Part shown: positions 1 through 64,000 of the stretch, piece by piece | Layout: each line of letters starts with the position of its first letter | Numbering within the stretch: the stretch's first letter is position 1 | IMG/VR virus record: IMGVR_UViG_3300049846_002100 | Coordinates: 24,942 to 88,941 of that record | Length of the DNA: 64,000 nucleotides | Reading direction: 5' to 3' (one strand) | From: a virus | Made by a program: the position numbers and the translations under genes | The notes under the pieces: generated by a model | Told to the model about the DNA's origin: nothing | The model's input: only the letters and a program-made list of their open reading frames with translations | The model's database searches: none

Positions 1-1558
1 TGTCATAGTAGATGTAGATCGACCCGATGAGGGACATCAGGCTGTGGTTCTCGGTCCTGTTGTCGAGGAACTCCTTCATCCACAAGGCTCCGTTGCTTTT
101 GTAGAGAAGGTAGAGCGACATGAGGTTCTGGAAGCTCAGGGAACCCGCCCTCGCGGTTCTCGTGAGGCCAGGTCCGGTGGCGTTGAACGCATCCATCGCG
201 AAGAACGCGGCAACCTTCCCGGACCCCTCGATGCGCTCCTGACCGTCACCCCAGTGCTCGACGATGGGGCCGTTTCGGCCGTAATTTCCATCCGAAACGA
301 TCTTCTCGGCGCTCATACTAAAGCTCTCCGGGTTCACGAGCAGTCGTAGAGGGGGCATCTTCGCCATCTGCTCGATGGCTGCCTGTAGTGCCTTGCGGAC
401 GGACTCTTGCGCGGCCTGAAAGCGTTGCCCAAGAGTTGGCACTTTGAGACTCGTGCCCGCTTGCTTGTTGATGTCCTTGGCCGCGCCCTTGGCGTCTTTT
501 GAGCCATCCTTAGCCCAAGCCTTAGAACCCTGGCCTTCAGCGACGTTCTGCCGGTCTGTGCTCGTCGATCGAGCGCCCAGACGTCGAGCGTTCTGCGCTT
601 TGGTTATCTCGGCTGCAAAGGGGCTCCCCGCCTTCGTGGTCCAAGCTTCAACATCTTCCCGGGAGATCGCACCATCCCCGTCCCCGTACTTGGTATCGAC
701 GATATTATTCGCCTGGTATGCCAAGTCTTGCTTACCGCCAACACCACCGTCTCTGAACGCGCCATAACCCCCGTGGCTTGCTTGGTAGGCAGCGCTGGCG
801 TACAAAACCCCTCCGGGATTGGTTCTGGCGTAAGCGTCCCCCAAGTTGCGGGCGGCTAGCTGTGCAGCAGACATACCTCTTACACCGTTGCTCTTAAAGT
901 ATTTCTCTGCCCAGAAGAGCTGTCGTTCGGCTGATAGTTTGCCGAACCGCTCATACTCTTCGGGCGGGATCCCAAGTTTCTTCGCCGTGTCCGGGGCAAT
1001 CTGGTTCAGCCCTTTGGCCGTGACCTTACCGTTTCGAACGGCAACGGCGCTTGTATTGAATCCGCTCTCGTTACGCATGACCACGGCCATGGCACCGGGA
1101 TCAACCTTGAGCCGATCGCACATAGCCGTGAAGTCGACCCAAAACTGGTCCCCCAGCTTAGCCCCTCGGCCATGGTAGCTTCCGTTTTTCAATCCACCGG
1201 GGCCTTCGGGGATAGTCGGGGTCTCTGCGTCCGGAGACACGAACTCGTCGACGGGAGACGTGGCCTTACCAGCTCTAGCCGGGCCATCTACCGGAAACGA
1301 CCCAGACTGCGCAGCCACCGATGCCGAACGGTCCAACTTCTTGTCGGACAGGTTCACCGCCGGTGGCAACAACCCGATGACGAAGAGTTTCGGGTTCCGC
1401 CCCGTACGCTCAACGGGTGAGATCGGAACGAACTCCGCGGCAACCTCATCGTCCGTTGTGGACAGACGGTCGTACTTCGTCAGGGCGTCATAGACGCCCG
1501 GCGCGTGGTAGTCGGCCGTGTCGATGATCTGCCTGAAGATGTTGGTGCTGTCCGCCAT
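1..1558 (-). CDS. baseplate/hub protein with SLT lytic transglycosylase domain (partial)
   Basis: Open frame running off the left edge, at least 519 codons; ATG overlaps the TGA of the next gene (ATGA). Residues about 135-260 read as a soluble lytic transglycosylase domain: catalytic Glu164 in MRNESGF, then GLNQIAPDTA. Such domains in tail proteins cut peptidoglycan during DNA injection. Residues about 395-450 carry LLVNPESF, a KIV stretch and VEHWGDGQE, a pattern shared with the neighbouring 1558-2271 product, so both probably use the same structural fold of the baseplate or tail-hub type. It lies last in the visible leftward tail operon, after the tape measure, where hub and baseplate genes usually sit. 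Family assignment of the C-terminal part is inference. Confidence 0.8.
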   Translation of the reverse strand, partial: MADSTNIFRQIIDTADYHAPGVYDALTKYDRLSTTDDEVAAEFVPISPVERTGRNPKLFVIGLLPPAVNLSDKKLDRSASVAAQSGSFPVDGPARAGKATSPVDEFVSPDAETPTIPEGPGGLKNGSYHGRGAKLGDQFWVDFTAMCDRLKVDPGAMAVVMRNESGFNTSAVAVRNGKVTAKGLNQIAPDTAKKLGIPPEEYERFGKLSAERQLFWAEKYFKSNGVRGMSAAQLAARNLGDAYARTNPGGVLYASAAYQASHGGYGAFRDGGVGGKQDLAYQANNIVDTKYGDGDGAISREDVEAWTTKAGSPFAAEITKAQNARRLGARSTSTDRQNVAEGQGSKAWAKDGSKDAKGAAKDINKQAGTSLKVPTLGQRFQAAQESVRKALQAAIEQMAKMPPLRLLVNPESFSMSAEKIVSDGNYGRNGPIVEHWGDGQERIEGSGKVAAFFAMDAFNATGPGLTRTARAGSLSFQNLMSLYLLYKSNGALWMKEFLDNRTENHSLMSLIGSIYIYYD

Positions 1559-2271
1559 CAGATGATCCTTGCAGCTAGCTGAGCGTTCGAAAGCTCAATC
1601 ACCTCTTGAGTGGTCGGCGCGGTGGGGGTGGTCGTTCTCGTGTAGTTTGTGCTCTGGAATTGCGGCCCGGTACGGGAAGCGCTTTCCACCGACGGTAGGC
1701 GAAGAATCGTCTCCTGAACCTTGAAGGACCAGGAGAGGTTGAAGGTAAAGGGAGAGTCCGCCGTCTCCTCCACCTGGAACGTCCGGAAGAACCCCAAATA
1801 CGTACCACGATCGAACATGAGCATGATCTGTCCCTGAAGGACGATACGCCCCGAAGGATCTCGCACGCTACCGTTGTTGTAGTAGAGGTCGTGGAAGTCT
1901 CGGTACCGATCCCATGCGATCGTGCGCTGCCTGAGGATCGCCGAGGTGCCGGTCATGGTGTGCATGAAAGCGCCAGTCGAACCCTGCGCGCTGATCTCAT
2001 CGAGGTCGTCACCCCAATGCTGCTCAACCCAACCCCCCATCGTCTGGATGCGCTCGACCTTCTTGTTGAAGGTCTGCGTGAGGTTGCTCGGGTTGACGTG
2101 CAACACAAGAGCCGTGGGCAGAAGAGCCACGTGGCGGGTCACGGGGCTGGTGACCTGGAAGGCCATCGGAATGAACGACTGCCTGGACTCCATGCCGTGC
2201 CGGTACACGGGGCTCCGTGTGGGGCCCGCGTTCGGCGTGAAGTCAGGGTTCGCTGAAGGGATCCGCGGCAT
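1558..2271 (-). CDS. baseplate or tail-hub structural protein
   Basis: 237 aa. GAGGAG lies about 9 nt before the ATG, overlapping the stop region of the tape measure gene. Residues 55-110 contain LHVNPSNL, a KKVERIQ stretch and VEQHWGDDLDEI, which parallels the C-terminal part of the downstream hub gene. It has no enzymatic motif. Position directly after the tape measure gene points to a distal tail, baseplate hub or tail-tip structural role; the exact role is inferred from gene order only. Confidence 0.6.
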   Translation of the reverse strand: MPRIPSANPDFTPNAGPTRSPVYRHGMESRQSFIPMAFQVTSPVTRHVALLPTALVLHVNPSNLTQTFNKKVERIQTMGGWVEQHWGDDLDEISAQGSTGAFMHTMTGTSAILRQRTIAWDRYRDFHDLYYNNGSVRDPSGRIVLQGQIMLMFDRGTYLGFFRTFQVEETADSPFTFNLSWSFKVQETILRLPSVESASRTGPQFQSTNYTRTTTPTAPTTQEVIELSNAQLAARII

Positions 2272-2282
2272 GGGTCAACTCC

Positions 2283-5200
2283 TCAGTGGAACTTCTCGCG
2301 ACGCTTGTACTCGTAGATCCCTTCGTTGACCTTGTTCTCCAGGTGCCGAGCGAGATCCTGGCCGCCGATGCCGTTGACATTGAGCGTGATGTTCACGGAA
2401 CCACCGCCCTGTGTGGCGCCTCCTCGCGGAACAATCGTCTCGCCAGGTGCGACGGACGCGAAAAACTCGCCAGACGGGGGCCTTGCAACAACCCCCCCTT
2501 CCGCATTCGCAGGGGGCACCATGACCGTGCCCGTCGCCGTCGAGTTTTGAACAACTTGCTTCCCGAAATTTGTCGCGTTGAAAGTGCCCGCTTTGAGGCC
2601 CGCAGCGACCGATCCACGGTCCAACCCCGAGTACATGTAGTATTCGAACAGCGCCGTCCGTAGCGCATCGAGCGTGCCGTTCTCGATTGCGGGTTGGAAC
2701 GTGTTCTTGACGTTGCCCTTGTCGAAGCCGAGCTTCTTCTGCCCGTCCGCAACGCTCTCAATCGCCGTCGTCGTCTGTGCTTGCTGCTCGACCGTCGCCG
2801 GCTTCTCCTTCGACGGAGGAGGGGCGATAGCAGCACTAGGTGTGGCGGCTGTTGCTCCGGAGGCAGCCGCTCCCGGGGCAACCCCCTGAAAAGTATGTGC
2901 AAGCTGGTCGTCACTCAAAGTTAGGCGGATCTTGTCGATGATTTTGGCCACATCCTCCTCACTGAACCCGGCGGCTGTACCAGCGGCTTCAATATCTCTG
3001 CCTTGAGATAGATGCCAGGCCATACTTTTCATCTTACGCTGATCGTAATCGTCGTTATTGACCTCCGCCATCCTGATGGCCTCTTGAAGACGCTGTCTCT
3101 TCAAAGAGTTACTATTACCTGCGCCGCCGAGGTTGGCCGAGATGGATCCAACCACCTTGTTGTAGGCGTTCACCAACGCTTCGCGCTCTTCTACCAAAGA
3201 ACGACTTTCAGACTCTACAGCGTTAGCCTCATCAGTTTTACCCTGTTTCCGCAGCTCTTCTGCTTTCAGGCCCAACTCCTTACTACGCGCTTCTAACTCT
3301 TTTGCTTTACCAGGATTTTGGTAAATCACAGCTTCCTGTGCCTTGAACGTGCCTGTCCTGTACGCCTTCCGCTTGAAGTCCTCTTGGTCTGCGGAGGACT
3401 TGAATGCCTCCATCAGCTCCTTGTTCTTTGTCCTAGCGACGGTCATCTCCGTTCGCTTCCGGTCGTTGGCGCCACCGGGTAGAAGGTTGGAGATCGTGTC
3501 CCAAATCCCCATGAACACGTCGTAAGCTTGGTTCAGAAGGAAGTCTATGATGATCTGGAGCTTTTCGGAGACACTCTGAGTTAGCTCCGCTTGCGTCTTC
3601 GCGTAATTGGTCACCTGTTGAGCCGCGTCGAGATCCTTCTTGGCGTCCGCGCTCATTGAGCGAATGATCTCCTGACTTCCCATCTCGTCGATCTTCTTCA
3701 ACTCTTCGATGCCCTTACCTTCATCAGTCGCCTGCTTCTTCATGAGCTTGCGCTGCTTATCGACGGCTTTCTCGACCTTGATCATGGCGTCGAGCCTCTC
3801 CTGAGAGAGGCCGAGCTGCTCCGCCATCATCTCCATGCCGATCGACCCTGCACCTTCGGAGAGATTCTTCCCACCTCCGAACTTGGCGAGCGCGGCAGTG
3901 TAGAGATCAAGGACGGCACCGGGACCAGCGTTCCCCAACGCCGTGGCCTTACCGAAAGTGCCTTTACCGGCTCTCTGTTTGTCGATACCATACTGCGTGA
4001 TGGCCTCTTGGAGATCGCCTCCGATGTTTGCCTTGCCGAGGTGCTTCTCCAGCGCCTCACCACCCTGATCAATGGCCGATGCAATATCGTCGATTGAACC
4101 AGTGGCGCCCGCTGCCTTCAGCTTCTCGGCGAGGTCTTCACGCCGGTTCTTCATCTCACGGTTGAGGATGCCCGTGACCTTCTTGTCTCCCGCGAGGAGC
4201 GACAATTTGAGCTTCTCGGTCCGCCCCATGTTCTTCAACCCTTGAGCGGTCTCCTGCATGAACTTTTGCGCGTTACGGGGGCTCATCGCCTTACCCACGA
4301 GCTTCAGGAGTTGAACCGAGTCCTCCAGTCGGTTGTTGTACAAGGAGAGGTCGGTCGAGATACTCCGGATCATCTGGAAGAACTTGTTCTGCGCGATCCC
4401 GGAGTCGCTGGCGGCTTGACTGATCTGCGCGAACGATCCAGCGATGTCCTTTGCCTTCGTGCCAAGCTCGGTCATCATCTCGCCTTGGAATTGGGCGATT
4501 TCAGTCAGGCTGACGCCAAAGTTACGTGAGAATGCGACGGCCACGTGAACCATGTCCGCGGAGAATCTGCCAACCTCCTTTCGGGAGGCTTCGGCTTCAT
4601 CACGAATACGTCCGAGAGATACACCCTCCTGATTGAGCACACCCAAGAGGGCAAGGTGGTCCTTCGAAGTCGTACCCCATTCGAGGTTCGACTTCGCATC
4701 GAAGGCGGCACCTCGAATACTTTTCACGGTCGCGTGTAGATCCTCAAACGCTATGTCGGCTCGGCCGCCAGCGGTCGCCAGAAACTCTCCCGTGCTGGCA
4801 GTAGAGAGAAGCTCTTTCTGGAACTCCTTCGCCGCTGCGTCCGCGTCGATGAACAGTTTCACGATCGCCATGACCGCGCCGGCTGTCATCGACAGCGCAG
4901 GACCCAACTTCGTCAGCGTGCCGGCGATTCCAGTCATCGCTGAGACTGCACCGCCCATCTGAGCCATCTTGCCGACAGCGCCCTTACCAAGACCCCCGAG
5001 GGCTCCGCCAATGCCCCTAGCCATACCGCCGAAGCTCTTGCTACCTAGGCCTGACATCGCGTCAGATAGGGAGGCACCGACCTCCTTGGTCATCTTGCGC
5101 CGATCGAATCCGACGAAGCCCTTGAAGGCGCTCTCCATCTCGTCGCGGTATTCCTTGGCGTTCGCTTCGATCGCTTCGTGAAAGGCCGCGCCAAAGTCGA

Positions 5201-5585
5201 GACCTTTCTGATTCTCGCGGATTTCCTTGATCAGCGAGAGCCTGTCCTCAAGCCCTTGAATCGATTTCTTGATGCCGACCTTTTCCTCGGCACTCGCTCG
5301 GCTAAGCTCGATTCGCGTATCGTGTAGCTGCTGATGCAAGTCCTCTTGCTTCTTGGTCAGAACGATGAGCTGCTTCTGGCTCAGCATCAACCCTTTCGAG
5401 TATTCGACACCAAACGATTCAGCAGTATCTTCCAACCCCTTTAAGAGATCGTTCGCACCCTCTGCGGCATCACCAATGCGACCGAGCCCCCGTTTGAAGG
5501 AAGCCTCCATCGCTTCGATGGTCCTCTTCGCCCGTCGGCCATCGATGTCGAGACTGAATTGGAGCTTGGTGATGTCGGTCGGCAT
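2283..5585 (-). CDS. tail tape measure protein
   Basis: 1100 aa, the longest gene of the tail operon. The N-terminal half is long charged helix (KKQEDLHQQL, RENQKGLDF), followed by a glycine-rich hydrophobic stretch about 175-245 (GGALGGLGKGAVGKMAQMGG) typical of tape measure proteins, then more coiled coil and a Gly/Ala/Pro-rich end. It sits two genes after the tail tube gene, as in most tailed phages. At about 1.5 angstrom per residue it would set a tail of roughly 165 nm (family rule of thumb, not measured). No protease or lysozyme motif was recognised inside it. Confidence 0.85.
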   Translation of the reverse strand: MPTDITKLQFSLDIDGRRAKRTIEAMEASFKRGLGRIGDAAEGANDLLKGLEDTAESFGVEYSKGLMLSQKQLIVLTKKQEDLHQQLHDTRIELSRASAEEKVGIKKSIQGLEDRLSLIKEIRENQKGLDFGAAFHEAIEANAKEYRDEMESAFKGFVGFDRRKMTKEVGASLSDAMSGLGSKSFGGMARGIGGALGGLGKGAVGKMAQMGGAVSAMTGIAGTLTKLGPALSMTAGAVMAIVKLFIDADAAAKEFQKELLSTASTGEFLATAGGRADIAFEDLHATVKSIRGAAFDAKSNLEWGTTSKDHLALLGVLNQEGVSLGRIRDEAEASRKEVGRFSADMVHVAVAFSRNFGVSLTEIAQFQGEMMTELGTKAKDIAGSFAQISQAASDSGIAQNKFFQMIRSISTDLSLYNNRLEDSVQLLKLVGKAMSPRNAQKFMQETAQGLKNMGRTEKLKLSLLAGDKKVTGILNREMKNRREDLAEKLKAAGATGSIDDIASAIDQGGEALEKHLGKANIGGDLQEAITQYGIDKQRAGKGTFGKATALGNAGPGAVLDLYTAALAKFGGGKNLSEGAGSIGMEMMAEQLGLSQERLDAMIKVEKAVDKQRKLMKKQATDEGKGIEELKKIDEMGSQEIIRSMSADAKKDLDAAQQVTNYAKTQAELTQSVSEKLQIIIDFLLNQAYDVFMGIWDTISNLLPGGANDRKRTEMTVARTKNKELMEAFKSSADQEDFKRKAYRTGTFKAQEAVIYQNPGKAKELEARSKELGLKAEELRKQGKTDEANAVESESRSLVEEREALVNAYNKVVGSISANLGGAGNSNSLKRQRLQEAIRMAEVNNDDYDQRKMKSMAWHLSQGRDIEAAGTAAGFSEEDVAKIIDKIRLTLSDDQLAHTFQGVAPGAAASGATAATPSAAIAPPPSKEKPATVEQQAQTTTAIESVADGQKKLGFDKGNVKNTFQPAIENGTLDALRTALFEYYMYSGLDRGSVAAGLKAGTFNATNFGKQVVQNSTATGTVMVPPANAEGGVVARPPSGEFFASVAPGETIVPRGGATQGGGSVNITLNVNGIGGQDLARHLENKVNEGIYEYKRREKFH

Positions 5586-5591
5586 GGTCTC

Positions 5592-6872
5592 TTACTTCCG
5601 TCGGCTGAAAGGAACCGTAGGGGCTGGCCGTTGGCCGCCGGCCGGGATCACGGGGGTACGTTCGGGTGCGGGAGGGGGCGAGTCGCCGTACCACTTTTCT
5701 CGGTGTTGTTGCCCCTTCTCGTCGAGCATTTGGGGATGGACCATGATCCGAGCGGCGTTCTGTGCCTCCACGGTCCGTCGGCGCTCGATACGATCTCGGA
5801 GCTGATCCGGGGTCAGACCAGTGATGTCACTCCCACCCGTGAGCGGTGCGTCTCCGTACCGGGCAACGTATTGAGCCGCGATCCGCTCGCTCTCCTGCCT
5901 CTCCTCTTCACGACGCTGCCGAATCTGTTGCTCGTAGCGGTCGACGATAACGTCGTGCCAATCCTTCTCGCCCTTGAGATCCCTCTCTAGCTGCTCTGCC
6001 AGCTCATCTTCGGTGTGCGCGACAACCATGGGCACGCCGTACTTCGACTTCTGCTCTTTCAAGGGTTGGCCGAGGAGCACGTGATTCAGAAGAGCATCCT
6101 TCCGAGCAAACCGTGCATCCCGGTCTTTGCGACGGCGCGCTTCGTCTTGGCGGTAGACCTTCGAGATCCCCTTGCCAGCCATGCAGGAGCCCACGAACTT
6201 GGCGTGCTCCCACGCACGGTCGTAATCCTCCTTCTTGTCCTCGTAGTAGTTGATCGCACGCCAGATGAGCTGCCCCCAGTTCATCCCAAGGTGCTCCGTC
6301 CCCGGGACACCCGTGAGCGTCGTTTGGGTCAGATCCAAACCCCTGATTTGGGCCCATCTGAACCGGGACTGATCCTCCATTGCGTAGGCTTCAGCAAGGC
6401 GCACCGCGTTGCTGGCTCGGCGATTGATCTCCGACAGGTGCCGGATGATCCGCGCCCTCATCTGCGGGGGGAACTCTGCGAACGCCTTCGCCACCTCGGG
6501 GACATAGCGCCCTCGATCGACGAGTACGTTCATCCCATCGACCATGAAAACCCCGTACGCGATGAACGTGTTCCAGAACCGACTTGTCGGCTGCGGACGC
6601 GCACCACTACCGGCCACGAATTCCAAGAGGCTGAACTCATGATGGTTCAAGCTCTTGAACACGAACCTGGTGTCGTTGATGTCCGCCGTGACCGTAAGGA
6701 ACCCTCGAAAGAGAAGGTTCTCCGTATCCCGGTAGACAGCCGGATCGACTTCTGGGGCACGGAAGGACGGCCTGATGACCCCCTCTTCAGTACTCTCTTC
6801 CTCGGGCTCTCCGAGCGCTTCGTTCTGCGCTCGGAGAGCCGCTTGCTGTTCCTCGTACGACGGGATGGCCAT
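5592..6872 (-). CDS. unknown tail-operon protein
   Basis: 426 aa, between the chaperone-like gene and the tape measure gene, spacing 6 nt on each side. Acidic N-terminus (GEPEEESTEEG), a mixed middle section with many aromatic residues (RFWNTFIAYGVFMVDGM), then long charged helices rich in Arg/Glu (RRKDRDARFARKD, RREEERQESERIAAQ) and a Pro-rich tail. No catalytic motif seen. Gene order suggests a tail assembly factor or minor tail protein, the place taken by the second chaperone gene in many phages; I saw no slippery heptamer joining it to its neighbour. Confidence 0.5.
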   Translation of the reverse strand: MAIPSYEEQQAALRAQNEALGEPEEESTEEGVIRPSFRAPEVDPAVYRDTENLLFRGFLTVTADINDTRFVFKSLNHHEFSLLEFVAGSGARPQPTSRFWNTFIAYGVFMVDGMNVLVDRGRYVPEVAKAFAEFPPQMRARIIRHLSEINRRASNAVRLAEAYAMEDQSRFRWAQIRGLDLTQTTLTGVPGTEHLGMNWGQLIWRAINYYEDKKEDYDRAWEHAKFVGSCMAGKGISKVYRQDEARRRKDRDARFARKDALLNHVLLGQPLKEQKSKYGVPMVVAHTEDELAEQLERDLKGEKDWHDVIVDRYEQQIRQRREEERQESERIAAQYVARYGDAPLTGGSDITGLTPDQLRDRIERRRTVEAQNAARIMVHPQMLDEKGQQHREKWYGDSPPPAPERTPVIPAGGQRPAPTVPFSRRK

Positions 6873-6878
6873 TGGACA

Positions 6879-8132
6879 TCACGGCAATCGCGTAGGCGGT
6901 CTGTAGTACGGGTTCATCCCAACCTTCGGGGGCTGGTCGATGATCTTTCGAACCTCGTCCACGTTGACTCGTTCCGCACCACTGCCAGAGATGACGGGTA
7001 CTTCAGCAGGGGCCGGCCGAGCCGCTTGCGTAGACCCCTCTAGGAGAGCCGCTGTTAGCGATGGGTCGACGCCCATCTCCATCGCTGCGTAGACTGCGCC
7101 CCGGCCGGTCTGTGGGACCGGCCCGTAGCCCGTAGGGGGCGGAGGCACGGGTGTGCCAGGCATCACTTGCCCGGGCATCACATGCACGGGGACGCCCGGT
7201 GGCATGTTTGGGCTCGCAATCGGGTATACCGGCGTGACTTGCTGTACCGGCTGCGGTGTGTACACCACCGGGGCCGGTAGAGGGACAGGCACGGGCTGCG
7301 GTTGAGCGTACTGCGGTGGCGTCGGAGGCGCGGGGGGCGGCGCATGGTAGACGGCTTGCGGGTGCTCGACCGGCTGAGGCACCGGAGCCGTTGCTGCGGC
7401 CGTCTGGTTCATGGGGACGCGCTCCCGCATCATCCGAGCCAGGTCGTATCCTTGGTTCGGCTGAACGGCAGCCTCGGAGGGCATACTCTGCGACTGAGTG
7501 CCTTGGGGCGGAGCACCCTCCGGCGGAGCACCTTCCGGGGCATCCCTACGATCGAGCGTCACCGACAGCTTGTGGTTGTAGCCGAACTCGGCGAGGGTGG
7601 TCTCGACAAGGGCGGGGGGAATCTCATCCTCCAACTCCCGGATCTCACCGAGAAGCCTTCGGAGCTTGTCCGCTGGGGCTTCCTCGGCCGTGGTGAAGGT
7701 GACTTTGTCTTTGGCCTGCTTTTCAGCGGCGCTGACTACGTCACCAAATTTTCGGTACGCGACGAAGATGGCTTCCTTCGACCATGAGTCGAGAACGTTT
7801 TTCCGTAGGAAGGCGTGAAGCTCTAGCTTCACCTTCCTCATCGACCCCTGATTCTTGGGGTCGGGTTGCTCGTCTTCGACGTACTGAGTGTCCCGGAGGT
7901 CACACCCATTCAACTCCACGATGGAGCGAGCGATGTGCGCCTTTTGAAAGGCGTTGAGGTATTCGAGGTTCTCTAGCTCGCGAAGCTCGTTGAGGACCGC
8001 CTCGTATTCGTCAGGCCGGAGATTGCGAAGGACGATGTCACAATCTCCGATCTGAAACCGCTCTTCGACGAGGCCAATGCTCTTTGCACGCGTGAGTGCT
8101 TCTCGAAGCGCCTTCGATGAAATAGTACCCAT
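6879..8132 (-). CDS. putative tail assembly chaperone with Pro-rich tail
   Basis: 417 aa. Residues 1-150 are a compact mixed domain (FQIGDCDIVLRNLRPDEYEAV, then a conserved-looking YRKFGDVVSAAEKQ), followed by about 200 residues of low-complexity proline/glutamine/valine sequence (PPQYAQPQPVPVPLPAPVVY). It lies between the tail tube and the tape measure, where the first tail assembly chaperone is normally coded. GGAGACGG precedes the ATG. The upstream leader holds a long hairpin that may lower its expression relative to the tail tube. The chaperone role is inferred from position. Confidence 0.5.
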   Translation of the reverse strand: MGTISSKALREALTRAKSIGLVEERFQIGDCDIVLRNLRPDEYEAVLNELRELENLEYLNAFQKAHIARSIVELNGCDLRDTQYVEDEQPDPKNQGSMRKVKLELHAFLRKNVLDSWSKEAIFVAYRKFGDVVSAAEKQAKDKVTFTTAEEAPADKLRRLLGEIRELEDEIPPALVETTLAEFGYNHKLSVTLDRRDAPEGAPPEGAPPQGTQSQSMPSEAAVQPNQGYDLARMMRERVPMNQTAAATAPVPQPVEHPQAVYHAPPPAPPTPPQYAQPQPVPVPLPAPVVYTPQPVQQVTPVYPIASPNMPPGVPVHVMPGQVMPGTPVPPPPTGYGPVPQTGRGAVYAAMEMGVDPSLTAALLEGSTQAARPAPAEVPVISGSGAERVNVDEVRKIIDQPPKVGMNPYYRPPTRLP

Positions 8133-8157
8133 TTGATTCCGTCTCCATCTGATGTTA

Positions 8158-8260
8158 GACGGGAGGCGCGACGAGAGATGGGCCTACGGATGCTCTCCTC
8201 GTTGTTCCGAGGTCTCCTGCTGATCCGATCCCATTTCTTCTCTCGGACGCGCCTACCGTC
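8158..8260 (-). promoter_or_regulatory. long multi-stem hairpin between tail tube and chaperone-like gene
   Basis: The 135-nt gap folds almost entirely on itself: GACGG/CCGTC, AGGCGCG/CGCGCCT, CGAGAG/CTCTCG, ATGGG/CCCAT, GGAT/ATCC and CTCG/CGAG nest in order around a TTGTTC loop. There is no T-run after it on the minus strand, so a simple intrinsic terminator is unlikely. RNA processing, partial termination or translation control are the options. Confidence 0.6.
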
Positions 8261-8267
8261 AGTCGTC

Positions 8268-8978
8268 TTAGCCGCCGACGAGGCCGGTGTTGAGCGCCGC
8301 CGTACCACCGCCGAAGCGGATCGAGTACGTCTGGCCAGCGGAGCCACCGATGGGTGCGAGACCGGAGTCGATAAACTCGCCGTACTGCGACGTGCCATCG
8401 ATGACATCAGTCACGACACACTGAGAGGTCTCCGCAACCATCGCCGAGTCCGACGCGTAGCTAACGGAGTAACTCGTGAACCAGCATCCCTCGTAGAACG
8501 TGAAGAGAGCCTTCACCGTCGTGATCGGGGAGCCAGGACCCTGTTGGACCGTGGCGTTCTTCGCACCCGGACCGTTGAGCCCCTCCTCACGCGAGGAGAT
8601 TTCGCTCATGACGATCTCCTGTTTGATGTCGAAGGGCCAACGGTGGTGGCGGAGCGAACGGACGAGGCCGTCGATGCCCCCCTTGTACCCTAGAACCTGA
8701 AACAGGTTCGCATGGTACAGAAGCGTCTTGTTGAGCGTGACCTGCATTGGCTCGGTCACACCCGGGACCAGCTCGGCGATCATGTCGCCATAACCAATCC
8801 CTCGGACCGGCTGGACATCACGGCTCTCGTCGTGCGAGAACTCCGAGATCGCTCCGATCTGCTGGATGGCAGCCGAACCCACGGCATAGCCAAACAATTT
8901 GTTCTTCTGCGACACCACCGCACGTGTATTGGGGGCGGTGCCCATTCGGTAGATGTATGTGCTGTTGGTGACAGGCAT
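8268..8978 (-). CDS. tail tube protein
   Basis: 236 aa. Start ATG at 8978 is preceded by GAGGG. Size, the rather hydrophobic beta-rich composition (ALFTFYEGCWFTSYSVSYAS) and an N-terminal MPVTNSTYIY fit a major tail tube subunit, and the gene lies upstream of the chaperone-like and tape measure genes as expected. The first 161 nt are also read in another frame by the upstream HNH endonuclease gene. No tail sheath gene is visible in the window, so contractile or non-contractile type is open. Confidence 0.65.
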   Translation of the reverse strand: MPVTNSTYIYRMGTAPNTRAVVSQKNKLFGYAVGSAAIQQIGAISEFSHDESRDVQPVRGIGYGDMIAELVPGVTEPMQVTLNKTLLYHANLFQVLGYKGGIDGLVRSLRHHRWPFDIKQEIVMSEISSREEGLNGPGAKNATVQQGPGSPITTVKALFTFYEGCWFTSYSVSYASDSAMVAETSQCVVTDVIDGTSQYGEFIDSGLAPIGGSAGQTYSIRFGGGTAALNTGLVGG

Positions 8979-9675
8979 GGCTTTCCCTCACGACGTTGAG
9001 CGGAGCATCACGAAGAGCGCGGTTGTTCTTCCACGAGTTACAAGAGCGGCATGCAGGAACGATGTTGTCGGCCGTGTGCTCCCCGCCCCGCGAGATAGGT
9101 TGCACATGATCCATCGTCAGCTTGCGAACCTGAAGGCAGTAGGCGCACCGATGACCAAACACTTCGATGATTGAAAGCCACTCCTCGAACTTGAAGTCAG
9201 AGGCCGTGTAGCGTGCACGGCGCTCAGAGTAGAGCTTCCGAAGCGTATCTTGATTCTCCACGTACCAGCGCTTGTAGTACGCGCGCATCTTCTCAGGGTG
9301 CGCTTGCATCCAAGCTTTGGTCCATGCGCGAGCCTTCGCTTTGTTGCCCTGACTCTTGTCCAACCATCGCTGAACGTACTCTGCACTCTTATGAGGATTC
9401 GCAGAACGCCACCTACGGCACGATGCGCTGTGCTTGTCCTTGTTGTTGTGGTAGTACGCTTTCGATCGCTCCCGTTGAGCCGGAAGCTCTTTCGCCCTCT
9501 GTAGAGCCAGCTTCTCCGGGTTTGCGTCACGCCAGCGTGCAACGCGATCGACGGCCGCCTTCCGCTTACAGGCGTCACAGGACTTGCGGCGAGGGCTCGA
9601 CCCGACGGGCAGACCGCTACCGCAGGACGAACACGTCCTCGGGAGAATGGTTGCGGTGTCGAGCCCGGAGAGCAT
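8818..9675 (-). CDS. HNH homing endonuclease overlapping the tail tube gene
   Basis: 285 aa. N-terminal zinc ribbon CSSCGSGLP/CDACKRK, then repeats of WRDANPEK, WRSANPHK and WMQAHPEK type, then the HNH core CAYCLQVRKLTMDHVQPIS with the second Cys pair in VPACRSCN. The enzyme would make a DNA cut to spread its own gene. The natural domain ends near residue 228, but the frame runs a further 161 nt into the tail tube gene (out of frame with it), as if insertion removed the original stop. The tail tube itself looks intact. Confidence 0.85.
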   Translation of the reverse strand: MLSGLDTATILPRTCSSCGSGLPVGSSPRRKSCDACKRKAAVDRVARWRDANPEKLALQRAKELPAQRERSKAYYHNNKDKHSASCRRWRSANPHKSAEYVQRWLDKSQGNKAKARAWTKAWMQAHPEKMRAYYKRWYVENQDTLRKLYSERRARYTASDFKFEEWLSIIEVFGHRCAYCLQVRKLTMDHVQPISRGGEHTADNIVPACRSCNSWKNNRALRDAPLNVVRESHACHQQHIHLPNGHRPQYTCGGVAEEQIVWLCRGFGCHPADRSDLGVLARREP

Positions 9676-9684
9676 GGTCAGTCC

Positions 9685-10503
9685 TCAGACGTTGGTGGGG
9701 AAGAGCGAGTGGATAGTGTCGGCTTGACGGGCAAGTTCGACGAGGTCGTTCCTCACCCACGGCGCCGCCAGGTCGACGTTGGCGACGATTTCTGAGACCT
9801 TCGATGCGATCTTGTGTAGGTCGGTCTTGGCCTTTGCGGCGTTGAAACGCTTGCCCGCAGCAACCAGCCGGTCGATCTTCTCGTTCGTACCGTCCACGGT
9901 CGCGAGGATTGACTCCACCACATCGGCATTGGCCTTGAGGGACTCGTACGAGGCGGTCTTCTGACCTTGCTCCTCTTGGGCCTTGGCCTGCTCCTGCTCC
10001 TTCGGAGCCTGTTCGGCTTGCTGCGCAGGCTCATCCTGAGCTTGTTCGGCGGCCACAACGACGTAGTCGGGGTCCTTCAGTGCCGCAACGAGGCTCTTCA
10101 AAGCGGCAAACGAGCCTTGAGATGCTACCTTGGTGCCCATCGCTGTGAGTTGCTTCTCAACAGCGGCGAGCTTCTGCTCGAAGTTCTGCGTCTCGACACT
10201 AGCCATGGCTCTTCCTTCCGTCCTCAAAGGCGTCCGATTTTCGGAGGGGATAAGAGGACTAGCGAGCACCTGCCGGCGTGGCGAAAGTACCTCACTAATC
10301 CGTGCCGGATCGGCACGGAAGCTCCCCTTCCCGAGCTTCAAATAGGCATCTATCGCGCGACGAGCTTCACTCGTGCTCGACGCCAGCGACGCAACGAATT
10401 GGGCCACGGAGACGGTGCCGAGGGTGTAGCGCCACCCGCCGGGGACGTCGACAAAGTCCCGAAGGCCGTCTGTTCCGATCGTGACCAGCACCTTGGTCGC
10501 CAT
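9685..10503 (-). CDS. unknown structural-region protein, Ala/Gln/Glu-rich
   Basis: 272 aa. The N-terminal 90 residues form a small domain (DGLRDFVDVPGGWRYTLGTVS) containing SLASSTSEARRAIDAYLKLGKG. The rest is helical with an EQAQDEPAQQAEQAPKEQ linker and a C-terminal helical bundle. An in-frame ATG at residue 100 (MASVETQNFEQ) is a possible internal start for a shorter product. Lies just upstream of the HNH and tail tube genes; function unknown, possibly a head-tail or virion component by position. Confidence 0.55.
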   Translation of the reverse strand: MATKVLVTIGTDGLRDFVDVPGGWRYTLGTVSVAQFVASLASSTSEARRAIDAYLKLGKGSFRADPARISEVLSPRRQVLASPLIPSENRTPLRTEGRAMASVETQNFEQKLAAVEKQLTAMGTKVASQGSFAALKSLVAALKDPDYVVVAAEQAQDEPAQQAEQAPKEQEQAKAQEEQGQKTASYESLKANADVVESILATVDGTNEKIDRLVAAGKRFNAAKAKTDLHKIASKVSEIVANVDLAAPWVRNDLVELARQADTIHSLFPTNV

Positions 10504-10536
10504 GTGTAAACACGGCGGCCATGAGTGGATTAGGGG

Positions 10537-11388
10537 CTACACTCGGACGAGGAGAGTCACGAGATGCGATGGTAGGATGAGCGTCCCCGTCTCGGGTGAG
10601 CGCAACCACAAACCGTCCGTCGACCATTCCGGTAGTTCGCCCATCGCACGCTCCATGTCGTTCAGGATTCGTGCGGCGCTGACGAGGTCGAAGTCGACGT
10701 GCCCGCTCTTCTTGGACGCCAGCACATGTCGGCGGCTGTCCTTATCGGGGGAGAAGACGGTCCCACGGAGGTATCCGGCGCGATAGAGGTCCACCCAAGC
10801 GTCAAACAAAGGGCCTTCACTTTGCGCCACGACGAAGCCGTTCGTGCCCACTTCGATGATCTTCGGTGCCGGGGTACCTCGACCCAGGTGAGGGAGGTTT
10901 CCGGTCAATACGTAGCTGTGGATCCAATCCATGGCCGTTTTGAGTCGTTCACCAGCCTCGCGTTTGCTGAGGCCCGATGGAAAGTGTGTCCGTAGACGGC
11001 GCAGGAAGCGATCTAGGTTCGGATCCAAGTGCCCTAGAAAGGCGTCGCCAAGGCGGTGCACCATGTCGACGGACGCGTATAGCCCGGGAGCACTCGGGTG
11101 AGTGGCAATGTCCCTGTGCAGGAATAACGCCAGCGCGAAGAGAGTGTCGAAGTCTTGGATCCGTCGTGTGCCGAACGCGATGGGCATCGGACGGCCGGAA
11201 CAGAGATCCTCAAAGAAGCGCATGAGAGCGCCAGGGGATTCACGTTGGAAGCCTTCCCCATGGTGCTCGTACACGTGAAGCGCGCGGTCACGTGTTTGCT
11301 CGACGGAAGCTCCCGTTTCGTACGTGATTGTGTCAGGTACGATCGTGGGGAGGTCTGGTTCGATGCGAATGCTGAAAGTGATTTCCAT
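10537..11388 (-). CDS. unknown protein, 283 aa
   Basis: Start taken at the ATG giving MEITFSIRIEP; the frame is open 5 codons further upstream. Contains a helical region with FGTRRIQDFDTLFALALFLHRDIATHP and a conserved-looking DPNLDRFLRRLRTHFP. No family recognised. It follows the HU gene in the leftward operon, separated by a strong hairpin at 11397-11423. The C-terminus GTLILPSHLVTLLVRV is compact, suggesting a folded globular protein rather than a linker. Confidence 0.6.
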   Translation of the reverse strand: MEITFSIRIEPDLPTIVPDTITYETGASVEQTRDRALHVYEHHGEGFQRESPGALMRFFEDLCSGRPMPIAFGTRRIQDFDTLFALALFLHRDIATHPSAPGLYASVDMVHRLGDAFLGHLDPNLDRFLRRLRTHFPSGLSKREAGERLKTAMDWIHSYVLTGNLPHLGRGTPAPKIIEVGTNGFVVAQSEGPLFDAWVDLYRAGYLRGTVFSPDKDSRRHVLASKKSGHVDFDLVSAARILNDMERAMGELPEWSTDGLWLRSPETGTLILPSHLVTLLVRV

Positions 11389-11396
11389 TCGAGGTG

Positions 11397-11423
11397 GCCC
11401 CACCCGAGAGTCTCGGGTGGGGC
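11397..11423 (-). terminator. 12-bp GC-rich hairpin after HU gene
   Basis: Perfect inverted repeat GCCCCACCCGAG / CTCGGGTGGGGC with a 3-nt AGT loop, 8 nt after the HU stop codon. There is no T-run on the minus strand, and the next gene starts 9 nt later, so it may be a processing or attenuation hairpin rather than a full terminator. It should cap highly expressed HU mRNA. Confidence 0.55.
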
Positions 11424-11430
11424 TCCGGAA

Positions 11431-11736
11431 TCACTGCACTGCGTCCTTGAGGGCCTTGATGGCAGATGCCTTGATCTTGTTCGACGCGGGCTTTGCAGCG
11501 ATCGTGATCGGCTGCTTCGTGAACGGGTTGATTCCGTCGCGCGCCGGTCGGGCCGGCTTCTTCACCGTTCGCAGCTTGACGATCCCGGGGATCGTGAAAG
11601 TCGCCGCGTCGCTGACGAGCTGCTTGCGCGCCATCTCGGCAAGGTCGTCGAGGACCCCCTTCACTTGGTTCTTTGGAATCCCCTGCTTGTCGGCGATCTC
11701 GGCGATCAACTGGCTCTTCGTCAACGGCTTGCTCAT
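11431..11736 (-). CDS. HU/IHF-family DNA-binding protein
   Basis: 101 aa from the ATG preceded by GGGATGG. Pattern of the HU fold: MSKPLTKSQLIAEIADKQGI at the start, then VKGVLDDLAEMARKQL, FTIPGIVKLRTVKKPARPAR (beta arm) with the family-typical RDGINPFTKQPITI, and a basic C-terminus ASNKIKASAIKALKDAV. The DNA-contacting GiNPfTg-type motif is well kept. It would bend and compact DNA during replication or packaging. The 5' leader has a bulged hairpin at 11762-11786 and a GGTGTATT motif at 11795-11802. Confidence 0.93.
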   Translation of the reverse strand: MSKPLTKSQLIAEIADKQGIPKNQVKGVLDDLAEMARKQLVSDAATFTIPGIVKLRTVKKPARPARDGINPFTKQPITIAAKPASNKIKASAIKALKDAVQ

Positions 11737-11761
11737 TTGCGTTTCCATCCCTTTTGCATGG

Positions 11762-11802
11762 GGCTCCACGCATCATGGCGTGAGCCTACGGGGAAATACA
11801 CC
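11762..11802 (-). promoter_or_regulatory. HU leader: GGTGTATT motif and hairpin
   Basis: Read on the minus strand: GGTGTATT (11802-11795), then a hairpin GGCT/AGCC plus CACGC/GCGTG with an ATCATG loop, then the HU ribosome-binding site. The motif is a variant of the GGTGTAGA element found before many genes here; its longer distance (58 nt) would leave a structured leader. Confidence 0.4.
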
Positions 11803-11850
11803 GCGCGCTCGTTGAGCCCATAAAACCACGGAAATGGCCGTCGAAAGGTT

Positions 11851-11858
11851 GGTGTAGG
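11851..11858 (+). promoter_or_regulatory. GGTGTAGG start-proximal motif, HD gene
   Basis: GGTGTAGG ends 8 nt before the ATG at 11867. Member of the recurrent GGTGTAGA family. Here the motif also supplies an AGGAG that could act as ribosome-binding site. Confidence 0.5.
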
Positions 11859-11866
11859 AGTACCTT

Positions 11867-12496
11867 ATGCCGTCCACCTCGCCCGCTGATTTGACCACCG
11901 ACGCGTTTCTCCGAGGAGCCTGGCGCTACGACGAGGCGTTGTATGCGCAACTTCGACAGAGACTCGATGAGCCCCACCGTGCTTACCACAACGCGACGCA
12001 CATCAGCGCGTGTCTCTTGATCTCACGCATGTACACCCCAGAGAGTGTCGACCGAGAACCTCTTGAGTTGGCGATCTGGTACCACGATGCAGTCTACGAC
12101 ACCAAAGCTATGGACAATGAAGAGCGAAGCGCCGCTCTGTTCAAGGAACACTCTGAACACATGGGCCTAACCTCCGAAGTGGTTCAGCTCGTTCATGCAT
12201 GCATCCTTGCGACGAAGCACGGGGACCCTAGCAGTCATACCCATCCGGTTATCGACGCCATGCTCGACGTGGACCTGTCGATCTTGGGTGCCGAACCCAC
12301 GGTGTTCGACACCTATGATGCGGCGATCCGCCGCGAGTATTGGTGGGTGGTGGAGGACTTATACCGTTTCAATCGTAAGCGCATCCTGGAGAGCTTCCTG
12401 GCCAAGCAGCGGCTTTACCGCACCGACTCGTTTCACGAGCAGTTCGATGGACAAGCACGCCTCAACCTGAAGAGGGCAATCGATCGGCTGGTGTAG
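11867..12496 (+). CDS. HD-domain metal-dependent phosphohydrolase
   Basis: 209 aa. Metal-binding pattern of the small HD superfamily: YHNATH at 40-45, WYHDAVYD at 71-78, a later ILATKHGD, and DVDLSILG, in the order seen in the widespread predicted HD phosphohydrolases of about 200 aa. These act on nucleotides or nucleotide-derived substrates, but the substrate of this subfamily is not settled. First gene of a plus-strand run, divergent from HU. Its terminal codons GTG TAG form part of the GGTGTAGA motif of the next gene. Confidence 0.85.
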   Translation: MPSTSPADLTTDAFLRGAWRYDEALYAQLRQRLDEPHRAYHNATHISACLLISRMYTPESVDREPLELAIWYHDAVYDTKAMDNEERSAALFKEHSEHMGLTSEVVQLVHACILATKHGDPSSHTHPVIDAMLDVDLSILGAEPTVFDTYDAAIRREYWWVVEDLYRFNRKRILESFLAKQRLYRTDSFHEQFDGQARLNLKRAIDRLV

Positions 12497-12497
12497 A
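12490..12497 (+). promoter_or_regulatory. GGTGTAGA start-proximal motif
   Basis: Exact GGTGTAGA, ending 8 nt before ATG 12506, overlapping the stop codon of the HD gene. No Shine-Dalgarno sequence lies between motif and start (ACCACCCC). Confidence 0.55.
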
Positions 12498-12505
12498 ACC
12501 ACCCC

Positions 12506-13285
12506 ATGGATCTCCACGCGATCGCTCGACTCGTCCTTCAGGAACACCCCGAACTCGTCCGGCTGCACGGCGCAGGAAAGACTGTTCTCGGCCGCATGGT
12601 CGGCCTGATGGTGGAGAAGGCGCCACGAGGGACAGCCGTGGACGAGATCAAGCTCGTGGCAATTGAAGCCCTTCTCACGCACGGGCAGAACCGCCTCGTG
12701 CTCCCGGCTGAAGCACCTCTGGTCCGGAACACAGAAGCGCCAAAGACCGAGCTGACGGTTCTCTCGATGGATCAACCATCGAAGCGAATGAACGCCGGAT
12801 GGAAGCTCTTTGAGCAACTTCCATCCGACGCAGAAGGGCCCGAAGGCAAGCTCAACCTATCTCGATGGGGTGAGACGGACCTCGCGGACAGGTATTGGAC
12901 GCACCACGCACGGCCGTACGTTCAAGAGGGGGAAACGGACGAGGAGAAGAGATGCGGGTGGATGACCATCCCCGTGTTGGAATTCTTGAAGGGGCGTCCG
13001 TGGAACAACGCCGCTCTGAACCTCGTGAGAGCGCTGCGCCCTTCTTGTATTCGAGTCACCACGGGCCCAATCAAGACAGACGCCTGCTCCTGGCGAGTCA
13101 CAGTCACCGTTGACGAGAGGGACAAGCGGACGATCAAGGACATCGAGCAAGAAGTCGAAGTGGGGATCGTGGGATGCCGCTTCGGAGCTGACGTGGCCGA
13201 CTACATCGAAGGGCGGACGCCTCCTAGCAAAGTAGGTGGGATCGTCAACCCTCGTGGATTGAAGAAACTCGCCACAAGCACCTGA
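12506..13285 (+). CDS. unknown protein with weak GatB/YqeY-like N-terminus
   Basis: 259 aa. Residues 12-55 (HPELVRLHGAGKTVLGRMVG) loosely resemble the helical tail domain shared by GatB and YqeY proteins, in which a Lys-containing AGK..LG..VG pattern is conserved; this is a weak resemblance. The middle and C-terminal parts (PWNNAALNLVRALRPSCIRV, VTVTVDERDKRTIKDIEQEV) look like a separate alpha/beta domain with no match I recognise. Lies between the HD hydrolase and the NUDIX fusion, each with its own GGTGTA motif. Confidence 0.65.
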   Translation: MDLHAIARLVLQEHPELVRLHGAGKTVLGRMVGLMVEKAPRGTAVDEIKLVAIEALLTHGQNRLVLPAEAPLVRNTEAPKTELTVLSMDQPSKRMNAGWKLFEQLPSDAEGPEGKLNLSRWGETDLADRYWTHHARPYVQEGETDEEKRCGWMTIPVLEFLKGRPWNNAALNLVRALRPSCIRVTTGPIKTDACSWRVTVTVDERDKRTIKDIEQEVEVGIVGCRFGADVADYIEGRTPPSKVGGIVNPRGLKKLATST

Positions 13286-13290
13286 AGATC

Positions 13291-13298
13291 GGTGTACG
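13291..13298 (+). promoter_or_regulatory. GGTGTACG start-proximal motif
   Basis: Variant GGTGTACG ends 8 nt before ATG 13307 of the NUDIX fusion gene. The spacing supports MQVVYAR as the true N-terminus rather than the TTG/GTG-type codon upstream at 13292. Confidence 0.45.
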
Positions 13299-13306
13299 GA
13301 AGGGCT

Positions 13307-14467
13307 ATGCAAGTCGTCTACGCCCGCGAGCCCTTCCCGGGCCAAGTAACCAAGTCGATCTTCCTGGCGGGCCCCACGCCCCGAGCGGTGGGTGTGCAAA
13401 GCTGGCGACCAGAGGCGCTCGCGACCCTGAAAGCTCTTGGGTACGACGGGCACGTGTTCGTCCCGGAGGATCGTGGAGGGAGGGTGAAGTTCGACTATGA
13501 CGACCAAGTCGACTGGGAGGAAGATGGGCTTCAACGGGCGGACTGCATCGTCTTCTGGGTGCCGCGCGAGATGCAGACTATGCCGGCCCTCACCACAAAC
13601 GATGAGTGGGGTGCATGGAAAGCCAGTGGTAAGGTGGTCTTTGGTGCCCCTCCCGAAGCCTACAAGGTCAAGTACCAGAGGCACTACGCGAGCAAACTCG
13701 GAGTCCCACAGAGCGAGACCCTAGAAGGTACCCTGAAGGCTGCGATCGAGAAGGTGGGCAACGGGGCGGCCCGTGAAGGCGGAGCCTGTCAGGTTCCGCT
13801 TCACGTATGGGCTCGACCGGACTTTCAGAATTGGCTCCAGACGCAGCAAAGCGCAGGCAACCGTCTTGATGGGGCCCGCGTGGAATGGTCCTTCTTCGTC
13901 GGACCCCGACGACAGAAATGCTTCTTCCTCGCCCTACATGTCAATGTTCACGTCACGTCGGAACAAAGGAACAAGACGAACGAGATCGTTCTGTTTCGCC
14001 CCCACGTATCTTCTGTTCTTCTCTACCACCGCCGAGGACCGAAGCTCGAAGACACGGAGATCGTCTTCGTCCGGGAGTTCAGATCACCGGCCAATACTTG
14101 GTCGGGTATGGTGCATGAACTTCCGGGAGGGTCCTCGCCGGACTCGACCAAGGATGCTCGGGCCACGGCAGCGGAGGAGCTTGAAGAGGAGACCGGTTTT
14201 CACCTCGATCCTGCCCGACTCGTGCAACACCACACTCGTCAGGTAGCCGCGACACTGTCCTCGTACAAGTCCACTCTCTTCGTGGCCGAGCTGTCCACCG
14301 ACGAGATGCTTCAGATGAAGGCTCGTTCCGGGCAAGCCTTCGGGCTGCAAAGCGACTCCGAACGAACGTACGTCGAGGTCTCTACACTCGGCTCCGTCCT
14401 CACGGCCAACCTCGTCGATTGGGCCACGCTTGGCCTCATATTTCAGGCTCTCGGTCCCACCGGATGA
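13307..14467 (+). CDS. nucleoside 2-deoxyribosyltransferase-like / NUDIX hydrolase fusion
   Basis: 386 aa. Residues 1-150 match the small nucleoside deoxyribosyltransferase-type fold: KSIFLAGPTPR at 16-26, VFVPEDRG, and LQRADCIVFWVPREM, where the acidic and Asp residues of this fold lie. Residues 200-386 are a NUDIX hydrolase: ELPGGSSPDSTKDARATAAE followed by ELEEETGF (about 271-298) is the NUDIX box. The pair could handle damaged or modified nucleosides, NAD-derived nucleotides or signalling nucleotides; the substrate is not visible. Such two-domain proteins exist in bacteria. Flanked by nucleotide genes (HD hydrolase, dNMP kinase), which supports a nucleotide role. Confidence 0.82.
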   Translation: MQVVYAREPFPGQVTKSIFLAGPTPRAVGVQSWRPEALATLKALGYDGHVFVPEDRGGRVKFDYDDQVDWEEDGLQRADCIVFWVPREMQTMPALTTNDEWGAWKASGKVVFGAPPEAYKVKYQRHYASKLGVPQSETLEGTLKAAIEKVGNGAAREGGACQVPLHVWARPDFQNWLQTQQSAGNRLDGARVEWSFFVGPRRQKCFFLALHVNVHVTSEQRNKTNEIVLFRPHVSSVLLYHRRGPKLEDTEIVFVREFRSPANTWSGMVHELPGGSSPDSTKDARATAAEELEEETGFHLDPARLVQHHTRQVAATLSSYKSTLFVAELSTDEMLQMKARSGQAFGLQSDSERTYVEVSTLGSVLTANLVDWATLGLIFQALGPTG

Positions 14468-14521
14468 GTAGGTGGGTATAACTGGCACATCTGGATGCGG
14501 TAATACGTCACGCAAGGTCTT

Positions 14522-14734
14522 TCGAGATCACCGAAAATTATTGGGATTTCAGCGGGGCCGCGAAGGTCAGGGGAGGATCACCCCAATGCCAAGCTTTCAG
14601 CGGATGATGTTCGTACCATTAGAAGAGTGTACGGACAACCGGGGGTGACCTGCAAGAGCCTTGGGAAACAGTTCAGAGTCGATCCTAGTGTGGTACACGC
14701 GATTGTGACCAGGAAGATGTGGAGGTTTGCGTGA
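14522..14734 (+). pseudogene. relic of an HNH homing endonuclease (C-terminal HTH part)
   Basis: An open stretch without a start codon, too short to be listed by simple ORF callers. It reads GEDHPNAKLSADDVRTIRRV, then LGKQFRVDPSVVHAIVTRKM and WRFA before a TGA. This is the standard C-terminal helix-turn-helix tail of phage HNH homing endonucleases (NAKL..DDVR.IR; V...V..IV.RK.W). A TAA sits 10 codons upstream of the first such residue, and no HNH core is present. Its stop overlaps the GTG start of the dNMP kinase (GTGA). Decay product or domesticated DNA-binding tail; decay is the simpler reading. Confidence 0.75.
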
Positions 14735-15498
14735 AACTATTGGGAATTTCGGGCTTAGCGGCTGCGGGAAAAGACACAACGTCTGACATCTTGGTCAGAG
14801 ACCACGGGTGGGTGCGCGTCGCCCTGGCAGACCCTTTGAAACGAATTGCGAAGGACGTATACGACTTCACCGACGAGCAACTGTGGGGTCCCTCTTCGGC
14901 GCGCAACGCTCCGGATCGCCGATACCCGAAGACCGAGCGGGCAAAAGCTTTCGCAAAGGAGACCACGGCCCTTCTGGACTCCGTTTGGAGGGAGGTGCTC
15001 ATGAAGGAGTTTGGTGAGGAAGCGGCGAAGCACTTTCTCACCCCTCGGGAGTTCCTTCAGAAGCTCGGCACGGAGTGCGGCCGCGAGTGCTACGACAACA
15101 CCTGGATCGACAAGACCATTCGCACGGCCGACGCTCTCCTCGGAGAGGCCGGGCCCGATCTACGATACACGGCTCAACGTGGGTTGTATGAGCTTGGGCG
15201 GGCCCTCTCCTTCTCCGAAGAGGAGCAACGGGAAGCCGCAAGGGTGAAGGGTGTTGCAGTCCCGGATGTCCGGTTCAAGAACGAGATGGCCGCGATCCGC
15301 GATGCGGGGGGTCTGCTCATTCGTGTGAAGCGTACTGCCGCAACCAACACCGCATGGTTCTCGGTACATGCGAGTGAGAGAGAGCAGCTCGATGTACCGG
15401 ACAGCTACTTCGACTATGTCGCACAAAACGACGGACCCCTTGAGGATCTGCCTCAAAGGGTCGCCGAGATGATGACTGTGCTTCGTTCTCGTCTGTAA
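14731..15498 (+). CDS. deoxynucleoside monophosphate kinase
   Basis: 255 aa. Start set at GTG 14731 because GGAGG lies 5 nt upstream; a GTG at 14719 has no such site. P-loop GLAAAGKDTT at 8-17 right after the first beta strand, then ADPLKRIA, the long helix LQKLGTECGRECYDNTWIDK and DVRFKNEMAAIRDAGG, all typical of the phage dNMP kinase family (T4 gp1-like). It phosphorylates dNMPs for dNTP synthesis. It lies next to other nucleotide genes. The relic of an HNH gene overlaps its start by 4 nt. Convergent with the kinase at 15500. Confidence 0.88.
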   Translation: MKLLGISGLAAAGKDTTSDILVRDHGWVRVALADPLKRIAKDVYDFTDEQLWGPSSARNAPDRRYPKTERAKAFAKETTALLDSVWREVLMKEFGEEAAKHFLTPREFLQKLGTECGRECYDNTWIDKTIRTADALLGEAGPDLRYTAQRGLYELGRALSFSEEEQREAARVKGVAVPDVRFKNEMAAIRDAGGLLIRVKRTAATNTAWFSVHASEREQLDVPDSYFDYVAQNDGPLEDLPQRVAEMMTVLRSRL

Positions 15499-15499
15499 T

Positions 15500-17317
15500 T
15501 CAGGGGAACACGAACTCACAGGTGATGATCATGTCATCACCCTTGGTGGACGACCGAACCGAGGGCTTCACGCCCTTCGGGAGGTTGTTCCCCATGCTCT
15601 TCACGGCTTCGTCGAGCACCTTGGTGACCGCGGGCTTGGCCTTGCGAAAGGCAGTAACGTCACCCTCGCCGCCCTTCACGACGACAAAGACGACCGGACC
15701 CTCACCAGGGCGGGCCTCGATGTCGTAGCCATCGACCTTGACGGTCTTCATGAGCTTGGCCGCGACCTCTTTCATCCACCCTTTGATGAACCCGGGCGAC
15801 TCTTCCTTGTCCTTCGTTGCATCGACGGCCATGCTCGCCTCCAGATATCGTAGATAGACGATAGCCCCGGTCTTGGACCGGGACCACTGCTCGTAGAACT
15901 TCTTCTGGTGCTCCCAGGGGAGGTTCCGAATCTTGCGTTGACGGGGGTTCGACGGCGTAACGGCCTTCGATCCATCGAAGTTGGGGTTCGGCACTTCGCG
16001 GTCGCCGACCTCCTCAAGGAACTTCATCCGCGTCGAGCCGCGTCCGTCGTCCTCCTTCGGCTTGCGCTTAGGTTTGGCCTCGCCATCCGCCTTGCCCTTC
16101 TCGTGCTTCGGTTCGTGCTTCTTCTCCGAAGCGTCGGGGTCCGGGCCGGCACGTTTGGCGGCCTCCTCGTTCATCGCCTCGACGGCATCAGCGATGTCTT
16201 TTGCGGACTTCTCGGGAAGACCCTTCAAGCTACGCCCGTAGCTGGTCTCCTTCTGAAGCTCGTAAGGTGTACCGTAGAGGGCCTTGTTGATCTCCTTGGC
16301 CGCCGCTTCGCGGTCACCGGCATCCATGTCCTTCAGGCGCTCCATGAGATCGCGCGCCTTCTGACGGATGGCTTTCGCCTTCGCAGGGTCAGGGTCCGGT
16401 GGGCCCTTGCGGTAGTGGATAAAGTTGTCGGGGTCTGCCGACTGAATCGCCTTGAGTGCGTCCTTGTTCCGTTCGTACCAGTTGTCGATGTCCGCCTGGT
16501 CAACCATGCGCTTCTTGTTCACGCGGTTGCGGGCAAGGTTCGATAGCTCCGTATCCGCTTTCTCCGGGTGGAGGAAGATGACGGATACTTCGTATCCGTT
16601 GGCCTTCGCGTGCTCGATCTGGCCCTTGAAGTCCTGTGCGTCAATGTCCTCGCCAGCCGAGTCGACGATCATGAATCCGGAGGTATCGTCGCGCTCTGTG
16701 GTGTTGCCGACGTTATCGTCAAAGCGGTGGCGAGCCTGGTCCTTGAATCGCTCCTTCGGCTTCCCCGTCTCAGGGTTCGACTCCTTCCAGTCGTCGTGCC
16801 AGCCACGCATCGACACGTAAAAGTCCGTGTTGGCCTTGCTGTGGAAGTCACGAGGGTTGTCGGGGAACTCCTCGAACTTGACGAGGGGGCCAAGCTCAAC
16901 TCGCTTGCCATCCTTTGTCTCGTACCACATGTCCTTCATCGCGGATTCGAACGCCTTCTTGCCCTCGTCATGGGCCTTTTTCAGCGTGTCGAAGTGCTTG
17001 CGCGCCTCTTCGAACTGGATCGCGCGAAGGTGGTTGTCGCTCTCGTCGTAGTTCGGCCGATCCGGGATATCCTCGTCAGAGAACAGACCTTTGGTGCTCT
17101 TTGGGAGCTTGTACCCAAAGGTTGTCTCGCGCGTCTCACCCTTCTCCGTCTGGTAGGTCTTCGTACCGCCAGTGCCCTTGTCCTTCTCGGGCTCTCCCAA
17201 GAAGAAGCCCTTGCCGGCCGCAGGCGGGCCGATCATGACGACCATCTTCTTCGATTTCCCGCCTTCGGCTGCGAACAGGAAGCGGCGGGCGATTCGGAGA
17301 GCGAGCGAGCTAGGCAT
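15500..17317 (-). CDS. zeta-toxin-like P-loop kinase with long C-terminal extension
   Basis: 605 aa from ATG 17317 (AGGA upstream); the frame is open further up. Walker A GPPAAGKG at 30-37, then a kinase-type core with VSMRGWHDDWKE, SGFMIVDSAGEDIDAQ (zeta-type DSTG-like strand), NGYEVSVIFLHPEK and ARNRVNKKRM with the arginine-rich lid. This order is seen in zeta-toxin and phage polynucleotide-type kinases. The remainder (about 330-605) is charged and lysine-rich (KKHEPKHEKGKADGEAKPKR) with a final folded domain GPVVFVVVKGGEGDVTAFRK. Substrate unknown: UDP-sugar, nucleic acid or protein are all possible. No antitoxin gene is adjacent. Confidence 0.68.
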   Translation of the reverse strand: MPSSLALRIARRFLFAAEGGKSKKMVVMIGPPAAGKGFFLGEPEKDKGTGGTKTYQTEKGETRETTFGYKLPKSTKGLFSDEDIPDRPNYDESDNHLRAIQFEEARKHFDTLKKAHDEGKKAFESAMKDMWYETKDGKRVELGPLVKFEEFPDNPRDFHSKANTDFYVSMRGWHDDWKESNPETGKPKERFKDQARHRFDDNVGNTTERDDTSGFMIVDSAGEDIDAQDFKGQIEHAKANGYEVSVIFLHPEKADTELSNLARNRVNKKRMVDQADIDNWYERNKDALKAIQSADPDNFIHYRKGPPDPDPAKAKAIRQKARDLMERLKDMDAGDREAAAKEINKALYGTPYELQKETSYGRSLKGLPEKSAKDIADAVEAMNEEAAKRAGPDPDASEKKHEPKHEKGKADGEAKPKRKPKEDDGRGSTRMKFLEEVGDREVPNPNFDGSKAVTPSNPRQRKIRNLPWEHQKKFYEQWSRSKTGAIVYLRYLEASMAVDATKDKEESPGFIKGWMKEVAAKLMKTVKVDGYDIEARPGEGPVVFVVVKGGEGDVTAFRKAKPAVTKVLDEAVKSMGNNLPKGVKPSVRSSTKGDDMIITCEFVFP

Positions 17318-17385
17318 CGTGGGTTCCTGCGGGTTAGGTAGGCGCGAAGCGCTCAGCCTGGCTGACTTATCAATGGAACTTCGCA

Positions 17386-18153
17386 GTGATTGAATGGACG
17401 ACCTACCTCCAGCTTCCATTTATGGACCAACTCACGTTGACCATGGGAAGCGCAGAAGGGGCCCTAAAAACGGCCGCCAAGTTGGTAGGGGTATCCGAAT
17501 CTGAGTATCGGCGCCGGATTCAGACGGAGAAGTGGTGCTCCTTCTGCAAGGACTGGCGAACCCTCAACCTTTTCACAAAAGATCGTTCCCGCTCGGACGG
17601 TCTCAGTACCGTTTGCCAGGTGTGTCGTTCAACGCGATGTGCGCGAGACCGGCCTCGTCGACGGGAACGCGAACAACGGCCTGTGTTGAACGAGAAGATG
17701 CGTGAATGGAAAGCAAAACACCCCGAGAAGGTGGCACAAACACAAGCAACGTACAGGGCTGCCCATCGCGAGGCTTTGAATGAAATGCAAAAGGCACGAT
17801 ACAGGACGGATCCGGAACGACACAAGGAGACATCGCGCCGGAGCCGTCTCGCCAAGTTCGCCCACTACTTGGTGGTGTGAATCAAGAGGAGGGCCAAAGA
17901 ACGTGGGATTGCATTCAACTTAGAGCCGTCGGACATCGTGCTCCCTGAGCGGTGTCCTATCCTCGGAATCGAGTTGACTCCTACCGGGAGAGGGCAAAGA
18001 GACAGCGCCCCCAGTTTAGATCGCATACGACCGGAAGAGGGGTATGTAAGGGGCAACGTTCAGATCATCTCGATGCGAGCCAACCGAATCAAGAACGACG
18101 CCACGGTCGACGAACTCGAAAAGGTCTTGGCGTTTATGAGGAGAGGCAAATGA
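17386..18153 (+). pseudogene. HNH endonuclease split by an in-frame TGA
   Basis: One reading frame interrupted once, by TGA at 17878-17880. Before it: WCSFCKDWRTLNLF and CQVCRSTRCARDR (zinc ribbon), then the WKAKHPEKVAQTQATYRAAH repeat type. After it, in the same frame: IKRRAKERGIAFNLEPSDIV, CPILGIEL, SLDRIRPEEGYVRGNVQIIS and MRANRIKNDAT, the catalytic HNH part of this phage family. The family reads straight through here, so the stop separates DNA-binding from catalytic domain. A second start at 17938 (ATG not preceded by a clear ribosome site) could make only the HNH half. The last 4 nt overlap the ATG of the lysin gene. Confidence 0.75.
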
Positions 18154-19277
18154 CAACAGCCACCGACATAAAGTGGAGTTCATACTTAGGGTGGGAGGGT
18201 CCGTTCTTCGCCGGTCTCCCTCAGGCCAAGTTCAAGTTGCCTCCCAATCCGACGGATGCCTGGCGAGTGCTGGCGGTTGTCGTGGCTGCGGAGGGCGGCA
18301 ACCTGTCGGCGATCAACGGTTACGACCGAATGATCCTGTCTGCTGGAGCTATCCAATCCGGAGAAGCTGGCCTCTTCGGGGTTTCGGAGCTTCTCGGGGC
18401 GATCCTGACCGCCAAGCCGTCCCTCCGGGATCGACTACAACCCTGCTTGGACGCCTCGGACGCAGAGTTCAAGCAGCGACCCGACGGACGTTGGCGGTTC
18501 TTTTTCCGGGACACGCGAAGCGAGGTCAACACAATCCCCGAACAACAACAGCTCTTCAGGCTGCACGCCACCGGGGAAAAAGGCACGTGGGACGACGCCT
18601 CCAAGGAACACGCAAAGGCGTGGGCCGCTGCGGTAGCCGATGTCCTCGCGGATACAGATGTACAGTCAGTTCAGATCGAGTGGACACTCCCGCGGCTGTA
18701 CACGTACGCGCTCAAGGATGCGAAGACCCTCCTCTTCGGACCCAACGAGCCGCAAAACAACGATAGTTGGGTCGGAGTGGCGCGAGCCATCTTCTTGTCC
18801 TTCGCCGTCAACCTACCTGCGGTTGCTTCAGCACAGCTCGTCGAATACACGCAGAACGCAACGGAGCCCAAGTGGTCGCGTGAGTGGACCATCGGACTCT
18901 GCCGACAGCTTGTGTTTGGGCCGAAGATCGCAATCTACCCGCGCCGCTGGAACGACAAACGGCCCGTGCTCGAAGCGGCCTATGGTGTCGATCTTCCCGA
19001 CTTTGCGGCCGACCTGGAAAAGTGGCGCAAAGAGAACGACATCGAAGAGCCCACACCAGGTGGGCCCCCCGACTTCACGGACACGAAGACGATCCAAGAG
19101 GAGCTTCTAGCTGCTGGTCTGGACCTCGGCCCCGCTGGAGCTGACGGCCTCTACGGCAACGCGACTCGCGCCGCCGTGAGGACCTTTCAGCAGATGAACG
19201 GGATCGAGGTCACGGGCTCAGTTGGCCCGTTGACGCGGAAGAAGCTCGTCGAGCGGTGGCTTGAGCGCCACCGTTGA
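18150..19277 (+). CDS. cell wall hydrolase with C-terminal peptidoglycan-binding domain
   Basis: 375 aa. ATG overlaps the upstream stop (ATGA) and has GAGAGG before it; the frame is open upstream but that part belongs to the HNH gene in another frame. Residues 315-370 form a PG_binding_1 domain (TIQEELLAAGLDLGPAGADG, LYGNATRAAVRTFQQMNG, PLTRKKL). The N-terminal 290 residues contain VVAAEGGNLSAINGYDRMIL and AIQSGEAGLFGVSELLGA, reminiscent of phage muramidase-type enzymes in which the catalytic Glu follows the AAEGG strand; I could not name the family. A second lysin beside the M15 endolysin. A hairpin at 19307-19339 may end its transcript. Confidence 0.68.
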   Translation: MTTATDIKWSSYLGWEGPFFAGLPQAKFKLPPNPTDAWRVLAVVVAAEGGNLSAINGYDRMILSAGAIQSGEAGLFGVSELLGAILTAKPSLRDRLQPCLDASDAEFKQRPDGRWRFFFRDTRSEVNTIPEQQQLFRLHATGEKGTWDDASKEHAKAWAAAVADVLADTDVQSVQIEWTLPRLYTYALKDAKTLLFGPNEPQNNDSWVGVARAIFLSFAVNLPAVASAQLVEYTQNATEPKWSREWTIGLCRQLVFGPKIAIYPRRWNDKRPVLEAAYGVDLPDFAADLEKWRKENDIEEPTPGGPPDFTDTKTIQEELLAAGLDLGPAGADGLYGNATRAAVRTFQQMNGIEVTGSVGPLTRKKLVERWLERHR

Positions 19278-19279
19278 CC

Positions 19280-19684
19280 TCAGCTCTCTGACTTCTCGGA
19301 CTCCGCCACGAGAGCCTCGAAAACGTCGAGGCTCTCGTGCGTTTCAGTAACCTCGGGCTTCGGCTCCGTCTTGGGCTCGACCTTCGGTTCCACCTTCTCG
19401 GCTTTGGCCTTCTCCGCCTTGCCCTTCTTCGTCTTGGGAGCTTCGACAACCGGCTCGGCCTTCTTGGCCTTGGGGGCCTCGCCGGAGCGCACCTTTTCGA
19501 CCTTGTCGATCAGGGCTAGGAGATGCGACGGGGAAAACGCTGCAACGTCGGCCGACACATCCTCTCCTGCTTCCTCCGCGAGTGCCGAGACATAGTGCTC
19601 CGAACGAGCGACTTCGTACCCGTGCGCTTGCGCAAAGAGGCAGCGGCTCTTCAGGTCAGCCAAATCAGCGGAATCGAGCGGCAT
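19280..19684 (-). CDS. unknown protein with Lys/Ala/Glu/Pro-rich tail
   Basis: 134 aa from the ATG at 19684, preceded by GGAGA (an ATG four codons upstream lacks a ribosome site). N-terminal 70 residues: helical, with ADLKSRCLFAQAHGYEVARS and SPSHLLALIDKVEKV. The remainder is a repetitive charged tail (KKGKAEKAKAEKVEPKVEPK), histone-H1-like in composition, but it contains many Glu and ends with an acidic stretch. Function unknown. Its stop is 2 nt from that of the convergent lysin gene. Confidence 0.6.
   Translation of the reverse strand: MPLDSADLADLKSRCLFAQAHGYEVARSEHYVSALAEEAGEDVSADVAAFSPSHLLALIDKVEKVRSGEAPKAKKAEPVVEAPKTKKGKAEKAKAEKVEPKVEPKTEPKPEVTETHESLDVFEALVAESEKSES
19307..19339 (+). 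terminator. 14-bp hairpin inside the convergent gene, likely terminator of the lysin transcript
   Basis: Perfect stem CACGAGAGCCTCGA / TCGAGGCTCTCGTG with a 5-nt AAACG loop, 30 nt past the lysin stop, followed by CGTTT. It is embedded in the last codons of the opposite-strand gene (residues spelling THESLDVFEALVAES). Serves best as a plus-strand terminator; it could also stabilise the minus-strand mRNA end. Confidence 0.6.
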
Positions 19685-19748
19685 CGTCTTCTCCATGCTA
19701 GGTTGCAGGGTATCCGACGTACGCCGCTCGATAAAAGGGTTCTGCGCT

Positions 19749-20495
19749 TCAGCGCACCGAACCTAGCAGAGGTTCGTACCCGACATGACGAGTAGGCGAA
19801 GGCAGATCCGCCGGCACGCTTTCGACCTCGGGTATCCCACCCGCATCGAGCGGAATGAGCGAGAGCGCAGTAGCGTCTTGCATCGGGACGGGGTGGTCCT
19901 TGTACCAACGCTTCGCCAAGACGAAGCGATTCGTGGACTCCTTCACCCCGCGACCACACGAGCCTGACGCGTACACACGAAGCCGTTCGGACTCGGGTAG
20001 AGGACCACACGCGTTGAAGGACATCTTCGCGATGCGTAGACCAGCCGTGAGGCACTTCTTCCGGTCCTGGAGAAGCTCTTGCCCTGTCCACCCGATCTCG
20101 ACCTCGTTCGGGGGATCCTTGTCGATAGCGAACCGCTGCTTGACCTTGTTCCACGGCCACGTGCGGCCGGATCCGGTCTGGATCTGCATGAGACAAAAGC
20201 TACGACCGTGGTCGCCACGACCGGCAGCGATTCCGAAGTCCACGTCGCGTCGAAAGTCCGACTCGAACCGCATCATGCTCAGCACGAGAGCTGCGGTTTT
20301 GGCGCGCCCGTCGGGGCCAGCGAAGAGTGGTTTCGTCTCTGGTGCGTAAACGACATCCACGAGATCGCGGGCAATCGATTCATAGCGAGCCAATGCCCCC
20401 TCCTTCGTCTCTCGATCACCTTCCGCGAAATGCCTCCGATCCGGGGGCGCCACCGCGACGATGAAAGAGAGGACCCAAGCGATGATAGGTTCCAC
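19749..20495 (-). CDS. exported lytic transglycosylase-like protein
   Basis: 248 aa from GTG 20495, with GAGGAGGT 5 nt upstream. N-terminal hydrophobic segment IIAWVLSFIVAVAP acts as signal or anchor. The SLT-type core follows: Glu78 in MRFESDF, then GRSFCLMQIQ at 97-106, and later GLRIAKMSFNACG and YASGSCGRG. It would cleave glycan strands in the periplasm, either as an endolysin held in the membrane by its N-terminal segment or as an envelope-associated entry or lysis factor. No holin gene is recognised next to it. Confidence 0.72.
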   Translation of the reverse strand: MEPIIAWVLSFIVAVAPPDRRHFAEGDRETKEGALARYESIARDLVDVVYAPETKPLFAGPDGRAKTAALVLSMMRFESDFRRDVDFGIAAGRGDHGRSFCLMQIQTGSGRTWPWNKVKQRFAIDKDPPNEVEIGWTGQELLQDRKKCLTAGLRIAKMSFNACGPLPESERLRVYASGSCGRGVKESTNRFVLAKRWYKDHPVPMQDATALSLIPLDAGGIPEVESVPADLPSPTRHVGYEPLLGSVR

Positions 20496-20795
20496 GCGTA
20501 CCTCCTCGATCAGTTCGGCTCTCGGGTACTAAGAGCCGAGGTTCCCCCTGGCAGTTCAGAGGGTGTTAGTGTTGGTCATGAGACGTGCCTCATGTGGTGG
20601 TGGGGCGTCGCTTCTAACCGGAACGTCGGCCAACAGGCAAAGAAAAAATGCCTACCGCCTGGACACGAGGGGTCAACCACAGGTCACAACCCCTGGAATT
20701 TGGGCGCGTAGTCTATGGTTCAGAAACTAGCGGCATGCGTCTTGCTGTCCGCTTCCTCGTGTCCCAGCTCATCGCGTTGGTGTACATGACCGCCC
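20496..20795. other. 300-nt intergenic region between divergent genes
   Basis: Holds the GAGGAGGT site of the transglycosylase gene, an 8-bp hairpin TCGGCTCT/AGAGCCGA with a 9-nt loop (20515-20539), and near its right end a GGTGTACA motif. A short frame beginning MRLAVRFLVSQLIAL (from 20734) is open but overlaps the next gene and was not called. No tRNA or terminator was found. Confidence 0.5.
20779..20786 (+). promoter_or_regulatory. GGTGTACA start-proximal motif
   Basis: GGTGTACA ends 9 nt before the GTG at 20796, the usual spacing for this motif. There is no Shine-Dalgarno between them, so the motif is the main argument for that GTG start. Confidence 0.45.
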
Positions 20796-21269
20796 GTGGG
20801 CCAATTCGTTCTTTCGTTCGAGGTCGTGAAGCGCATGCACGAGATGGTCTATGGCGATCCGCCACAGGCAGAGCATCTTCGTCTCTACGAAGCTTTCCCC
20901 GAGCACCGGGGCTTCTCGGATCAATCCGAGAGCGTGCCGCGCTTTGAAGCTGCGCTTCACTTGGCGCTACTTCAGACGATTCCCCCAGAGGGAACGCAGG
21001 GCACGTTTCGACGCTCGTATCTGCTCCTGCCGCGTACCCACCAAACGTGGGCGCTAGGGCAAGTGAAGTCGATCGCAGAGCGTATGTTCGCCGGGTTCAA
21101 GACCAGGCGTCAGATCCCTCTAGCGAAGAGCATAGGGAAGTGCTTCGAGCACATGGTTACAGGACATCACGTACTCCAGATGCACGGTGAGCCAGAGGCG
21201 TGGGTCGCCTTCGGGTTCACGCTGTCGGATCCGCTACCTTCGTGGCTCGGAAAGAAACTCTTGCGGTAG
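20796..21269 (+). CDS. unknown protein, 157 aa
   Basis: Starts at GTG 20796 (a stop lies just upstream in frame; an alternative is ATG at 20835, giving MHEMVYG). Composition is that of a globular protein: FEVVKRMHEMVYGDPPQAEH, ALHLALLQTIPPEG, SIGKCFEHMVTGHHVLQMHG and a short hydrophobic end LPSWLGKKLLR. No family recognised. Runs in the same direction as the following three genes. Confidence 0.6.
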   Translation: MGQFVLSFEVVKRMHEMVYGDPPQAEHLRLYEAFPEHRGFSDQSESVPRFEAALHLALLQTIPPEGTQGTFRRSYLLLPRTHQTWALGQVKSIAERMFAGFKTRRQIPLAKSIGKCFEHMVTGHHVLQMHGEPEAWVAFGFTLSDPLPSWLGKKLLR

Positions 21270-21274
21270 CAAAC

Positions 21275-21282
21275 GGTGTAGG
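21275..21282 (+). promoter_or_regulatory. GGTGTAGG motif, longer spacing
   Basis: GGTGTAGG lies 21 nt before ATG 21304, matching the second spacing class (20-24 nt) seen at the IF-1, PolA and DUF2997 genes. Confidence 0.4.
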
Positions 21283-21303
21283 AGCCCACTAGACTCGCGA
21301 ACC

Positions 21304-22203
21304 ATGGGTTCTTCTCACGATTCCGCTGTATTCCGCTGCCGGCGGCCGCTCGATCCAATCGAGGAGGACGACGACCCTCCGGCAAGTCAGAAGCACATAG
21401 TGCCCACAAAACTGCGGGAATGGGTTCAAGACCTCGACGAAACAGATCGCCCGGTTGCGCAAACTCTCCCCGGCGATCCGAGCCAACAAACGCGTCTGAT
21501 CCAAGCGCTCCTGGCTGACGTATCACCGCATGTAGTGTTGGCGGCACCCGACATCGGGGTTGAAGCGTTGACGGAGCGGTTGAAGCATCTACCCGTGCCG
21601 GGCGGGGAAGCACTCGGGTTACCCGTCGATCTCCCGTGGCAGCTCTTCTGGGCGCTCGTGTTCACGAACCCTTTGGTCGTGCCGGAGCCACTGCGAACGC
21701 ACGTGGACAACTCGTTCATGCTGGCGGCGGAGCTTCACAAGGTTCTGTGGGAAGCGCGCTTTCTTGTTCGTGAGGGTACTACCACCGCCGAGTTGCAGCG
21801 GTTTGGTGGCGCCGTGATGTCATGGGCGACCGGGGCCAAACTAACACCAGACGAGAAGCGATGGCTAGCCCCCTTCGCGCTGGTGCACGAAGTGCAGTTC
21901 CCCGACGAGAGAATGGATGCCCTCGGGTTTTTCCTTACCCTCTGCCGCCAGAATGAGCTACTGGAACGAGCCTTCGTTGTTGTCCGGGGGCTCGAAGAAG
22001 CCGTGCGGAGGCGAGACCGTGGCGCCATCCGCGGCCTCTCATTCATGCTCTCGAACGCCAAACGGTGGGCCCACCTCGGCGACTACCCCCTCGCGTTCAT
22101 CATCCCGTTCAACGCAGACGTTTGGGGCTCGCGTCTCCGGCGTATAGATGCCTCATTGCACGAAATTGTAGCTGAAGGTCTCGTCTGGACAGAGAGCGAC
22201 TGA
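21304..22203 (+). CDS. unknown protein, 299 aa
   Basis: ATG 21304 (MGSSHDSAVF) is chosen over the open upstream frame because that part is antisense-like low-quality sequence overlapping the previous gene. Helix-rich: LREWVQDLDETDRPVAQTL, LIQALLADVSPHVVLAAPD, PWQLFWALVFTNPLVVPEPL, a charged middle and FIIPFNADVWGSRLRRIDAS. No motif recognised. Its stop overlaps the start region of the zinc-finger gene by one base spacing, so the two are co-transcribed. Confidence 0.62.
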   Translation: MGSSHDSAVFRCRRPLDPIEEDDDPPASQKHIVPTKLREWVQDLDETDRPVAQTLPGDPSQQTRLIQALLADVSPHVVLAAPDIGVEALTERLKHLPVPGGEALGLPVDLPWQLFWALVFTNPLVVPEPLRTHVDNSFMLAAELHKVLWEARFLVREGTTTAELQRFGGAVMSWATGAKLTPDEKRWLAPFALVHEVQFPDERMDALGFFLTLCRQNELLERAFVVVRGLEEAVRRRDRGAIRGLSFMLSNAKRWAHLGDYPLAFIIPFNADVWGSRLRRIDASLHEIVAEGLVWTESD

Positions 22204-22204
22204 G

Positions 22205-22708
22205 ATGAGTTCTGCCGTCGAAGACGTTGACATGGATGACACCGCAGCGGAGTTTCCGGGCCGTCGGTACGATCTGAAGTGCCCCGACTGCGGCGGTTCT
22301 TTGATGATGCGTCGGTCCAGCAAGTTCGGACGGCCGTTCTATGGATGCACGAAATTCCCAGAGTGCCGTGGCTGCCATGGCGCTCATTTCGACGGCTCTC
22401 CGTTGGGCACCCCCGGAGACCGCGCTACTCGTGAGGCCCGGAAGCGAGTACACGAGCTTTTCGACAAGGTGTGGAAGAACCGCCTCGTCCATGACCGAAA
22501 GACCGCATACAGATGGCTCACGAAGGCCCTTGGGCTCTCGGTTGAGATGGTCCACATCGCGCGGTTGACGACCGAGCAGTGCTCGGAGCTTCACGGCAAA
22601 GTGCTCAAGCAATGGCCTCAGCTACGAACAGTGTGGGACCGCCTGCTGAAGGATGATGTTCTCGATGAGCTGATCCTCAACATCGACGACCCAAACGACT
22701 ACCACTGA
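22205..22708 (+). CDS. topoisomerase-type zinc-finger protein
   Basis: 167 aa. Residues 26-56 hold CPDCGGSLMMRRSSKFGRPF followed by YGCTKFPECRG: the four-cysteine zinc finger found at the C-terminus of type IA topoisomerases and in stand-alone proteins of the zinc-finger-containing domain family. The rest (ARKRVHELFDKVWKNRL, RWLTKALGLSVEMVHIARLT) is the helical part usual in those stand-alone proteins. It probably binds DNA or RNA; the biological role is unknown. Confidence 0.78.
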   Translation: MSSAVEDVDMDDTAAEFPGRRYDLKCPDCGGSLMMRRSSKFGRPFYGCTKFPECRGCHGAHFDGSPLGTPGDRATREARKRVHELFDKVWKNRLVHDRKTAYRWLTKALGLSVEMVHIARLTTEQCSELHGKVLKQWPQLRTVWDRLLKDDVLDELILNIDDPNDYH

Positions 22709-22736
22709 CAAGTCCTTCTATCGACAATCTTGGTTG

Positions 22737-23255
22737 ATGGTCGAGGTCTTCCGCACACGAGACGTAGTCGTCTTCATGAAGGGTGACGCCTACCCCGTCG
22801 CGCTGAACGCAACCCTTCTCGCTCAGGGATGGGCCGGCGGCCAAGGCGTGCAGTGGGTGGACTCACCGCACGATGAGTTCTTGGTCGGGCGTTCAACCGG
22901 ACATTACGGGGGCTTCCTGCTTTGGGGGTCCGATGAGGATTCGGACCGCCTGACCACGATCACACAATACCAAGTGGCCTCAGGCCATGGTGTTCTCGGT
23001 GTAGGTGGGTGGGTGATCTCTACGCGGACGTACGAAAAGTACACTTGGGCGTCCCGTCAAGCGGGGCCTCTCGTCGAGAACGTGTTCACGCCGGGACAGA
23101 GACTCGTCTTCAGCCTCCGGGGGTTATGGACCCCCGAGGACGAGTGGACTCTCGCTGGCGACGCTAGAGCCCCGAACGGGTTTTTCATCGCGAACGTTGT
23201 AAAAGCCCCCTCAGCCGAAACGAACGGATTCGTCACGCTTCAGACGAGCATCTAG
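22737..23255 (+). CDS. unknown protein, 172 aa
   Basis: Starts at ATG 22737, directly after an alternative TTG. Beta-rich sequence with many Gly and aromatic residues: VVVFMKGDAYPVALN, DEFLVGRSTGHYGGFLLWGS, QYQVASGHGVLGVGGWVIST. No family recognised. Stop codon TAG shares bases with the stop codon of the convergent gene at 23252. Confidence 0.55.
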   Translation: MVEVFRTRDVVVFMKGDAYPVALNATLLAQGWAGGQGVQWVDSPHDEFLVGRSTGHYGGFLLWGSDEDSDRLTTITQYQVASGHGVLGVGGWVISTRTYEKYTWASRQAGPLVENVFTPGQRLVFSLRGLWTPEDEWTLAGDARAPNGFFIANVVKAPSAETNGFVTLQTSI

Positions 23256-23695
23256 TTGTCGGCGATCCGCCTCGCTTGCGCCAAGCCGCGGGCGAACTCG
23301 ATGAGGCTGTGCACCTCGGCCTCAAGGTTACGCATCGCGATGTCGGCCATGAACTTGTCGTGCTCTGTGGCTTCCTCGTCGGTTGCCTTCCGACGAAGAC
23401 GCTCACAGTGCAGGTCCGCTTTCCCCACGCGAAGCATGAGCATCTCGATCGTTTGGGACAGCATGTCACGGATCTCTCCGTCTTGCTGTTGACCGTGACT
23501 GACGAAGTTCACGTTCGGGTGTGCCCGTGCAATCGCCTCCCAAAAGGCTTTGGCGGCCTCATCGGGCTGGTAGTCTCCTTCGTACAGAACGACGCCATCG
23601 GGCCGGATACGTACGGTGAACTGTCCCTTCACGCCAAAGACGACCTCCCCTTCGGCCGCCTGGAGAGTCGGCTCCGTCTCTTCCTTCTCGGACAT
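23252..23695 (-). CDS. unknown protein, 147 aa
   Basis: ATG 23695 (MSEKEETEP) follows GGTGTG; a GTG one codon earlier is possible. N-terminal beta strands (VVFGVKGQFTVRIRPDGVVL) and then long helices (MLSQTIEMLMLRVGKADLHC, EHDKFMADIAMRNLEAEVHS). Probably an oligomeric or accessory protein; function unknown. Convergent with the gene before it and followed by the PLD lipoprotein upstream on the same strand. Confidence 0.58.
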   Translation of the reverse strand: MSEKEETEPTLQAAEGEVVFGVKGQFTVRIRPDGVVLYEGDYQPDEAAKAFWEAIARAHPNVNFVSHGQQQDGEIRDMLSQTIEMLMLRVGKADLHCERLRRKATDEEATEHDKFMADIAMRNLEAEVHSLIEFARGLAQARRIADN

Positions 23696-23707
23696 CACAC
23701 CAACTCC

Positions 23708-24301
23708 TTAACGCTTCGCCGGCGTCGCGTGGTCCTTATGGGTTTCCCAGTTGCTTGTGTATGAAGTAGCGAGGTCACTGTTGTCCCAGACAAACACGCA
23801 GTTTTCCCCGTTGCGCTTTTGCGCTGCCGCCGTGTAGTTGAACGAACCCGTCTCGACGTGCTTGCCATCTACGATGATGACCTTGTCATGGGCGATAGCA
23901 TGTTTGGCGTCGATCAACGTAGGGACCTTGCCAGCAAGAAGCACAGGTAGCTTCGAATACTGGTCCTCCACGTTGCTTCGGTCGAGGATGACCTGAACGT
24001 CGATCTCGTTCGCCTTCGCTTGCACGAGCGCTTGGGCAACAGGCTCAGATGTGAACCCGTACGCCTGAAGACGGATGCTCGTCCGAGCTGAGCCAATGAA
24101 TGCCACGATCAAATCGGTACATGCCGGGCGGTCTTCTGTCGCCGGGGAGAATGCCACCTCGATCTTCGGCTTCGGGCAAACAGGCGCCGGAGGAGGCGAT
24201 GTTGCCGCTGTCGGTCGGGTTGCCGATACGGTCGGGACTGGCGCCCCCCGCAGACATCCGGAGAGCGCGAACGCGAAAAGGGCGGTATACTTTAGGGTCA
24301 T
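23708..24301 (-). CDS. phospholipase D-family lipoprotein (Nuc-type)
   Basis: 197 aa. Signal peptide with lipobox LSGC (Cys16) predicts a lipid-anchored envelope protein. A Pro/Thr-rich linker is followed by a single PLD domain: SARTSIRLQAYGFTSEPVAQ and the HKD motif HDKVIIVD at 138-145, then GSFNYTAAAQKRNGEN. One-domain enzymes of this kind (Nuc family) dimerise and act as nonspecific nucleases or phospholipases. An exported nuclease could destroy DNA of competing phages or act on membranes. Its ATG overlaps the ATG of the divergent nucleotidyltransferase gene by two bases. Confidence 0.85.
   Translation of the reverse strand: MTLKYTALFAFALSGCLRGAPVPTVSATRPTAATSPPPAPVCPKPKIEVAFSPATEDRPACTDLIVAFIGSARTSIRLQAYGFTSEPVAQALVQAKANEIDVQVILDRSNVEDQYSKLPVLLAGKVPTLIDAKHAIAHDKVIIVDGKHVETGSFNYTAAAQKRNGENCVFVWDNSDLATSYTSNWETHKDHATPAKR
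24284..24291 (+). promoter_or_regulatory. GGTATACT start-proximal motif
   Basis: GGTATACT, 8 nt before ATG 24300; contains a good TATACT. It lies inside the signal-peptide codons of the divergent PLD gene. Confidence 0.5.
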
Positions 24302-25400
24302 GTTCAACTGGTCCGATGTTTACAAGGGTAACCTAGAATGGCTTCCCGAACGCACGATTTACATCACTCGACACGGGTCACACGCGTACGGGACCAATAC
24401 ACCGACGAGTGATCTTGACCTTCGCGGGATCGTGATCGCACCGAAGCCCTACTACCACGGGTTCATGCAGAAATTCGAGGGCTGCGTTCAGAAGCCCCCT
24501 CAGCCCGACTTCGCCACGTTCGAGATCCGCAAGTTCTTCAACCTCGCGGCCGACTGCAACCCCAACGTGTTGGAGCTGCTCTACACGGACCCGAGCGACC
24601 ACCTCCTCGTCACCCCGGTGATGGAGCGGCTCTTCGCTTTTCGGGACATGTTCCTGTCCCGAAAAGCGAAGCACACGTTCTCCGGCTACGCCATGTCGCA
24701 GTTGAAGCGGATCCAAGGCCACTACCGCTGGCTGAAGGATCCCCCGAAGGCCCCTCCGAAGCGCGAGGACTTCGGACTTCCCAACGAGACACTCATCCCG
24801 GCGGATCAACGCGCTGCCGCGGAAGCCTCCATCAGGGACAAAGTCAACTCATGGGAGCTGGACTGGCTCGAACCCTTCGACCCCGACGAGCGCATTTTCA
24901 TCCAGGAGCAGTTCGCGCGCCGACTAACAGAGATCACGATGTGGTCCGACGACGAGGCCGACGAGAAGGTCTGGCTCTCTGCGGCCCGATCGATCGGCCT
25001 CGACGACAACTTCATCCTGCTCATGCAGCGCGAGCGGCAGTACACGGGGAAGCAGCGTGAGTGGGAGCAGTTCCAGAAATGGAAGAAAGAGCGGAACGAA
25101 GACCGAGCCATCCTTGAAGCCAAGTTCGGGTACGACACGAAGCACGCGACGCACCTCGTTCGGCTCATGCGTATGTGCCGTGAGATCCTCATTGAGGGCA
25201 AGGTCTACGTGCGCCGTCCCGACGCTGAGGAGTTGCTCGCCGTTCGTGCCGGACGATGGACCTACGAAGAGTTGTTGATCTGGGCAAAGCGTCAGGACGA
25301 ACTTCTCACCGAGGCCATGAAAGTCAGCATCCTCCCCAAGGAGCCGAACCGCGCCTCCCTCGATGCTATCTGTATCCAGCTCGTGGAGATGATGCTCTAG
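24300..25400 (+). CDS. RlaP-type nucleotidyltransferase
   Basis: 366 aa. Polymerase-beta-type nucleotidyltransferase at the N-terminus: GSHAYGT at 26-32 followed by DLDLRG at 38-43, the GS..D.D signature; then VLELLYTDPSDHLLV and helical regions with RKAKHTFSGYAMSQLKRIQG, as in the RlaP-like family also found in many phages. The reaction is transfer of a nucleotide to an unknown acceptor, possibly tRNA or a small molecule. Start set at 24300, sharing bases with the divergent start codon; the open frame further upstream lies over the PLD gene. A plausible partner of the 2H phosphodiesterase at 26556 in RNA repair, which is inference. Confidence 0.82.
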   Translation: MFNWSDVYKGNLEWLPERTIYITRHGSHAYGTNTPTSDLDLRGIVIAPKPYYHGFMQKFEGCVQKPPQPDFATFEIRKFFNLAADCNPNVLELLYTDPSDHLLVTPVMERLFAFRDMFLSRKAKHTFSGYAMSQLKRIQGHYRWLKDPPKAPPKREDFGLPNETLIPADQRAAAEASIRDKVNSWELDWLEPFDPDERIFIQEQFARRLTEITMWSDDEADEKVWLSAARSIGLDDNFILLMQRERQYTGKQREWEQFQKWKKERNEDRAILEAKFGYDTKHATHLVRLMRMCREILIEGKVYVRRPDAEELLAVRAGRWTYEELLIWAKRQDELLTEAMKVSILPKEPNRASLDAICIQLVEMML

Positions 25401-25633
25401 TCGGCCACGCGGAGCGCGTACTGCATGCGCTCTGCGATACCGGCCATCGCTGTCGAGGTAGCGTCGAGGACATCCTCCACGCTACCTTCAGAGGACTCAT
25501 AGAGGATCACGTCCCCTACGCTGACCATGCAGATCCAGCCCGCTCCGGGGACTTCAGAAGCGCCCCGGAACGCTACCTCGCCCTTCGGATAGAGAGCACG
25601 AACCGCATCTAATAGCCGGTGGAGCTTTCCCAT
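25397..25633 (-). CDS. small unknown protein, 78 aa
   Basis: ATG 25633 with GGAAGGG upstream (MGKLHRLLDA). Contains a short alpha/beta domain: YPKGEVAFRGASEVPGAGWI and YESSEGSVEDVLDATSTAMA. The 4 nt at its end overlap the convergent nucleotidyltransferase stop. No family recognised. Confidence 0.6.
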   Translation of the reverse strand: MGKLHRLLDAVRALYPKGEVAFRGASEVPGAGWICMVSVGDVILYESSEGSVEDVLDATSTAMAGIAERMQYALRVAD

Positions 25634-25675
25634 CCTGCCCTTCCCGGACCACAAGTGATTTTCTTGCGGCACCCC

Positions 25676-25693
25676 ACCCTCAGCTTAGAGGGT
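25676..25693 (-). terminator. small hairpin between two minus-strand genes
   Basis: ACCCTC/GAGGGT, 6-bp stem with an AGCTTA loop, in the 83-nt gap between the gene ending at 25717 and the start of 25397-25633. No T-run. A weak terminator or processing site. Confidence 0.35.
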
Positions 25694-25716
25694 CTGTTGT
25701 GTAGGAAGAGCTTCGT

Positions 25717-26499
25717 TTAGGCTTCAGGCTCTCCCGCAGTGATCGTGGCCTTGGGAATCGTTACAGTGTTCCAACGGTCGGCGAGGACGCGCCAGAGACG
25801 CGGCCCCACGATCCATGAGATAAACATGTGGTCCGAGCCCGTGGTGCCCCCATAGTCGAGCCGATACAACTGGCCCGCGCGCTCCCACTCTTTCAGTGGA
25901 TCTTTGTCCCACTTTTTCGTCGCGGGCGGCGATCCGGCGCGAACCCTGATTCCCTCGGCCGGGAACTCCGGGTTCGCGAGGTGCTCGGTCAGGTCAAGCT
26001 CAAGAACAGCTCCGGCCGCCGCCATCGCGTCCTTAAAGACCTTCGTGTTTGTGGTCGTAGTGGACACGAACGGTGGGACGATGTTCGTGTGGGCCATGGC
26101 CATGAGCGCCTCACCTTTGGCCGCTCGCGTCGCGTAGGAGGTCCAGCGCGTCAACTCCGACGTGTGGATCCCATCCTCGACCAAGTAGGCATCGAGGCGG
26201 TCGCGCTCCTTCTGTGACCCAAGGATACCGTGCCCGAACTGCCATCCGGCACTGAAGGTGACAAGGGCTCTGCGGCCGATCTCGATGTCCTTGTTGGCGG
26301 GAGACAGTTGACGGAGAGCGGCCCGAAACACGTCCCCCGTGGCGGTCCACTCACGTCCGTAACGGATGAAGTCGCCTCCCGATCCCGGGACAACCAGGAC
26401 AAGAGGCTCGTCCCTGAACAGTTCTTTGGCCATCTTGGTGCAAGGAACCATCGAGGAGCACGCAAATGCTGTGATCACCACATCTCGGGCCATGCCCAT
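25717..26499 (-). CDS. putative alpha/beta-hydrolase-like protein
   Basis: 260 aa. Sequence suggests a serine hydrolase fold: VLVVPGSGGDFIRYG (oxyanion strand-turn), the nucleophile elbow-like ALVTFSAGWQFGHG (Ser in F-S-A-G), a strand with Asp in YLVEDGIHTSEL and a late His in GSDHMFISWIVG. If so, it could be an esterase or lipase, for instance a LysB-like enzyme acting on the outer envelope. The GxSxG consensus is incomplete, so this is tentative. It lies in the region of lysis and envelope genes. Confidence 0.5.
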   Translation of the reverse strand: MGMARDVVITAFACSSMVPCTKMAKELFRDEPLVLVVPGSGGDFIRYGREWTATGDVFRAALRQLSPANKDIEIGRRALVTFSAGWQFGHGILGSQKERDRLDAYLVEDGIHTSELTRWTSYATRAAKGEALMAMAHTNIVPPFVSTTTTNTKVFKDAMAAAGAVLELDLTEHLANPEFPAEGIRVRAGSPPATKKWDKDPLKEWERAGQLYRLDYGGTTGSDHMFISWIVGPRLWRVLADRWNTVTIPKATITAGEPEA

Positions 26500-26555
26500 G
26501 ATCTTTCTTTAGAGCTTCCTCGATTGGAGCGGACAGGGAGAGGAAGCGTACCGGA

Positions 26556-27425
26556 ATGGCGTTCGTCGGCTTGAAAGTACCCGCGGATACGGCACGGCTG
26601 TTGGCGAGCGTCGACGCCGCGGAGCGTTTCGGAAGCCCGGAGCCCCGCGACAATTACCACATCACGATCCTGAACTTAGGGGACGATCTCCCGGTCGATG
26701 TACTCGGGAAGGCCGTCGAGCCCCTTGTGGAAGTGGCGTCGAGAACGAAGCCCTTCGCCTTACAAACCAGCCACGTCACTACGTTTCTACCGCACCCTGA
26801 GAAGCGCACCGTTCCGATCATCGCCTTGATCGACTCCGAGCCCCTGTTGAGCCTCCACGGACGCCTCTGCAAGGCGTTCGACAAGGCCGGCATCCCGTAC
26901 TCGAAGAAGTTCCCCGAGTACAAGCCCCACATCACGCTCGGGTACAGCAAGGATCCGGCCGTAGCGGAGGTCGTGAACGTGCACATCCCGACCGTCTCAT
27001 GGGGCGCCGGGGAAGTCATCCTTTGGGGCGGCGACAAGGGAGACAACCGGCTGATCCTCACGGCGCCGTTCACGCTCGGCGTGTCCGCTGAGAACAAAGC
27101 GATGGCCAAGAAGGCATCGCTGGCGGCGTACGTGAAGCTCTCGATGCTGTCGAACGACGGCACCACGCCTCCGCCTCCCGTGGACGTAAAGACGTTGGAG
27201 GAGATGTTCCGGCCGAAGAGGGCGTCCCTCGTTGAGAAGGTATTGCTTCGGTACGCGACGAACCTGGCCACCACCTCCACCAAAGAGCCGAGCGACCCGA
27301 TCCTTTGGAAGCGTGCCATCGAAGAAGCGAAGTCGCGGTACAAGCGCTACCCGAGCGCCCATGCACACGGCTTCGCCACTCGCTGGTATGCCGACAACGG
27401 CGGCAAGTGGGACAAGAAGGGCTAG
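26556..27425 (+). CDS. 2H phosphodiesterase (LigT-like) with DUF5872-like tail
   Basis: 289 aa. The two HxT motifs of the 2H phosphodiesterase/RNA ligase superfamily are NYHITILNLG (near 33) and YKPHITLGYS (near 130). After a linker, the C-terminus ILWKRAIEEAKSRYKRYPSA followed by HGFATRWYADNGGKW matches the short DUF5872-type motif seen in other phage proteins. 2H enzymes open cyclic phosphates in RNA, and phage members (Acb1 type) degrade cyclic oligonucleotide signals of CBASS defence. A role in RNA repair with the RlaP-type enzyme nearby is the other option. GGGAGAGG lies upstream. Confidence 0.8.
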   Translation: MAFVGLKVPADTARLLASVDAAERFGSPEPRDNYHITILNLGDDLPVDVLGKAVEPLVEVASRTKPFALQTSHVTTFLPHPEKRTVPIIALIDSEPLLSLHGRLCKAFDKAGIPYSKKFPEYKPHITLGYSKDPAVAEVVNVHIPTVSWGAGEVILWGGDKGDNRLILTAPFTLGVSAENKAMAKKASLAAYVKLSMLSNDGTTPPPPVDVKTLEEMFRPKRASLVEKVLLRYATNLATTSTKEPSDPILWKRAIEEAKSRYKRYPSAHAHGFATRWYADNGGKWDKKG

Positions 27426-27431
27426 GCCCGA

Positions 27432-28271
27432 TCATCCCTCGACGAGGCGGATCGTCCAAAAGTCGTCCGCAAGGTGGGGGTTCGTGACGTACTCATATGG
27501 CATCGAAAAGTAGCCGCCTTGGCCCCAATCGCTCCCCCATGAGTTGCGGACGAGAAACCGTCGACGTGAATCGTCGTAGCCGACGAGCATGACGGCGTGA
27601 CCACCGAGCGACTTCTCCTCGGGTCGGGGAAGGTTCAGAACACCCGTACGAGTCACCGTATCGCCCTCAAAAGCATCGTAGACGGTGAACCCGAACACGA
27701 TGGGGTATCCCGAGGCAAGGCATGCCTTGAGCATCTCGACCTTCGTGTTGTCCAGGCGCTCGTACTTGAGCGCCTGGTGGTTCAGCGCTTCCTTGTAGGC
27801 AGTAGCGGACGGCTTCTTGGTAAACTTCGAGATGATGTAGGGCCACGTCTTCTCGGGGCAAACTCCGAGCTTCGCGATGACCTTGATACCGTCGCGGATC
27901 TCGGCCCCGGCATCTTCGCTGATCGTGCCCTCGACCTCACGCTCGTTGTAGTAGATGAACAACCGAGACGGCATGAAATCGGGCTTGAGCTGCTTCTTCA
28001 GCACGAACTCATACAAGGCTCCGATGGCGTTCGCCGTGCACGAACCCAACGACCCTTGGTCGTAGACCGGAGGACATCCCGGCCGGAGATCCACCTTGGC
28101 AGGCGTGCCTGCTTTGTGCGCCTCCGGAATCTCGTAATGATGGTCGCGGTAGTCCGGCGTATCTGGACGCCACCCGTACCATTCGATGTCGCGACCAGCG
28201 CGTTTCTCAGAGCAAAACAGCCCTAAGACCCATTCCCACACGGTGAAGAGCAGCTCGCGAACTTTGGACAT
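27432..28271 (-). CDS. papain-like (C1) cysteine peptidase
   Basis: 279 aa. Catalytic set of the papain family in order: Gln72 and Cys78 in DQGSLGSCTANAI, His225 in GGHAVMLVGYDD and Asn243 in RNSWGSDWGQGGYFSMPY. The N-terminus has a hydrophobic stretch LLFTVWEWVLGLF (signal or membrane anchor) and a propeptide-like YGWRPDTPDYRDHHYEIPEA just before VDLRPGCPPVYDQG. Unusual in phages. It may mature virion proteins or attack a host protein. The start codon and ribosome site are inside a strong hairpin, which suggests regulated translation. Confidence 0.9.
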   Translation of the reverse strand: MSKVRELLFTVWEWVLGLFCSEKRAGRDIEWYGWRPDTPDYRDHHYEIPEAHKAGTPAKVDLRPGCPPVYDQGSLGSCTANAIGALYEFVLKKQLKPDFMPSRLFIYYNEREVEGTISEDAGAEIRDGIKVIAKLGVCPEKTWPYIISKFTKKPSATAYKEALNHQALKYERLDNTKVEMLKACLASGYPIVFGFTVYDAFEGDTVTRTGVLNLPRPEEKSLGGHAVMLVGYDDSRRRFLVRNSWGSDWGQGGYFSMPYEYVTNPHLADDFWTIRLVEG

Positions 28272-28288
28272 GGGGGCCTCCCATGTCC
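28266..28288 (-). promoter_or_regulatory. start-codon-sequestering hairpin of the papain-like peptidase gene
   Basis: GGACATGGG / CCCATGTCC, a perfect 9-bp stem with a 5-nt loop. In the minus-strand mRNA the second arm contains the ATG, and the GGGAGG ribosome-binding site lies at the loop side of the first arm, so both are hidden when the stem is formed. Looks like an RNA switch (thermometer or protein-bound). Confidence 0.6.
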
Positions 28289-28370
28289 GGCTGCTAGAAA
28301 AGGGTTACGCCTGAGAGGTGTGGTCTACACGGTAAACCTTTTGTCGATTACCCATGTTTAGGTACGACCC

Positions 28371-29141
28371 ATGCCCACGCAGCTCACGTTTTGCCGCCGA
28401 TGCAACGCCCCGGTCTATGCAGAGCCGGAAGCGAGCGGCGGGTGTGCGTGCGCCGATGGTCAACTGCTCGGGCTCCTCGCCTCGATGAAGCAAGAGTCCG
28501 TGAAAACGGCGTCCGCGGCACCGGCTGCTGATCTTCCGCCGCTATCTCCCGAGATGTGGATGTCCGAGAGCACCTTGCGCGAAGTCAGATTCGCTCAAGG
28601 AACGAAGGCAGCTACCCGCCCGGTGCCCCAAGCCGCCCCCTCGAAGCCGATAGGGCGAACGGCGTCGACGGCCGACATTACGTTCGACGACCCATTCGAT
28701 TTCAGCGAATCCAGCACACCCGACCCGGGAGACTTGGGGTCTCTTTGGATCTCCAACCTACAGAGGGAGGGGATTGAAACGACAGGGATCGATTTCGAGT
28801 TCAGCACGGCTGATGACATCGACACGGGGACATCCGTGCATATGGGTGCCGACCGATTCCGCGCCGATCGAGCACCCCCACCGCGGCCACCGCGCGCCTA
28901 CAACCGTATCAACGACGGGGAATACGTCAGGCCACTCTACTCGGTCGACGACTCTGCACAAATGCCCATGGGAATCGCCGAGGTCCGAGCCGCTGCTCGG
29001 GGACAAACGCCCCCAACGCCAACTCGGACCATTGCCCCACGACCGCCCGGACCGCCGCCTTCTATCGATCGTAGTCCCGCGGTGTACGTCCCGACGGTAT
29101 TCGAGCGACTCGTCAAAGGCGGCGGTCCGCTGGACGATTAG
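28371..29141 (+). CDS. unknown protein with N-terminal zinc ribbon
   Basis: 256 aa. Residues 8-24 hold CRRCNAPVYAEPEASGGCAC, a compact cysteine set that should bind one zinc. The rest is low complexity, rich in Pro, Ser, Thr and Asp (PPPRPPRAYNRINDGE, RTIAPRPPGPPPSIDRS). Such a layout is common in scaffold or adaptor proteins; no function assigned. The last 4 nt overlap the convergent gene at 29138. Confidence 0.6.
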   Translation: MPTQLTFCRRCNAPVYAEPEASGGCACADGQLLGLLASMKQESVKTASAAPAADLPPLSPEMWMSESTLREVRFAQGTKAATRPVPQAAPSKPIGRTASTADITFDDPFDFSESSTPDPGDLGSLWISNLQREGIETTGIDFEFSTADDIDTGTSVHMGADRFRADRAPPPRPPRAYNRINDGEYVRPLYSVDDSAQMPMGIAEVRAAARGQTPPTPTRTIAPRPPGPPPSIDRSPAVYVPTVFERLVKGGGPLDD

Positions 29142-29479
29142 TTCGAATCAGGGCCTTTGGGGTTGGGCTGACTGGCAGGCTTTTCGGGGATCTTCTTCGT
29201 CTTCTTCGATTGGGCCTGGACCTTCACTTGATCCAATGTGGCCCGCAGTAGACGGTGGGCCGCCTGGTCGAAGACCAACTGTGCCTGATCGAGGTCGTTG
29301 ACGAGTTCGTGGACCGTGTCGGGCGTCTTCGTATCGAGCCGCTCGACATCGTGTGAGATTTGCACGGCCAGATCGATGAGGAGCCCCTCCTTCGCAGCGG
29401 GGTCATCCTCCTCTTCGATCTCTTCGTAGAGGGCAATGGTCTCTTCGGAGAAGGAAATCGCGGGCATACGGTCGTCCAT
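29138..29479 (-). CDS. small acidic coiled-coil protein
   Basis: 113 aa. Acidic first half (ALYEEIEEEDDPAAKEG), heptad-like helix DLDQAQLVFDQAAHRLL, and a Lys/Pro-rich tail QSKKTKKIPEKPASQPN. Function unknown. Its ATG has a GGTGTATA motif 9 nt upstream (29489-29496), giving a well-supported start. Confidence 0.62.
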   Translation of the reverse strand: MDDRMPAISFSEETIALYEEIEEEDDPAAKEGLLIDLAVQISHDVERLDTKTPDTVHELVNDLDQAQLVFDQAAHRLLRATLDQVKVQAQSKKTKKIPEKPASQPNPKGPDSN

Positions 29480-29488
29480 GGGGGTCTC

Positions 29489-29496
29489 TATACACC
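29489..29496 (-). promoter_or_regulatory. GGTGTATA start-proximal motif
   Basis: Reads GGTGTATAG on the minus strand, 9 nt before ATG 29479, with a good TATAGA -10-like core. The sequence between motif and start (GAGACCCCC) has at most a weak ribosome site. Confidence 0.55.
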
Positions 29497-29566
29497 GAGG
29501 CGAAGCATAGGCTGCAAACCCTTGTAATTTTGATGGGCCCGACCCTACCTGCCGATTAAACCGCCG

Positions 29567-30394
29567 ATGACCCCGCTTCCGGTGGAGGCATTAAAAATGC
29601 GGGTTCTACGGCAGGGACTAGAGGGGGACGATGTTTCGGCCTGGCAGAACTTCTTGACCGGACAGGGGTTCTACAAGAACGAGGTCGACGGGTCGTTTGG
29701 TGACAAGACCAAGCTAGCGACGCAGGACTTCCAGAGGACGTTCGGCCTGGATCCCGATGGGGCCGTGGGGGACGCCACGATTGCGAAGGCCGTCGAGTGC
29801 GGCTTCGAAGCCTACAGGGGCGAGGATGCGAGCGCAACAGGCCCGAATTGGCCCGCGCCGCCCACGAATTTGAAGCCCTTGACCTCAACGGCAGAGAGGC
29901 AACGGGAGTTCGGCGCGTTCAAGTATGCGGCGGCTCCTACGCCGGGTAACCCAGAAGCCATCCGGGTTACCGACAACTGGTATCAGGCGAACATGACCCG
30001 AGTGGTCATCCCTCAGCTTGCGGGTGGACGTATCGTCGGTGCCCCCAAGGACGGGAGCATCGTCTTCCACCGCCGGGGAGCGGGCCAGCTCCTTGCGATG
30101 TTTCGCGCATGGGACGACGCGGGACTCATGCCCCTCGTGCTCTCGTGGGCTGGTAGTTACGCCCCTCGATTCATCCGGGGTAGCCGGTCCGTTCTCTCTA
30201 ACCACGCCTTCGGAACCGCCTTCGACATCAACCCCGAATGGAACGGCCTCGGCGTCGTCCCTGCCCTCGTAGGGAATGTCGGTTCGGTACGGAAGCTCGC
30301 CGAGCTGGCACCTCAGTTTGGGTTCTATTGGGGCGGTCATTTCAGTGGTCGCCCTGACGGAATGCACTTTGAGCTGTGTGAGGTACGTACGTGA
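29567..30394 (+). CDS. M15-type D,D/L,D-peptidase endolysin with PG-binding domain
   Basis: 275 aa. N-terminal PG_binding_1 domain (13-75: VLRQGLEGDDVSAWQNFLTG, FGDKTKLATQDFQRTFGL). C-terminal VanY/M15 zinc peptidase: His213 and Asp220 in SNHAFGTAFDINPEW and His267 in DGMHFEL supply the metal ligands. It cuts stem peptides of peptidoglycan. The last codons (CEVRT) and the preceding MHFEL seem to come with the GIY-YIG gene inserted directly after: a second MHFEL, coded by different codons, is stranded 650 nt downstream. The stop overlaps the GTG of that gene. Confidence 0.88.
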   Translation: MTPLPVEALKMRVLRQGLEGDDVSAWQNFLTGQGFYKNEVDGSFGDKTKLATQDFQRTFGLDPDGAVGDATIAKAVECGFEAYRGEDASATGPNWPAPPTNLKPLTSTAERQREFGAFKYAAAPTPGNPEAIRVTDNWYQANMTRVVIPQLAGGRIVGAPKDGSIVFHRRGAGQLLAMFRAWDDAGLMPLVLSWAGSYAPRFIRGSRSVLSNHAFGTAFDINPEWNGLGVVPALVGNVGSVRKLAELAPQFGFYWGGHFSGRPDGMHFELCEVRT

Positions 30395-31067
30395 AATCAT
30401 TTGTGTACTGCACCACCAACGTAAAGAGCGGGAAGCGCTACGTCGGCAAGGCTAATAACCCGACTCAACGTTGGGTAGATCATATCCGTCGTGCCAGACA
30501 AAGTGCGGAGGGGTACCTCACCAACACCATACGCAAGTGGGGAGTTGAGTCATTTAAGTTAGAGGTCGTTCAAGAACACCCTTCGGAGAAAGCGGCTTTC
30601 GAAGCGGAGGCTGAACTCACTCGTGTTTGGGAAACAAACAACTCCCAGTAGGGGTACAACCTTGCGGGAGGTGGTCGAGGCGGCGGCCCCTCAGAGATCG
30701 TCCTTGCCAAGCTTAGACGACCAAAGTCGGAAGAGACTAAGCTACGTATGCGACGCCCAAAGTCTCCTGAACATAGGCAAAAGCTGAGTGCCGTGAAGGT
30801 CAGCGATAAGAACCTCAATTCGGCAAACCGCTCTCGGAAGAGCATCGCACCAAGATCAGTCGTGCTAATACGGGGTCTGGTAACGGCTTCGCAGGGAGGA
30901 AACATGGGGACGCAACACGCGAACGCATGCGCGCGGCCCAACAATCCCCCGAAGTGAAACAACGGGCTTCTGAGGGGGTGCGTGCGGCGTGGGTACGTCG
31001 AAAAGCAGTCCCAAAAGTCAACGACAGCATGCATTTCGAGTTGGCAGAACCCAATTCAGCGGTGTAA
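30391..31067 (+). pseudogene. decayed GIY-YIG homing endonuclease with NUMOD3 repeats and stranded lysin 3' end
   Basis: Begins at GTG 30391, overlapping the endolysin stop. GIY-YIG core: FVYCTTNVKSGKRYVGKANN, WVDHIRRARQSAEGYLTNTI, FEAEAELTRVWETNNSQ. Then an in-frame TAG (30649-30651) before GYNLAGGGRGGG, where the family reads through. NUMOD3-type repeats follow (EETKLRMRRPKSPEHRQKLS). Near 30820 the frame shifts by one and continues GKPLSEEHRTKISRANTGSG, NGFAGRKHGDATRERMRAAQ. It ends with DSMHFELAEPNSAV and TAA, the probable original C-terminus of the endolysin. Two lesions, so no active enzyme is expected. Confidence 0.8.
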
Positions 31068-31068
31068 G
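31061..31068 (+). promoter_or_regulatory. GGTGTAAG motif before the lysine-rich protein
   Basis: Variant GGTGTAAG, 57 nt before ATG 31126, overlapping the TAA that ends the endonuclease relic. Weak member of the family and at an unusual distance; it may be chance, since part of it codes for Ala-Val-stop. Confidence 0.25.
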
Positions 31069-31125
31069 TTAGGGATCCACGCGATAGACACATGGGTGTC
31101 TGAGATCGCATCGGAGGAGATCAAA

Positions 31126-31326
31126 ATGGCAACTAAGAGCACCGCGAAGAAGCCGGCAACCAAGAAGACCCCGGCAAAGAAGGCAACCTCGACGACGGTG
31201 AGGAAGACGACCCGAAGCGCGCCGAAGACGGCCAAGGCTCCGGCAAAGCGCTCGGCGGCGAAGAAGCCGGTGGCGCGAAAGGCCCCCGCGCGCAAGCCGG
31301 CGGCCACCTCGACCCCGAAGAGCTGA
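31126..31326 (+). CDS. histone H1-like Lys/Ala/Pro-rich protein
   Basis: 66 aa. GGAGGAG lies 7 nt before the ATG. Almost only Lys, Ala, Pro, Thr and Arg with AKK and KKP repeats (KKPATKKTPAKKATSTTVRK, AKRSAAKKPVARKAPARKPA), no acidic residue. Matches the disordered tails of bacterial histone-like proteins and must bind DNA or RNA by charge. Likely a genome-compacting or virion DNA-neutralising peptide. Stop is followed by a strong hairpin. Confidence 0.85.
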   Translation: MATKSTAKKPATKKTPAKKATSTTVRKTTRSAPKTAKAPAKRSAAKKPVARKAPARKPAATSTPKS

Positions 31327-31343
31327 GCCCCTACGCGGGAGTT

Positions 31344-31379
31344 GAAAGGGGGGAGGCGGCCACGGTCGCTTCCCCCTTC
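31344..31379. terminator. bidirectional terminator between convergent genes
   Basis: GAAAGGGGGGAGGCG / CGCTTCCCCCTTC with one wobble and two bulges, 8-nt loop, between the stop codons of the lysine-rich peptide and the gene at 31389. Followed on the plus strand by CGGCTTTCC. Position between two convergent ends makes a terminator likely. Confidence 0.55.
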
Positions 31380-31388
31380 GGCTTTCCA

Positions 31389-31979
31389 TCACACGGAGAC
31401 GCCTCTCTTCAACCGTTCGTACACGGAGAGCACCGAGGGTTCCGGCCAATCCCCAACATCCTCTTGCACGAGCGTTGACAGCTCATCCGGGTGTAGTGCA
31501 CACGGGATCACGCCTTGCGAAGGATCGTATCCGAGCAACGGCACCGCCACCGAGAACTGCCCCGCCATGTCCCCTTGGGGAGTCACATTGATGCCCCACC
31601 CATCACTACTGACGTAGACCGTCAGTACCACGACTCTCTGAAAGAGATCGTTGAGAGATACACCCCCAGATGTGTACACGGATCGAACCGACGCGCATTC
31701 GAGAGTGAACGTCGAGGGGTAATCGTTGTTCTGCGCACGAGCCTTGTCGAGTTCCTCGTGCGTGATCTCCCACTCGAAGAAAAGCTTCAGCAGCCCCTCT
31801 GCCTTCTCCTGATAATTGGGGAGAAGACCTCCCGCGAAGGAGGGATCGCTCTCGTCTGAAGGAAGCCCCAACGCAAGCTCGGTGGTGAAGTTGCGTTGAT
31901 AACCGGCACGAAAAACGAGCTTCGACGGTCGATCCTGAAAGTTGAAGTAAACAGTCTCATCCGTAAAGTCGATCAACAT
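31389..31979 (-). CDS. unknown protein, 196 aa
   Basis: Starts at CAT-strand ATG 31979 (MLIDFTDETVYFNFQDRPSK). Sequence is beta-rich with NPSQ-type turns (VVVLTVYVSSDGWGINVTPQ, VPLLGYDPSQGVIPCALHPD) and one helix LLKLFFEWEITHEELDKARA. No family recognised. Divergent from 32020 across a perfect palindrome of the GGTGTAGA motif. Confidence 0.6.
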   Translation of the reverse strand: MLIDFTDETVYFNFQDRPSKLVFRAGYQRNFTTELALGLPSDESDPSFAGGLLPNYQEKAEGLLKLFFEWEITHEELDKARAQNNDYPSTFTLECASVRSVYTSGGVSLNDLFQRVVVLTVYVSSDGWGINVTPQGDMAGQFSVAVPLLGYDPSQGVIPCALHPDELSTLVQEDVGDWPEPSVLSVYERLKRGVSV

Positions 31980-31993
31980 CCCGTGGACCCCAC

Positions 31994-32011
31994 TCTACAC
32001 CATGGTGTAGA
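31994..32011. promoter_or_regulatory. perfect palindrome of two GGTGTAGA motifs
   Basis: TCTACACCATGGTGTAGA, an 18-nt perfect palindrome made of two back-to-back motifs. The plus motif ends 8 nt before ATG 32020; the minus motif ends 14 nt before ATG 31979. Either divergent promoters or a dimer-binding operator. Confidence 0.6.
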
Positions 32012-32019
32012 TCGTCGCG

Positions 32020-32301
32020 ATGGCCGGACCTACCGACATGACTCTCCTTTGGGCGCTCCTCTCCTCGAAGAAGCTCAAGCCCGCCGAAACGAAAGCCTTC
32101 CAGTACATGTACGACGACCTTCGCAACGGGAAGATCGTCAACTTGTCCAAGAAGCAGCGCGATTGGGTGATGCAGCGCTTCAACGATCTCGACCTGAAAC
32201 TGTCATCGACACCCGCACCTCCGTCGCCAAAGAAGAGCGGGTCTGCACCGACGTACGACTGGGAAAAGAACAAGCCTCTGAAGCCACCAGGCCGGCCCTG
32301 A
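32020..32301 (+). CDS. small unknown phage protein, 93 aa
   Basis: Helix-turn-helix-like N-terminal part: LLWALLSSKKLKPAETKAFQ, DLRNGKIVNLSKKQRDWVMQ, then a Pro/Ser/Lys-rich tail. The LSKKQRDWV.. pattern is seen in small phage proteins of unknown role. No ribosome site lies between the motif and ATG, so translation may be leaderless. Confidence 0.6.
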   Translation: MAGPTDMTLLWALLSSKKLKPAETKAFQYMYDDLRNGKIVNLSKKQRDWVMQRFNDLDLKLSSTPAPPSPKKSGSAPTYDWEKNKPLKPPGRP

Positions 32302-32361
32302 CGACACTACCTATCCGCTCGCTATTGCTAGGGAATGGACCGGCGACAGGGAGAGCGACGG

Positions 32362-32694
32362 ATGGCAGCAAAGAAGACCGCCGCTAAGGCGCCCGCGAAA
32401 ACGCCTGTTGAAGCGTCTTCCAAGGCGGTTCCGAAGGGACCCGCCCCGAAACGAGACCCGATTCAGGTCGCAGTAGTTGAGGTCCGGAAGGACCATTATG
32501 ATGAGGTCCCACGAGACTGGCCCCGCAAACTGCTGGAGCCCGTCAAGGAAGTCGTATTACGACCCATCGCAGAGCGGCAGAGGGTCTTGATTCGACCTGT
32601 TAGTGTCGAGATCCTCGCCCCTGTGTCAACGATGCGAGAGCTGCGCAAGAAGCTCGGCGCAAAGTTCGCGGTGATCATCACCTCGACTGGCTGA
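32362..32694 (+). CDS. unknown protein with Lys/Ala/Pro-rich N-terminus
   Basis: 110 aa from ATG 32362 (GGGAGAG upstream); an ATG at 32335 would add nine residues (MDRRQGERR). Residues 1-37 are AKKTAAKAPAKTPVEASSKA-type DNA-binding-like sequence, similar in make-up to the peptide at 31126. The rest is a small domain: VVEVRKDHYDEVPRDWPRKL, RPIAERQRVLIRPVSVEILA. Function unknown. Confidence 0.58.
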   Translation: MAAKKTAAKAPAKTPVEASSKAVPKGPAPKRDPIQVAVVEVRKDHYDEVPRDWPRKLLEPVKEVVLRPIAERQRVLIRPVSVEILAPVSTMRELRKKLGAKFAVIITSTG

Positions 32695-33017
32695 ACCGAC
32701 GTGCCACCGGGACGCAAGATCCGGGGCATCGTACGTGACCTGATCGTCCTCTGAGGTTCGGAACGGTGTTCGGCGTAGCATGGCCACCCCACGTTGCATG
32801 AGTACGATTGCCGTAGAGGACAAACACCACGTCACGTTCCCAAATGACTTCTTCCGGCACCCCGTACTTCGGCTTCATCGAGCTTCCCCGCGCTCACGAT
32901 CTCACCGGCTCGGGCTCTCGGGGTGAAGTGAATGAGGCAATCCTCTGCCGAAGGCATGTAGAGGATCCGACCGCCGGACCACGTCTCTTCGCCCGTGGGC
33001 ACAAGAGGCGAAGTCAT
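32626..33017 (-). pseudogene. possible frameshifted gene downstream of the nitrilase
   Basis: The first part starts at ATG 33017, overlapping the nitrilase stop (ATGA), and reads MTSPLVPTGEETWSGGRIL and LIHFTPRARAGEIVSAGKLD, then meets a stop. The next frame continues in a plausible manner (MKPKYGVPEEVIWERDVVFV), and the third (TAIVLMQRGVAMLRRTP, EDDQVTYDAPDLASRWHVG) after that. No single frame covers the block. It may be a decayed gene or two short genes; the coupling to the nitrilase is the best evidence that the start is real. Confidence 0.35.
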
Positions 33018-33814
33018 GGGATGTCCGCGTAGACGATGCAGTCCTCGCTCCAGCGAAGGCCATCACAGTGAACCTTGCCGGAGGGCTCGATCACGCAGAT
33101 ACCACCCTCCCCGAAGTTGTTGTTGGCCTCTTGGCCGTAGCGGTTTGACACCACGAAGGTGACCTTATTGTCCTCGGCGAACTCCATCCAGGAGACAGCG
33201 GGGAAGCCTCCGTCCCCGAAGTTGGCCGACATGCACACGATGTCCGCATCACCTGGATCGTAGAAAGAGGACCACTTGTCGTCCTTCTTGTCCCGCACGT
33301 CACGACAGATGAGAAGGCCGACCTTGCGTGGCTTCCCGTCGCCGAGGTCCGTGGTCATGATCGCCGGGTTGGAGCGCCCCGCGGCAGCCCACAGGTAATC
33401 ATTGCCCCAACGGTTCACCTTGCGGTACGTCTCGAACATGAGGTTCGGGGCGAGGATGACCTGGCTGTTATAGTACGTCTCACTCTGAACTTGTTGCTCG
33501 ACCATGCCCCACACGATGTGCACGTCGTACTTGAGTACGAGCGCCTGCATGATCCGCATCGTTTGACATGGATCCATGGGTGGTGCGAACTTCGTCTGGT
33601 GGAAGACGAACGCATCCGGGGTGATCAACTCTCCGAACTTGATCGCGTCATTCAGCCCCATGAGAGAGTAGCCAGTCGTCGCCAGCTCGGGGAACACGAT
33701 GAGCTGAGCCCCTTTACCAGCAGCCTCCTCAACGAACTTGACCATCTTCTGAAGGTTGCCGCGCTTGTCCCCGAAGACAGGGGCAAACTGCACCGTGGCG
33801 ATACGCACGCTCAT
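33014..33814 (-). CDS. carbon-nitrogen hydrolase (nitrilase family)
   Basis: 266 aa from ATG 33814 (MSVRIATVQF), which overlaps the upstream stop (ATGA) and follows GGGAGGG. The Glu-Lys-Cys triad is visible: Glu in VFPELATTGYS, Lys in YRKVNRWG, Cys in GLLICRDVRD. Family members cleave amides, carbamoyl amides or nitriles, for example N-carbamoylputrescine amidase, or serve as the glutaminase part of NAD synthetase. The substrate is not identifiable. Not common in phages; a metabolic helper during infection is likely. Confidence 0.88.
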   Translation of the reverse strand: MSVRIATVQFAPVFGDKRGNLQKMVKFVEEAAGKGAQLIVFPELATTGYSLMGLNDAIKFGELITPDAFVFHQTKFAPPMDPCQTMRIMQALVLKYDVHIVWGMVEQQVQSETYYNSQVILAPNLMFETYRKVNRWGNDYLWAAAGRSNPAIMTTDLGDGKPRKVGLLICRDVRDKKDDKWSSFYDPGDADIVCMSANFGDGGFPAVSWMEFAEDNKVTFVVSNRYGQEANNNFGEGGICVIEPSGKVHCDGLRWSEDCIVYADIP

Positions 33815-35535
33815 GCGGCCCTCCCGGCCCAAACAAGGGCTGCCTGTTTGATCACCCACCCAACGTCAGAGCCTACGTCGGTTTTGAGCTGATCCAACAT
33901 AGAACGCTTCGGCCTCTCGGGACGCTCTGCCTTCCGGGTCAGGAACAAGCGAAGCTCGTCACCAGATGGCCGCTTGCCCGCCTGCCATTCAGCCAACAGG
34001 CGCCGGCACAAACGCAGATCCGTAGGGTCGTTCGCATCGAAGTAGCGGAGCGTATCCTCGACATCGAAGCCAAGGTCTTGGCTCATCCGGTCGAAGAGCT
34101 TGGCCTCCCCAAATTTCATGTCCGCGAGGTCATCGACCTCCTTCAAAAGAAGTCGGACAACACCAGGGGACTTGACCTCAACAAGGTCCCCAAACTCTTC
34201 AATGGCCCTTGCTCCGGTCTCCTCCGGGACGATGAGGCTGTCATCGGCCGCCTGTAGGAGGGCCGCGACTACACCTTGCTCGTCGGTCACCTTACGCCCA
34301 AACGTGGCCTCAACCACCTGCACGAGGGGCTTCCAATCGCCCCTCTGCACGTCGTGTAGGAAATCTACGACTGCGGACGCCCATCGCGTCCGTTTGTCCG
34401 GGAAATTCACCATCTCGGGCTCCGGGAACCGCTTCTTGGGGTCAAGGGCGCCGGTGGGAAGGCCCGTCGTGCCCACCACCTTCTCCAGGAACCCCTTGCT
34501 CGTCGCAGCCTTCTCAAAGTCCGCAAGCAGACGGTCATACCCGTCTCGAATTGCCGCGACCCCTGCATCCACCAAGAAGTGGAGGTGATCGTAGCGGTCC
34601 GTGAAGGTCAAGTATGGCGCATACTTCTCCCGCGCCTTGGACTTCATGGCGTCGGCTTGGGCGCGAGCCGTGTCGACGAAGCGTGCACGGTACCCATCAA
34701 GATCCTCATATATCCGGACGACGACATCCGAAGGAGCGCGACCCTGAAAAACCTTCGTCAACGCTGCCCGTATCTCCTGGAGATGGGCCTTGCGCTCGCG
34801 GTTGTTGCGGCGAGAGATCACCGCCTTTACCACGTCCATGACGCCGGTGTGATCCGTCACTGTTAGCCCATTCTTCTGAGCGATTCGGCGGATGGCCAGA
34901 CAGCCTTCAAGGGCCTTGTTTCCTGCCTCTTTAGCCGGCGTCCGCATGTCCAGCATGTTGAGCATGCGGATAGGCTCATTCAACGCGTACATGTGTTGGA
35001 TGATCGGGAAGTCATCCCCGGTACCAGCCGCTTGGAGGAACTCGCGAATCGCGGCCTCCAACGCCACCAGCTCATCACCTTCCGACTGTCCGATACCCCT
35101 CGTCTTAAGGCCAACCTGACGACGCCGAAGCTCTTTGATCTGGCGGTTGATCAGACTCTCAAGCGAGGACAGGTCCGTCTTAAAGGATATATGCAGGAAG
35201 TTGACGATGCACTCGGAGCCGATCAGAAGGGTCTTCTTTCGACCCTTGTTCAGGATAGGGAAGTTCCAGGTGATGGGGTGCTTTCCGCATAGTTCGCAGG
35301 TAGACCCCTCATCCCGGAAGGGAGCGCCCTTCCGGGACCACTCCTTGATCGCTTCCTTCAGTTCCTTGCTGACGGACTCGGACAAGAGCTTGTCCTTGAT
35401 CGTCTGCCAGTAAACTTCGCTCGTGTTCGGCGGCCGGAGCTTTAGCTCTTCCAGGTCCCGCAGGGCCCTCGCAACCTCGGGGAGGTCGTTGATGGTCGCC
35501 CCAAGCGGGCCTCTGGTGGCGCAGATCAGGAACAT
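33811..35535 (-). CDS. unknown 574-aa protein with N-terminal zinc finger
   Basis: Residues 79-112 hold CELCGKHPITWNFPILNKGR followed by a further Cys in GSECIVNF, a zinc-binding knuckle. The rest is mainly helical (RQIKELRRRQVGLKTRGIGQ, RNNRERKAHLQEIRAALTKV, GYRARFVDTARAQADAMKSK) with basic stretches. Zinc finger plus basic helices suggests nucleic acid binding, but no known family is recognised. Translationally coupled to the nitrilase. Confidence 0.62.
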   Translation of the reverse strand: MFLICATRGPLGATINDLPEVARALRDLEELKLRPPNTSEVYWQTIKDKLLSESVSKELKEAIKEWSRKGAPFRDEGSTCELCGKHPITWNFPILNKGRKKTLLIGSECIVNFLHISFKTDLSSLESLINRQIKELRRRQVGLKTRGIGQSEGDELVALEAAIREFLQAAGTGDDFPIIQHMYALNEPIRMLNMLDMRTPAKEAGNKALEGCLAIRRIAQKNGLTVTDHTGVMDVVKAVISRRNNRERKAHLQEIRAALTKVFQGRAPSDVVVRIYEDLDGYRARFVDTARAQADAMKSKAREKYAPYLTFTDRYDHLHFLVDAGVAAIRDGYDRLLADFEKAATSKGFLEKVVGTTGLPTGALDPKKRFPEPEMVNFPDKRTRWASAVVDFLHDVQRGDWKPLVQVVEATFGRKVTDEQGVVAALLQAADDSLIVPEETGARAIEEFGDLVEVKSPGVVRLLLKEVDDLADMKFGEAKLFDRMSQDLGFDVEDTLRYFDANDPTDLRLCRRLLAEWQAGKRPSGDELRLFLTRKAERPERPKRSMLDQLKTDVGSDVGWVIKQAALVWAGRAA

Positions 35536-35571
35536 TCGCAGCTCTCCTCGTGAGAGAGCCGCAATAAGTGC

Positions 35572-35961
35572 CTAAACGGTGTCGCTCGGGAACTGCCGGC
35601 GCCAGTGCGGGCTTGAAGTACCCCGGAACGTCTTCGGGAGCCGAGCCACGGCCTGCATCGTCGCATGAGGAACCGGGCCTACTCGACCGTTGGGGAACCG
35701 GACCTGGTAGACCTCGTTCGGGGCGATAACTCCTCGCCCCGTGATGAAGATCGAATCCAAGATCCGCTCGATGTTTGGGATGTCGGCCCGACAACGGGCA
35801 AACCGGGTGGTCCCCAAGGTGATCGTATCCAGCACCTCCAAGGTGTTGAACACGATGTTCGCCGTGCTCGCGGTCTTGAGGATCAGGTTGGCCGCGTCGG
35901 TCACCGTCTCCAGATTGCCACGCATTTGCACCCCAAAGTGCACCCATGTCTTCGCTGTCAT
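35572..35961 (-). CDS. unknown protein, 129 aa
   Basis: ATG overlaps the ThyX stop (ATGA), so it is translated with ThyX. Mixed alpha/beta sequence: HFGVQMRGNLETVTDAANLI, TANIVFNTLEVLDTITLGTT, NEVYQVRFPNGRVGPVPHAT. No family recognised. Confidence 0.6.
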   Translation of the reverse strand: MTAKTWVHFGVQMRGNLETVTDAANLILKTASTANIVFNTLEVLDTITLGTTRFARCRADIPNIERILDSIFITGRGVIAPNEVYQVRFPNGRVGPVPHATMQAVARLPKTFRGTSSPHWRRQFPSDTV

Positions 35962-37289
35962 GTCTTCACCACGATGGTTTGAGCGCCTCTCCGAACATCC
36001 CAGTCATCCGAGTCCACATCGACGTGGATCGGCACTTCAGGGAGAGCGTCTTGGAACTGAGCGGCCATCCGATGAATGGCTTGGCGAAGCGTCGCGTGAA
36101 CCGTCTTCGCCGATCGGATCTCCAGGACGTAGACCGCCGCAGGCAACGCGTACGTCACCTGGCACGGCATCCTGAATCCTAGCGCCGTGTAGTATTGGCG
36201 AACAACAGGGTCATCGGTGACCTGTTCGATCTCGTACGTCTGCTGGACGATGAGATCCATCGCTGTCTGCGCCAAGTACGAGGGGAGCTGGTTGATGTAC
36301 CAGGACTCGAATCCGTATTTCGTCGTGAGCAGCGGCATCCGGCAGACGCCGTTGCGGTGGCGTTGTATATCACGGAAGGAGCCGAAGTCGAGAAGGAACC
36401 GCCAGGTGACCTGGCCGAGCCCTGACATGAAGTGCGGGAGCACGACGCCGCGAGGCCGAGTTGAGATCAGCTCGGAGAACTTGGCCAGCTCGCTGTGGTC
36501 GACAGTCGAGCCGAACTCTGGGCCGTCCGTTGGGAGGTAGGTGCACGTCTCAGCTAGCCTTCTCTCCCATGCTTCTCGTGCGGCCTGCCCTTCCGTCTTC
36601 CTCACACCGGTCACGGACGGGAGGCTCGCGTCGAGACCGCTCGACGGGTACTGCTCGTGGAGAAGCGATCGCAGTGTGTTGCCGATGCGCCGGATCTCCT
36701 CCGAGGGGTGGTTCGTCAGGTGCGTGAGATGGTCCCCGGCCTGACGAAGGTTCGAGTGCCAGGAGAGCTGCGTGGTGATGCCGGCGGGTAGAAACGCACG
36801 CCGGATATCGAACGACCTAGCGTTCACCGCGCGCTCGTAGTTCTCACGCGTCTTCTCTGTCTTCAAGTCCTCGCTCGTCGGTGGGTACTTTTCCCGGATG
36901 AGTTGGACGGTGGGCTCGTGGCTCGCCTTATAGAACTCCATCCATCGACGGAGGATCTCACCAGAGCGGGAGGAGCCGACAGGGTCCTCGATCCGTCGCA
37001 AGCCCATCTTCACGTACCGAGAGGACGTTTCCTGGCCATTGTACAATGGCCAATCCTGGATGGCTTTGGCCGCCAGCATGCTCACGTCTTCGATAAAGAT
37101 CGTTGTACTCCCACAGTCGGCGATGCTCTTGTGACCATAACCCACGACGAAGTTCTCCATGAACTTGCCGGATCCAACCCGTCGAACTTTCTCCAGGTGT
37201 GTGTCTACCGACTCCGCGCTCCGCGAGTACAATGCCTGCAACATTGCGACATCTTCAGGGTTTAGATCATCGATAACTCTGAGCTTCAT
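35958..37289 (-). CDS. thyX: two-domain ThyX-like thymidylate synthase
   Basis: 443 aa, about twice a normal ThyX. The N-terminal half has the ThyX landmarks GHKSIADCGSTTIFIEDVSM and then YNGQETSSRYVKM, in which the SxRY end of the RHRx7S motif is kept but the RHR is lost. The C-terminal half has a second copy (RFLLDFGSFRDIQRHRNGVC) where RHR is kept but the SxRY end is lost. Together they may make one complete flavin- and dUMP-binding site. ThyX makes dTMP using methylene-tetrahydrofolate, NADPH and FAD; FolD at the window end supplies the folate. An HNH gene ends right before its ATG (TGAATG). Confidence 0.82.
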   Translation of the reverse strand: MKLRVIDDLNPEDVAMLQALYSRSAESVDTHLEKVRRVGSGKFMENFVVGYGHKSIADCGSTTIFIEDVSMLAAKAIQDWPLYNGQETSSRYVKMGLRRIEDPVGSSRSGEILRRWMEFYKASHEPTVQLIREKYPPTSEDLKTEKTRENYERAVNARSFDIRRAFLPAGITTQLSWHSNLRQAGDHLTHLTNHPSEEIRRIGNTLRSLLHEQYPSSGLDASLPSVTGVRKTEGQAAREAWERRLAETCTYLPTDGPEFGSTVDHSELAKFSELISTRPRGVVLPHFMSGLGQVTWRFLLDFGSFRDIQRHRNGVCRMPLLTTKYGFESWYINQLPSYLAQTAMDLIVQQTYEIEQVTDDPVVRQYYTALGFRMPCQVTYALPAAVYVLEIRSAKTVHATLRQAIHRMAAQFQDALPEVPIHVDVDSDDWDVRRGAQTIVVKT

Positions 37290-37844
37290 TCAGGCACTCC
37301 CGGGGTTAATATGATTGAAAATCTTCCGAATAAGGCTCAAGAACTCATCGTACGAACGAGAGCCCTTGCAGTTATTACAATCCGTGCAACAAGGCACACA
37401 GTTGCTCAGCACGTACCCAATACTGTTGTTTTTACGGTCGATGCCATTAAACCTATATGACGTGTAGCCCTTGTTGTTGAAAACGATTGTTCGACTTGGG
37501 GCCGCGCCGCAATAATGGCAAGCTGACACAGTCAAACAGTGGAATTCATCCAAGTTCAATCGAAAGAAGAGCCCCCGCTTCTTTGCACTGTGGTGGTATC
37601 TAGATATTAACGCTTTCATACCGCTTACACCATCCGGCGCCCTGCGGTTCTGATTTGTTTCTCGACTCCAACACCCACAGGAAACACACCGTCCCGAGCT
37701 AAGAGTGGCTGCGCTAACTTGATGTTCGGCCCCACAATCACACAAACATGCCCATCGAGCGCTACCCCCACGCTCTTTACCAACGCGATTGGTAACCATA
37801 AGCCGGCCAAACCGCTGGCCAGTTAGATCAACGAAGCGTCCCAT
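37290..37844 (-). CDS. HNH-type homing endonuclease upstream of thyX
   Basis: 184 aa from ATG 37844. N-terminal zinc-ribbon module typical of phage homing endonucleases: FVDLTGQRFGRLMV, WACLCDCGAEHQVSAATLSS, RCVSCGCWSRE. Then CHYCGAAPS, SYRFNGIDRKNNSIGYVLSN and CVPCCTDCNNCKGS form the metal-binding catalytic part. Its base composition is visibly AT-richer than the neighbours, a sign of recent gain. It ends exactly before the thyX ATG, which suggests that the ancestral thyX leader was the target. Confidence 0.88.
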   Translation of the reverse strand: MGRFVDLTGQRFGRLMVTNRVGKERGGSARWACLCDCGAEHQVSAATLSSGRCVSCGCWSRETNQNRRAPDGVSGMKALISRYHHSAKKRGLFFRLNLDEFHCLTVSACHYCGAAPSRTIVFNNKGYTSYRFNGIDRKNNSIGYVLSNCVPCCTDCNNCKGSRSYDEFLSLIRKIFNHINPGSA

Positions 37845-37854
37845 CACGCCCCTT

Positions 37855-38448
37855 TCACTTCAGGGGACACAAGGCGCGCACCCCGTTGATCACCTCTTGC
37901 CAATTCGCGACACGAACGCCGATGTTTTCGGATCGCGTATGGGGGTAATCCCACAGCATGCCGGTGCCGTGCGGGTGGTGTTCCAACCACTTCTCGATGT
38001 TCAGAGGCTTGTCATCGACGAGCACATCACCCACGACTACATACTTGGCCGCGGTGTGGACCGTGTGAGGTATGTCGATCTGAAAGTGCTCGCGAAGCCA
38101 GAGTGTTCGTTCATACACCCACGTTTCCGTGTGGTACGGCGAGGTTACGACGTAGACATCGCAAAAAGACTGAAGCTCGCGGACTGCCTCGACGGCCCCT
38201 TCGGTCGGCTTGATGGACCAACACCATCCTGGCTTTTCCAGCTCTCCGAGGACGGTGTCTCTGAACTCTGCGGGGATGGCGGCGAATAGGTCCCACGACG
38301 AGAAGTCGTGAATGGCCCAAGCCCGCTTCGTGTGGTGTGAGAGTATCTGAAGAAACGGCGTGGTGAAGTCCCCAAGGACATCATCAACGTCCAGGAGCAC
38401 CCTCTTCCGAGCCCGACTTCGGACAGTCCTGTGAGTCGCTTGGTGCAT
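37855..38448 (-). CDS. 5'(3')-deoxyribonucleotidase (HAD family)
   Basis: 197 aa. HAD motif I RVLLDVDDVLGDFT, motif II VVTSPYHTETW, and motif III/IV region VLVDDKPLNIEKWLEHHPHG followed by TGMLWDYPHT. This set fits the 5' nucleotidase, deoxy (NT5C-type) family found in phages, which removes phosphate from dNMPs. It balances nucleotide pools with ThyX and the dNMP kinase. Its ribosome site lies in a hairpin (38450-38486). Confidence 0.88.
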   Translation of the reverse strand: MHQATHRTVRSRARKRVLLDVDDVLGDFTTPFLQILSHHTKRAWAIHDFSSWDLFAAIPAEFRDTVLGELEKPGWCWSIKPTEGAVEAVRELQSFCDVYVVTSPYHTETWVYERTLWLREHFQIDIPHTVHTAAKYVVVGDVLVDDKPLNIEKWLEHHPHGTGMLWDYPHTRSENIGVRVANWQEVINGVRALCPLK

Positions 38449-38449
38449 G

Positions 38450-38486
38450 CATCACTCCACGCCCACCGGGAACCTAGGGAGTGATG
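38450..38486 (-). promoter_or_regulatory. hairpin masking the ribosome site of the deoxyribonucleotidase gene
   Basis: CATCACTCC / GGAGTGATG, a perfect 9-bp stem with a 19-nt loop. On the mRNA the arm GGAGTGATG holds the GGAG site right before ATGC-ATG. It may also act as a weak terminator for the upstream gene at 38495. Confidence 0.45.
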
Positions 38487-38494
38487 TCTCTGGT

Positions 38495-38758
38495 TCAGCC
38501 GGCGAGCTGAAGGGCTCCTACACCGAGAAAGACGTAACCATGTCGAACACCACACCGCGACGACTCACTCGGCGTGAGGTGCCGAAGCAAACCCTCAGTC
38601 ACGAGGCTTTCCAACAGCTTTTCCGTCTCAGCGAGGGTCGCCCACCATCCAAGGTGCATAGCGACAGCACCAATGAGTAACGGCCGGGAGGCATTACGCG
38701 CGTACTCCAACACGAGGCGGCGGACTTCATGAGGGGCGGGACGGGTCGTCTTCAACAT
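38495..38758 (-). CDS. small winged-helix-like protein
   Basis: 87 aa from ATG 38758, 30 nt inside the end of the upstream gene. Sequence LVLEYARNASRPLLIGAVAM, LGWWATLAETEKLLESLVTE and LRHLTPSESSRCGVRHGYVF has the spacing of a winged helix-turn-helix: helix, turn, recognition helix and a wing ending in Tyr-Val-Phe. Could be a transcription regulator or a small anti-restriction-type protein; tentative. Confidence 0.62.
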   Translation of the reverse strand: MLKTTRPAPHEVRRLVLEYARNASRPLLIGAVAMHLGWWATLAETEKLLESLVTEGLLRHLTPSESSRCGVRHGYVFLGVGALQLAG

Positions 38759-39014
38759 AGGCTTCCTCCGACGGCAGAACGTGGTCTGTGGCCGTGGGAA
38801 GCTGCCCCACGGCCATTTCGGGAGGTACCGTCTCAAGTGAGTCGAGACGGTACTCCTTAATGATCCGTATACCTTCACCGAGGAGGCCAGTGCGGAACGA
38901 CTCGATGTCGTCGATCGTAGTGTTGAATGTGTTGCAACCCCGCTCCAACACTACCCTTATCGAGGGTAGTGTGATCTCACCAGGGGACCACACGACAAAC
39001 GAGTAGAAGCCCAT
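38727..39014 (-). CDS. unknown protein, 95 aa
   Basis: ATG 39014 preceded by GGAAGGG. The N-terminal half is hydrophobic and folded (FYSFVVWSPGEITLPSIRVV, NTFNTTIDDIESFRTGLLGE); the C-terminus is acidic and ends in DDPSRPS. No family recognised. It overlaps the next gene by 32 nt. Confidence 0.58.
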   Translation of the reverse strand: MGFYSFVVWSPGEITLPSIRVVLERGCNTFNTTIDDIESFRTGLLGEGIRIIKEYRLDSLETVPPEMAVGQLPTATDHVLPSEEAYVEDDPSRPS

Positions 39015-39043
39015 CGGTTCATAACCCTTCCGTCACAAGAGGA

Positions 39044-40213
39044 TTAGTTGAGAAGCTCGGCGACGGCGGTCACTGGGGCCTCATAGGGGATGACTACCAC
39101 GCGCGTAGGATCGAACCACAGCGTGAAGTCAACCTTACAGAGAATCTCCCAACGGTCATGAATCTCCCTTGAACCGCAGTTATATGTCGTCTCGTCGAGG
39201 ACAACCCAGGCCGCGTTGGGCAAGATCCCAATAGGGTGCCGAACACCCTCGACCACGAGGACGTTCGCGTAGGGACGGGCCTTGCGAATAACCGGCGCTG
39301 CATCCGGTGAGACGACCCAAAAGGCGGTCTCTGGTAAGGCGGTCTCGTTCAGCTCGGCGTTGGACTCGATGGGGTCGGCAACCTGCAAGGCCGCGGCGGC
39401 GAATTGAGCAGCAAGGTCCCGGACGAGCTTTGCGCCGAATACGGGCAGCGCCGCCGCCACCCGATCATGGTGGAGGTTCACCGCCTTCAGATCCGCGATC
39501 GGAGCCTTGTGGAACCCTTCCAACACACCGCACACGTCCGAGAGGCCGGCTTCTGTCGGCCTCTCGGAGACGATCGGTACATGCTTGAGGAAATCGGCCG
39601 CCGCACCCCGAACATGGTCGTGAAGGATGCGCGGCAAGGACTCGCGAATGTCGGTGACGATACCCTTCCGACCCATTCGAGTGATCGGCCGGAACATGGG
39701 ATCGTCGATGCGAACGAGGGGGTTATCGGCATAACGCTGCTGCACCTCGGCAAGCAGCTTCTTCTCTCGTTCGTTCTCATGTTCCTGCATGATCAGAAAC
39801 GCTTCCAGGTCCGGCCTGAGCCGCGGAAGCGACTGCACCATGCGGCCGTCTTCACGCGCGACCGGCGCCGGCGTCCACAAATGCTCGTCGACGACCTTGG
39901 CGATGGCGCGGCCGGTCTCGCGAGAAATGAGAAGAAGCCCGTCGCCCACTTGGAGATACTCATCCGCGAGGTAGCGAGCTACGTCACGAACCTCTTCGAT
40001 GGGCTTGTCGAACTGCTCGGAGAAGCGGCCCGCAACCTCCTCCGCAAGCTTCTCGGCCGACCAGCCCTCTTTGCGAGCCTGGACGAACACGTGCTGTGTT
40101 GCATCGCTTGTTTGCACTGCCTGACGTGCGGCAAACAGGTCGGGTGCCGGCGGGTCCGCCGACGAGAGGACCGTTACCTGAACCCGGGCTAGAGCGTTCT
40201 CTTCGGAATTCAT
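39044..40213 (-). CDS. unknown 389-aa protein linked to the AAA+ gene
   Basis: Starts at ATG 40213, directly after the TGA of the AAA+ gene, so the two are coupled. Helical sequence: SAEKLAEEVAGRFSEQF, VRDVARYLADEYLQVGDGLL, LIMQEHENEREKKLLAEVQQ, then an alpha/beta part with YANVLVVEGVRHPIGILPN and PTRVVVIPYEAPVTAVAELL. It may be the substrate, adaptor or partner of the AAA+ ATPase; no known family. Fourth gene of the DUF2997-DUF1257-AAA+ operon. Confidence 0.62.
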   Translation of the reverse strand: MNSEENALARVQVTVLSSADPPAPDLFAARQAVQTSDATQHVFVQARKEGWSAEKLAEEVAGRFSEQFDKPIEEVRDVARYLADEYLQVGDGLLLISRETGRAIAKVVDEHLWTPAPVAREDGRMVQSLPRLRPDLEAFLIMQEHENEREKKLLAEVQQRYADNPLVRIDDPMFRPITRMGRKGIVTDIRESLPRILHDHVRGAAADFLKHVPIVSERPTEAGLSDVCGVLEGFHKAPIADLKAVNLHHDRVAAALPVFGAKLVRDLAAQFAAAALQVADPIESNAELNETALPETAFWVVSPDAAPVIRKARPYANVLVVEGVRHPIGILPNAAWVVLDETTYNCGSREIHDRWEILCKVDFTLWFDPTRVVVIPYEAPVTAVAELLN

Positions 40214-40214
40214 C

Positions 40215-43160
40215 TCACACCTTCTGGACGAACTTGAACGAGCCCTCGTTGCGGTTGGGCTCAGACGCGAACCGCGCGCGGATCCCATCATCCACGCCCT
40301 CGTCGTACCCCACCCATTCAAGAACCGCGCGGACCTCGTCCACCATGGTCTTAACGATGCGGGGCTTCTTCTCCAGCGTTTGGCCGAGGATGCCCTCATC
40401 GAGGCAAGGCATTCTCTCGTTGAAAGACTCGATCAGGGCTGCGTTGAGCGCTTGCTCGATCTCGCGCCCGACCATGTTGTTGGCCTTCTCCGCGAGGTCG
40501 GCCAAATTGTAGTCCTCCGGGCTCTGATTGGCTTTACGCAAGTGGATCTTGAGGATGTCGATCCGCTCTTGCGTGGAGGGGAGGTCGAAGAAGAACCGCT
40601 CATCCATACGGTTCACGAACTCGACCGGCAGAGTAGACAACGAGTTGGCAGTCATGACGAGGCAGACCTGCGCCTTCGTCTCCTGGATCCAGGTAGAGAG
40701 GATGCCGACGACGCGAGCAACAGTGCCCGCATCGCTCTGAGAGCTGGAGTGGGTGCCTGCGAAGCTCTTCTCGGCCTCGTCAACCCAGACGATACAGTTG
40801 TGTGTGACTAGACCATTGGCGATGAAGGAATGTGTGTCATCTCCTTCACATGCAAGGTCATACACATCTTGGTTACCCACCGATTCAACGCTGGTAACCT
40901 TGACCCAACGACACTCGGCATCGAGAAGGTGTTGGAGATCCGCCCCTGCATCTCCGAAGATACGAGCGTAATTCTTCAGGTGTCTCTCACTCACCGGCAC
41001 GTGCCCGTTTTCATAGGACCAAGTCACACCGCTTGAAACATCGATGTTCTCCCACATAACACCCGAAGCTTTACGAACGTCGTGCAGAAGACGACCACAT
41101 GCGAAACCCATACCTCGATCGAAGCCGATCTCGGAGGAGGTTACGTGTGTAGCTTTGACGTTCTTCTCAATCAAGAACTCCTTGAGAATCGCTGCCAGTG
41201 CAACGGCACGGGTACCGGTGACTTCCAAATTTGGCATGTCAAACTTTGAAGGTACAACTCCCAAAGACTGGATTAGCTGGCGTGCCAGAAGTTGACGAGC
41301 GTGCCATTGCATCGAATGCTTAACAGAGAGAGAAATCTTATCGGGTTGGATACACCCGTCTGCATCGATCCACCCAGCAACGAACGCCGCCCGTACCTGA
41401 GGTGGGGCGGATAGAATGCTCTCGCGTGCCGACCGTAGAAACTCAGCCGCAAGCTGATTCACGACAACGGTCGTCCAACATGGTTTGAAGTCTGGGTCTT
41501 TGCTCAAACCATGCAGGGGTGGCAGCTCCGTTTGATCATGAAGGTAACGTTTAGGTTCGATACCGAAACTCTCTGAGACAACGCGTTCGAAAGCCCCTAA
41601 CAGTACCGTAGAGGTGTTCGTGAACCCGATTCCATCGTTTGCCCCAATAAAACCATCGCCTTCAAGGGCTCCGAGGACCCAACCCAGATCAGTAGACCAT
41701 CTTACCGGTAATCGTGGTACGACGGCATCACGGAACCCACCGCCCCCACGGCGGAATTCAACTTCCCCGTTCCGGTCGTAAACACGCATCCCCTTCGGAT
41801 GGAACCGAACACAATCCTCGTTGCCTTCGTACTTGGCCGTAGGTACTGCCATCATATCGCCGGGTGACAGCTCATCCGTACGAACCCACTCGGGCATCCC
41901 GCCACGCATCACATAGTGGAGGTGGTTTGCCGTCGCATTCACATAAAAACCGTTGGCAGCTTCTACCCGAAATGCCTCTGCCTTTCGGCGCGTGACGGTA
42001 TGTACCCGTGTGGTCTCAACTCGAAGTGTTCGCTCATTCCAGCATTGGACATGCAGCTCCTCATTGGATCCAGAGACGCTATCTTCCCAGAGAGAAGCAA
42101 TGGGTCTGCATGTGCCGTCTGCGAGAGTGACCAGTGTTTCCCCGGTCACACACGGAGCGAGGGATTCGATGATCCGGAGAGCGCGATACGCGTTGCTCTC
42201 GGATTCGCCGACACGCCCGCCTTGCAGGCGACCAAGCTCCAACTGGACTACGGGAAGACCCCACAGAGACCCAAGGCACTTCGTCGCGAGGCTCTTGCCG
42301 CAGCCCCACACGCCGACGCAGAGGACACCTCGGGGAGGTTTGAGCCCGTAAAGCTTGCCTTCAGGCGTCCAACAGGCACGAGTCTTCTTCGCCCATGTCT
42401 TGAACCTGTGCGTACCGCCCAAGTCACCCATCGTGAACTTGGTCGTGTCCACGTACTGAAGCAGGTCAGTTTTGTGGATCTGACGCCGACGGAACTCCAG
42501 GATGTGGGCTGGATCGATCCGAGGGTTATCGGGGTCTTCTTCGCGAGTGCGAATCACCGATTGAGCGATGGCGCTGTGAATCTCGAACCGCGTGAGACCC
42601 CTGAAGAGATCGGAGATCCCGGGAGGCACGGGCATGGTCATCTTGCTTGCGGCCACGCGGATGATCTCTTCGATCTCCTTCTCGCCCGGGCCGGGATCGT
42701 GGACGACGCTGATGTACCGCTGAAGGTTGTGGGGGATGAATTTTTGGGACCCCACGAAGATCAACATCTTGATCGTGTGCACGTTGTTGTGCACCTGGTG
42801 AATGAAGTTGAGCACACGACGCTGCACGTGCTCATCCCGCAACCACCGCTCGGGGTCAGTGATGATGTAGAAGTTGACCTCCTCCTTTGGATCGGCCTTG
42901 TAGGCTTCAATCAGGAGATCGTGGATGTCCTTCCCGCTGTCCTTGTGTTGTTGCGACTTCCAATCGCCAATGTGTTCGGAGAGCGGTCGGATGCCGAACG
43001 CCGCGTTGAACACCCAGATGTTCTTCGCGCTCTTCTTCAGGCTGCTCGCGAGAGAGATGAGCGCTTGGTCTTCTTCGTCGGTGACGTAGTAGATGACGCG
43101 GGTGAGGGACCGGATGAGAAATAGGAGGTCGGACTTCTCGGATGCCTTGTCGGATGCCAT
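40215..43160 (-). CDS. Ycf46-like AAA+ ATPase interrupted by an intein
   Basis: 981 aa including a 452-aa intein; 529 aa after splicing. Start taken at ATG 43160, where a GGTGTAGA motif lies 9 nt upstream (the open frame reaches 43190). N-terminal non-ATPase domain (LLFLIRSLTRVIYYVTDEED, KMLIFVGSQKFIPHNLQRYI), then Walker A GVWGCGKS at 283-290, Walker B IVWVDEAEK directly after the intein, sensor-1 region VCLVMTANSL, Arg finger region NRMDERFFFDL and sensor 2. The order matches the Ycf46/Vps4-like AAA family. Encoded with DUF1257 and DUF2997 proteins, as in bacteria that keep this gene set. Function in phages unknown. Confidence 0.85.
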   Translation of the reverse strand: MASDKASEKSDLLFLIRSLTRVIYYVTDEEDQALISLASSLKKSAKNIWVFNAAFGIRPLSEHIGDWKSQQHKDSGKDIHDLLIEAYKADPKEEVNFYIITDPERWLRDEHVQRRVLNFIHQVHNNVHTIKMLIFVGSQKFIPHNLQRYISVVHDPGPGEKEIEEIIRVAASKMTMPVPPGISDLFRGLTRFEIHSAIAQSVIRTREEDPDNPRIDPAHILEFRRRQIHKTDLLQYVDTTKFTMGDLGGTHRFKTWAKKTRACWTPEGKLYGLKPPRGVLCVGVWGCGKSLATKCLGSLWGLPVVQLELGRLQGGRVGESESNAYRALRIIESLAPCVTGETLVTLADGTCRPIASLWEDSVSGSNEELHVQCWNERTLRVETTRVHTVTRRKAEAFRVEAANGFYVNATANHLHYVMRGGMPEWVRTDELSPGDMMAVPTAKYEGNEDCVRFHPKGMRVYDRNGEVEFRRGGGGFRDAVVPRLPVRWSTDLGWVLGALEGDGFIGANDGIGFTNTSTVLLGAFERVVSESFGIEPKRYLHDQTELPPLHGLSKDPDFKPCWTTVVVNQLAAEFLRSARESILSAPPQVRAAFVAGWIDADGCIQPDKISLSVKHSMQWHARQLLARQLIQSLGVVPSKFDMPNLEVTGTRAVALAAILKEFLIEKNVKATHVTSSEIGFDRGMGFACGRLLHDVRKASGVMWENIDVSSGVTWSYENGHVPVSERHLKNYARIFGDAGADLQHLLDAECRWVKVTSVESVGNQDVYDLACEGDDTHSFIANGLVTHNCIVWVDEAEKSFAGTHSSSQSDAGTVARVVGILSTWIQETKAQVCLVMTANSLSTLPVEFVNRMDERFFFDLPSTQERIDILKIHLRKANQSPEDYNLADLAEKANNMVGREIEQALNAALIESFNERMPCLDEGILGQTLEKKPRIVKTMVDEVRAVLEWVGYDEGVDDGIRARFASEPNRNEGSFKFVQKV
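40797..42152 (-). other. intein in the Ycf46-like AAA+ ATPase
   Basis: 452 aa, residues 337-788 of the precursor. Splice junctions are Pro-|Cys (CVTGETLVTLADGT) and VTHN|Cys (extein CIVWVDEAEK). Block A and B residues (VNATANHLHYV with His) and the C-terminal HN are present. LAGLIDADG-type homing endonuclease motifs: LGALEGDGFIG and VAGWIDADGCI. It interrupts the Walker B strand of the host protein. Confidence 0.9.
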
Positions 43161-43169
43161 CGAGAGGGC

Positions 43170-43177
43170 TCTACACC
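43170..43177 (-). promoter_or_regulatory. GGTGTAGA start-proximal motif, AAA+ gene
   Basis: Exact GGTGTAGA on the minus strand, 9 nt before ATG 43160, preceded by GCCC. Determines the start codon choice. Confidence 0.55.
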
Positions 43178-43213
43178 GGGCACTACGCACTCAACGCAAT
43201 GCCGGGGAAAGAG

Positions 43214-43537
43214 TCACCCGATCTGGTAGAGAAGCTCGACTTCTCCGTTCTGATTCACCTTGCGCGATTCGATCCGGCCACCCTGCTTCCGGATCTCGTT
43301 GCTCAGAAGCGCCTCAGCGTAGTGCATCTTGAGCTGGTTCACCTTGCCACCGGCATGGTAGTCGGTGTCCCCGTCGAAAGTCCCCGTCTTCGTGTTCAGA
43401 GTGCCCCGCGTGAGCGGGCCCGTCATGAACGTGAGGACCGCGTCCTTCTCGGTGAACTTCCAACCCGCGGCTTCGCAAGCCTGCTTTGCGACGGCGAGAT
43501 CGGTGATTTCGGTTTCAGTGGTGATTCGATGAGACAT
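43214..43537 (-). CDS. DUF1257 (Ycf35-like) protein
   Basis: 107 aa from ATG 43537 (MSHRITTETEITDLAVAKQA). The pattern MSH.TT..TEI.D...A..AC...GW, followed by a beta-rich middle (TLNTKTGTFDGDTDYHAGGK) and a late helix YAEALLSNEIRKQGGRIESR, matches DUF1257/Ycf35 proteins. In many bacteria the gene lies beside DUF2997 and a Ycf46-like AAA+ ATPase, as it does here. The function of this trio is not known in detail. Confidence 0.72.
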   Translation of the reverse strand: MSHRITTETEITDLAVAKQACEAAGWKFTEKDAVLTFMTGPLTRGTLNTKTGTFDGDTDYHAGGKVNQLKMHYAEALLSNEIRKQGGRIESRKVNQNGEVELLYQIG

Positions 43538-43568
43538 GAGTTGCTCCGTGATGGCGAGGAGTGGAAGG

Positions 43569-43739
43569 TCACTTGTCGACGGTACGGGTGTTCTCACACT
43601 CAGGGCCGATCTCATCGTCCGAGAGCTGCTTGCCCAGGCGTCGCGTCACTTGGTAGACCTTGCTGCACAGGTGCTCCTGGCGGTCCACGACTTGGTTGAC
43701 CACGGTGCCGTCTTTCTTGATCGTCGCTTTGATCTTCAT
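43569..43739 (-). CDS. DUF2997-type small protein
   Basis: 56 aa (MKIKATIKKDGTVVNQVVDR then EHLCSKVYQVTRRLG). AAGGAGT lies upstream of the ATG. A first beta hairpin, a Cys-containing helix and a late Cys in EIGPECENTRTV fit the DUF2997 pattern of short proteins coded before DUF1257. It is the first gene of the AAA+ operon and has a GGTGTATA motif 23 nt upstream. Confidence 0.65.
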   Translation of the reverse strand: MKIKATIKKDGTVVNQVVDRQEHLCSKVYQVTRRLGKQLSDDEIGPECENTRTVDK

Positions 43740-43762
43740 ACGGGACTCCTTCGAGTGCTCCC

Positions 43763-43770
43763 TATACACC
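43763..43770 (-). promoter_or_regulatory. GGTGTATA motif, DUF2997 operon
   Basis: GGTGTATAG on the minus strand, 23 nt before ATG 43739, with the ribosome site AAGGAGT between them. A partner GGTATAAG in the opposite direction sits 2 nt away (43773-43780), making an imperfect palindrome. Confidence 0.5.
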
Positions 43771-43797
43771 AAGGTATAAGCCCACCCTTGACTACCC

Positions 43798-44544
43798 TCA
43801 CTTGCCGAGCTTGATTCGAGCACCCCTCTGAACGACCTTGCCACCGCCCTCAGTGGTCTGACCTTCGGGGGTCGCACGAGGAGGCGATGCCGACCAAGGG
43901 TCAGCTTTTGGCGGCGGTGCCGCTGTCGCGCCCCCCAACATTCGACCCGATTGGGAAGGGGAATTGAGTACGTTCAGCCTGGTAGGCGACGCCTTGACCG
44001 TGGACGGCGCAGGCGGTGTTCCCGGACCCGTGGGAGCCACCGGGAGAGGCTTCGGAGGGCTCGGCGGGGTGTCAACAGCCGTAGAGGTTGCAACCGTTTC
44101 TGCGGGCACGGGGAAGCCGGGGGGCACCATGGCCGCTTGAGGTAAAGGTGCTGCACCCCCACCCTCGGATCCCCCATCGTCCGAAGGTACAGGCGGACGC
44201 ATTGGAACGAAGGCGCTAGCGGACACGGCTAACGGGGCCGGTTCGGGCTCTGTGAGCGCCCTCGGGTCTACCCAACCGCTCGATATCGACGGTACCGGAC
44301 CTGTCTCGATGGTCATGAACCCCTGGCGCGAAAGAGTCGGGTACCGCGGGTCGTTGATCGACATCCGCGGTACCTGCGTGAACATTCGCTCCAGCCAGTT
44401 TGTCACTCGGTCATCGAAAGTGGACGCACCGTACAGGGCTCGCGTGCACTCACGGCTGTGGCAGCGCTTACAACACGACTCCGTGAAGATGTGCTCGGGG
44501 GCACCGTCGACATTGCATTCAGCGTATTGATCGCGCTTTTGCAT
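43798..44544 (-). CDS. unknown protein with N-terminal Cys cluster and Pro-rich tail
   Basis: 248 aa. Residues 9-33 contain CNVDGAPEHIFTESCCKRCH with three cysteines and a His, followed by RECTRALYGASTFDDRVTNW; a possible zinc knuckle. The remainder is disordered Pro/Ala/Gly sequence (PSPPKPLPVAPTGPGTPPAP). Lies between PolA and the DUF2997 operon on the same strand. Function unknown; an adaptor or nucleic-acid-binding protein is conceivable. Confidence 0.58.
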   Translation of the reverse strand: MQKRDQYAECNVDGAPEHIFTESCCKRCHSRECTRALYGASTFDDRVTNWLERMFTQVPRMSINDPRYPTLSRQGFMTIETGPVPSISSGWVDPRALTEPEPAPLAVSASAFVPMRPPVPSDDGGSEGGGAAPLPQAAMVPPGFPVPAETVATSTAVDTPPSPPKPLPVAPTGPGTPPAPSTVKASPTRLNVLNSPSQSGRMLGGATAAPPPKADPWSASPPRATPEGQTTEGGGKVVQRGARIKLGK

Positions 44545-44571
44545 GTCTCGATTTTAGCCTCTGAAAGACCC

Positions 44572-47500
44572 TCAGTCGATGAAGTAGCTGCCGTCCCCAA
44601 GCGTGTGTTCGAGGATGTACTCCTTGAACTTCTCCGGATTAATCCGAATGCCCATAGCCGGGTCAACGAGGATACTGCCGCTCGGGTCGACAAGACGAAG
44701 GACCGTGCCCCGATCAACGTCCCGAGCCTTCATACAGAGCACACTGATGATGTGCACGGTGTGTTTGCTCAGCTTGTTGATCGCGAACGTCGTGACCTTC
44801 CCGGCAGCGGGAGGGGAAGACGGGCGTGGGGCAGGGGTGTCGCTAATCTGAGGAGTGACGGGCGCCCGTGCCGTCTTTGAAGCTGCCGCCGCGGGCGTTG
44901 CTGCCTCAACCGGCACCGCTGCCGGAGCTTGGGACGAGGTGGTCGTGGGGGTAGGAACCGCCTCGTGCCCGTGCCTCTCCCAACCTGGCTTCACGTGACC
45001 CTCAAGCCACGGCGGAACCCGGTGATAGACCTTGTCGCCGACGCGGATCTCGTGGGGCTCCAGCTTCTCCCCCTCCTTGGGGGGCTGCTTCTTGCCCTCG
45101 GTCATCATGTCCCAGTTGTAGACGCCACCCCACGAGAGCCCTAGGAGAGGCTCCACGATGAGAGGCACCTGCCACCGAGGAGAAAAAGGGGGCCCCGGGA
45201 ACTTCCACGGCGAGGACATGATCTGGCAGATCAGCGGGAGAGCCTCCTCGATCCGGTCATTACGGATCTCGAACACGATTTCGTCGTGCACCGTGAGGAG
45301 CATGCGGACCGAATCATCACCGCCGTTCTTCAGCCACCCGCGCTTGTGCCACTCCTTGTGGCAGAGCACGAGCGCGATCTTCATGATGTCCGCGCCACTG
45401 TTTTTTGTGATCACGCCGTCCGCTTCGAAACGGTGGAGAGGATCCTGCACAGATAGTGTATACGTGACCTCTTCTTGGTCTTTCTCTACTTTGCCCATGA
45501 GCTTCTTGTGCCCATAGATGGGGCTCGGCAAAGTTACGCCGAGGATCGCACACAGGCGCTTGAGCGTGTAAACTGTGACTTTTCCGCCGGTCCTTAACCG
45601 CAAGTAGAGGTTGTAGCTGGACTCGTCCGGGAAGTCCGACCGCCGCCATTGTCCCGCCGCCAACAACTCGTTGACGAGAAATTGCGGAGCAAACATGTCG
45701 AGAAACTTCGGATGCCTTAGATCGGTGCGGCCCTCTACGTGGTGCTCGAACATACGACGATGAATGTCCAAACGGTAGCTTGTGCTGTCCTTTCCGGTCA
45801 CCTCGTCGTGGTACTGGTAGGGACCGCGAATGCAGGACTCCACACCCACCGAACGAAACAACAGCTTCAGGTCTTCAAGGAGAGGACGCTGGCATAGGTG
45901 GATGTTGTATGGGTTACCCTTCGCCGAGACCAACGGGGGCTTGTGGCCATCGGAGTCCATGACCCCACGGAGGAAACTCTTCCGGTTCACAAGTCTCTCG
46001 GAGAGGATGCGTCCCTTCAGACGCTTTGTGTGAGCCGTCGCCCTATCGAATCCTATCTCGGAGAGCCACCGGATTAAGTTCACACTCCATATGTCAAGGA
46101 CGACTCGCTGCGCCTCTTGGCCGCGAGGCGTGTGCTTCACAATCTGCCAACTGGGATTCAACCCAGCCTGAGTCCAGAACCGCGCGCACGCGTCAACGTC
46201 GGCTTGTTCGTGGACACCGAATATAAAACGGATACCCCCACGCGGGTCTATGCACCCGTCACCTACGTACCTCCCCATCCAGTACCAGAACTCCTCCTCC
46301 AATTGAGGACCGAACTGGAAGTAGTTGCTCGCATGCTTGTGATCATAAAAGGCTGGCAGCGGTTTCGTTTCGAATTCCAACGGCTCACACAAAGCTGTCG
46401 CGACCTGCATTCCGGGCTCTAGCTGGTCAAAGTCAACCCACTGCTGACCCTCATCCGTGACGATCATCAACTTGTGTCTTGTATCGCAAGCGATCGAGGT
46501 TCCATCAGACAACGTAACTTCACCGAGGCGGCACTGACCCATCGGGTGAGCAGTAGCCACTGCCCACTTGGATCCCGTCCAAGCCAGAAATGCCTTGTTC
46601 GAAGTAGCCAGATCCCCGATCGATAACCACCCATCCCCAGTTAGAACTTTACTTGCATATTGTAGGCACCCTTGGATTGGATAATTAGTGGAGTGCCGCT
46701 CACACGCCGCTTGGACGCCCTTTTCGGGATGGTCAATATCAGGGATGGCGATCCACCTACCAAAAGCGGTCCACACACCCTTGTGCTTGCGGACGGTCGC
46801 GTGCTGACCCTTGATCCACTTGGCGAAGGTCGGAACGGCCTTGTCGAACGCCTGCTTGCGGCGAGACGCTTCAACCTTGTCGCAACCCGTAGCGCGCATG
46901 ATCGCAGCCGGGCCGCCACCGTAGATGAGCGCGAAGTTGGCAATCTTGCCCATCTTGCGCTGCTCTTTCGTCGGCTTCTCGACGTTGAAGAATGCGCGCG
47001 CGGTGATGCTGTGGAGGTCCCCGTCGCCTTCGAGGAACTCCTTGACCCAGACCATCTCGCCAGAAACGTTCGCAGCGATTCGAAGCTCCTGCCCGGCGTA
47101 GTCACTCTTGACCAGAGTGTAGCCCTCGCGAGCGATGAACCCCTCGCGAAGAGCTGAGGTCGACGGGATACCGTGGATAGGCACCGCGGAGAAGCCTTGA
47201 TCTGCTTCGCCTTGAGGTGCCGAGAAGCGGCCGGTCGCAGCCCCGGTCTCTTTGAAGCCGAAACGCAGCTCTGAATTCTTGTCCGGGTTCGCGACGAGCT
47301 TCTCCAGGTAGGTCCCGATGACCTTGTCTTGCTCACGCCACTCGATGATCCATTTGAGGATGGCCGGCGCGTGCTCCTCTCCGATCTCCTGCACGAGCTG
47401 CTCGATCGAGGAGGCGTCTGTCTTGTACTGGCCTGACGCCTCGTTCTTCTCGGGCTTCGGCTTGATATCCAACCCGCGCTCGCCAAAGAGGAATTCGGAG

Positions 47501-48711
47501 AGGACTGTCGTCTGCCCGGGCTCGAATCCGTGGAAGCCTTTGCTCTCGGCCAGCTCGACGATCTGGGCGCGAATCTCTTCGCGCTTACGGAGGTGTACTT
47601 CGAGAAGCTGTCGGAACTTATCCCGATCGACGCGGACGCGGTTGCGCTCCATGACACGCACGGCCTGGACGCATTGCTTCTCCAGGCGATAGATGAAGCC
47701 TAGGTCCCGAGCGCGGCTTGGGTCCTTTACACGACCGACGACTTCGGGGTGATCACAAAGTAGCCGGGTGCATACTGCATCGGAGCAGGCGTACTTCACT
47801 ACGCCAGGTTCGTCGGGAGCTAGTGCGTCGAACTGAATCTTGCGCCCGTTCGGGAACAGCTCCTTGAGCTTGATCATCTCGTACGGGTTGCCGTCCGGAT
47901 CACGAAGCAGCTCGGGGGCCTTGTACTTGAGGCCAAGACCCTTGTCCTCCGACTTGAGAACGAAGCAGGCAAGCAAGCCGTCCTCGAACGAATCCGGATG
48001 CCACCAATCGATCCCCGTCACTGGGTAAAGAAACTCTTGGTCGAATTTCGCATTCCAGAAATCGATGATGACGCGGGGCTTTTGTTTGAACTCTCTGAAC
48101 GAGAGTATGTCGCTCTGTCCGTCGGCGGCGACAGGCTGCGAGGCCCAGCACAGACGCGAGATGGCAGCTTCCGCCTCGGCCACAGGGAGGTTGAGATCGG
48201 GTCCGCCATCGTTCGGGCGGTGGCGGACCGGCGCGTAGTAGCCGAACTTGGCGTTGCCGGGGGAGATACAGAAACCAACGATCTGGTGAACGGTTCGGAG
48301 CTTGCCGTTCTCATCACGCTCCGACCGGCTATCCAGACCCTGAGTCTCAAGGTCGAGAGAGCACCTGCCTGCCGCGATGCACTCGTCGATGAGTTTCTCA
48401 AGCTCATCGATGGAAGACACGAGCTTGAACGTGTGGTGCTTCATCCACGGCTTGGTGATGTCGGGCACCTCACGCTGCACCTGAATCCCGGTGCTGGCCA
48501 TGAACGTGTTCGGGTCGTCGCCACCATCGGGCGGCGGCGCCATGGTCGTCGAAGCCGCAACTTGCGGGACCGCTTGAAGGTCCGGAAGGTCGTCGGTCTC
48601 CGCCGGGGGCAGAGAAGGCGTTGCCGGGGCGGGTGCTCCCTCCGGCTTCTGCGCGGCTTCGGTTGCGTCGAGAAGGGCATCGAAGTCGAAGTCGTCGTTC
48701 GTGTCGCTCAC
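44572..48711 (-). CDS. DNA polymerase I-type (family A) with intein
   Basis: 1379 aa with a 423-aa intein. Start set at GTG 48711 (GGGAGG upstream), overlapping the previous stop; the open frame reaches 48819. Ala/Pro-rich N-terminal 100 residues; 3'-5' exonuclease with SLDLETQGLD and FWNAKFDQEF and YACSDAVCT; polymerase motif A SDYAGQELRIAANVSGE, motif B KMGKIANFALIYGGG, and motif C TVHDEIVFEI. Replicative enzyme of the phage. About 150 residues follow motif C: a linker of Pro/Ala and a small domain (INKLSKHTVHIISVLCMKAR) not found in PolA. A GGTGTATA motif lies 24 nt before the start. Confidence 0.92.
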   Translation of the reverse strand: MSDTNDDFDFDALLDATEAAQKPEGAPAPATPSLPPAETDDLPDLQAVPQVAASTTMAPPPDGGDDPNTFMASTGIQVQREVPDITKPWMKHHTFKLVSSIDELEKLIDECIAAGRCSLDLETQGLDSRSERDENGKLRTVHQIVGFCISPGNAKFGYYAPVRHRPNDGGPDLNLPVAEAEAAISRLCWASQPVAADGQSDILSFREFKQKPRVIIDFWNAKFDQEFLYPVTGIDWWHPDSFEDGLLACFVLKSEDKGLGLKYKAPELLRDPDGNPYEMIKLKELFPNGRKIQFDALAPDEPGVVKYACSDAVCTRLLCDHPEVVGRVKDPSRARDLGFIYRLEKQCVQAVRVMERNRVRVDRDKFRQLLEVHLRKREEIRAQIVELAESKGFHGFEPGQTTVLSEFLFGERGLDIKPKPEKNEASGQYKTDASSIEQLVQEIGEEHAPAILKWIIEWREQDKVIGTYLEKLVANPDKNSELRFGFKETGAATGRFSAPQGEADQGFSAVPIHGIPSTSALREGFIAREGYTLVKSDYAGQELRIAANVSGEMVWVKEFLEGDGDLHSITARAFFNVEKPTKEQRKMGKIANFALIYGGGPAAIMRATGCDKVEASRRKQAFDKAVPTFAKWIKGQHATVRKHKGVWTAFGRWIAIPDIDHPEKGVQAACERHSTNYPIQGCLQYASKVLTGDGWLSIGDLATSNKAFLAWTGSKWAVATAHPMGQCRLGEVTLSDGTSIACDTRHKLMIVTDEGQQWVDFDQLEPGMQVATALCEPLEFETKPLPAFYDHKHASNYFQFGPQLEEEFWYWMGRYVGDGCIDPRGGIRFIFGVHEQADVDACARFWTQAGLNPSWQIVKHTPRGQEAQRVVLDIWSVNLIRWLSEIGFDRATAHTKRLKGRILSERLVNRKSFLRGVMDSDGHKPPLVSAKGNPYNIHLCQRPLLEDLKLLFRSVGVESCIRGPYQYHDEVTGKDSTSYRLDIHRRMFEHHVEGRTDLRHPKFLDMFAPQFLVNELLAAGQWRRSDFPDESSYNLYLRLRTGGKVTVYTLKRLCAILGVTLPSPIYGHKKLMGKVEKDQEEVTYTLSVQDPLHRFEADGVITKNSGADIMKIALVLCHKEWHKRGWLKNGGDDSVRMLLTVHDEIVFEIRNDRIEEALPLICQIMSSPWKFPGPPFSPRWQVPLIVEPLLGLSWGGVYNWDMMTEGKKQPPKEGEKLEPHEIRVGDKVYHRVPPWLEGHVKPGWERHGHEAVPTPTTTSSQAPAAVPVEAATPAAAASKTARAPVTPQISDTPAPRPSSPPAAGKVTTFAINKLSKHTVHIISVLCMKARDVDRGTVLRLVDPSGSILVDPAMGIRINPEKFKEYILEHTLGDGSYFID
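45400..46668 (-). other. intein in PolA (motif C region)
   Basis: 423 aa, residues 682-1104. Inserted in NYPIQG|SGADIMKIA, the conserved PIQG(T/S)AAD motif. First residue Cys (CLQYASKVLTGDGW). The C-terminal junction is GVITKN|Ser: the usual penultimate His is Lys. LAGLIDADG-type motifs MGRYVGDGCID and RGVMDSDGHK are present. Splicing without the penultimate His occurs in some inteins but is often slower. Confidence 0.88.
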
Positions 48712-49136
48712 GGATCCTCCCGTACGAGGCAGACGTATACACCTTCGCGCCAAAGAGCGATGGCTTCTGAAACTAACCTGCGAGCTTCGCCTTCCAGCCC
48801 GTCCGGCTCGTAGCACCACGGCATCTTCTTCGCCGTCGGCTTGCAGGCAACCTTGTCAAACGAAGGGCAGTCCTTCCTAATCGCGCAGTCGCGAGAGATA
48901 ACAGGCAACTTCCTCAGGCAGCCCTCGGGTGGAGGGCCCAGCGCATCGACCAAGGGTTTGGTCCAGCCGTGTAGCGCGTGGTCCATCATGGTCTTGGACA
49001 CGCGAGTAGCGGCCTCAAGCGCCGGGACATCCTGCGCGGGCCGCCACGTTGCCTCCCACGTGCCCCCGACATCGTAGATCAGGAATAACTCGATTCGACC
49101 TAGCTCGGCCGTATCCAGCTTCAAACGTCTGGGCAT
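48708..49136 (-). CDS. unknown protein, 142 aa
   Basis: ATG 49136 (MPRRLKLDTAELGRIELF); the frame is open upstream but that part overlaps the primase gene. Contains CLRKLPVISRDCAIRKDCPS followed by VACKPTAKKMPWCYEPDGLE, a cysteine series that may bind zinc or an iron-sulfur cluster. Last codons overlap the PolA start (GTGA). A replication accessory role is suggested by its place between primase-type protein and polymerase. Confidence 0.6.
   Translation of the reverse strand: MPRRLKLDTAELGRIELFLIYDVGGTWEATWRPAQDVPALEAATRVSKTMMDHALHGWTKPLVDALGPPPEGCLRKLPVISRDCAIRKDCPSFDKVACKPTAKKMPWCYEPDGLEGEARRLVSEAIALWREGVYVCLVREDP
48736..48743 (-). promoter_or_regulatory. GGTGTATA motif before PolA
   Basis: GGTGTATACG on the minus strand, 24 nt before GTG 48711, with GGGAGG in between; lies inside the last codons of the preceding gene. 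Confidence 0.45.
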
Positions 49137-49780
49137 CCTGAACCCCGCTCTTTCTCCCCGATCTTGTCGAGGAGCTTCCGAATCCTGCGGGTAGCTTCCT
49201 TCGCGTCGACCGCTCCGTTGGAGAACGCGAAGTACGTCTGGTCCAACAGAGAGCCGATGGTCAGGAAGGCGCGCATATCGAAGGACGCCTTGGCGTGCTT
49301 CAAGCGGCGATCGCACACGCCTAGAAGCTCAATGACCTCATCGTAGGCCGCTTTGGCTTCCATCTGGCGTTCCATCTCGGCGGTCCGAGCGAGGTTGGGC
49401 GCCTCGGGCGGGAGAATGCCGTACGCCTTCTCCATCTCACGAAGCAGACCCGTGAACCGACCGTCGTGCCCCGAGAACTGCTTCCAGAGCCCGATGCAGT
49501 CCCAGTTCTTCTGGCAGACAAAACACCACACGTGTGAGGGGCCCTTCGGGCTCTCGGGGTAGACGCGGGCCGACGGTCGATTGTCCTTCCCGTGGAAGGG
49601 ACATGAAAACTGCTCGGTGCGGTCACCAGAGTGCCGTAGCTTGACCCCGAAGCGCCGAAGAACATCGTGAGCCGTGACCCGATCCCGGAGCGCACGAACA
49701 CGCTCTTGGACCCAGAGCTTGATAGCATCGCTCTGTTCCGACTCCTTTCGCGCCTCGGACTCGAAGTCGCGGGTGCTCAT
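49121..49780 (-). CDS. CHC2-type primase zinc-finger protein
   Basis: 219 aa. Zinc-binding domain of DnaG-type primases: CPFHGKDNRPSARVYPESPK with Cys60 and His63, then HVWCFVCQKNWDCIGLW with Cys86 and Cys89. The catalytic Toprim domain of a complete primase is absent; the rest is helical (MERQMEAKAAYDEVIELLGV). It probably recognises DNA start sites for a separate primase core or helps load the helicase. Directly downstream of the DnaB gene. Confidence 0.85.
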   Translation of the reverse strand: MSTRDFESEARKESEQSDAIKLWVQERVRALRDRVTAHDVLRRFGVKLRHSGDRTEQFSCPFHGKDNRPSARVYPESPKGPSHVWCFVCQKNWDCIGLWKQFSGHDGRFTGLLREMEKAYGILPPEAPNLARTAEMERQMEAKAAYDEVIELLGVCDRRLKHAKASFDMRAFLTIGSLLDQTYFAFSNGAVDAKEATRRIRKLLDKIGEKERGSGCPDV

Positions 49781-49784
49781 GACA

Positions 49785-52700
49785 TCAAACGTTCATCATC
49801 ATGCGGAGCGCTTCTTGATGGTCTTCCACCGCCATCCCACGTCCGCCCGCGGAGTTGATGGCGTTCATGTTGGAGATACGCCGAGACGTGAAGTTCACCG
49901 AGGCCACGAACGGCTCGAACAAGGGGTTGTCTCGGTTTTTCAGGTTGCAGAAAACCGTCGTCCCGTTCCGCCGGTGGTCATCGTTGAGATAGGTTGTCGT
50001 GATGATGTCCGCCGACTTCTCACAATTGTGAGAGAGAAGTCCGGCTGTCGCGTATTCGTGGTCACCCGACACTTCGAGGTCATACACTCGCGCCGTACCC
50101 CAATCCGCAAGAACCATAACACGTTGTGGTTTGGTTGTTTCATGAAGATAACGAAGCGTATCCAGATCGTTACTTTTGGACCTACGCAGTGTTTGCAACA
50201 TGGCAGCTACAGCCCCATCACTGACGAGGCTGTCTTTTCGTGTTGCTAGCTTGGCCAAAGCACTCAACACTTTTCGAGGAAATACATAAGTACCTTTGTA
50301 CTCGTTGTAGATAGCCGAGAACAACGATCCCACGGGCCAGTTAGTTCGATCACCAGCCTTTTCGGACGTATGTGCGGCTGCAATGGATGTCATCAACTTC
50401 GCTTGCTTCGCCTTTTCGGTAAAACCGATGAGGGCCGCGAAGCGCTTGCGGCTAGATCGCGATCGAACACGCAGGATCCATCGATCATACTCACGGCCGT
50501 TCAATGATGTAGTACCATAGGTGAGTGTTGTGTCGATACCGAGATCAGTCATTAGTAGCTGTGTTTGCCGTAGCGTTGATTCGTGAACGCCCTTGAGGCC
50601 CAACGCAAGAATTCCTTGGTTGTTAATCGAACCATCCGTGTCCCAAAGACCTCTTAGAAATGCTAGAACACAGTCACGAGGTGCTTCTAGGATGCACGGT
50701 GGTAAACCAGGCTGCCGGTTGACACCTAGTTGTTCAAACCAACGATGCAGAGCCTTGCTGCTTTTGCGCATATCGAAGCTACCCGATCGAGAAGGTGACT
50801 TCGACAAGGTGATGTCCTGTGAAAAACAGGTTACGAATGAAGATAGAAGACGGCCCATGACGGCCAACTCCTTACGATTCCCAGTGAATCCGATCGTGTC
50901 AGGCTCAAATGTGCCGTCACCAACGTGGGCCCCGAACAGGTAGGCAAGATCCGTCGTGAGATGTCCCGGCGAGGTTAGCGCAACACCCTTCATACCGGTA
51001 GGCTTCTCCCATTTGTGGAAGTCAAGTGTCGGCAACACAGGCGGCTTGTTCGGGAAGGGGCGCGTTCCGAAATCGCATAGCAAATAGTCTGAAAGGGTCA
51101 GGTCTTGAACGTGTTTCCAACTGACAACACCATCGTTGAGGATTCGAACGCGGTGGTTCCCAGTTACTTGGACGCGTACGCCCCGATCCGTCCAGAGATC
51201 GAAAACATGGCGAATACCATTATCGAACCGCGTGAGGACATCCTTCCATCCCGTGCGACTCCACACATGATCTCCAGGACCAACAGATTCAATTGTACGC
51301 AGCCCAGACGATGTCTTGACCAAGGTACCTTCGGCCAAGCACTCGTTCGCGTATGTGAGGGCGTTCATCTTGTAGCGACCCTCGTTCTTGTTCGCCTCTT
51401 CCTTACCCTGGCGGTTGATTTGAAAGAGCATGAGAACAGGAATACCCTCACCTTGGTTGAAGTGGAGGGCGAGCTTCTTCGCATCTCGGATGATCGAGTT
51501 CAGCTCGACGACGTAGTCCTTCGACCGCTTCTTCTTGCGGGCCTCGATGAGCTGACCGTGGTCGAGAACGATGAGGCCGATCTCCATCCGCTTGTGGAGA
51601 AGCTCGGCTTCTAAGCGAATGTCGTCGATCGTGATGTCACGATCGGGGGACCACACCTGGAACGCTCCGTAGTCGGGGTTCCTCTGGAAGTCCTTGATCA
51701 CGTCCTGAAGGAACACCTCCTCCTTCGGGTCGAGCTGCCCGTCACGGAACTTGCGGTAGTCGAGGCCAGCAGCATGTCCACCGTTCTCGTCGAGCCGCCA
51801 TCGGGAGTTTGCCGAATGCATCGTGTACGCGACGCGCCGGAGTTGCCGGTAAGGCATCTCGAAGCTGCCGTACATCACGTTCGAGCGGTACCTGGTAACG
51901 AGGTTGTAGCACCAGTTCATGGCGAACATGGTATTGTGCGTCACAATATCGTTCGCGACAAATGTGTGATGTCCAGGAACGGACAGATCGTAGGTCATCT
52001 CCTTCCCACGGAGCATGATACCCTCGACTTGTTCCCAGGAGAGGTCACCGTCGAGGACCTTTCGCACTTCGGAGTTCGGTAGAAACAAAGCTATGGTATC
52101 GGCTTGAGCTGAGGTTCTACACTTCGTCGTGTTCGCGTAGCGCCAGCGCTCCACACCATTCGCTCCCTGCCACCGGATCTTCATCCCGGAAGGAATGAAG
52201 TCAGTAGGGAACACGCGGTTATCGGTATAAGGTAGACGTGAGGCGAGCGTTGCGAACAAATCCTCCTTACCGATGACGTGGATTTTCTCGACGAACCTGC
52301 GCTTCGACGGATTTGTCACGACCCGAACGGTGTGGAATGTATAAGGCTTACCCTTGTACGTAGTGTCCACCCTCGTCACTGACGACTGAATGCCGAGACG
52401 CAAGAGGAGGGATTGGATATCCTTGCACAGGTCGCGGCTGGTAGATGTATAGGTGATGTCGTTTCTCTTGCAGAACGAGTCCCGTTCAACACGCTCGTGA
52501 TCTCCCGTGTGACAGGAACCGTCAGTTGACCAGAGAGCCCCCAGAAAAAGAGCGATCTGCTCGTCAGGAAGCCCAAAGAAGTCCCACGGCACGTGTTTGT
52601 CAGCCGCTAGACTTCCGAACAGCCCCGTATCTTCGAGCAGGACGCGTAACAGCGAGGTCATCTCGCTGTTACCGTTCCCGAAGCTACGGCTCACCCAAAC

Positions 52701-53873
52701 AAAGGGTGCCCGGTCTGATGGGAATACCTCACGGAACGTAGGTGTTTCGTAATCTGCCGCTCCTTCGACGAGTCCGAGGTCTCGAAGGCACTCCTTGAAG
52801 TCCTCGCGGATCAGATCGTTTGAAGCTGTGAACGTAAGATCGAGCCCGATCGACCCGTCCCCCAGCAGGTACCCAAGGACCTTGACCTCGGCGTCCGTAT
52901 AAAAACGTTCAGGGACACTTGCCTGCATGATCGCAGGAACGGCAACCCAATCCCCAGGGCGCAATTCGTCGAGCTGTCTCCAGCCCGCGGGCGTGAAGAA
53001 CTTGTGGTTCCCGGTAGCTCCAATGCTGCGCCCCGAGGTGAGAGTCAGATCGTAGACCTCTCGCACGCCGTTCTCGACGAGGTGTGACGTTTCCGCCCGG
53101 ACAAGCCGATGCGTCTCCCCCTCGCGATCGAGAGCTGTGACGATTGGAAGCTCTCCGCTCTCGTACAGCTCGTGGATCGTCCTTCGCCTGTTCGTCCGGT
53201 GATCGAAGATCGTGGCATCGCCGCTTAAGCACTTCAGCTCACCTGGGTAAGCGGCGTGGACCCAAAGCTCGCCCTTCTTGGCACCGTGGCAGACCTTGTC
53301 GATCTCCTGTAGGCCGGTGAACTTACCCCAGACCTTGTCCTTGTTGAGCTTGGCTTCTTCGTACTCGTTCCAGACGAGCTGCCCGTCATCACGGATGTCG
53401 CCGAACGTCTGAGCGTTGTAGTCCGTAAGGATCAGATCATTCGCTTTGGCAGCGAAGTGTTGGAGGCCATCGCGGATCCCTTGCTTCCGCTCCCCCTCGA
53501 TCTCCAACCCCTTGGTGATGATCTCCTGAGACTCTTTGAGGAGCGCCACCGCTCGGATGCGGTGCTGCTCGTCGAGCGCATTTTCCAAGAGGTGTTTGAA
53601 GTTGGAGCGGTAGAAGACAGGCACCGACTCCAGGTCTTTGATGCGCTCAACGACCTCGGTGTCCTTGAGGCGCTCGAAGTAATCTGCGATCGTCGCCGCC
53701 GCGGGCACTTCCAAGCGCTGTTGGAAGTACGTGACAACGAACTGAAAGAGCCGTTGGTCATCCCCCCGGTTCCACTCATACTTCGACGAGATGAGCCGCT
53801 GAAGGTTGAGGATCAGGTTCTCCTGCGAGACCGACGACTCGAAGTCGATGATATTGCGAAGAAGCTGCTTCAT
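49785..53873 (-). CDS. replicative DnaB-type helicase with two inteins
   Basis: 1362 aa; about 490 aa after removal of two inteins (433 and 439 aa). N-terminal domain (LQRLISSKYEWNRGDDQRLF) with a helical hairpin; RecA-type core with Walker A (HAAYPGELK|TMFAM), IGLIVLDHGQLIEARKKK (Walker B and following), VPVLMLFQINRQGKEEANKN (motif H3-like), and ANE|CEKSADIITTTYLND. All conserved helicase motifs flank the inteins. Moves along DNA and unwinds the fork. First ATG overlaps the stop of the presumed loader gene. Confidence 0.92.
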   Translation of the reverse strand: MKQLLRNIIDFESSVSQENLILNLQRLISSKYEWNRGDDQRLFQFVVTYFQQRLEVPAAATIADYFERLKDTEVVERIKDLESVPVFYRSNFKHLLENALDEQHRIRAVALLKESQEIITKGLEIEGERKQGIRDGLQHFAAKANDLILTDYNAQTFGDIRDDGQLVWNEYEEAKLNKDKVWGKFTGLQEIDKVCHGAKKGELWVHAAYPGELKCLSGDATIFDHRTNRRRTIHELYESGELPIVTALDREGETHRLVRAETSHLVENGVREVYDLTLTSGRSIGATGNHKFFTPAGWRQLDELRPGDWVAVPAIMQASVPERFYTDAEVKVLGYLLGDGSIGLDLTFTASNDLIREDFKECLRDLGLVEGAADYETPTFREVFPSDRAPFVWVSRSFGNGNSEMTSLLRVLLEDTGLFGSLAADKHVPWDFFGLPDEQIALFLGALWSTDGSCHTGDHERVERDSFCKRNDITYTSTSRDLCKDIQSLLLRLGIQSSVTRVDTTYKGKPYTFHTVRVVTNPSKRRFVEKIHVIGKEDLFATLASRLPYTDNRVFPTDFIPSGMKIRWQGANGVERWRYANTTKCRTSAQADTIALFLPNSEVRKVLDGDLSWEQVEGIMLRGKEMTYDLSVPGHHTFVANDIVTHNTMFAMNWCYNLVTRYRSNVMYGSFEMPYRQLRRVAYTMHSANSRWRLDENGGHAAGLDYRKFRDGQLDPKEEVFLQDVIKDFQRNPDYGAFQVWSPDRDITIDDIRLEAELLHKRMEIGLIVLDHGQLIEARKKKRSKDYVVELNSIIRDAKKLALHFNQGEGIPVLMLFQINRQGKEEANKNEGRYKMNALTYANECLAEGTLVKTSSGLRTIESVGPGDHVWSRTGWKDVLTRFDNGIRHVFDLWTDRGVRVQVTGNHRVRILNDGVVSWKHVQDLTLSDYLLCDFGTRPFPNKPPVLPTLDFHKWEKPTGMKGVALTSPGHLTTDLAYLFGAHVGDGTFEPDTIGFTGNRKELAVMGRLLSSFVTCFSQDITLSKSPSRSGSFDMRKSSKALHRWFEQLGVNRQPGLPPCILEAPRDCVLAFLRGLWDTDGSINNQGILALGLKGVHESTLRQTQLLMTDLGIDTTLTYGTTSLNGREYDRWILRVRSRSSRKRFAALIGFTEKAKQAKLMTSIAAAHTSEKAGDRTNWPVGSLFSAIYNEYKGTYVFPRKVLSALAKLATRKDSLVSDGAVAAMLQTLRRSKSNDLDTLRYLHETTKPQRVMVLADWGTARVYDLEVSGDHEYATAGLLSHNCEKSADIITTTYLNDDHRRNGTTVFCNLKNRDNPLFEPFVASVNFTSRRISNMNAINSAGGRGMAVEDHQEALRMMMNV
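50025..51341 (-). other. intein 2 in DnaB
   Basis: 439 aa, residues 845-1283. Junctions ANE|Cys and LLSHN|Cys. Typical start CLAEGTLVKTSSGLRTIES, block B NHRVRI, LAGLIDADG-type motifs FGAHVGDGTF and LRGLWDTDGSI, C-terminus GDHEYATAGLLSHN. Located in motif 4-type sequence near the DnaB-b insertion site known from other organisms. Confidence 0.92.
51933..53231 (-). other. intein 1 in DnaB (Walker A)
   Basis: 433 aa, residues 215-647. Junctions GELK|Cys and VTHN|Thr, exactly between Lys and Thr of the Walker A motif. Start CLSGDATIFDHRTNRR, homing motifs LGYLLGDGSIG and LGALWSTDGSC, C-terminus PGHHTFVANDIVTHN. Matches the DnaB-a type insertion site. Confidence 0.92.
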
Positions 53874-54748
53874 CCGCCCCTCCCCGGCCGCCCCTTCTTA
53901 AAGGGTTTCTTTCGGTCGGACCCGAGTGACCCGAGATCAAGTGAAGAGCTTGAGAAGTCCAGAGTTTCACGCGCCCTCGAAGGAGGCACGGGAGGTCCCT
54001 TCTTTTGTCCTGGCATCTCGACTTCCGGCTCGACGACCTCAGGTGCTGCTGAGTCGTCGACCTCCATTGATGCGACAGGGGTGGGCTTGCCATACGCCTG
54101 CGGCCCCACTGCTTCGAGCCGCGATTCGTCGAGATCCGATAGCTTCACCACCTCGAATCGACCGGACCCCAGGATGTAATCGTAGGTGTCCTCGCTGTAC
54201 GCGAAGTGGCCCGGAACATACGGGGCTTGGGGGGACTCAACGATCCAGGTTGGCTTGAGCGCGACCTCGCGAAGCATGAGCGATTCTTTGAGGACGCCTG
54301 GCATCGCGATGTTCTTGTGCCCGAGATGCCCGAGGCGGATGATGATCAGCTCCAAGTCCTCGCCCACGAGGTCGTTCAAGGAGTTGTAGGTGACAAGGTC
54401 GTCACGCTTGCTTCGGGCACGAGAGAGGTAACTCTCGGCACCAACGTAGATCGTCTTGAGCCGCTCATCGGTGAGGACCCTGAACCGGAACATCGGCCCT
54501 TTGCAACCTAGAGCCCACTTCAAGTGGGGCAGAAGGTCGGTCCAGTACGCCTTGATGAAGAGGTTCTTGGTCGTAAAGTCCTCCCCGTTAGGGTCGAAAA
54601 AAGGGCTCCGGTCGAGAAGCGTGGCGCCCGCAATCTCAGGGCCCAAATGAGCCTTGAGAGCCCGTGCATACGCGCAGACGCATTGCTCGACGTTCATGTC
54701 GTCAATGGGGATCTTCCCCGTGTCACCACACTTCTCGCAGACCGGCAT
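53870..54748 (-). CDS. zinc-finger protein, probable helicase loader or accessory factor
   Basis: 292 aa. N-terminal zinc finger CEKCGDTGKIPIDDM with a further CVCAY, like the zinc domain of DnaC/loader-type phage proteins. The middle contains WTDLLPHLKWALGCKGPMFR, DLELIIIRLGHLGHKNIAMP and YDYILGSGRFEVVKLSDL; no intact Walker A was found, so it is not a full DnaC. The position immediately upstream of dnaB (ATGA overlap) makes a loader or scaffold role likely. Confidence 0.62.
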   Translation of the reverse strand: MPVCEKCGDTGKIPIDDMNVEQCVCAYARALKAHLGPEIAGATLLDRSPFFDPNGEDFTTKNLFIKAYWTDLLPHLKWALGCKGPMFRFRVLTDERLKTIYVGAESYLSRARSKRDDLVTYNSLNDLVGEDLELIIIRLGHLGHKNIAMPGVLKESLMLREVALKPTWIVESPQAPYVPGHFAYSEDTYDYILGSGRFEVVKLSDLDESRLEAVGPQAYGKPTPVASMEVDDSAAPEVVEPEVEMPGQKKGPPVPPSRARETLDFSSSSLDLGSLGSDRKKPFKKGRPGRGG

Positions 54749-54773
54749 GGGCTTACCCTCCGTTACACCGAGA

Positions 54774-55085
54774 TCAGGAACGAGTATGGGATAGCGTGTT
54801 TTCAGCCTCGTCGCCGTCTGCGTCGACCCACTCGATCGCAGCCACCGCCAGGGCGGCCACGATCACCATCTCGTGCCGGAATCGCCTCGCCGTCCAAGGC
54901 CAGTGCACTGCCTGTCCCACGTGCTTCGTGATCAGAGCGATCCAGTCGTTCGGCCCGTTGTGTTTGTCGTGTTCTGGGTTGTCCCAAATGCGGTTCTGAC
55001 GCCGCCTCTCTTCGCGGATCTCGGCGAAGATGCCGTCTTGATTGCGCGACCCGCTCCGCTGGTTTCGCTCGTTGTGGGCGGTCAT
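54774..55085 (-). CDS. MazG-like small protein
   Basis: 103 aa. Pattern of the phage MazG-like/NTP-pyrophosphatase-type proteins: FAEIREERRRQNRIW, WIALITKHVGQAVHW, MVIVAALAVAAIEWVDADGD. The metal-binding EExxE/ExxD residues of active enzymes are only partly present (the first EExxE-type position reads KHVGQ), so enzymatic activity is uncertain. Its last codons overlap the start of the next gene upstream/downstream in the replication operon (ATGA at 55082). Confidence 0.6.
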   Translation of the reverse strand: MTAHNERNQRSGSRNQDGIFAEIREERRRQNRIWDNPEHDKHNGPNDWIALITKHVGQAVHWPWTARRFRHEMVIVAALAVAAIEWVDADGDEAENTLSHTRS

Positions 55086-58000
55086 TTGTTCTCCTTCATC
55101 ATACGGAGGAGTTCGCGCGTGGCGTTCCCTCCCGCCTCGTCCTTGTTGAATGACAGCGCCCCAACAGCGGCTTCTCCAAGCACCTTATCCACGAGATTCT
55201 TCTTGCTCCCGAGGAGCTGAAGCACGTGATCGTCGATGGTCTTGTCGCTCTTGTACTTGCCCTTGGGGCGCTTTGCGACGATGTGGTAAGCAACGACCGT
55301 GTCGTGGATCGAACCGATGCGGATCGGCCGACCAAGGAGCTGTACGTACGTGCCCCACGACCAGGGGGCATCGTAAAAGACGATGGCTGACGCTGCCTGA
55401 AGGTTGATCGCCTCGCTGCCTGCGTCGGTGATGAAAATGATCTTGGTGTCGGACTTCAAGTCCTGAAACGCCTGTTGGGCCTCACGACGTTTGACATCAT
55501 TCTCTTTGCCGGTGATGCGAACGCTCTTGACCCCCGCAGCGGTGAGCACCGATTGAAGGCGACCCACTAGCTTCTCGAACCGCGTGTACACGATGACCTT
55601 CTCGTCATCGAGTTCGCCCGTGATGAGGTCAACAAGGGCCTCTTCCTTCGCCCCCTTGTCCTTCACCTTCACGGACTCATCCTTGAAGAGCCCGACCGCG
55701 ATCTCCTGCCCCTCCTCAAATCGAAGGAGGTGGAGGGAATCGACGACCTGTTGGCAGTAGATGAGGGACGTGAGGGCGGCCGTCTCTTGGTACTCCTTGG
55801 TCTCCCCGTCGCCGAGTTCGAGAACACCCGAGAGGGCCTCGGCGTACTTGGTGTCCTCGCTCGGGGACATCTCGCAGACGATCTGCCGCGTGATCAACTT
55901 CGGCAGCTCACTCGAAACCATGTGCTTCTGCCGACCAAGGAAGAAGGGGTCGATGATCCTGCGGAAATGGTCGAGGTTACGGTAGCCAACCACTACGGGG
56001 ACTTTGCGTCCTCCCCCGACGGGCTGGAGTTTCACCACGCAGAACTCGTCCATGAACTTCGTCTTGGTGGCGAATATCGTCGGCTGAATGACCTTGTAGA
56101 TCGAGAACCCCTCCATGAGGTTGTTCTTCAGAAGCGTCGCGGTGAGCCCATAGCAACGCTTCGCTCGATCCGAGAGCTGGCGGCAGACCTGCCAGGTCTT
56201 CGTGCCCGTGTTCTTGAATGCGGTGCAATTGGAAACGAGTGTACCGTTGGCAAAGTAGTTGTGGTTACCATCAACCTCGATGTCATACACGAACCTCTTG
56301 TTTGTAGACCGCGGTAGCCAGGGTTCAACGGAGACTACTTGATCCTCAACGATCCCGCGAAGAGGTTCGGTTTTGAAACTTTTCACGCCCAGCACCGGAG
56401 TCCCCGCTGGCCATTTGTACTCAACGCCTGGCAAGGCCCCCGGCAAAAGAGCCAGGAACCGTTCTGCCGCCTCAGCCGGCAAGTAGATGACCGAGTAGTG
56501 CCCCTCTTTTCTCGACTTGGTTCGAAGTACACGTGCTTCTACGTCCCATCGCCAGCGCAACCAGCCTGCCAGAAGCTCGTTTTCTTCATGCGAAAACCCC
56601 TCGGTATGAAGGGTAATCGTTCGACGGACGGTCCCGTCGGTAAGTGTTTTCGTGTCGAGGCTCCCATCGTCGCTGTACCAGATGGCGAGACCAAGTGGAC
56701 CGATCTGATCAAGAAGAGAGACGCTCAACTTTCTCTTTACTCCGTCGTGTACACCCCATGACGCGAGACGGCTCGTTAGGGCTATGTTGCCGTTGAGTCT
56801 AAAGCGGCACATCCGTTGCTCACCGGACTGCAACTCTGTTTGGTAGAAGCTGATATCAGAAACCCCGAGGGGTTTTAGAAGGTCCCTCTTGAACTCAAGG
56901 TATGAGGCTTGTTTGATTGAATGCCCCATACAAATCCCCCAACAAACACGTTGCGGGTGTGAAAGACTTGCGTCGCCGAGGAGAGATCCAAGGATCACCT
57001 GAAGTTGATCATCAGAGGGTATGTCTTCAACGAACATGGCGGTCTTCTTTCCGGGCTTCAGAGTGTTCGCCCGGAAAGACTCCCCTCGTGTATTGTAGAA
57101 TACATGTGAAGGCGTAACGTTGACTACGCCAGCGAAACGAAAACCAATCTTCAGGAGGCTCTCACGCCGACTGTGGGTTAGAGGCTTGCGGAACCAATTG
57201 ACCACACGCTTTTCTTCAATAGAGCCCGTCTTCCAATTCATGGATAGGACACTCACGGGTAGCCTCTTGCTCACGATTCGCCCGATGAGTTCGGTGCTTC
57301 CGTCGGCTAATAGAATCGGGGTGTGGTAGTCAAAACACTCGTCGTACGTGACAACGAGGCGGGAGATGTTCGCGGTGATGCGATCGAGCAAACCCGGGCT
57401 GACTGGCTTCTTCGGGTCCGGCTGCCCGTTCGGCAGCAACGGACGCTCGCCGCCCACGTCCCAATCCCGCACGAGGATGGCGTAGTTCACGAGCAAGATG
57501 GCCTTGCGCGCGTTGGGTCCCGTCGGGGCCGCCGCCCATTTCTCGTACATCGCTTTGCGCTCCTCGGGCTTGCCCGAGACGACGTACGTGTCGATCCCAA
57601 CCGTGAACTTCTCAACCTCGCCGGCCCACTGGCGGAGCGCGCTCTTCGGAGTCACGACAATCGCCTTGTTGTCAGGCTCCTTCTCCCACTGGTAGCAGAG
57701 CGCCGAGAGCAGTTGCAAAGTGTTGTGATTTACGATCCCATTGCCAACGAAAGAGTGGTTTGGGTCATCGACCTCAATGTCCATCACCTCGGCCGACCCT
57801 GTCGTCACGGTCTTCACTGGATCGTAGAAGTAGCCGTGCCGAACAACTTCCTCTACGCACTTAAACTCAGCAGTTGTAACGAGCCCGTAGACAGAAGACA
57901 CTTCGAGAAGTTGCCTCAGAAATCGATACGTTGGATTGCGATGACCCAGGCATACATGGCTCAAAGTCGACTCGAAACTCCTGCCGAATTGCTTGAGTCC

Positions 58001-59314
58001 TGAACCTTTACGTAGTCCATTGGCCCCTTGCATCGAGACCATTTCTAGCAAACGACCCTTGAGACCGCGAACCAACTCGACAGCGTGTGGCACAACATCC
58101 TTGTTGGGATTGGAAGCTTCACTCAATGAGCCGGCCAGAAGTTGGCGTTTGCGCTCACTGACGAATCCGATGCTTTGCTGAAATAACCGCGCCTGATCGC
58201 CACAGAGGGTGAGGCGCCAGTATGTATGGTCGCACCCTTGAATGTGCTTAGGAGACACGCGAGCAACGAGGCCAAATCCTAGGAGGAGTAACTGAATGTC
58301 ATGAATCAAACGATTGGAAGACGAAGACAGTTCGATGTTACCGCAGTGAGGGTCCACAGACCCCTCACCTTCAAACACCCCCTGAAGGAACCCTTTGACT
58401 GACTCCCGTGTGGACTTGAAGATGACCCACGGAACTGTCTTCGTACGGGAAGTGCTAAAGTCTACCCCATGAAGTCGGAGAAATTCTCGAATTTGAACGC
58501 TGCTCACTCCAATGAGGGAGTCTTTTGACTTGGCGTTATCATTCCCCTCCCACCCAAATACAGAGCGGAACAGTCTCCGGATATCGGTATGGGAGTCAGG
58601 GTTCGTATCCACATACTGTGTTACATGGATGTGGTAACGGTCTCCAATCCAAGCCTCGGCGACAATATACCCCATCAAACGGGCAAGGTCTGGGTCCATA
58701 CGGCATGGAAGAGTGTATCTCTTCGCACTCGCGACTGATGCCACTTCCGTCGTAAGTTGGGGCTCGATGTTCGAAAAGCCTTGCGCCTTTCGGTCAATAC
58801 ACAAGAAGTCTCCCGGCTGTAGCTCTGGCAACGTGCGGAATACTTCAGCACCTTGCTTGGTCCGAACCAGCACGGGATGACTGTGGGAGCCTTCGATCGA
58901 AAAGCCGTGATGTGTCCTCACACGCAACGTAGGACGCACCCCATCCCAATAAAAACGCCGTACCGAGGCCCACCGTTCTCCCGTCCAGACTTCACATGGT
59001 TGTGTGGGCTCGTGGAACGTCTCGGGCGTGAGATCACCTTTAGGTCTTAGATCGCCAATGCATTGGTAGCCCTCACGTGTCATTAGCCGTGTCTCGGCCG
59101 TGACACACTTGCCGATCCCCGTGGCGTCCCCGAGGATCATCCGGTTCATGACGACGAGATGGTAGATGCCCTGAACCTGGTAGTACCGCAGCTTGAAAGG
59201 GACGGTCTTCCCGTCGAGGCCGACGATCTCCGTCCGAAGCATCGGCGTAGGACGCAGAGAGATGGTTGTCGACGCCCGCGCCTTCTTCAGCTTCTCGTAA
59301 GTGTCATCCGCCAT
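55082..59314 (-). CDS. DEAD/SNF2-type helicase with two inteins
   Basis: 1410 aa; about 578 aa after removal of two inteins (462 and 370 aa). Superfamily 2 motifs: Q-region FKLRYYQVQGIYHLVV, Walker A GDATGIGK|T, motif Ia AIVVTPKSALRQW, DE-box VVTYDE|CTAFKN, motif III YGLTATLLKN, motif IV-type KVIVYTRFEKLVGRLQSVLT, motif V FITDAGSEAINLQAAS and motif VI LLGRPIRIGSIHD. An SF2 motor of SNF2 type, probably a branch-migrating or remodelling helicase for replication, recombination or transcription. First gene of the replication operon, with a GGTGTAGA motif 9 nt before its ATG. Confidence 0.9.
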   Translation of the reverse strand: MADDTYEKLKKARASTTISLRPTPMLRTEIVGLDGKTVPFKLRYYQVQGIYHLVVMNRMILGDATGIGKCVTAETRLMTREGYQCIGDLRPKGDLTPETFHEPTQPCEVWTGERWASVRRFYWDGVRPTLRVRTHHGFSIEGSHSHPVLVRTKQGAEVFRTLPELQPGDFLCIDRKAQGFSNIEPQLTTEVASVASAKRYTLPCRMDPDLARLMGYIVAEAWIGDRYHIHVTQYVDTNPDSHTDIRRLFRSVFGWEGNDNAKSKDSLIGVSSVQIREFLRLHGVDFSTSRTKTVPWVIFKSTRESVKGFLQGVFEGEGSVDPHCGNIELSSSSNRLIHDIQLLLLGFGLVARVSPKHIQGCDHTYWRLTLCGDQARLFQQSIGFVSERKRQLLAGSLSEASNPNKDVVPHAVELVRGLKGRLLEMVSMQGANGLRKGSGLKQFGRSFESTLSHVCLGHRNPTYRFLRQLLEVSSVYGLVTTAEFKCVEEVVRHGYFYDPVKTVTTGSAEVMDIEVDDPNHSFVGNGIVNHNTLQLLSALCYQWEKEPDNKAIVVTPKSALRQWAGEVEKFTVGIDTYVVSGKPEERKAMYEKWAAAPTGPNARKAILLVNYAILVRDWDVGGERPLLPNGQPDPKKPVSPGLLDRITANISRLVVTYDECFDYHTPILLADGSTELIGRIVSKRLPVSVLSMNWKTGSIEEKRVVNWFRKPLTHSRRESLLKIGFRFAGVVNVTPSHVFYNTRGESFRANTLKPGKKTAMFVEDIPSDDQLQVILGSLLGDASLSHPQRVCWGICMGHSIKQASYLEFKRDLLKPLGVSDISFYQTELQSGEQRMCRFRLNGNIALTSRLASWGVHDGVKRKLSVSLLDQIGPLGLAIWYSDDGSLDTKTLTDGTVRRTITLHTEGFSHEENELLAGWLRWRWDVEARVLRTKSRKEGHYSVIYLPAEAAERFLALLPGALPGVEYKWPAGTPVLGVKSFKTEPLRGIVEDQVVSVEPWLPRSTNKRFVYDIEVDGNHNYFANGTLVSNCTAFKNTGTKTWQVCRQLSDRAKRCYGLTATLLKNNLMEGFSIYKVIQPTIFATKTKFMDEFCVVKLQPVGGGRKVPVVVGYRNLDHFRRIIDPFFLGRQKHMVSSELPKLITRQIVCEMSPSEDTKYAEALSGVLELGDGETKEYQETAALTSLIYCQQVVDSLHLLRFEEGQEIAVGLFKDESVKVKDKGAKEEALVDLITGELDDEKVIVYTRFEKLVGRLQSVLTAAGVKSVRITGKENDVKRREAQQAFQDLKSDTKIIFITDAGSEAINLQAASAIVFYDAPWSWGTYVQLLGRPIRIGSIHDTVVAYHIVAKRPKGKYKSDKTIDDHVLQLLGSKKNLVDKVLGEAAVGALSFNKDEAGGNATRELLRMMKENK
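56228..57337 (-). other. intein 2 in the SF2 helicase (DE box)
   Basis: 370 aa, residues 660-1029. Inserted after Asp-Glu of the DE(AH) box: TYDE|Cys, SN|CTAFKN. Start CFDYHTPILLADGSTE, homing motifs LGSLLGDASLS and IWYSDDGSLD (LAGLIDADG type), C-terminus GNHNYFANGTLVSN, where the penultimate residue is Ser instead of His. Confidence 0.9.
57722..59107 (-). other. intein 1 in the SF2 helicase (Walker A)
   Basis: 462 aa, residues 70-531. Inserted between Lys and Thr of Walker A: GIGK|Cys, VNHN|Thr. Start CVTAETRLMTREGYQ, block B with GSHSHPVLV, homing-type motifs GYIVAEAWIG and QGVFEGEGSVD, C-terminus DPNHSFVGNGIVNHN. Composition is AT-richer than the extein. Confidence 0.9.
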
Positions 59315-59323
59315 GCCCGGCCC

Positions 59324-59331
59324 TCTACACC
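59324..59331 (-). promoter_or_regulatory. GGTGTAGA start-proximal motif, replication operon
   Basis: Exact GGTGTAGA, 9 nt before ATG 59314; preceded by GCCC as at the AAA+ gene. Probable start of the transcript for the helicase-MazG-loader-DnaB-primase-PolA series. Confidence 0.6.
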
Positions 59332-59343
59332 GGGCGATGCGGG

Positions 59344-59808
59344 TTAGAGATCCTGAACCTTCAGAACAGTAGGCACGTACCCAACGCGCGCAGCAAACTC
59401 GTCGCTCGCATGACCGAGCGCTTGCGAGGCAGACTCATACCCCGCCTTGTAGTCCTCGCTCGCTTCGTCGATAGAATAGATACCAGCCGCCCCGTCACGG
59501 AAACCACGCAGGAAGTGGTAGTAGCGTGTTCTCGGGCCGCTGCCGCCCTTTGGACGCACCATCGAGTGCGGGGGCCCCTCCGGCGCGGACAGCTCGCGAG
59601 CTGTTGTTTGAACGGCTGTTGCTGGCTTGCGCGGGGCTTTATTCCGGGTGGGCTTCACGTCTTCAACCTCCGTAGGACGAGGACCCGAACCGCCTGAGAC
59701 AAGCCAAGCCATTTGCGGCTCTGGTTTCACCGGCCGTTGGACCACGTACATGTCTTGAGGACGAGGCGCTTTCACAAGCGCTTTCGTCGCTTTGGCGTTC
59801 GATTGCAC
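59344..59808 (-). CDS. unknown protein, 154 aa
   Basis: GTG 59808 start (MQSNAKATKA). N-terminal 90 residues are disordered and basic (KPTRNKAPRKPATAVQTTAR), then a short helical domain YYHFLRGFRDGAAGIYSIDE and YKAGYESASQALGHASDEFA. No family recognised. Separate from the replication operon by the GGTGTAGA motif at 59324. Confidence 0.55.
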   Translation of the reverse strand: MQSNAKATKALVKAPRPQDMYVVQRPVKPEPQMAWLVSGGSGPRPTEVEDVKPTRNKAPRKPATAVQTTARELSAPEGPPHSMVRPKGGSGPRTRYYHFLRGFRDGAAGIYSIDEASEDYKAGYESASQALGHASDEFAARVGYVPTVLKVQDL

Positions 59809-59918
59809 TCCAGCCAGCTAGCATAGGCGGTCCCGAATCTCTACAAAAGCACAGACGACACGGCACGCCACCCTCGATAACCCTTCGATGAAATCGGCTC
59901 CATAGGAGATAGGATCGT

Positions 59919-60449
59919 ATGGCAACGCATCAAGACCCTGAGACCAATCTGACCCTCACCGAGGTCCCTCGCGAACGAGCTTCGACGGTTTTTTCGACGT
60001 ACACGGAATTGGAGCGTGCCGCTGCGTACTACCGTGAGATGGGCTGTGACGTACTACAGGCCGACAGCCCTCTTGAGGGTTCGGTTGGGTACTTCGTCTT
60101 CATGCGGCCCACAGACAAAGTGCGTGTTCACCTAGAGTGGTTCCCGTTCGGACGTGTCGCTGAAGCTCACGTGGAGACGATCCGCAACTATGACGCCGCC
60201 CGAGGCACGTGCAGCGCTGACGCGATCCTTGCGGGACTGCTTCGTTTGACGAGCAAGCACATCTTCAAAGCGGACAACCCCCGTACACGTGAGATCGGCT
60301 TCGTCTACTACGAAGGCGGAGACGCTCACTGCGTCCGCTTCTCGTTGACCTCGATCAAAGGCGCTGGTGCTTTGAAGGTCGACGGGGTGCCCTTCATCGA
60401 CTGGAGAAATTCGGTCCCGGACCTTCGATCCGCTGCTACAACGCTTTAA
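59919..60449 (+). CDS. unknown protein, 176 aa
   Basis: ATG with AGGAGATAGGA upstream. Mixed alpha/beta sequence: ELERAAAYYREMGCDVLQAD, VGYFVFMRPTDKVRVHLEWF, IGFVYYEGGDAHCVRFSLTS. No family recognised. Its stop TAA overlaps the stop of the convergent gene at 60446 within TTTAAA. Confidence 0.6.
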   Translation: MATHQDPETNLTLTEVPRERASTVFSTYTELERAAAYYREMGCDVLQADSPLEGSVGYFVFMRPTDKVRVHLEWFPFGRVAEAHVETIRNYDAARGTCSADAILAGLLRLTSKHIFKADNPRTREIGFVYYEGGDAHCVRFSLTSIKGAGALKVDGVPFIDWRNSVPDLRSAATTL

Positions 60450-60646
60450 AGCACTTCAGGGCGGCGAGCCCACGCCTCTCGGGCGACCGTGGCGAAGCTT
60501 TCCGCCCCGTCCTTCAGCAGACTTTCACCGTCTGCGAACTGCGCGATGGCCTCAAGAGCAGCGTTGACGGCATCTCTCGGATGACACTCCGAGTTGAGCA
60601 GCGCTGCTTGAACGGCGTCGAACACGGCCGTGCGGAGATGGCTCAT
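60446..60646 (-). CDS. small protein, paralogue of its neighbour
   Basis: 66 aa. LRTAVFDAVQAALLNSECHP, AVNAALEAIAQFADGESLLK and FATVAREAWARRPEVL match, at the level of general pattern, the middle of the upstream neighbour (DNLKIALRALTHFAVEEGVV, FADLAEEAFREQ). The two probably arose by tandem duplication. ATG overlaps the upstream stop (ATGA). Function unknown. Confidence 0.55.
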   Translation of the reverse strand: MSHLRTAVFDAVQAALLNSECHPRDAVNAALEAIAQFADGESLLKDGAESFATVAREAWARRPEVL

Positions 60647-60906
60647 TCGTCATCCTCCTCATCATCGCCCTCATCATCGCCCTCATCATCGCCCTCATCC
60701 TCATCATCGTTTCCGCCCGACGTTTGCTCGCGGAACGCCTCCTCCGCGAGGTCGGCGAAGGCCGCAGCAGACGAAACAACCCCCTCTTCGACGGCGAAGT
60801 GGGTCAGTGCACGGAGCGCGATCTTCAGATTGTCTGCCTCGGAGAGGTTCGAATCGTAGACAGCGTTCACCACTTCGTCGAAGACATACTGCTCATCTTC
60901 ATCCAT
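60643..60906 (-). CDS. small acidic protein with Asp/Glu/Gly repeat tail
   Basis: 87 aa from ATG 60906 (GTGAGG upstream); a GTG at 60915, overlapping the IF-1 stop, is the alternative start. Helical N-terminal 60 residues, then GGNDDEDEGDDEGDDEGDDE, coded by a 12-nt tandem repeat at 60661-60696. Such tails mimic DNA or bind basic proteins. Coupled to the IF-1 gene. Confidence 0.6.
   Translation of the reverse strand: MDEDEQYVFDEVVNAVYDSNLSEADNLKIALRALTHFAVEEGVVSSAAAFADLAEEAFREQTSGGNDDEDEGDDEGDDEGDDEEDDE
60661..60696. repeat. three tandem 12-nt repeats
   Basis: ATCATCGCCCTC repeated three times, coding for Glu-Gly-Asp-Asp units in the acidic tail of the gene at 60643-60906. Likely length-variable by slippage. 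Confidence 0.7.
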
Positions 60907-60911
60907 GTGCC

Positions 60912-61151
60912 TCACCGTGCCCTATATGTGGTTCGTCCGCGCGAGGGATCGTAGGCGCTGACCTCAACCGTAATGCGATCGCTAGGGAGGATACGGATGT
61001 AGAACTGCCGCATCTTGCCAGCGATCGTAGCGAGCACGGTCAGACCGTTATCACACTTCACCTTGAACATCGTGCTGGGAAACGCTTCCTGCACGACCCC
61101 TTGAAGCTCCAGTGTGTCGCCCTTTGGGGCTTTTTCTCTGTTCGGTCGCAT
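60912..61151 (-). CDS. infA: translation initiation factor IF-1
   Basis: 79 aa, close to the 72 aa of bacterial IF-1. OB-fold signature almost complete: [20 protein letters not shown], then [40 protein letters not shown] and TTYRAR. It binds the 30S A site during initiation. CGGAGG lies before the ATG. The gene is divergent from 61217 across a palindrome of GGTGTA motifs. Phage IF-1 has been noted in some very large phages and could tilt initiation toward phage mRNA. Confidence 0.93.
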
Positions 61152-61172
61152 CCAACCTCCGTAGCCGGCTCC

Positions 61173-61196
61173 TTTACACCGTCAGCGTGGTGTAGA
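61173..61196. promoter_or_regulatory. inverted pair of GGTGTA motifs between IF-1 and the 61217 gene
   Basis: TTTACACC (minus motif GGTGTAAA, 21 nt before the IF-1 ATG) and GGTGTAGA (plus, 20 nt before ATG 61217) in opposite directions, 8 nt apart. Both genes have a ribosome site between motif and start. Confidence 0.55.
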
Positions 61197-61216
61197 GAAA
61201 CACGAAGGTACGGTGC

Positions 61217-61525
61217 ATGGTCAAAGTTGTTCGCGCGAGCATCAAGGTCGAACACGACGCTTGGATCGAGGTCATCAAACGGGTGCTCGCGGGCGAGGAA
61301 CCGTTCGCAGTTGTGTCTGCGGCGCTAGGGATCCCGTCTGAAGTTTTCCAGTGGCTTGACCTTGATGACCGTGAGACGCTCGTTCGTCTAAGCGGTGCGG
61401 TGCAAGCGTTGCGAGACTTCGACGAGGGCGTGGCACCCCACCTGGTGGTAGAGGAAGCCTCAAAGAGGCGAGTCGACCTCGTTGACAGAATGGACAAACT
61501 GGTTCGTGTGTTGATGCGCCCGTGA
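61217..61525 (+). CDS. unknown protein, 102 aa
   Basis: Helical protein: VKVEHDAWIEVIKRVLAG, FAVVSAALGIPSEVFQWLDL, VRLSGAVQALRDFDEGVAPH and a C-terminal basic helix. AALGIPSEVFQWL may be a helix-turn-helix. Function unknown. Precedes the BI-1-like gene. Confidence 0.58.
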   Translation: MVKVVRASIKVEHDAWIEVIKRVLAGEEPFAVVSAALGIPSEVFQWLDLDDRETLVRLSGAVQALRDFDEGVAPHLVVEEASKRRVDLVDRMDKLVRVLMRP

Positions 61526-61549
61526 TGCGCGAAAAGGAGTGCGTGTTCC

Positions 61550-62269
61550 ATGTACGACACTGATGCGATTCAATCGTCGGACCTCACGTACGTGAGGAAG
61601 GTCTACCTGTGGTTCTTCGTGGGAGTCCTCGCCGCTGCTGTCGCAGCGTGGACCTCGATCAATCTCGGGCTCCCCGAGACGATCATGGTTAGCGGTCAAC
61701 CGACGGCAGTGCCTCCTCTCGTCGCCCGCGTCCTCGAACACCCGGTCATCACGATCCTCACCGCTCTCGGGCTCACGTTCATCGCGGGCCTCTTCCGAAA
61801 GACCCCGCCGATCAACGCCATCGCGTACTTCACACTCACCCCGCTGCTCGGGTTGATTATGGGGCCGAGCATTTGGGCCGCTGAGGTCATGGCGCACCGA
61901 GACCAGACGTTATCGGGGCATCCGGTTCGCGACGCGTTGTTTCTCACGGTCGCAGCATTCGGATCGCTGACGGGCTACGTCTTCGTGTCCAAGAAGGACT
62001 TCTTCGCGTGGGGCGGCTTCCTCATGAGCGGGCTGTGGGTCCTGATCGTGGCCAGTATTCTCGGCATCTTCATCGGGTCGAGCGTGCTCGATCTCGCGCT
62101 GGCCAGTGTAGAAGTCATTCTGTTCCTCGGGTTCGTGCTCTATGACACCTCGAAGATCCTCCGGGGACCGCAGGATGATGCGATTGGCGACGCGCTAAAC
62201 CTCTTCCTCGACGCGGCCAACCTATTTCTCGATATCCTGCGTATCCTCACCGCAACGAAGAAGGACTGA
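61550..62269 (+). CDS. Bax inhibitor-1 family (YccA/YbhL-like) membrane protein
   Basis: 239 aa. Up to seven hydrophobic segments: YLWFFVGVLAAAVAAWTSIN, VITILTALGLTFIAGLF, INAIAYFTLTPLLGLIMG, FLTVAAFGSLTGYVFV, FAWGGFLMSGLWVLIVASIL, FLGFVLYDTSKILRG and FLDAANLFLDILRIL. The last two form the signature of the family (YDT..I followed by a final L..aanlFLdiLrIl). Bacterial relatives act as calcium or pH-linked channels and YccA inhibits the FtsH protease. A phage copy could protect phage proteins from FtsH or alter host membrane signalling; this is inference. AAAAGGAG before the ATG. Confidence 0.85.
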   Translation: MYDTDAIQSSDLTYVRKVYLWFFVGVLAAAVAAWTSINLGLPETIMVSGQPTAVPPLVARVLEHPVITILTALGLTFIAGLFRKTPPINAIAYFTLTPLLGLIMGPSIWAAEVMAHRDQTLSGHPVRDALFLTVAAFGSLTGYVFVSKKDFFAWGGFLMSGLWVLIVASILGIFIGSSVLDLALASVEVILFLGFVLYDTSKILRGPQDDAIGDALNLFLDAANLFLDILRILTATKKD

Positions 62270-62270
62270 G

Positions 62271-62693
62271 TCAGAGGCCGAGCGTCTTGAACAACGCTTG
62301 GTTGTAGATCCCAAACGAGCACTCGGGCCACGCGATCCTCTCGCGCGGCACCCACCCCACCCATGTCCCATCCCTCACGAACGGGAACGACTCCGCAGGC
62401 CACTTCCGGACCGCCGTCACCTGGAATGTGCACGAGTAGAGCCCGCCAGGCGGACACGGCCGGTGAAACACGGGCACCGTACCCGCCTCGATACCCGTCT
62501 CCTCAAGCAACTCACGGAGAACGGTCCCCACAAGCGACTTGTCGGACGGCTCCAGCTTGCCGCCCGCGAGGCCAAGGTCCGCGTAGTTGCCCCGTCGAGA
62601 GACGGCCGGCACGTGACTGAGGTCTGCGCTGATCAGGATCGCACAAGCCGTGTACGGCTCCGGCGCCCCGGCAAGATCCAGGAGTGTCCCCAT
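62271..62693 (-). CDS. NUDIX hydrolase
   Basis: 140 aa from ATG 62693 (MGTLLDLAGAPEPYT). NUDIX box AGGKLEPSDKSLVGTVLREL followed by LEETGI has the expected Glu positions for metal binding, then PPGGLYSCTFQVTAV and WVPRERIAWPECSFGIYN. Hydrolyses a nucleoside diphosphate-linked substrate; which one is not clear. The motif at 62766 points to an alternative start of another frame (MNDPKSAASQ), so leader or frame of this gene is not entirely settled. Confidence 0.85.
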   Translation of the reverse strand: MGTLLDLAGAPEPYTACAILISADLSHVPAVSRRGNYADLGLAGGKLEPSDKSLVGTVLRELLEETGIEAGTVPVFHRPCPPGGLYSCTFQVTAVRKWPAESFPFVRDGTWVGWVPRERIAWPECSFGIYNQALFKTLGL

Positions 62694-62989
62694 AAGGGGC
62701 TAAGTGCTTGAAATCAGAAGAGTAAAACTGGCTTGCCGCGCTCTTGGGGTCGTTCATTCCCGTCATCTACACCGTGTGTAGATCAGCAAAGGCTACCCTT
62801 GGACTCTTTGCTGGTGCCACGAGGCCGGCCGGAGAACTTGCCCGTTCGACACCTTAAGTCGATCCGCCCACACCTTGGCTTGGTGCTTCAAGAGGGACTC
62901 GACTTCCTCCCAAGTCTCGTACGTTCAATAGATACAGTTGAGAGCCGTGTTTTGGACCTTCCACTTGCCAGGTATGTTTTTGACGGGCG
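62694..62989. other. about 300 nt without a clear gene
   Basis: Between the NUDIX start and the gene fragment at 62990. Holds the palindrome at 62766-62782. On the minus strand, an open stretch TYETWEEVESLLKHQAKVWA then DRLKVSNGQVLRPASWHQQ looks protein-like but has no start and follows a stop, so it is probably the rest of the truncated upstream gene in a shifted frame. Confidence 0.4.
62766..62782. promoter_or_regulatory. inverted GTGTAGA pair upstream of the NUDIX gene
   Basis: TCTACACCGTGTGTAGA: arms TCTACAC and GTGTAGA around CGT. On the minus strand the motif GGTGTAGA ends 8 nt before an ATG (62757), which opens a frame overlapping the NUDIX gene out of phase. No plus-strand gene starts nearby. 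Confidence 0.45.
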
Positions 62990-63223
62990 CTACCTGTAGG
63001 ATGCCAATCGTCGTCTCGGGAGGACTTGCGCGCATGTCGCTCGGGTGGCCAGGCGATCGACCTCTTCATGGTGATTGAAGTTCACGCGAGGGTCCTTCGG
63101 ATCGAAGCGCGGCCCAACACCAACATACCCGTCGAGCGCAATCGAGTAGGATGGTGACTCTTGGCAAAAAGTCTCCCAACTACTTGGCGGACGCGACGGT
63201 TCCATATGCAGTTGAACTGTCAT
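62990..63223 (-). pseudogene. truncated or frameshifted N-terminus of a conserved protein
   Basis: 77 aa from ATG 63223. SYSIALDGYVGVGPRFDPKD followed by VNFNHHEEVDRLATRATCAQ is like the beginning of larger bacterial and phage proteins in which NFNHH and DRLATRxTCAQ are conserved, and which continue for a further 200 residues. Here the frame changes after TCAQVL and a stop follows after PRRRLASYR; protein-like sequence in another frame follows. Downstream of folD on the same strand. Confidence 0.45.
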
Positions 63224-63255
63224 GCCGAGATTCTAACCCCGCACCCCCGCAAACG

Positions 63256-64000
63256 CTAACCCCTCGTATCTACTCTTGCTTCAGCAGCTCGCAGCGTGTT
63301 GAGCAAGAGATGGGCGATGGTCAACGGGCCAACACCTCCCGGAACAGGCGTGATCGCACGAGCTTTCTCACGCACTTCATCGAAGGCCACATCCCCTACG
63401 ATCCGGGTCGTACCTTCAGGCGTGGGGACACGGTTGATGCCCACATCAAGGACCACAACACCCGGTTTGACCCATCCACCACGGATCAGCTCGGGGCACC
63501 CGGTGGCAACAACGAGGACATCGGCCTCCCGGCATACCGCAGGCAAGTCCCGCGTTTCCTTGTGAGCCATCGTGACCGTTGCCTCCCGTTGAAGAAGGAG
63601 CTGCGCCATCGGCTTGCCCACGATGTTGCTGCATCCAACGACGACTGCACGTAGGCCGCGAAGTTGGACGCCCGCGGAGTCCAATAACACCAGGCAGCCC
63701 ATCGGAGTGCAAGGCGTCAGATTTGGTCGGCCGATCCCAAGTAGCCCCACGTTGATCGGATGGAACCCGTCCACGTCCTTCTCGGGGGCGATTGCGTCCA
63801 GCACGCGATCACGACGGATGTGTCCAGGCAACGGGAGCTGAACGAGGACCCCATCCACATGCGGGTTGAGATTCAGGCTTGCTAGGAGCGACAGGAGAGC
63901 GGCTTCCGTCGTCGTGGCTGGCAGCGTGTGAAGCTGGCTCACCATACCGACTTCCTTCGCCGCTCGCTCCTTGCTACGCGTGTAGACGATACTTGGGGGG
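63256..64000 (-). CDS. folD: methylene-tetrahydrofolate dehydrogenase/cyclohydrolase FolD (5' end outside)
   Basis: Runs off the right edge: at least 247 codons visible, open upstream of the ATG at 63945 (PSIVYTRSKERAAKEVG). Family features: VDGVLVQLPLPGHIRRD, APEKDVDGFHPINVG, PCTPMGCLVLL, then the Rossmann part VVVGCSNIVGKPMAQLLL, DVLVVATGCPELIRGGWVKP, VVLDVGINRV, ITPVPGGVGPLTIAHLLLNT. It interconverts methylene-, methenyl- and formyl-tetrahydrofolate and supplies the one-carbon unit used by ThyX at 35958. Confidence 0.93.
   Translation of the reverse strand, partial: PPSIVYTRSKERAAKEVGMVSQLHTLPATTTEAALLSLLASLNLNPHVDGVLVQLPLPGHIRRDRVLDAIAPEKDVDGFHPINVGLLGIGRPNLTPCTPMGCLVLLDSAGVQLRGLRAVVVGCSNIVGKPMAQLLLQREATVTMAHKETRDLPAVCREADVLVVATGCPELIRGGWVKPGVVVLDVGINRVPTPEGTTRIVGDVAFDEVREKARAITPVPGGVGPLTIAHLLLNTLRAAEARVDTRG

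Follow-up and report, generated by a model that had tools for sequence, protein, structure and literature searches.

Four neighbouring minus-strand ORFs, at positions 40797-59107 of the 64,000-nucleotide stretch of viral DNA analysed here (the window), were found to hold six complete inteins, of which one lies in an AAA+ ATPase, one in a family-A DNA polymerase (PolA), two in a DnaB-like replicative helicase and two in an SF2 helicase. The six inserts are very probably full-length class-1 LAGLIDADG inteins, which would splice and cleave and would move by homing, with catalytic codons of replication enzymes as their sites. Such elements are of a known kind; their exceptional concentration here is real. 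A preceding sequence-only reading of the window had given the same count, coordinates, host genes, junctions and LAGLIDADG character, and on all these points it was right.

The window corresponds to positions 24,942-88,941 of an 88,941-bp linear IMG/VR virus record (IMGVR_UViG_3300049846_002100), an 88.9 kb fragment whose kin are huge phages of 100-530 kb. The AAA+ ATPase gene (40215..43190, minus strand), which is Ycf46-like and has an extein of about 530 aa, matches Pfam AAA (E 5e-12) and PHROG 8638 (function unknown; E 2e-84), and uninterrupted homologues of it are present in relatives. The PolA gene (44572..48819, minus strand) matches PF00476 (E 6e-60), the DnaB-like gene (49785..53873, minus strand) matches PF03796 (E 7e-13) and DnaB structures in the PDB, and the SF2 helicase gene (55082..59314, minus strand), which is of the SNF2 type, matches PF00176 (E 1e-16) and PF00271 (E 9e-18). 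In the 25 kb of the record outside the window, family searches found no seventh intein, although an equally divergent one could be missed, since these searches also miss the C-terminus of the PolA intein.

Elsewhere in the window lie genes for a Bax inhibitor-1 family membrane protein (61550-62269, plus strand; PF01027 E 1e-41), here carried by a phage, an RlaP-like nucleotidyltransferase (24075-25400, plus), a deoxyribosyltransferase-NUDIX fusion (13292-14467, plus), a Zeta-toxin-like kinase (15500-17419, minus) and a ThyX-type thymidylate synthase (35958-37289, minus). The product of a further gene (26556-27425, plus) belongs to the 2H phosphoesterase / 2'-5' RNA ligase family, and its match to the anti-CBASS protein Acb1 is below threshold (26.0 bits, cut-off 27); this is possibly a counter-defence gene.

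All six inserts begin with Cys and end with Asn. The AAA+ intein (AAA-B, 40797..42152, minus strand, 452 aa, +1 residue Cys) interrupts the protein where the Walker B strand begins (LAP|CIVWVDEAE), with DE five residues further on, and matches PF14890 (E 2e-13) and LAGLIDADG_3 (E 3e-7). The PolA intein (PolA-Q, 45400..46668, minus strand, 423 aa, +1 Ser) lies in NYPIQG|SGAD of the polymerase domain, in the PIQG motif as had been proposed, and was recognised by a profile of its alleles and by its predicted fold. In DnaB, one intein (DnaB-H4, 50025..51341, minus strand, 439 aa, +1 Cys) occupies the H4 DNA-binding loop (YANE|CEKSAD) and matches PF14890 and LAGLIDADG_3 in two stretches, and the other (DnaB-P, 51933..53231, minus strand, 433 aa, +1 Thr) occupies the P-loop (PGELK|TMFA), with matches to intein_Nterm (E 6e-10) and intein_Cterm (E 3e-11). 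The SF2 helicase is interrupted in its DE box (TYDE|CTAFKN) by SF2-b (56228..57337, minus strand, 370 aa, +1 Cys), which matches PF03161 (E 8e-21), intein_Nterm and intein_Cterm, and in its Walker A motif (GIGK|TLQ) by SF2-a (57722..59107, minus strand, 462 aa, +1 Thr), which matches PF14890 and LAGLIDADG_3. The sequence-only reading had placed four inteins in Walker A or DE/Walker B motifs; this stood for SF2-a, SF2-b and DnaB-P, while the position of the AAA+ intein had to be moved to the beginning of the Walker B strand.

Excision in silico restored the conserved motifs at the same positions as in uninterrupted homologues, so that the junctions chosen earlier held. Matches to Intein_splicing, intein_Nterm, intein_Cterm and LAGLIDADG_2/_3 of Pfam and NCBIfam were obtained in the AAA, DnaB and SF2 proteins, with whole-protein E values of the splicing domain from 1e-12 to 1e-29, far beyond chance. 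Hint and/or LAGLIDADG profiles thus match five of the six inteins, and the PolA insert was recognised as a Hint protein from its predicted fold. Two LAGLIDADG-like motifs, each with an acidic residue (Glu in both motifs of SF2-a), are present in all six, as had been claimed. The endonuclease of SF2-b is of the I-SceI-type LAGLIDADG_2 kind, and its profile matches I-SceI and a related intron-encoded endonuclease. The penultimate residue is His in four inteins, Lys in PolA-Q (TKN) and Ser in SF2-b (VSN). A penultimate His is common in inteins but its conservation is not universal; the lack of the canonical residue in these two may make their splicing slower.

The PolA insert has no match to any Pfam or NCBIfam intein family. 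The profile of PolA-Q alleles, which occur at the identical site in five relatives, nevertheless matches intein structures in the PDB. An AlphaFold model built from a five-allele alignment (window and IMG/VR loci) has a pLDDT of 84.6 and a pTM of 0.86, and its best folds are intein homing endonucleases, namely the TliVMA intein (E 2e-18), PI-PfuI and PI-SceI. As modelled, PolA-Q has a predicted Hint domain with the splicing blocks. A limited and weak scan of cellular genome contigs with two degenerate patterns found no relative of PolA-Q, and no inteins at this site or at the second PolA site of the clade (PolA-B, see below) were found in annotated phages outside the clade.

The two DnaB sites can be related to published ones. 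Kelley et al. 2018 (PMC6195587) use the name site b for the P-loop and site a for the H4 loop. Because of this naming, the label of 'DnaB-b type site' that the earlier reading gave to the non-Walker intein was swapped. DnaB-P is an intein of published site b, with an insertion in the P-loop before Thr/Ser and a homologous intein, as the profile of its alleles matches the Synechocystis DnaB intein (E 1e-29). An alignment to DnaB structures puts DnaB-H4, the allele of which in L025 is 71% identical, in the H4 DNA-binding loop, at or next to published site a. DnaB-P resembles the bacterial P-loop inteins of Synechocystis DnaB and Mycobacterium DnaBi1 in its insertion in Walker A before Thr/Ser. 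In contrast to DnaBi1, which is a mini-intein with a class-3 mechanism (PMC6195587), it has Cys1 and an endonuclease, and the phage DnaB differs from the bacterial hosts in its variant P-loop. In an alignment covering the 53220-53270 region of the window, GELKT or GELKS replaces GxGKT in relatives of the clade both with and without the intein.

Queried against IMG/VR as a single protein, the unspliced DnaB gave no hits, and extein and alignment queries were needed. With the SF2 extein as query, nine IMG/VR contigs (45-529 kb, 55-68% identity) were detected; profiles built from the SF2 and DnaB exteins widened the relatives to about 70 records, and the GenBank sequence LR745208.1 (485 kb) belongs to the clade at a greater distance. 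The four genes have an unchanged order in the relatives compared in detail. By mapping profile-HMMs of the extein pieces onto each ORF, we located 35 further inteins in syntenic genes of the 70 related records, which are not all independent phages because some contigs are near-duplicates or fragments. These inteins fall at eight sites, comprising the six of the window, PolA-B (after the Lys of motif B) and SF2-c (motif VI). With the window included, there are nine inteins at SF2-a, five at SF2-b, two at SF2-c, seven at DnaB-P, five at DnaB-H4, four at PolA-B, six at PolA-Q and three at AAA-B. Each of the 41 inteins is most similar to one inserted at its own site. The SF2-a allele of LR745208.1 is 44% identical, and the AAA-B alleles are those of L053 (451 aa) and L055 (a mini-intein of 162 aa). 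Most relatives have uninterrupted genes, any given intein is absent from most of them, and empty alleles are known for all six sites of the window.

The window tops this survey with six of the eight sites filled, the next-highest records having four. The earlier statement that phage genomes with this density of inteins are rare agrees with maxima of three per genome in the literature searched, but LR745208.1 has eight intein C-terminal signals: the clade is itself rich in inteins, and the window is its extreme rather than a singleton. Outside the cluster, clade inteins were also seen in a UvrD helicase (L113), a RecD2 helicase (L116), clamp-loader ATPases (L115 and L121, the latter at GK|T) and proteins whose function is unassigned or uncertain (L117, L118, L120 and L122), that of L118 having an ATP-cone (ribonucleotide-reductase-like). 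An apparent split intein lies outside the window in LR745208.1 (L123:7705-10121) and in 35182_002586 (L124:8398-10763), where a gene ending in an N-intein block of about 35 aa (CLGGEETVELDVEGERMIVRLDDLWETLE) is followed by an ORF of 320-350 aa and then by a C-intein of about 130 aa with the C-extein. The middle ORF has a C-terminal motif that, by eye, is reminiscent of PDDEXK-type homing endonucleases, and the layout resembles a 'fractured gene' arrangement.

Near-isogenic pairs of occupied and empty alleles show precise in-frame insertions of 1.0-1.5 kb. The DnaB genes of 36760_000522 (with intein) and 37424_001177 (empty) are 91% identical in nucleotides with a precise insert of 1287 nt, and the insert aside, 11 of 492 amino acids differ (98% identical). 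Occupancy likewise differs at SF2-a and DnaB-H4 between 36760_000306 and 22744_000022, and at SF2-c between 33182_000489 and 12953_000012. Mini-inteins that lack the endonuclease and keep the splicing blocks were found in L055 (DnaB-P, 173 aa, and the AAA-B allele above), and acidic residues of the LAGLIDADG motifs are lost in L093, L078 and L079. The endonuclease motifs are retained in most alleles, and in one close pair of DnaB-P alleles strong purifying selection acts on the endonuclease part (dN/dS 0.04). Empty, near-isogenic, mini- and decayed alleles correspond to the stages through which a homing cycle is expected to pass, leaving aside the direction of individual events.

The same distribution could in principle have arisen from ancient inteins that the clade's common ancestor already carried and that were then inherited vertically and lost in most lineages. 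Such a history fits the PolA-Q intein tree, the topology of which agrees with the extein tree without conflict, and the DnaB-P inteins, the distances of which correlate with those of their exteins (r 0.97); for SF2-a, PolA-B and PolA-Q, however, the correlation of intein and extein distances is not significant. On a tree of concatenated exteins, the 40 occupied alleles need at least 39 state changes by parsimony, whereas a single gain per site would cost 121 losses in all, 9-22 per site. Parsimony is unable to separate gain from loss, but a single gain per site is unlikely. Moreover, the inteins of several pairs are more similar to each other than their exteins are, which suggests from the sequences that inteins may have passed between lineages. 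We regard ancient presence with widespread loss as improbable. Since the PolA-Q trees agree and the DnaB-P distances track the exteins, movement was mostly within the clade, or inheritance was partly vertical, and long-range transfer is not claimed. Horizontal transfer of PolA-Q, considered from an intein identity higher than the extein identity, was rejected, as the topologies agree and L093 forms a long branch with a decayed endonuclease.

It is also conceivable that the inteins have been domesticated as regulators: splicing at catalytic sites that is slow or conditional would delay or gate replication, and selection on the phage would keep them. Each insertion site would keep its enzyme inactive until splicing, conditional splicing is known for mycobacterial DnaB inteins (PMC6195587, PMC7360933), and the non-canonical penultimate Lys of PolA-Q and Ser of SF2-b are conserved in most alleles. 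We consider this quite unlikely, because occupancy is very sporadic, with most relatives lacking a given intein, most alleles keep their endonuclease motifs, and two phages with 98% identical DnaB proteins differ in the presence of the intein. As the source is a metagenomic contig, an assembly chimaera or in-frame insertions other than inteins might be suspected as well; this is extremely improbable, since insertions at identical codons occur in 19 other records, LR745208.1 of GenBank among them, and the splicing motifs and folds are complete.

Under the preferred reading, that of mobile inteins maintained by homing, each intein would be translated in frame with its enzyme, excise itself by means of Cys1, the last Asn and the Cys/Ser/Thr at +1, and rejoin the enzyme, as its motifs imply. 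Since inteins interrupt the enzymes until excised, the four replication proteins would work only after splicing. At the same codon, the LAGLIDADG endonuclease would cleave copies of the gene that lack the intein, and repair of the cut would copy the intein into the empty allele. Repeated gain and loss would leave allelic inteins, empty sites, mini-inteins and decayed endonucleases across the clade, of whose eight sites the window phage has accumulated six. Inteins would persist at conserved catalytic sites because only precise removal is tolerated; theory likewise holds that they favour and persist at conserved active-site codons (PMC2814812).

At DnaB-H4, SF2-b, SF2-c and PolA-B, the +1 residue is Cys, Ser or Thr in all 16 occupied alleles and Ala, Val, Leu, Ile or another non-nucleophile in most empty ones. 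The association of a +1 nucleophile with occupancy has Fisher p values of 4e-4 to 0.015 at SF2-b, SF2-c and PolA-B, and in independent pairs on the tree, wherever the nucleophile differs, it is always found with the intein and never the reverse, with too few pairs at any single site for significance. In close pairs the +1 codon switches with the intein, from GCG to TGC or from ATC to TGC. This fits co-conversion in the course of homing; it also fits loss of the intein through replacement by an intein-free allele. The need of splicing for a +1 nucleophile alone explains part of the association. An excess of nucleotide differences flanking the junctions, a signature of co-conversion, had the same direction in five pairs and was significant in none. 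We put forward tentatively, as possible rather than probable, that inteins invade catalytic codons of which the empty alleles carry a non-nucleophile (Ala, Val, Ile or Leu) at these four sites and co-convert the Cys/Ser/Thr +1 codon, so rewriting an active-site residue of the enzyme, and that intein-free Cys alleles are scars of past inteins.

The inserts share with known class-1 LAGLIDADG inteins (PF14890 with PF14528/PF03161; TliVMA, PI-SceI) a Hint domain, an inserted two-motif endonuclease, and Cys1, a last Asn and a +1 nucleophile, and the predicted fold of PolA-Q is like those of TliVMA and PI-SceI. They differ from these in an identity of 11-14% in the full-length fold matches and in the Lys (PolA-Q) and Ser (SF2-b) that stand for the penultimate His. 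Inteins distantly related to SF2-a interrupt the Walker A motif (GGGK|T) of a different helicase in Herelleviridae (Enterococcus phage ECP3 and related phages); the intein there is 26% identical to SF2-a over its full length, but no extein similarity is detectable between the ECP3-type helicase and the SF2 helicase of the window. SF2-b is 22% identical to an intein in the family-A polymerase of a T5-like phage (Escherichia phage SelmaRatti), the site of which is in the N-terminal exonuclease part (PYA|CKDTDA), in contrast to PIQG|S in the window PolA. Recurrent inteins are known from other phage groups, such as crAss-like phages and mycobacteriophages (PMC7886860, PMC5050341), in the latter of which they are common in active centres of nucleic-acid enzymes (PMC5050341). 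Zeta crAss-like phages are reported to have up to three inteins per genome, part of what is termed unprecedented (PMC7886860), and these stand beside many group I introns, as against six inteins in 18 kb of the window; three are reported for Pectobacterium phage CB7 (PMC7344957).

In a provisional comparison, six inteins in one 18 kb replication module are about double the maximum for a phage genome in the literature searched, and the clade contributes further candidates at PolA motif B and PIQG. The clade also supplies replicates of occupied, empty, mini- and decayed alleles across eight sites, near-isogenic pairs included, which opens the homing cycle to direct tests, along with what becomes of the +1 residue and how neighbouring inteins interfere with each other (PMC10643990). 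The cluster is an unusually clear natural record of the coming and going of selfish elements.

Follow-up and report, generated by a model that had tools for sequence, protein, structure and literature searches.

The window, i.e. the entire stretch of 64,000 nucleotides of viral DNA that was analysed, carries a conserved block of genes on its minus strand. Genes of a helicase, a DnaB-like helicase, a primase and a family A DNA polymerase (polA) come before the part of interest here, and polA is counted as the first member of the block. The gene coupled to the AAA+ ATPase gene is referred to as x389. The features are as follows:

44572..48819, minus strand: family A DNA polymerase gene (polA), which contains an intein of its own and opens the conserved block
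43798..44544, minus strand: gene of a 248-aa linker protein (Cys/Pro-rich), kept in 15/15 relatives
43765..43770, minus strand: GGTGTA motif upstream of the DUF2997-like gene
43569..43739, minus strand: DUF2997-like gene, 56 aa, with a conserved Cys and a PE[YFWC]-type tail, here GPEC; Pfam negative; phrog_23133, E 9e-4
43214..43537, minus strand: DUF1257 (Ycf35)-like gene, 107 aa; Pfam PF06868, E 0.0055 (below cut-off); profile match, probability 97.6, E 3.8e-12; AlphaFold pLDDT 85
43172..43177, minus strand: GGTGTA motif upstream of the AAA+ gene
40215..43160, minus strand: AAA+ ATPase gene of the DUF1257-linked ("Ycf46-like") family, 981-aa precursor, about 529 aa after splicing; phrog_8638, E 2.8e-84
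42153..43160, minus strand: AAA+ N-extein, with the conserved N-domain and Walker A (GVWGCGKS)
40797..42152, minus strand: AAA+ intein, 452 residues, with a LAGLIDADG domain, at the Walker-B site (between AP and C)
40215..40796, minus strand: AAA+ C-extein, with Walker B (CIVWVDE), sensor 1, arginine-finger region (NRMDER) and lid
39044..40213, minus strand: x389 gene, 389 aa; predicted HK97-fold domain at about residues 177-380 (AlphaFold pLDDT 85.5, pTM 0.62; Foldseek, VIA-align)

An earlier note, made from the letters of the sequence, had given this gene order together with coordinates and sizes (56, 107 and, after splicing, 529 aa, and a coupled 389 aa), all of which are correct. Its two GGTGTA motifs are also present and exceed chance, with 36 occurrences in the window against 12.8 expected and none of 100 shuffles reaching 36. 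In 15 relatives, the motif precedes the DUF2997 gene by at most 90 nt in 13 cases, the AAA+ gene in 14 and the DUF1257 gene in one, but in no case x389 or the Cys/Pro-rich gene. No excess of sigma-70 promoters and terminators was found within 38700-44700. The start of x389 is placed one base past the AAA+ stop codon. The 248-aa protein is composed of an N-terminal Cys cluster, a Pro-rich middle and a conserved C-terminal tail (VVxPGAxIKLGG-like).

The AAA+ ATPase, its intein and the two small proteins

The intein claimed for the AAA+ gene is real, as indicated by NCBIfam and Pfam domains and by intein-free relatives. NCBIfam places its N-terminal region from residue 337 and the end of its C-terminal region at residue 789, Pfam matches splicing and LAGLIDADG domains in the same frame, and subtraction of 452 residues from 981 leaves 529 aa. 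Relatives free of the intein run uninterrupted across the junction (e.g. L007, AIAPCIVWMDEAEKS), and an insertion at the same site was found in L021. The suggestion that the intein marks the gene as old did not hold, and the depth of the AAA+ clade is better evidence on that point.

Walker A, Walker B and arginine-finger residues are conserved. Among PDB entries, the AAA+ domain is nearest by sequence to Cdc48/p97 (E about 1e-33). In comparisons that left out Smooch and Summit, it matched the DUF1257-linked AAA+ family with probability 100, and the N-domain is homologous to the one that DUF1257-linked AAA+ proteins have in bacteria, plasmids and isolate phages (probability 98.75, 233 columns). 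"Ycf46-like" serves here as a label for this family and does not imply identity with cyanobacterial Ycf46 itself. The N-part was also examined for a degenerate second copy of the AAA+ domain, which is not claimed: viral self-comparison gave probability 1, and the values of 31 and 56 from the bacterial and the mixed comparison, respectively, were confined to the lid region. No close relatives of the viral AAA+ were found in bacterial genomes with the two sequence patterns used. Isolate-phage AAA+ proteins form a clade separate from those of large phages in a tree with long branches, from which Summit, 22 of the 80 bacterial rows, near-duplicate viral rows, and the intein-bearing window and L021 were omitted; this tree neither shows nor excludes that the phage copies arose once.

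A search of a defence library gave no evidence of a defence role beyond weak IetA matches (PADLOC) to the AAA+ domain, with E 3.1e-7 in the window and 1.4e-10 in L002. These matches, together with the description of the SgiAT antitoxin as SpoVK/Ycf46-like in passages of PMC10954446, speak for a counter-defence or toxin-antitoxin element of the IetAS/SgiAT type, in which an AAA+ protein is joined by a subtilisin-like protease. Such an element is very improbable here: the similarity is limited to the AAA+ domain, the linked genes differ, and no protease was recognised among the scanned proteins of the set.

The two small proteins had been assigned to DUF2997 and DUF1257, and Pfam did not confirm this, which formally goes halfway to the refutation that the earlier note had named. 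The 56-aa protein has no Pfam hit to DUF2997 (PF11211), and the 107-aa protein scores 17.3 bits against a DUF1257 cut-off of 22.2, so it fails. Because the window proteins miss these cut-offs, they are called DUF2997-like and DUF1257-like. Proteins of isolate phages do pass, with scores of 36.8 (L338C) and 24.6 (PA_L9) for DUF1257, and of 38.9 (JP1), 33.2 (PA_L9) and 24.5 (L338C) against the PF11211 cut-off of 24.1. Profile-profile comparison (hhalign), controlled with shuffled, reversed and cross-family profiles, upheld the assignment, more firmly for DUF1257. The DUF1257 match extends over 105 columns and the whole domain, its score is reached by 0/100 column shuffles, and reversed and cross-family controls are low; for DUF2997 the values are probability 77.8, E 1.9e-5 and 46 columns, again with 0/100 shuffles. 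A single DUF2997 cysteine is conserved in 47/47 rows of one comparison and in 13/13 distinct viral rows of another alignment. Profile similarity thus strongly suggests that the 107-aa protein belongs with DUF1257, and gives moderate support for placing the 56-aa protein with DUF2997. Fold searches with the AlphaFold model of the DUF1257-like protein were not interpretable (Foldseek best E 0.12, VIA best Z 6.8), and the one match of the DUF1257 profile to PDB sequences, a collagen adhesin (E 4e-5), was judged to be due to chance.

Linkage in large phages and the predicted fold of x389

The linkage is fixed. All six genes, in the order polA, Cys/Pro-rich gene, DUF2997, DUF1257, AAA+ and x389, are present in 15/15 records found via the AAA+ protein. 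Eight further records found via x389 all have the AAA+, DUF1257 and 248-aa genes, and seven of them DUF2997. L010/L017, L011/L015, L012/L013 and L135/L137 are near-duplicate records. Phages that carry a block of the window type are very large and uncultured, and make up one family. A potential start of x389 is found at most 10 nt from the AAA+ stop in 11 of the 12 relatives inspected, and this spacing alone suggests that the two genes are co-expressed. All five genes had dN/dS below 0.35 in one pair; this purifying constraint and the profile homology bear out a phage-borne DUF2997-DUF1257-AAA+ set.

The gene coupled to the ATPase gene is indeed coupled, as the earlier note had it; the predicted model gives it an HK97 capsid-type fold instead of a nondescript fourth subunit. 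The 50 PDB rows listed by Foldseek are HK97-fold proteins or assemblies of them (best E 6.9e-6), and VIA gives Z 9.8 with encapsulin and Z 9.3 with the HK97 prohead; TM-scores to PDB chains are about 0.2-0.44. Comparison of the x389 profile with PDB sequences disclosed nothing meaningful and no PDB capsid match. Residues ~177-380 are therefore predicted, from one alignment and one model, to adopt an HK97 capsid-type fold.

One copy of x389 is present per record in 16/16 records. Eight of these have a separate, full-length major head protein (phrog_2522, E 6e-52), encoded 25-117 kb from x389; the other eight, the window's own record included, have no full-length phrog_2522 match. x389 is accordingly distinct from the major capsid protein in relatives and, by inference from them, in the window itself.

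The core in isolate phages, bacteria and plasmids

AAA+, DUF1257 and DUF2997 occur together in 6/9 isolate-phage loci examined, namely those of Rhizobium phages L338C and RHph_I4, Agrobacterium JP1, Aeromonas HJ05, Rhodobacter RcDurkin and Pseudomonas PA_L9. Their order begins with AAA+ and a gene of 200-240 aa that does not resemble x389, followed (after further genes) by DUF1257 and DUF2997, and differs from the DUF2997-DUF1257-AAA+ order of large phages with its x389 and 248-aa genes. No relative of x389 was detected in isolate phages by tblastn, and it shows no similarity to plasmid neighbour proteins (294, 393 and 394 aa) or to the isolate-phage gene behind AAA+. x389 is thus a mark of the large-phage lineage, while in isolate phages another gene accompanies the core. 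The proposal of an undescribed phage system stands in part: no description of the set as such was found in the literature searched, but the GenBank annotation of RHph_I4 already names DUF1257 and DUF2997.

Where annotated, the isolate-phage core sits upstream of replication genes; in RHph_I4, the fourth gene past DUF2997 is that of the DnaB-like helicase and the fifth that of DNA polymerase I. Along with the position of the window block downstream of helicase, primase and polA genes, and polA adjoining the block in 15/15 relatives, this is what an ATPase remodelling the replisome, with the polymerase, helicase or primase of the phage as its target, would lead one to expect. We consider this role unlikely, given that several uncharacterised genes separate core and helicase in isolate phages, that the AAA+ protein is Cdc48-like and not a clamp loader, and that the HMMs used found no replication genes beside the bacterial core, where most neighbours lack identification.

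Among the best 80 of at least 583 bacterial and plasmid loci, all three core families were found in 38, the core beside a radical-SAM/4Fe-4S (Fer4_12) protein in 34, often also beside a helix-hairpin-helix (HHH_3) gene, and AAA+ alone in 13; some contigs stop early. These loci were sought with AAA+ proteins partly picked for their DUF neighbours, and the proportions do not therefore reflect frequencies in the population. A crude motif scan found neither ferredoxin nor DUF2997 beside 22 loci with AAA+ and DUF1257 only, mostly or all cyanobacterial.

These neighbours point to a redox or iron-sulfur maintenance system from bacteria, the core of which would keep a redox enzyme working during infection, with x389 a mere neighbour. 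The invariant DUF2997 cysteine would fit, as would the DUF2997-ycf35-fed7 cluster of cyanobacteria, the losses of ycf46 and ycf35 from red algal plastids discussed alongside iron supply, and the iron and oxidative stress response of the slr0374 (Ycf46) operon, as given in parts of PMC4284462, PMC5940233 and PMC7496141, respectively. Nevertheless, the phage lineage is without both bacterial partners (radical SAM in 1/22 phage records, Fer4_12 in 0/22), and its core accompanies DNA replication genes, plus x389 in large phages. Such a system is therefore somewhat unlikely in the phage.

A candidate remodelling module and its relation to known systems

The reading that we tentatively favour, and that may be correct, is an ATP-driven remodelling module of AAA+ with DUF1257/DUF2997 adaptors, the client of which is x389, a second HK97-fold protein. 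The Cdc48/p97-like ATPase with its family N-domain would act on proteins as a hexamer, served by the two small proteins. x389, translated directly behind the ATPase, would be its dedicated partner or client in the large-phage lineage, and its assemblies, possibly a minor or vertex head component or an internal shell, would be loaded, matured or dismantled. No recognisable relative of x389 accompanies the core in isolate phages or bacteria, so x389 cannot be the client of the core in general. The place of the block in a replication operon would also suit a replisome role, which counts against remodelling of x389. In a more specific and quite improbable version, x389 would form a second, encapsulin-like HK97-fold compartment in the cell, tied to the replication operon; the 248-aa protein, with its Cys-cluster head, flexible linker and conserved tail, would serve as its adaptor or cargo, and AAA+/DUF1257/DUF2997 would open, load or dismantle it.

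What is new is the capsid fold predicted for x389 beside a known core; the set itself is not unique to the window. The AAA+ protein and its partners DUF1257/Ycf35 and DUF2997 occur in many bacterial phyla, plasmids, phages and plastids without an assigned mechanism, and the locking of this core to x389 in large phages offers its first concrete candidate client. It also raises the question of why a phage replication operon should hold a second capsid-fold protein. Dissecting the core would be much simpler in a phage model than in a photosynthetic host.

Phage-coded AAA+ proteins have a precedent in the MoxR-vWA pair and other AAA+ chaperones of jumbo phages, proposed in parts of PMC7824862 to aid virion assembly; they belong to AAA+ clades other than that of the window, and the terms DUF1257 and SpoVK are absent from the text of that source. 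Cdc48/p97 ATPases share the AAA+ domain; the phage protein departs from them in that a single AAA+ domain was recognised in it and its N-domain is specific to its family. With encapsulins and HK97 capsid proteins the likeness is in the predicted fold of x389 residues 177-380; x389, known here from a predicted model, differs in having no sequence match to them and an extra N-terminal part of 176 aa. Encapsulins combine a self-assembled shell with a cargo-loading peptide, and the layout of the 248-aa protein would, by analogy, be cargo-like.

Gene block in the window and family identity of its products

The window covers 64 kb of a virus record of 88.9 kb, and its gene block is comprised of six genes, listed here in order of transcription. 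Primase-like, DnaB-like and helicase genes lie upstream of the polymerase.

44572-48819, - strand, family A DNA polymerase (polA) with intein
43798-44544, - strand, 248-aa Cys/Pro-rich protein
43569-43739, - strand, 56-aa protein, DUF2997-like
43214-43537, - strand, 107-aa protein, DUF1257-like
40215-43160, - strand, AAA+ protein with intein
39044-40213, - strand, x389, 389 aa

Re-reading of the sequence showed that coordinates and sizes proposed for the gene set in the earlier note are correct, as is the intein it placed in the AAA+ gene (residues 337-788, at the Walker-B site). This site is uninterrupted in intein-free relatives, whereas one relative, L021, carries an insertion there in its AAA+ gene. 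Among the frames 44572-48819, 49785-53873 and 55082-59314, intein or homing-endonuclease signals were also observed in the polymerase (44572-48819) and in another helicase. At 1362 aa, the frame of the DnaB-like gene is long, and it matches intein-bearing families.

The family names given to the two small proteins did not hold by Pfam alone, with no match for DUF2997 and a score below cut-off for DUF1257, but were recovered by profile comparison. Distinct viral rows (13 for DUF2997) were compared with profiles from isolate phages and plasmids, giving probability 97.6 and E 3.8e-12 over 105 columns for DUF1257, and 77.8 and 1.9e-5 over 46 columns for DUF2997. Neither score was equalled in 100 column shuffles, and the controls, reversed as well as cross-family, scored low. 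The conserved DUF2997 Cys is present in 13/13 viral and 47/47 other rows. On these profiles, the 107-aa protein is firmly assigned as DUF1257-like, and the 56-aa protein as DUF2997-like with moderate confidence. The AAA+ protein shares its N-domain with DUF1257-linked AAA+ proteins by profile match (probability 98.75), and the nearest PDB relative of the AAA+ domain is Cdc48/p97.

Distribution among viruses and the GGTGTA motif

A search of viral contigs with an intein-free AAA+ sequence disclosed 15 records, 12 of them distinct because of three near-duplicate pairs. The order polA, 248-aa gene, DUF2997, DUF1257, AAA+, x389 is kept in all 15, seven of which exceed 250 kb (largest 372 kb). An independent search from x389 gave 17 loci, eight in new records (one near-duplicate pair; one record of 513 kb). 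These contain AAA+, DUF1257 and the 248-aa gene in 8/8, and DUF2997 and polA in 7/8. In L134, a virus record of 512,571 bases, the block is present without a detected DUF2997; its AAA+ frame is 981 aa long and therefore probably holds an insertion.

All three core genes (AAA+, DUF1257, DUF2997) were found in six of nine AAA+ loci fetched from cultured phages, ordered AAA+, other gene(s), DUF1257, DUF2997; in Rhizobium phage RHph_I4 the last two are so named in GenBank. In an AAA+ tree of 83 rows, large-phage proteins form one clade on a long stem (support 100), separate from the isolate clade (support 98). Streptococcus satellite phage Javan368 (L026, 4458-6035) also carries an AAA+ of the DUF1257-linked family, with no DUF1257 or DUF2997 found beside it in the fetched stretch. 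In several cultured phages the core lies upstream of annotated replication genes. Remodelling of phage replication proteins by the ATPase would agree with the operon containing the block, and we consider it quite improbable.

The motif GGTGTA occurs 36 times in the whole window (12.8 expected) and is likely a phage promoter element. In the 15 relatives it precedes DUF2997 in 13 and AAA+ in 14, and almost never the genes between or after them. This placement suggests two units, DUF2997-DUF1257 and AAA+-x389, of both of which we infer GGTGTA to be the promoter. It was also observed just upstream of other starts in the window, e.g. near 54748 and 59314. For L010/L020, the only close pair tested, all five genes have dN/dS values under 0.35.

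The fourth gene, x389

Of 12 relatives examined, 11 have a possible start codon for x389 no more than 10 nt from the AAA+ stop; in L009, the exception, the distance is 246 nt. The x389 sequence has no notable match in Pfam, PHROG or PDB, and tblastn found no relatives among 50,697 phage records. In the AlphaFold model (alignment of 12 rows, pLDDT 85.5, pTM 0.62), residues ~177-380 match HK97-fold proteins. Each of the 50 PDB rows listed by Foldseek is an encapsulin, a capsid protein of HK97 type or a cage derived from such proteins (best E 6.9e-6). VIA gave Z 9.8 and rmsd 5.3 over 193 residues against encapsulin, and Z 9.3 and rmsd 4.1 over 179 residues against the HK97 prohead; capsid proteins are the majority of named BFVD matches.

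In relatives, x389 is not the major capsid protein. It is present once in each of 16 records, and a separate 293-aa protein matches phrog_2522 'major head protein' (E 6e-52), full-length in eight records and 25-117 kb from x389. The other eight (84-148 kb), including that of the window, are without a full-length match and may be fragments; one, G013, has partial matches. Frames of 316 aa with two partial major-head matches (G011:C1:175781-176365 and G014:C1:57484-58065) are perhaps a further capsid paralogue. We propose that x389 would either belong to the head, as one of its minor or vertex proteins, or form an internal shell. Among titles and abstracts listed for phage proteins that are encapsulin-like or have the HK97 fold but serve other purposes, none concerns such a case. 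The 248-aa protein of the window and relatives (L007-L021) has an N-terminal Cys cluster (CN..C.RC..PEC-like), a Pro-rich linker and, at the C terminus, a conserved tail, a layout which we take to be similar to that of encapsulin cargo proteins.

Bacterial and plasmid context of the core

Plasmid AAA+ proteins as queries gave at least 583 bacterial loci. Among the best 80, 62 have DUF1257 near AAA+ and 41 have DUF2997, with 38 having both; 34 have a radical-SAM/4Fe-4S protein, and in 13 AAA+ stands alone. A further partner with a helix-hairpin-helix domain adjoins the radical-SAM gene. An unnamed operon of AAA+, DUF1257-like, DUF2997, HHH_3 and radical-SAM Fer4_12 proteins was observed in Actinomycetota, Bacillota, Gastranaerophilales and others (L028, L031, L034-L069). 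The IncA conjugative plasmid L033 (3827-5987) carries AAA+, a 130-aa DUF1257-like gene and DUF2997, and many enterobacterial plasmids have similar AAA+ matches. Among 22 phage records searched, Fer4_12 was found in none and a radical-SAM gene in one.

Maintenance of a redox or iron-sulfur enzyme by AAA+, DUF1257 and DUF2997 would fit these bacterial neighbours better; we regard it as unlikely, with some chance of being right. Excerpts of published work describe a DUF2997-ycf35-fed7 cluster in cyanobacteria (PMC4284462) and, in Synechocystis, a Ycf46 operon responding to iron and oxidative stress and carbonic anhydrase activity that reportedly falls on Ycf46 inactivation (PMC7496141). No description of the DUF2997-DUF1257-AAA+ set in phages was found by full-text searches of PubMed Central.

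The invariant part of the set is AAA+, DUF1257 and DUF2997. The rest changes: large phages have x389, isolate phages carry an unrelated gene instead, and bacteria have redox and helix-hairpin-helix genes. Such a constant core with a variable neighbour would fit a remodeller with a changing client, and x389 would be the client in the lineage of the window. The pattern is most simply accounted for by a Cdc48-like remodeller with small adaptors.

Follow-up and report, generated by a model that had tools for sequence, protein, structure and literature searches.

What would a huge tailed phage gain from a Bax inhibitor-1 (BI-1) protein? The question is raised by P0001, which is encoded in the window analysed here, a stretch of 64,000 nucleotides covering bases 24942-88941 of an IMG/VR virus record 88,941 bases in length (Table 1). 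P0001 matches the Pfam Bax1-I model (PF01027) from position 2 to 207 of 207 with an E-value of 1.3e-41 and 143.2 bits (cut-off 34.1), far beyond chance, and its membership of the BI-1 family, put forward in an original prediction made from the sequence and its open reading frames, is firm. The C-terminal signature on which that prediction relied is likewise present (YDTSKI, residues 198-203; ANLFLDILRIL, residues 223-233). At an E-value of 0.001 the sole NCBIfam match is the YccA FtsH-modulator model NF007765, at 61.8 bits against a cut-off of 353, and by this curated cut-off P0001 is not YccA itself. None of 29 aligned BI-1 proteins (20 from viral contigs or the window, at least 8 cellular) matched a PHROGs v4 family at an E-value of 0.001, with a best value of 0.27 for P0001; a RexB match (E 0.041, under its cut-off) was discarded as noise. 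P0001 is almost certainly a genuine, full-length BI-1 (TMBIM/Bax1-I) integral membrane protein of huge tailed phage origin.

Table 1 Features of the BI-1 locus and its surroundings (window coordinates).
Feature	Coordinates	Strand	Basis or detail
BI-1/YccA-like seven-helix membrane protein (P0001)	61550..62269	+	ATG start, 239 aa
Shine-Dalgarno-like AAGGAG	61534..61539	+	sequence; ten bases 5' of the BI-1 ATG
Beta hairpin in the helix 1-2 loop (strands 43-47 and 50-54)	61676..61711 (codons 43-54)	+	AlphaFold2 model
Helix 3-4 loop in the lengthened stretch	61898..61921 (codons 117-124)	+	span comparison
Asp199, equivalent to YetJ Asp171 (di-aspartyl pH sensor)	62144..62146	+	phmmer alignment to 4pgw/6nq7
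Asp221, equivalent to YetJ Asp195	62210..62212	+	phmmer alignment to 4pgw/6nq7
ORF of 102 aa	61217..61525	+	24 bases before the BI-1 start
Translation initiation factor IF-1 homologue	60912-61151	-	79 aa; PF01176 E 2.6e-21; phrog_30201 E 9e-24
Small NUDIX hydrolase	62271-62693	-	convergent with BI-1, one base from its stop codon
FolD-like tetrahydrofolate dehydrogenase/cyclohydrolase	63256-63999	-	open at window end
Heavy intein load	49785-53873, 55082-59314, 40215-43190	-	

The phage evidence for the window's own kin consists of a baseplate family and a DNA polymerase, not of a terminase. The record also encodes a baseplate wedge family protein (phrog_6), a family A DNA polymerase, thymidylate synthase, DnaB-like and SNF2-type helicases, an endolysin-like ORF and an RNA ligase-like ORF, and these genes, with large related phage records that carry BI-1, bear out the original description of P0001 as phage-encoded. 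The baseplate family was found in seven of eight records tested (the window's, L188-L192 and a 543-kb record) and not in the eighth, the 60-kb L193. Neither the window's record (88.9 kb) nor G053 nor any of four further records yielded terminase PF03237, and G050-G052 gave only weak matches to it under the cut-off (E 0.002-0.008). A scan with the window's DNA polymerase returned records of 528,957 bases (L173, 67% identity in the best segment), 362,937 bases (L174, 57%) and 126,452 bases (L175, 57%). Among the 11 records retrieved through the polymerase or FolD, Bax1-I is present in three, which are the longest (529, 363 and 543 kb): the BI-1 proteins of the 529-kb and 363-kb polymerase relatives belong to the window's own subfamily, and that of the 543-kb record (L184) to another BI-1 lineage. 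The 126-kb polymerase relative, which may be a fragment, gave no Bax1-I match. The end of the window's record and the end of a viral contig of 43,820 bases (L183) have exactly 127 bases in common, the first 32 residues of the FolD-like ORF match the L183 end at 100%, and the two look like adjoining contigs of one genome.

Around BI-1, the window and its subfamily have no other conserved gene in common. The 102-aa ORF, which is possibly co-transcribed with BI-1, matched no family over the cut-off (best Pfam hit DUF1569, E 0.0099). The IF-1 gene is common to one of seven related records; its product is matched by 35 phage-collection records, some of them from very large phages. Matches to intein splicing and LAGLIDADG domains occur in all three of the intein-laden genes (Table 1), which encode the DnaB-like helicase, the SNF2-type helicase and an AAA protein. 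Between positions 59000 and 64000, a promoter scan gave 0 sites and a terminator scan 3, compared with 4.0 in shuffled sequences, and a tRNA scan of the whole window found none.

Phage BI-1 is not a one-off. A viral-contig scan with alignment A4 matched 429 stretches, 319 of which encode BI-1 relatives; the best 80 of these 319 were analysed as the viral set and the best 80 of 565 as the cellular set. Terminase was found over cut-off in 10 of 50 records (49 of the best 80, each at least 20 kb, and the window's), among them each of the 8 that are 200 kb or longer, and large tailed phages thus carry BI-1, while the remaining viral-contig records are not individually proven phage. The sheath family PF04984 was matched in 2 of the 50 at an E-value of 0.001, in one of them above cut-off. 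Scanning with the window's subfamily recovered six records (L188-L193, 60 to 529 kb), with matches that are 41-46% identical across almost the whole protein; the BI-1 proteins of L189 and L190 do not differ, and the subfamily comprises six distinct proteins including the window's. Single-protein scans of viral contigs and genome contigs, and a scan with the two-row alignment A5, confirmed no relatives.

Among named phages, tblastn with P0001 matched 2 of 50,697 INPHARED records, and neither match was accepted as a phage gene: that in MN585195 sits beyond an integrase and tRNA-Ser, beside tusDCBE, and that in MT835812 lies in an unverified record with ORFs that look bacterial in translation. 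The relative L058 used as query did reach gp332 of the cultured 440-kb jumbo phage Salicola phage SCTP-2 (MF360958, 3815-4486), which is annotated 'hypothetical protein' and matches Bax1-I at 98.7 bits. It shares the PF01027 match with P0001 at 21% identity and has Glu and Ser at the two Asp positions discussed below. L058 matched 11 records, of which MT835812 and MF360958 were looked at and the other 9 are unannotated and 2.9 to 24 kb long; two other BI-1 queries matched 9 and 2 records, with one looked at in each. As SCTP-2 was reached by one of four BI-1 queries of the phage collection, absences there are limited by sensitivity.

An AlphaFold2 model of P0001 (pLDDT 84.8, pTM 0.79, 29 aligned sequences) contains seven long helices. 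The seven hydrophobic segments originally described are borne out by the model, whereas a simple hydropathy scan (cut-off at a mean of 1.2 across 19 residues) detects six regions, the sixth helix being missed. Foldseek placed nine YetJ chains on top (E 5e-4 to 4e-3; next match 0.17), and in a second structural comparison five YetJ entries reached Z 12.0-14.6 over 176-186 residues, against Z 7.3 for the best non-YetJ fold. The structural check that had been proposed thus returned similarity, to YetJ, and the refuting outcome of no likeness in structure did not arise. Judged from the model, YetJ appears to be the sole fold clearly exceeding background, although the superposition is not tight (rmsd 4.6-6.1 Å). 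Bacillus subtilis YetJ (PDB 4pgr, 4pgw, 6nq7-6nq9) shares with P0001 the seven-helix fold and both di-aspartyl residues, at 20-23% identity in structural alignments; P0001 differs in being phage-encoded, in the predicted beta hairpin of its helix 1-2 loop and in a helix 3-4 stretch longer than in the compared cellular proteins.

The helix 1-2 loop, measured as the span of residues 38-70, is 33-35 residues long in the window's subfamily and 14 in both E. coli YccA and the Shewanella protein L105; with a median of 27 and values up to 39 in the cellular set (best 80 of 565), the length alone is not unique to the subfamily. The span of residues 101-133, across helices 3 and 4, is 33 in the subfamily, 22-28 in the cellular set (best 80 of 565) and has a median of 23 in the viral-contig set (best 80 of 319). 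With the N-terminus inside, which we take to be the family's orientation, loops 1-2 and 3-4 would lie on the same outer side of the membrane. The helix 6-7 stretch is short, with a span of 23 in P0001 as in E. coli YccA. Other large-phage BI-1 proteins from the viral-contig clades belong to the same Bax1-I family (two examples scanned), and many have both Asp residues, but their helix 6-7 stretch is longer (median 28 vs 23; best 80 of 319) and their helix 3-4 stretch shorter (median 23 vs 33) than the window's.

By alignment, P0001 has what appear to be both pore aspartates of a YetJ-type pH-gated channel (Table 1); YetJ positions 171 and 195 are named in the titles of mutant structure entries. 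The Asp199 equivalent is D in all 72 distinct viral-contig proteins (from the best 80 of 319). The Asp221 equivalent is D in 66 and N in 6 of the same 72, a count that is partly circular since Asp221 is part of one of the two viral search patterns; Asp199 is in neither. In the cellular set conservation is partly built in, as the search patterns contained both residues. A third position, Asp150 between helices 4 and 5, is Asp in 72 of 77 distinct cellular proteins (best 80 of 565); of the 72 distinct proteins from viral contigs (best 80 of 319), 38 have Ser or Asn there. E. coli YccA has Glu and Ser where P0001 has Asp199 and Asp221, and the two proteins are 31% identical in a pairwise alignment. 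The YccA likeness of the original prediction thus stands as regards descent, described next, but not as regards these residues, in which P0001 resembles YetJ.

Evolutionary relationships were examined in two quick trees with SH-aLRT supports, for which the program warned of long branches meeting. The first has 99 rows (49 cellular, 37 viral, 9 reference and 4 window-kin rows), with three proteins shorter than 190 aa left out and near-copies collapsed beforehand. Here P0001 and its 363-kb and 529-kb relatives form a clade (98, starred) inside a nine-row set (96, starred) that contains E. coli and Pseudomonas YccA, a YccA-type protein from an Aromatoleum plasmid, a Shewanella protein and two long-branched rows; E. 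coli YccA is among the nearest characterised proteins. For the seven-row fork that unites the phage clade and the four YccA-type rows directly, support is only 82, unstarred. Of the other 38 viral rows, 30 fall in a separate clade (98, starred) and 5 in another (95, starred), and L078, L054 and L184 lie elsewhere. The second tree, of 54 hand-chosen rows, groups 6 phage and 4 cellular rows in a 10-row set (99, starred) and places the six window-subfamily proteins on one side of a branch (93.7, unstarred). Holding all 24 viral rows of this tree together was rejected (p-AU 0.00715), and BI-1 was therefore captured by phages more than once. P0001 represents one of several independent captures, with its own phage subfamily, and the trees support a probable position beside YccA by descent. 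Between L188 and L189, 219 of 229 residues are identical (dN 0.028, dS 0.225, ratio 0.12), which shows purifying selection in this one pair of relatives.

Proteolysis genes accompany BI-1 in part of these viral records. ClpP occurs in 18 of 25 viral records, near-duplicates included, and in 16 of 16 large BI-1-bearing records outside the window's kin, some of them near-duplicates, both counts standing without a control set; in the window's subfamily it occurs in one of seven records, the window included. ClpP clusters lie within 6 kb of BI-1 in 10 of 42 groups and ClpA in 5 of 42, with one member of each identified by Pfam. We give the association no weight for the window, because of the one in seven, the lack of a control set and the fact that ClpP is already known in some jumbo phages (PMC7824862).

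We regard restraint of host FtsH as the leading reading of the main job of P0001, at a probability of roughly 40%, with an ion leak ranked second. During infection, P0001 would insert in the host inner membrane and restrain the host's FtsH protease, like its closest characterised kin, YccA. The intact di-aspartyl centre could sense or leak protons or cations, and protease control may then follow the energy state of the membrane. The benefit to so large a phage would be that its own membrane proteins and those of the host are preserved, keeping the membrane working for as long as infection lasts. In PMC9379554, YccA is described as degraded by FtsH and, when bound, as inhibiting FtsH action on other substrates. 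The same paper reports that TMBIM5, another family member, regulates AFG3L2, the FtsH relative of mitochondria, and uses its di-aspartyl motif to exchange Ca2+ and H+. FtsH restraint is taken as the likeliest job because of the descent beside YccA, which keeps a shielding of proteins from FtsH plausible. Since none of the 25 viral records examined has an FtsH peptidase domain, it is the host enzyme that would be targeted. We also count in its favour the NCBIfam match to the YccA model only, the YetJ fold, the whole-model PF01027 match, and the retention of the gene, as seen in several captures (p-AU 0.007) and a dN/dS of about 0.12.

The N-terminal tail may bear on the same relationship. Residue R16 of P0001 aligns with R22 of YccA, making the tail six residues shorter. 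FtsH begins degradation at a tail, which must be long enough, and a short one might confer resistance to it. By printed, unverified starts, the tail has 16-18 residues in L191-L193, 24 in L188 and 30 in L189; since the last two exceed the 22 of YccA, the short tail is not common to the whole subfamily. We know of no FtsH contact residue. Several observations count against FtsH restraint: the aspartates kept in P0001 point to ion handling, BI-1 has no conserved neighbour in the subfamily, the direct join to YccA has a support of only 82, and the phage link to proteolysis genes is limited in the subfamily to ClpP in one of seven records. As E. coli YccA lacks both aspartates, its job need not require them. 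The original prediction had further invoked the role of FtsH in lambda lysogeny, an analogy that finds no support here: a tyrosine integrase was found in none of nine records tested, several of them fragments.

The aspartates lead to a second reading, which we hold tentatively as a serious possibility: like YetJ, P0001 may let cations (Ca2+/H+) leak across the host inner membrane under pH gating, with FtsH uninvolved, and would tune ion balance or the proton-motive force while infection proceeds or ahead of lysis. P0001 retains the two di-aspartyl residues and matches YetJ best in fold, and di-aspartyl mutation abolishes channel function in YetJ, TMBIM6 and TMBIM1 (PMC9206080). On the residues, the case for an ion path seems no weaker than that for the YccA analogy. 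However, not every phage BI-1 protein retains the residues of the ion site: the second Asp is Asn in 6 of 72 distinct viral-contig proteins (best 80 of 319), and SCTP-2 has the Glu and Ser of E. coli YccA. The BI-1 neighbours scanned also include no lysis gene; the endolysin-like ORF lies about 42 kb away.

It is distinctly unlikely, though suggested by analogy, that the protein mainly blocks a host death response, stabilising membrane and proteostasis against abortive-infection systems that depolarise or permeabilise the cell. Viral TMBIM proteins block apoptosis in animal cells, and the fold is carried by eukaryotic viruses including poxviral vGAAP, the cytomegalovirus US12 family and giant-virus BI-1. 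Among its matches in BFVD, P0001 has a BI-1 protein of a tupanvirus (E 4e-4) and, at weaker values (E 0.0085 and up), proteins of the cytomegalovirus US20/US12 type. According to PMC4416878, purified camelpox viral GAAP forms a cation channel, and Asp219, the equivalent of YetJ Asp195, is needed for the anti-apoptotic effect; a haptophyte giant virus is reported to have a BAX inhibitor (PMC11953307). Repeated phage capture of BI-1 would also fit a protective role. Yet these viral proteins act in eukaryotic cells, and their likeness to P0001 comes from fold matches, not from a tree. No defence or counter-defence neighbour was identified near BI-1, and PADLOC gave no hit, which says little as the tool lists defence and not counter-defence.

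That BI-1 is a passenger host gene with no phage function is quite improbable and already disfavoured. BI-1 genes are common in bacteria, the gene lacks conserved neighbours between the window and its subfamily, and the 126-kb polymerase relative, possibly a fragment, is without it. Against this stand the phage-only subfamily and phage-only clades, the dN/dS of about 0.12 in one close pair, and the presence of BI-1 in the three longest of the 11 records found by other genes, the 543-kb one with a different lineage. That BI-1 is bacterial sequence at the edge of a contig wrongly called viral is a negligible prospect and was rejected: the gene does lie about 1.7 kb from the record end, beside NUDIX and FolD genes also found in cells, but that end has 127 bases in common with the end of the 43.8-kb viral contig, the 529-kb and 363-kb polymerase relatives carry the same BI-1 subfamily, the record has the baseplate family, and the gene's GC content (60%) is close to that of the window (59%).

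Among the open-access papers listed by our searches, judged from titles and the openings of abstracts, none was on phage BI-1. The main text of a huge-phage paper (PMC7162821) does not contain 'Bax', 'ClpP' or 'FtsH', and the text of a comparison of 224 jumbo phages (PMC7824862) does not contain 'Bax', 'YccA', 'TMBIM', 'BI-1' or 'FtsH'. Phage BI-1 has the look of a genuine phage tool, so far overlooked, with which the infected cell's membrane is managed. Going further, huge phages may have taken up BI-1 repeatedly for what also made it useful to poxviruses and cytomegaloviruses: it would be a transferable cytoprotective device that prevents collapse of the membrane and of membrane proteolysis until the phage has finished, through a restraint of FtsH that is coupled to ion sensing, and that thereby counters abortive infection. 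We consider this unlikely; if true, viruses of bacteria and of eukaryotes alike would control membrane proteolysis and ion leak as a general strategy.

Large tailed phages join the viruses known to carry TMBIM proteins, and FtsH and the membrane's ion state become possible targets of phage takeover. Because the cultured SCTP-2 carries a BI-1 under the label 'hypothetical protein', the idea is testable. The BI-1 membrane family occurs very widely, and whether ion leak or protease control is its primary function is unsettled; phage BI-1, repeatedly acquired and in some cases with and in others without the di-aspartyl site, offers natural material for separating the two functions.
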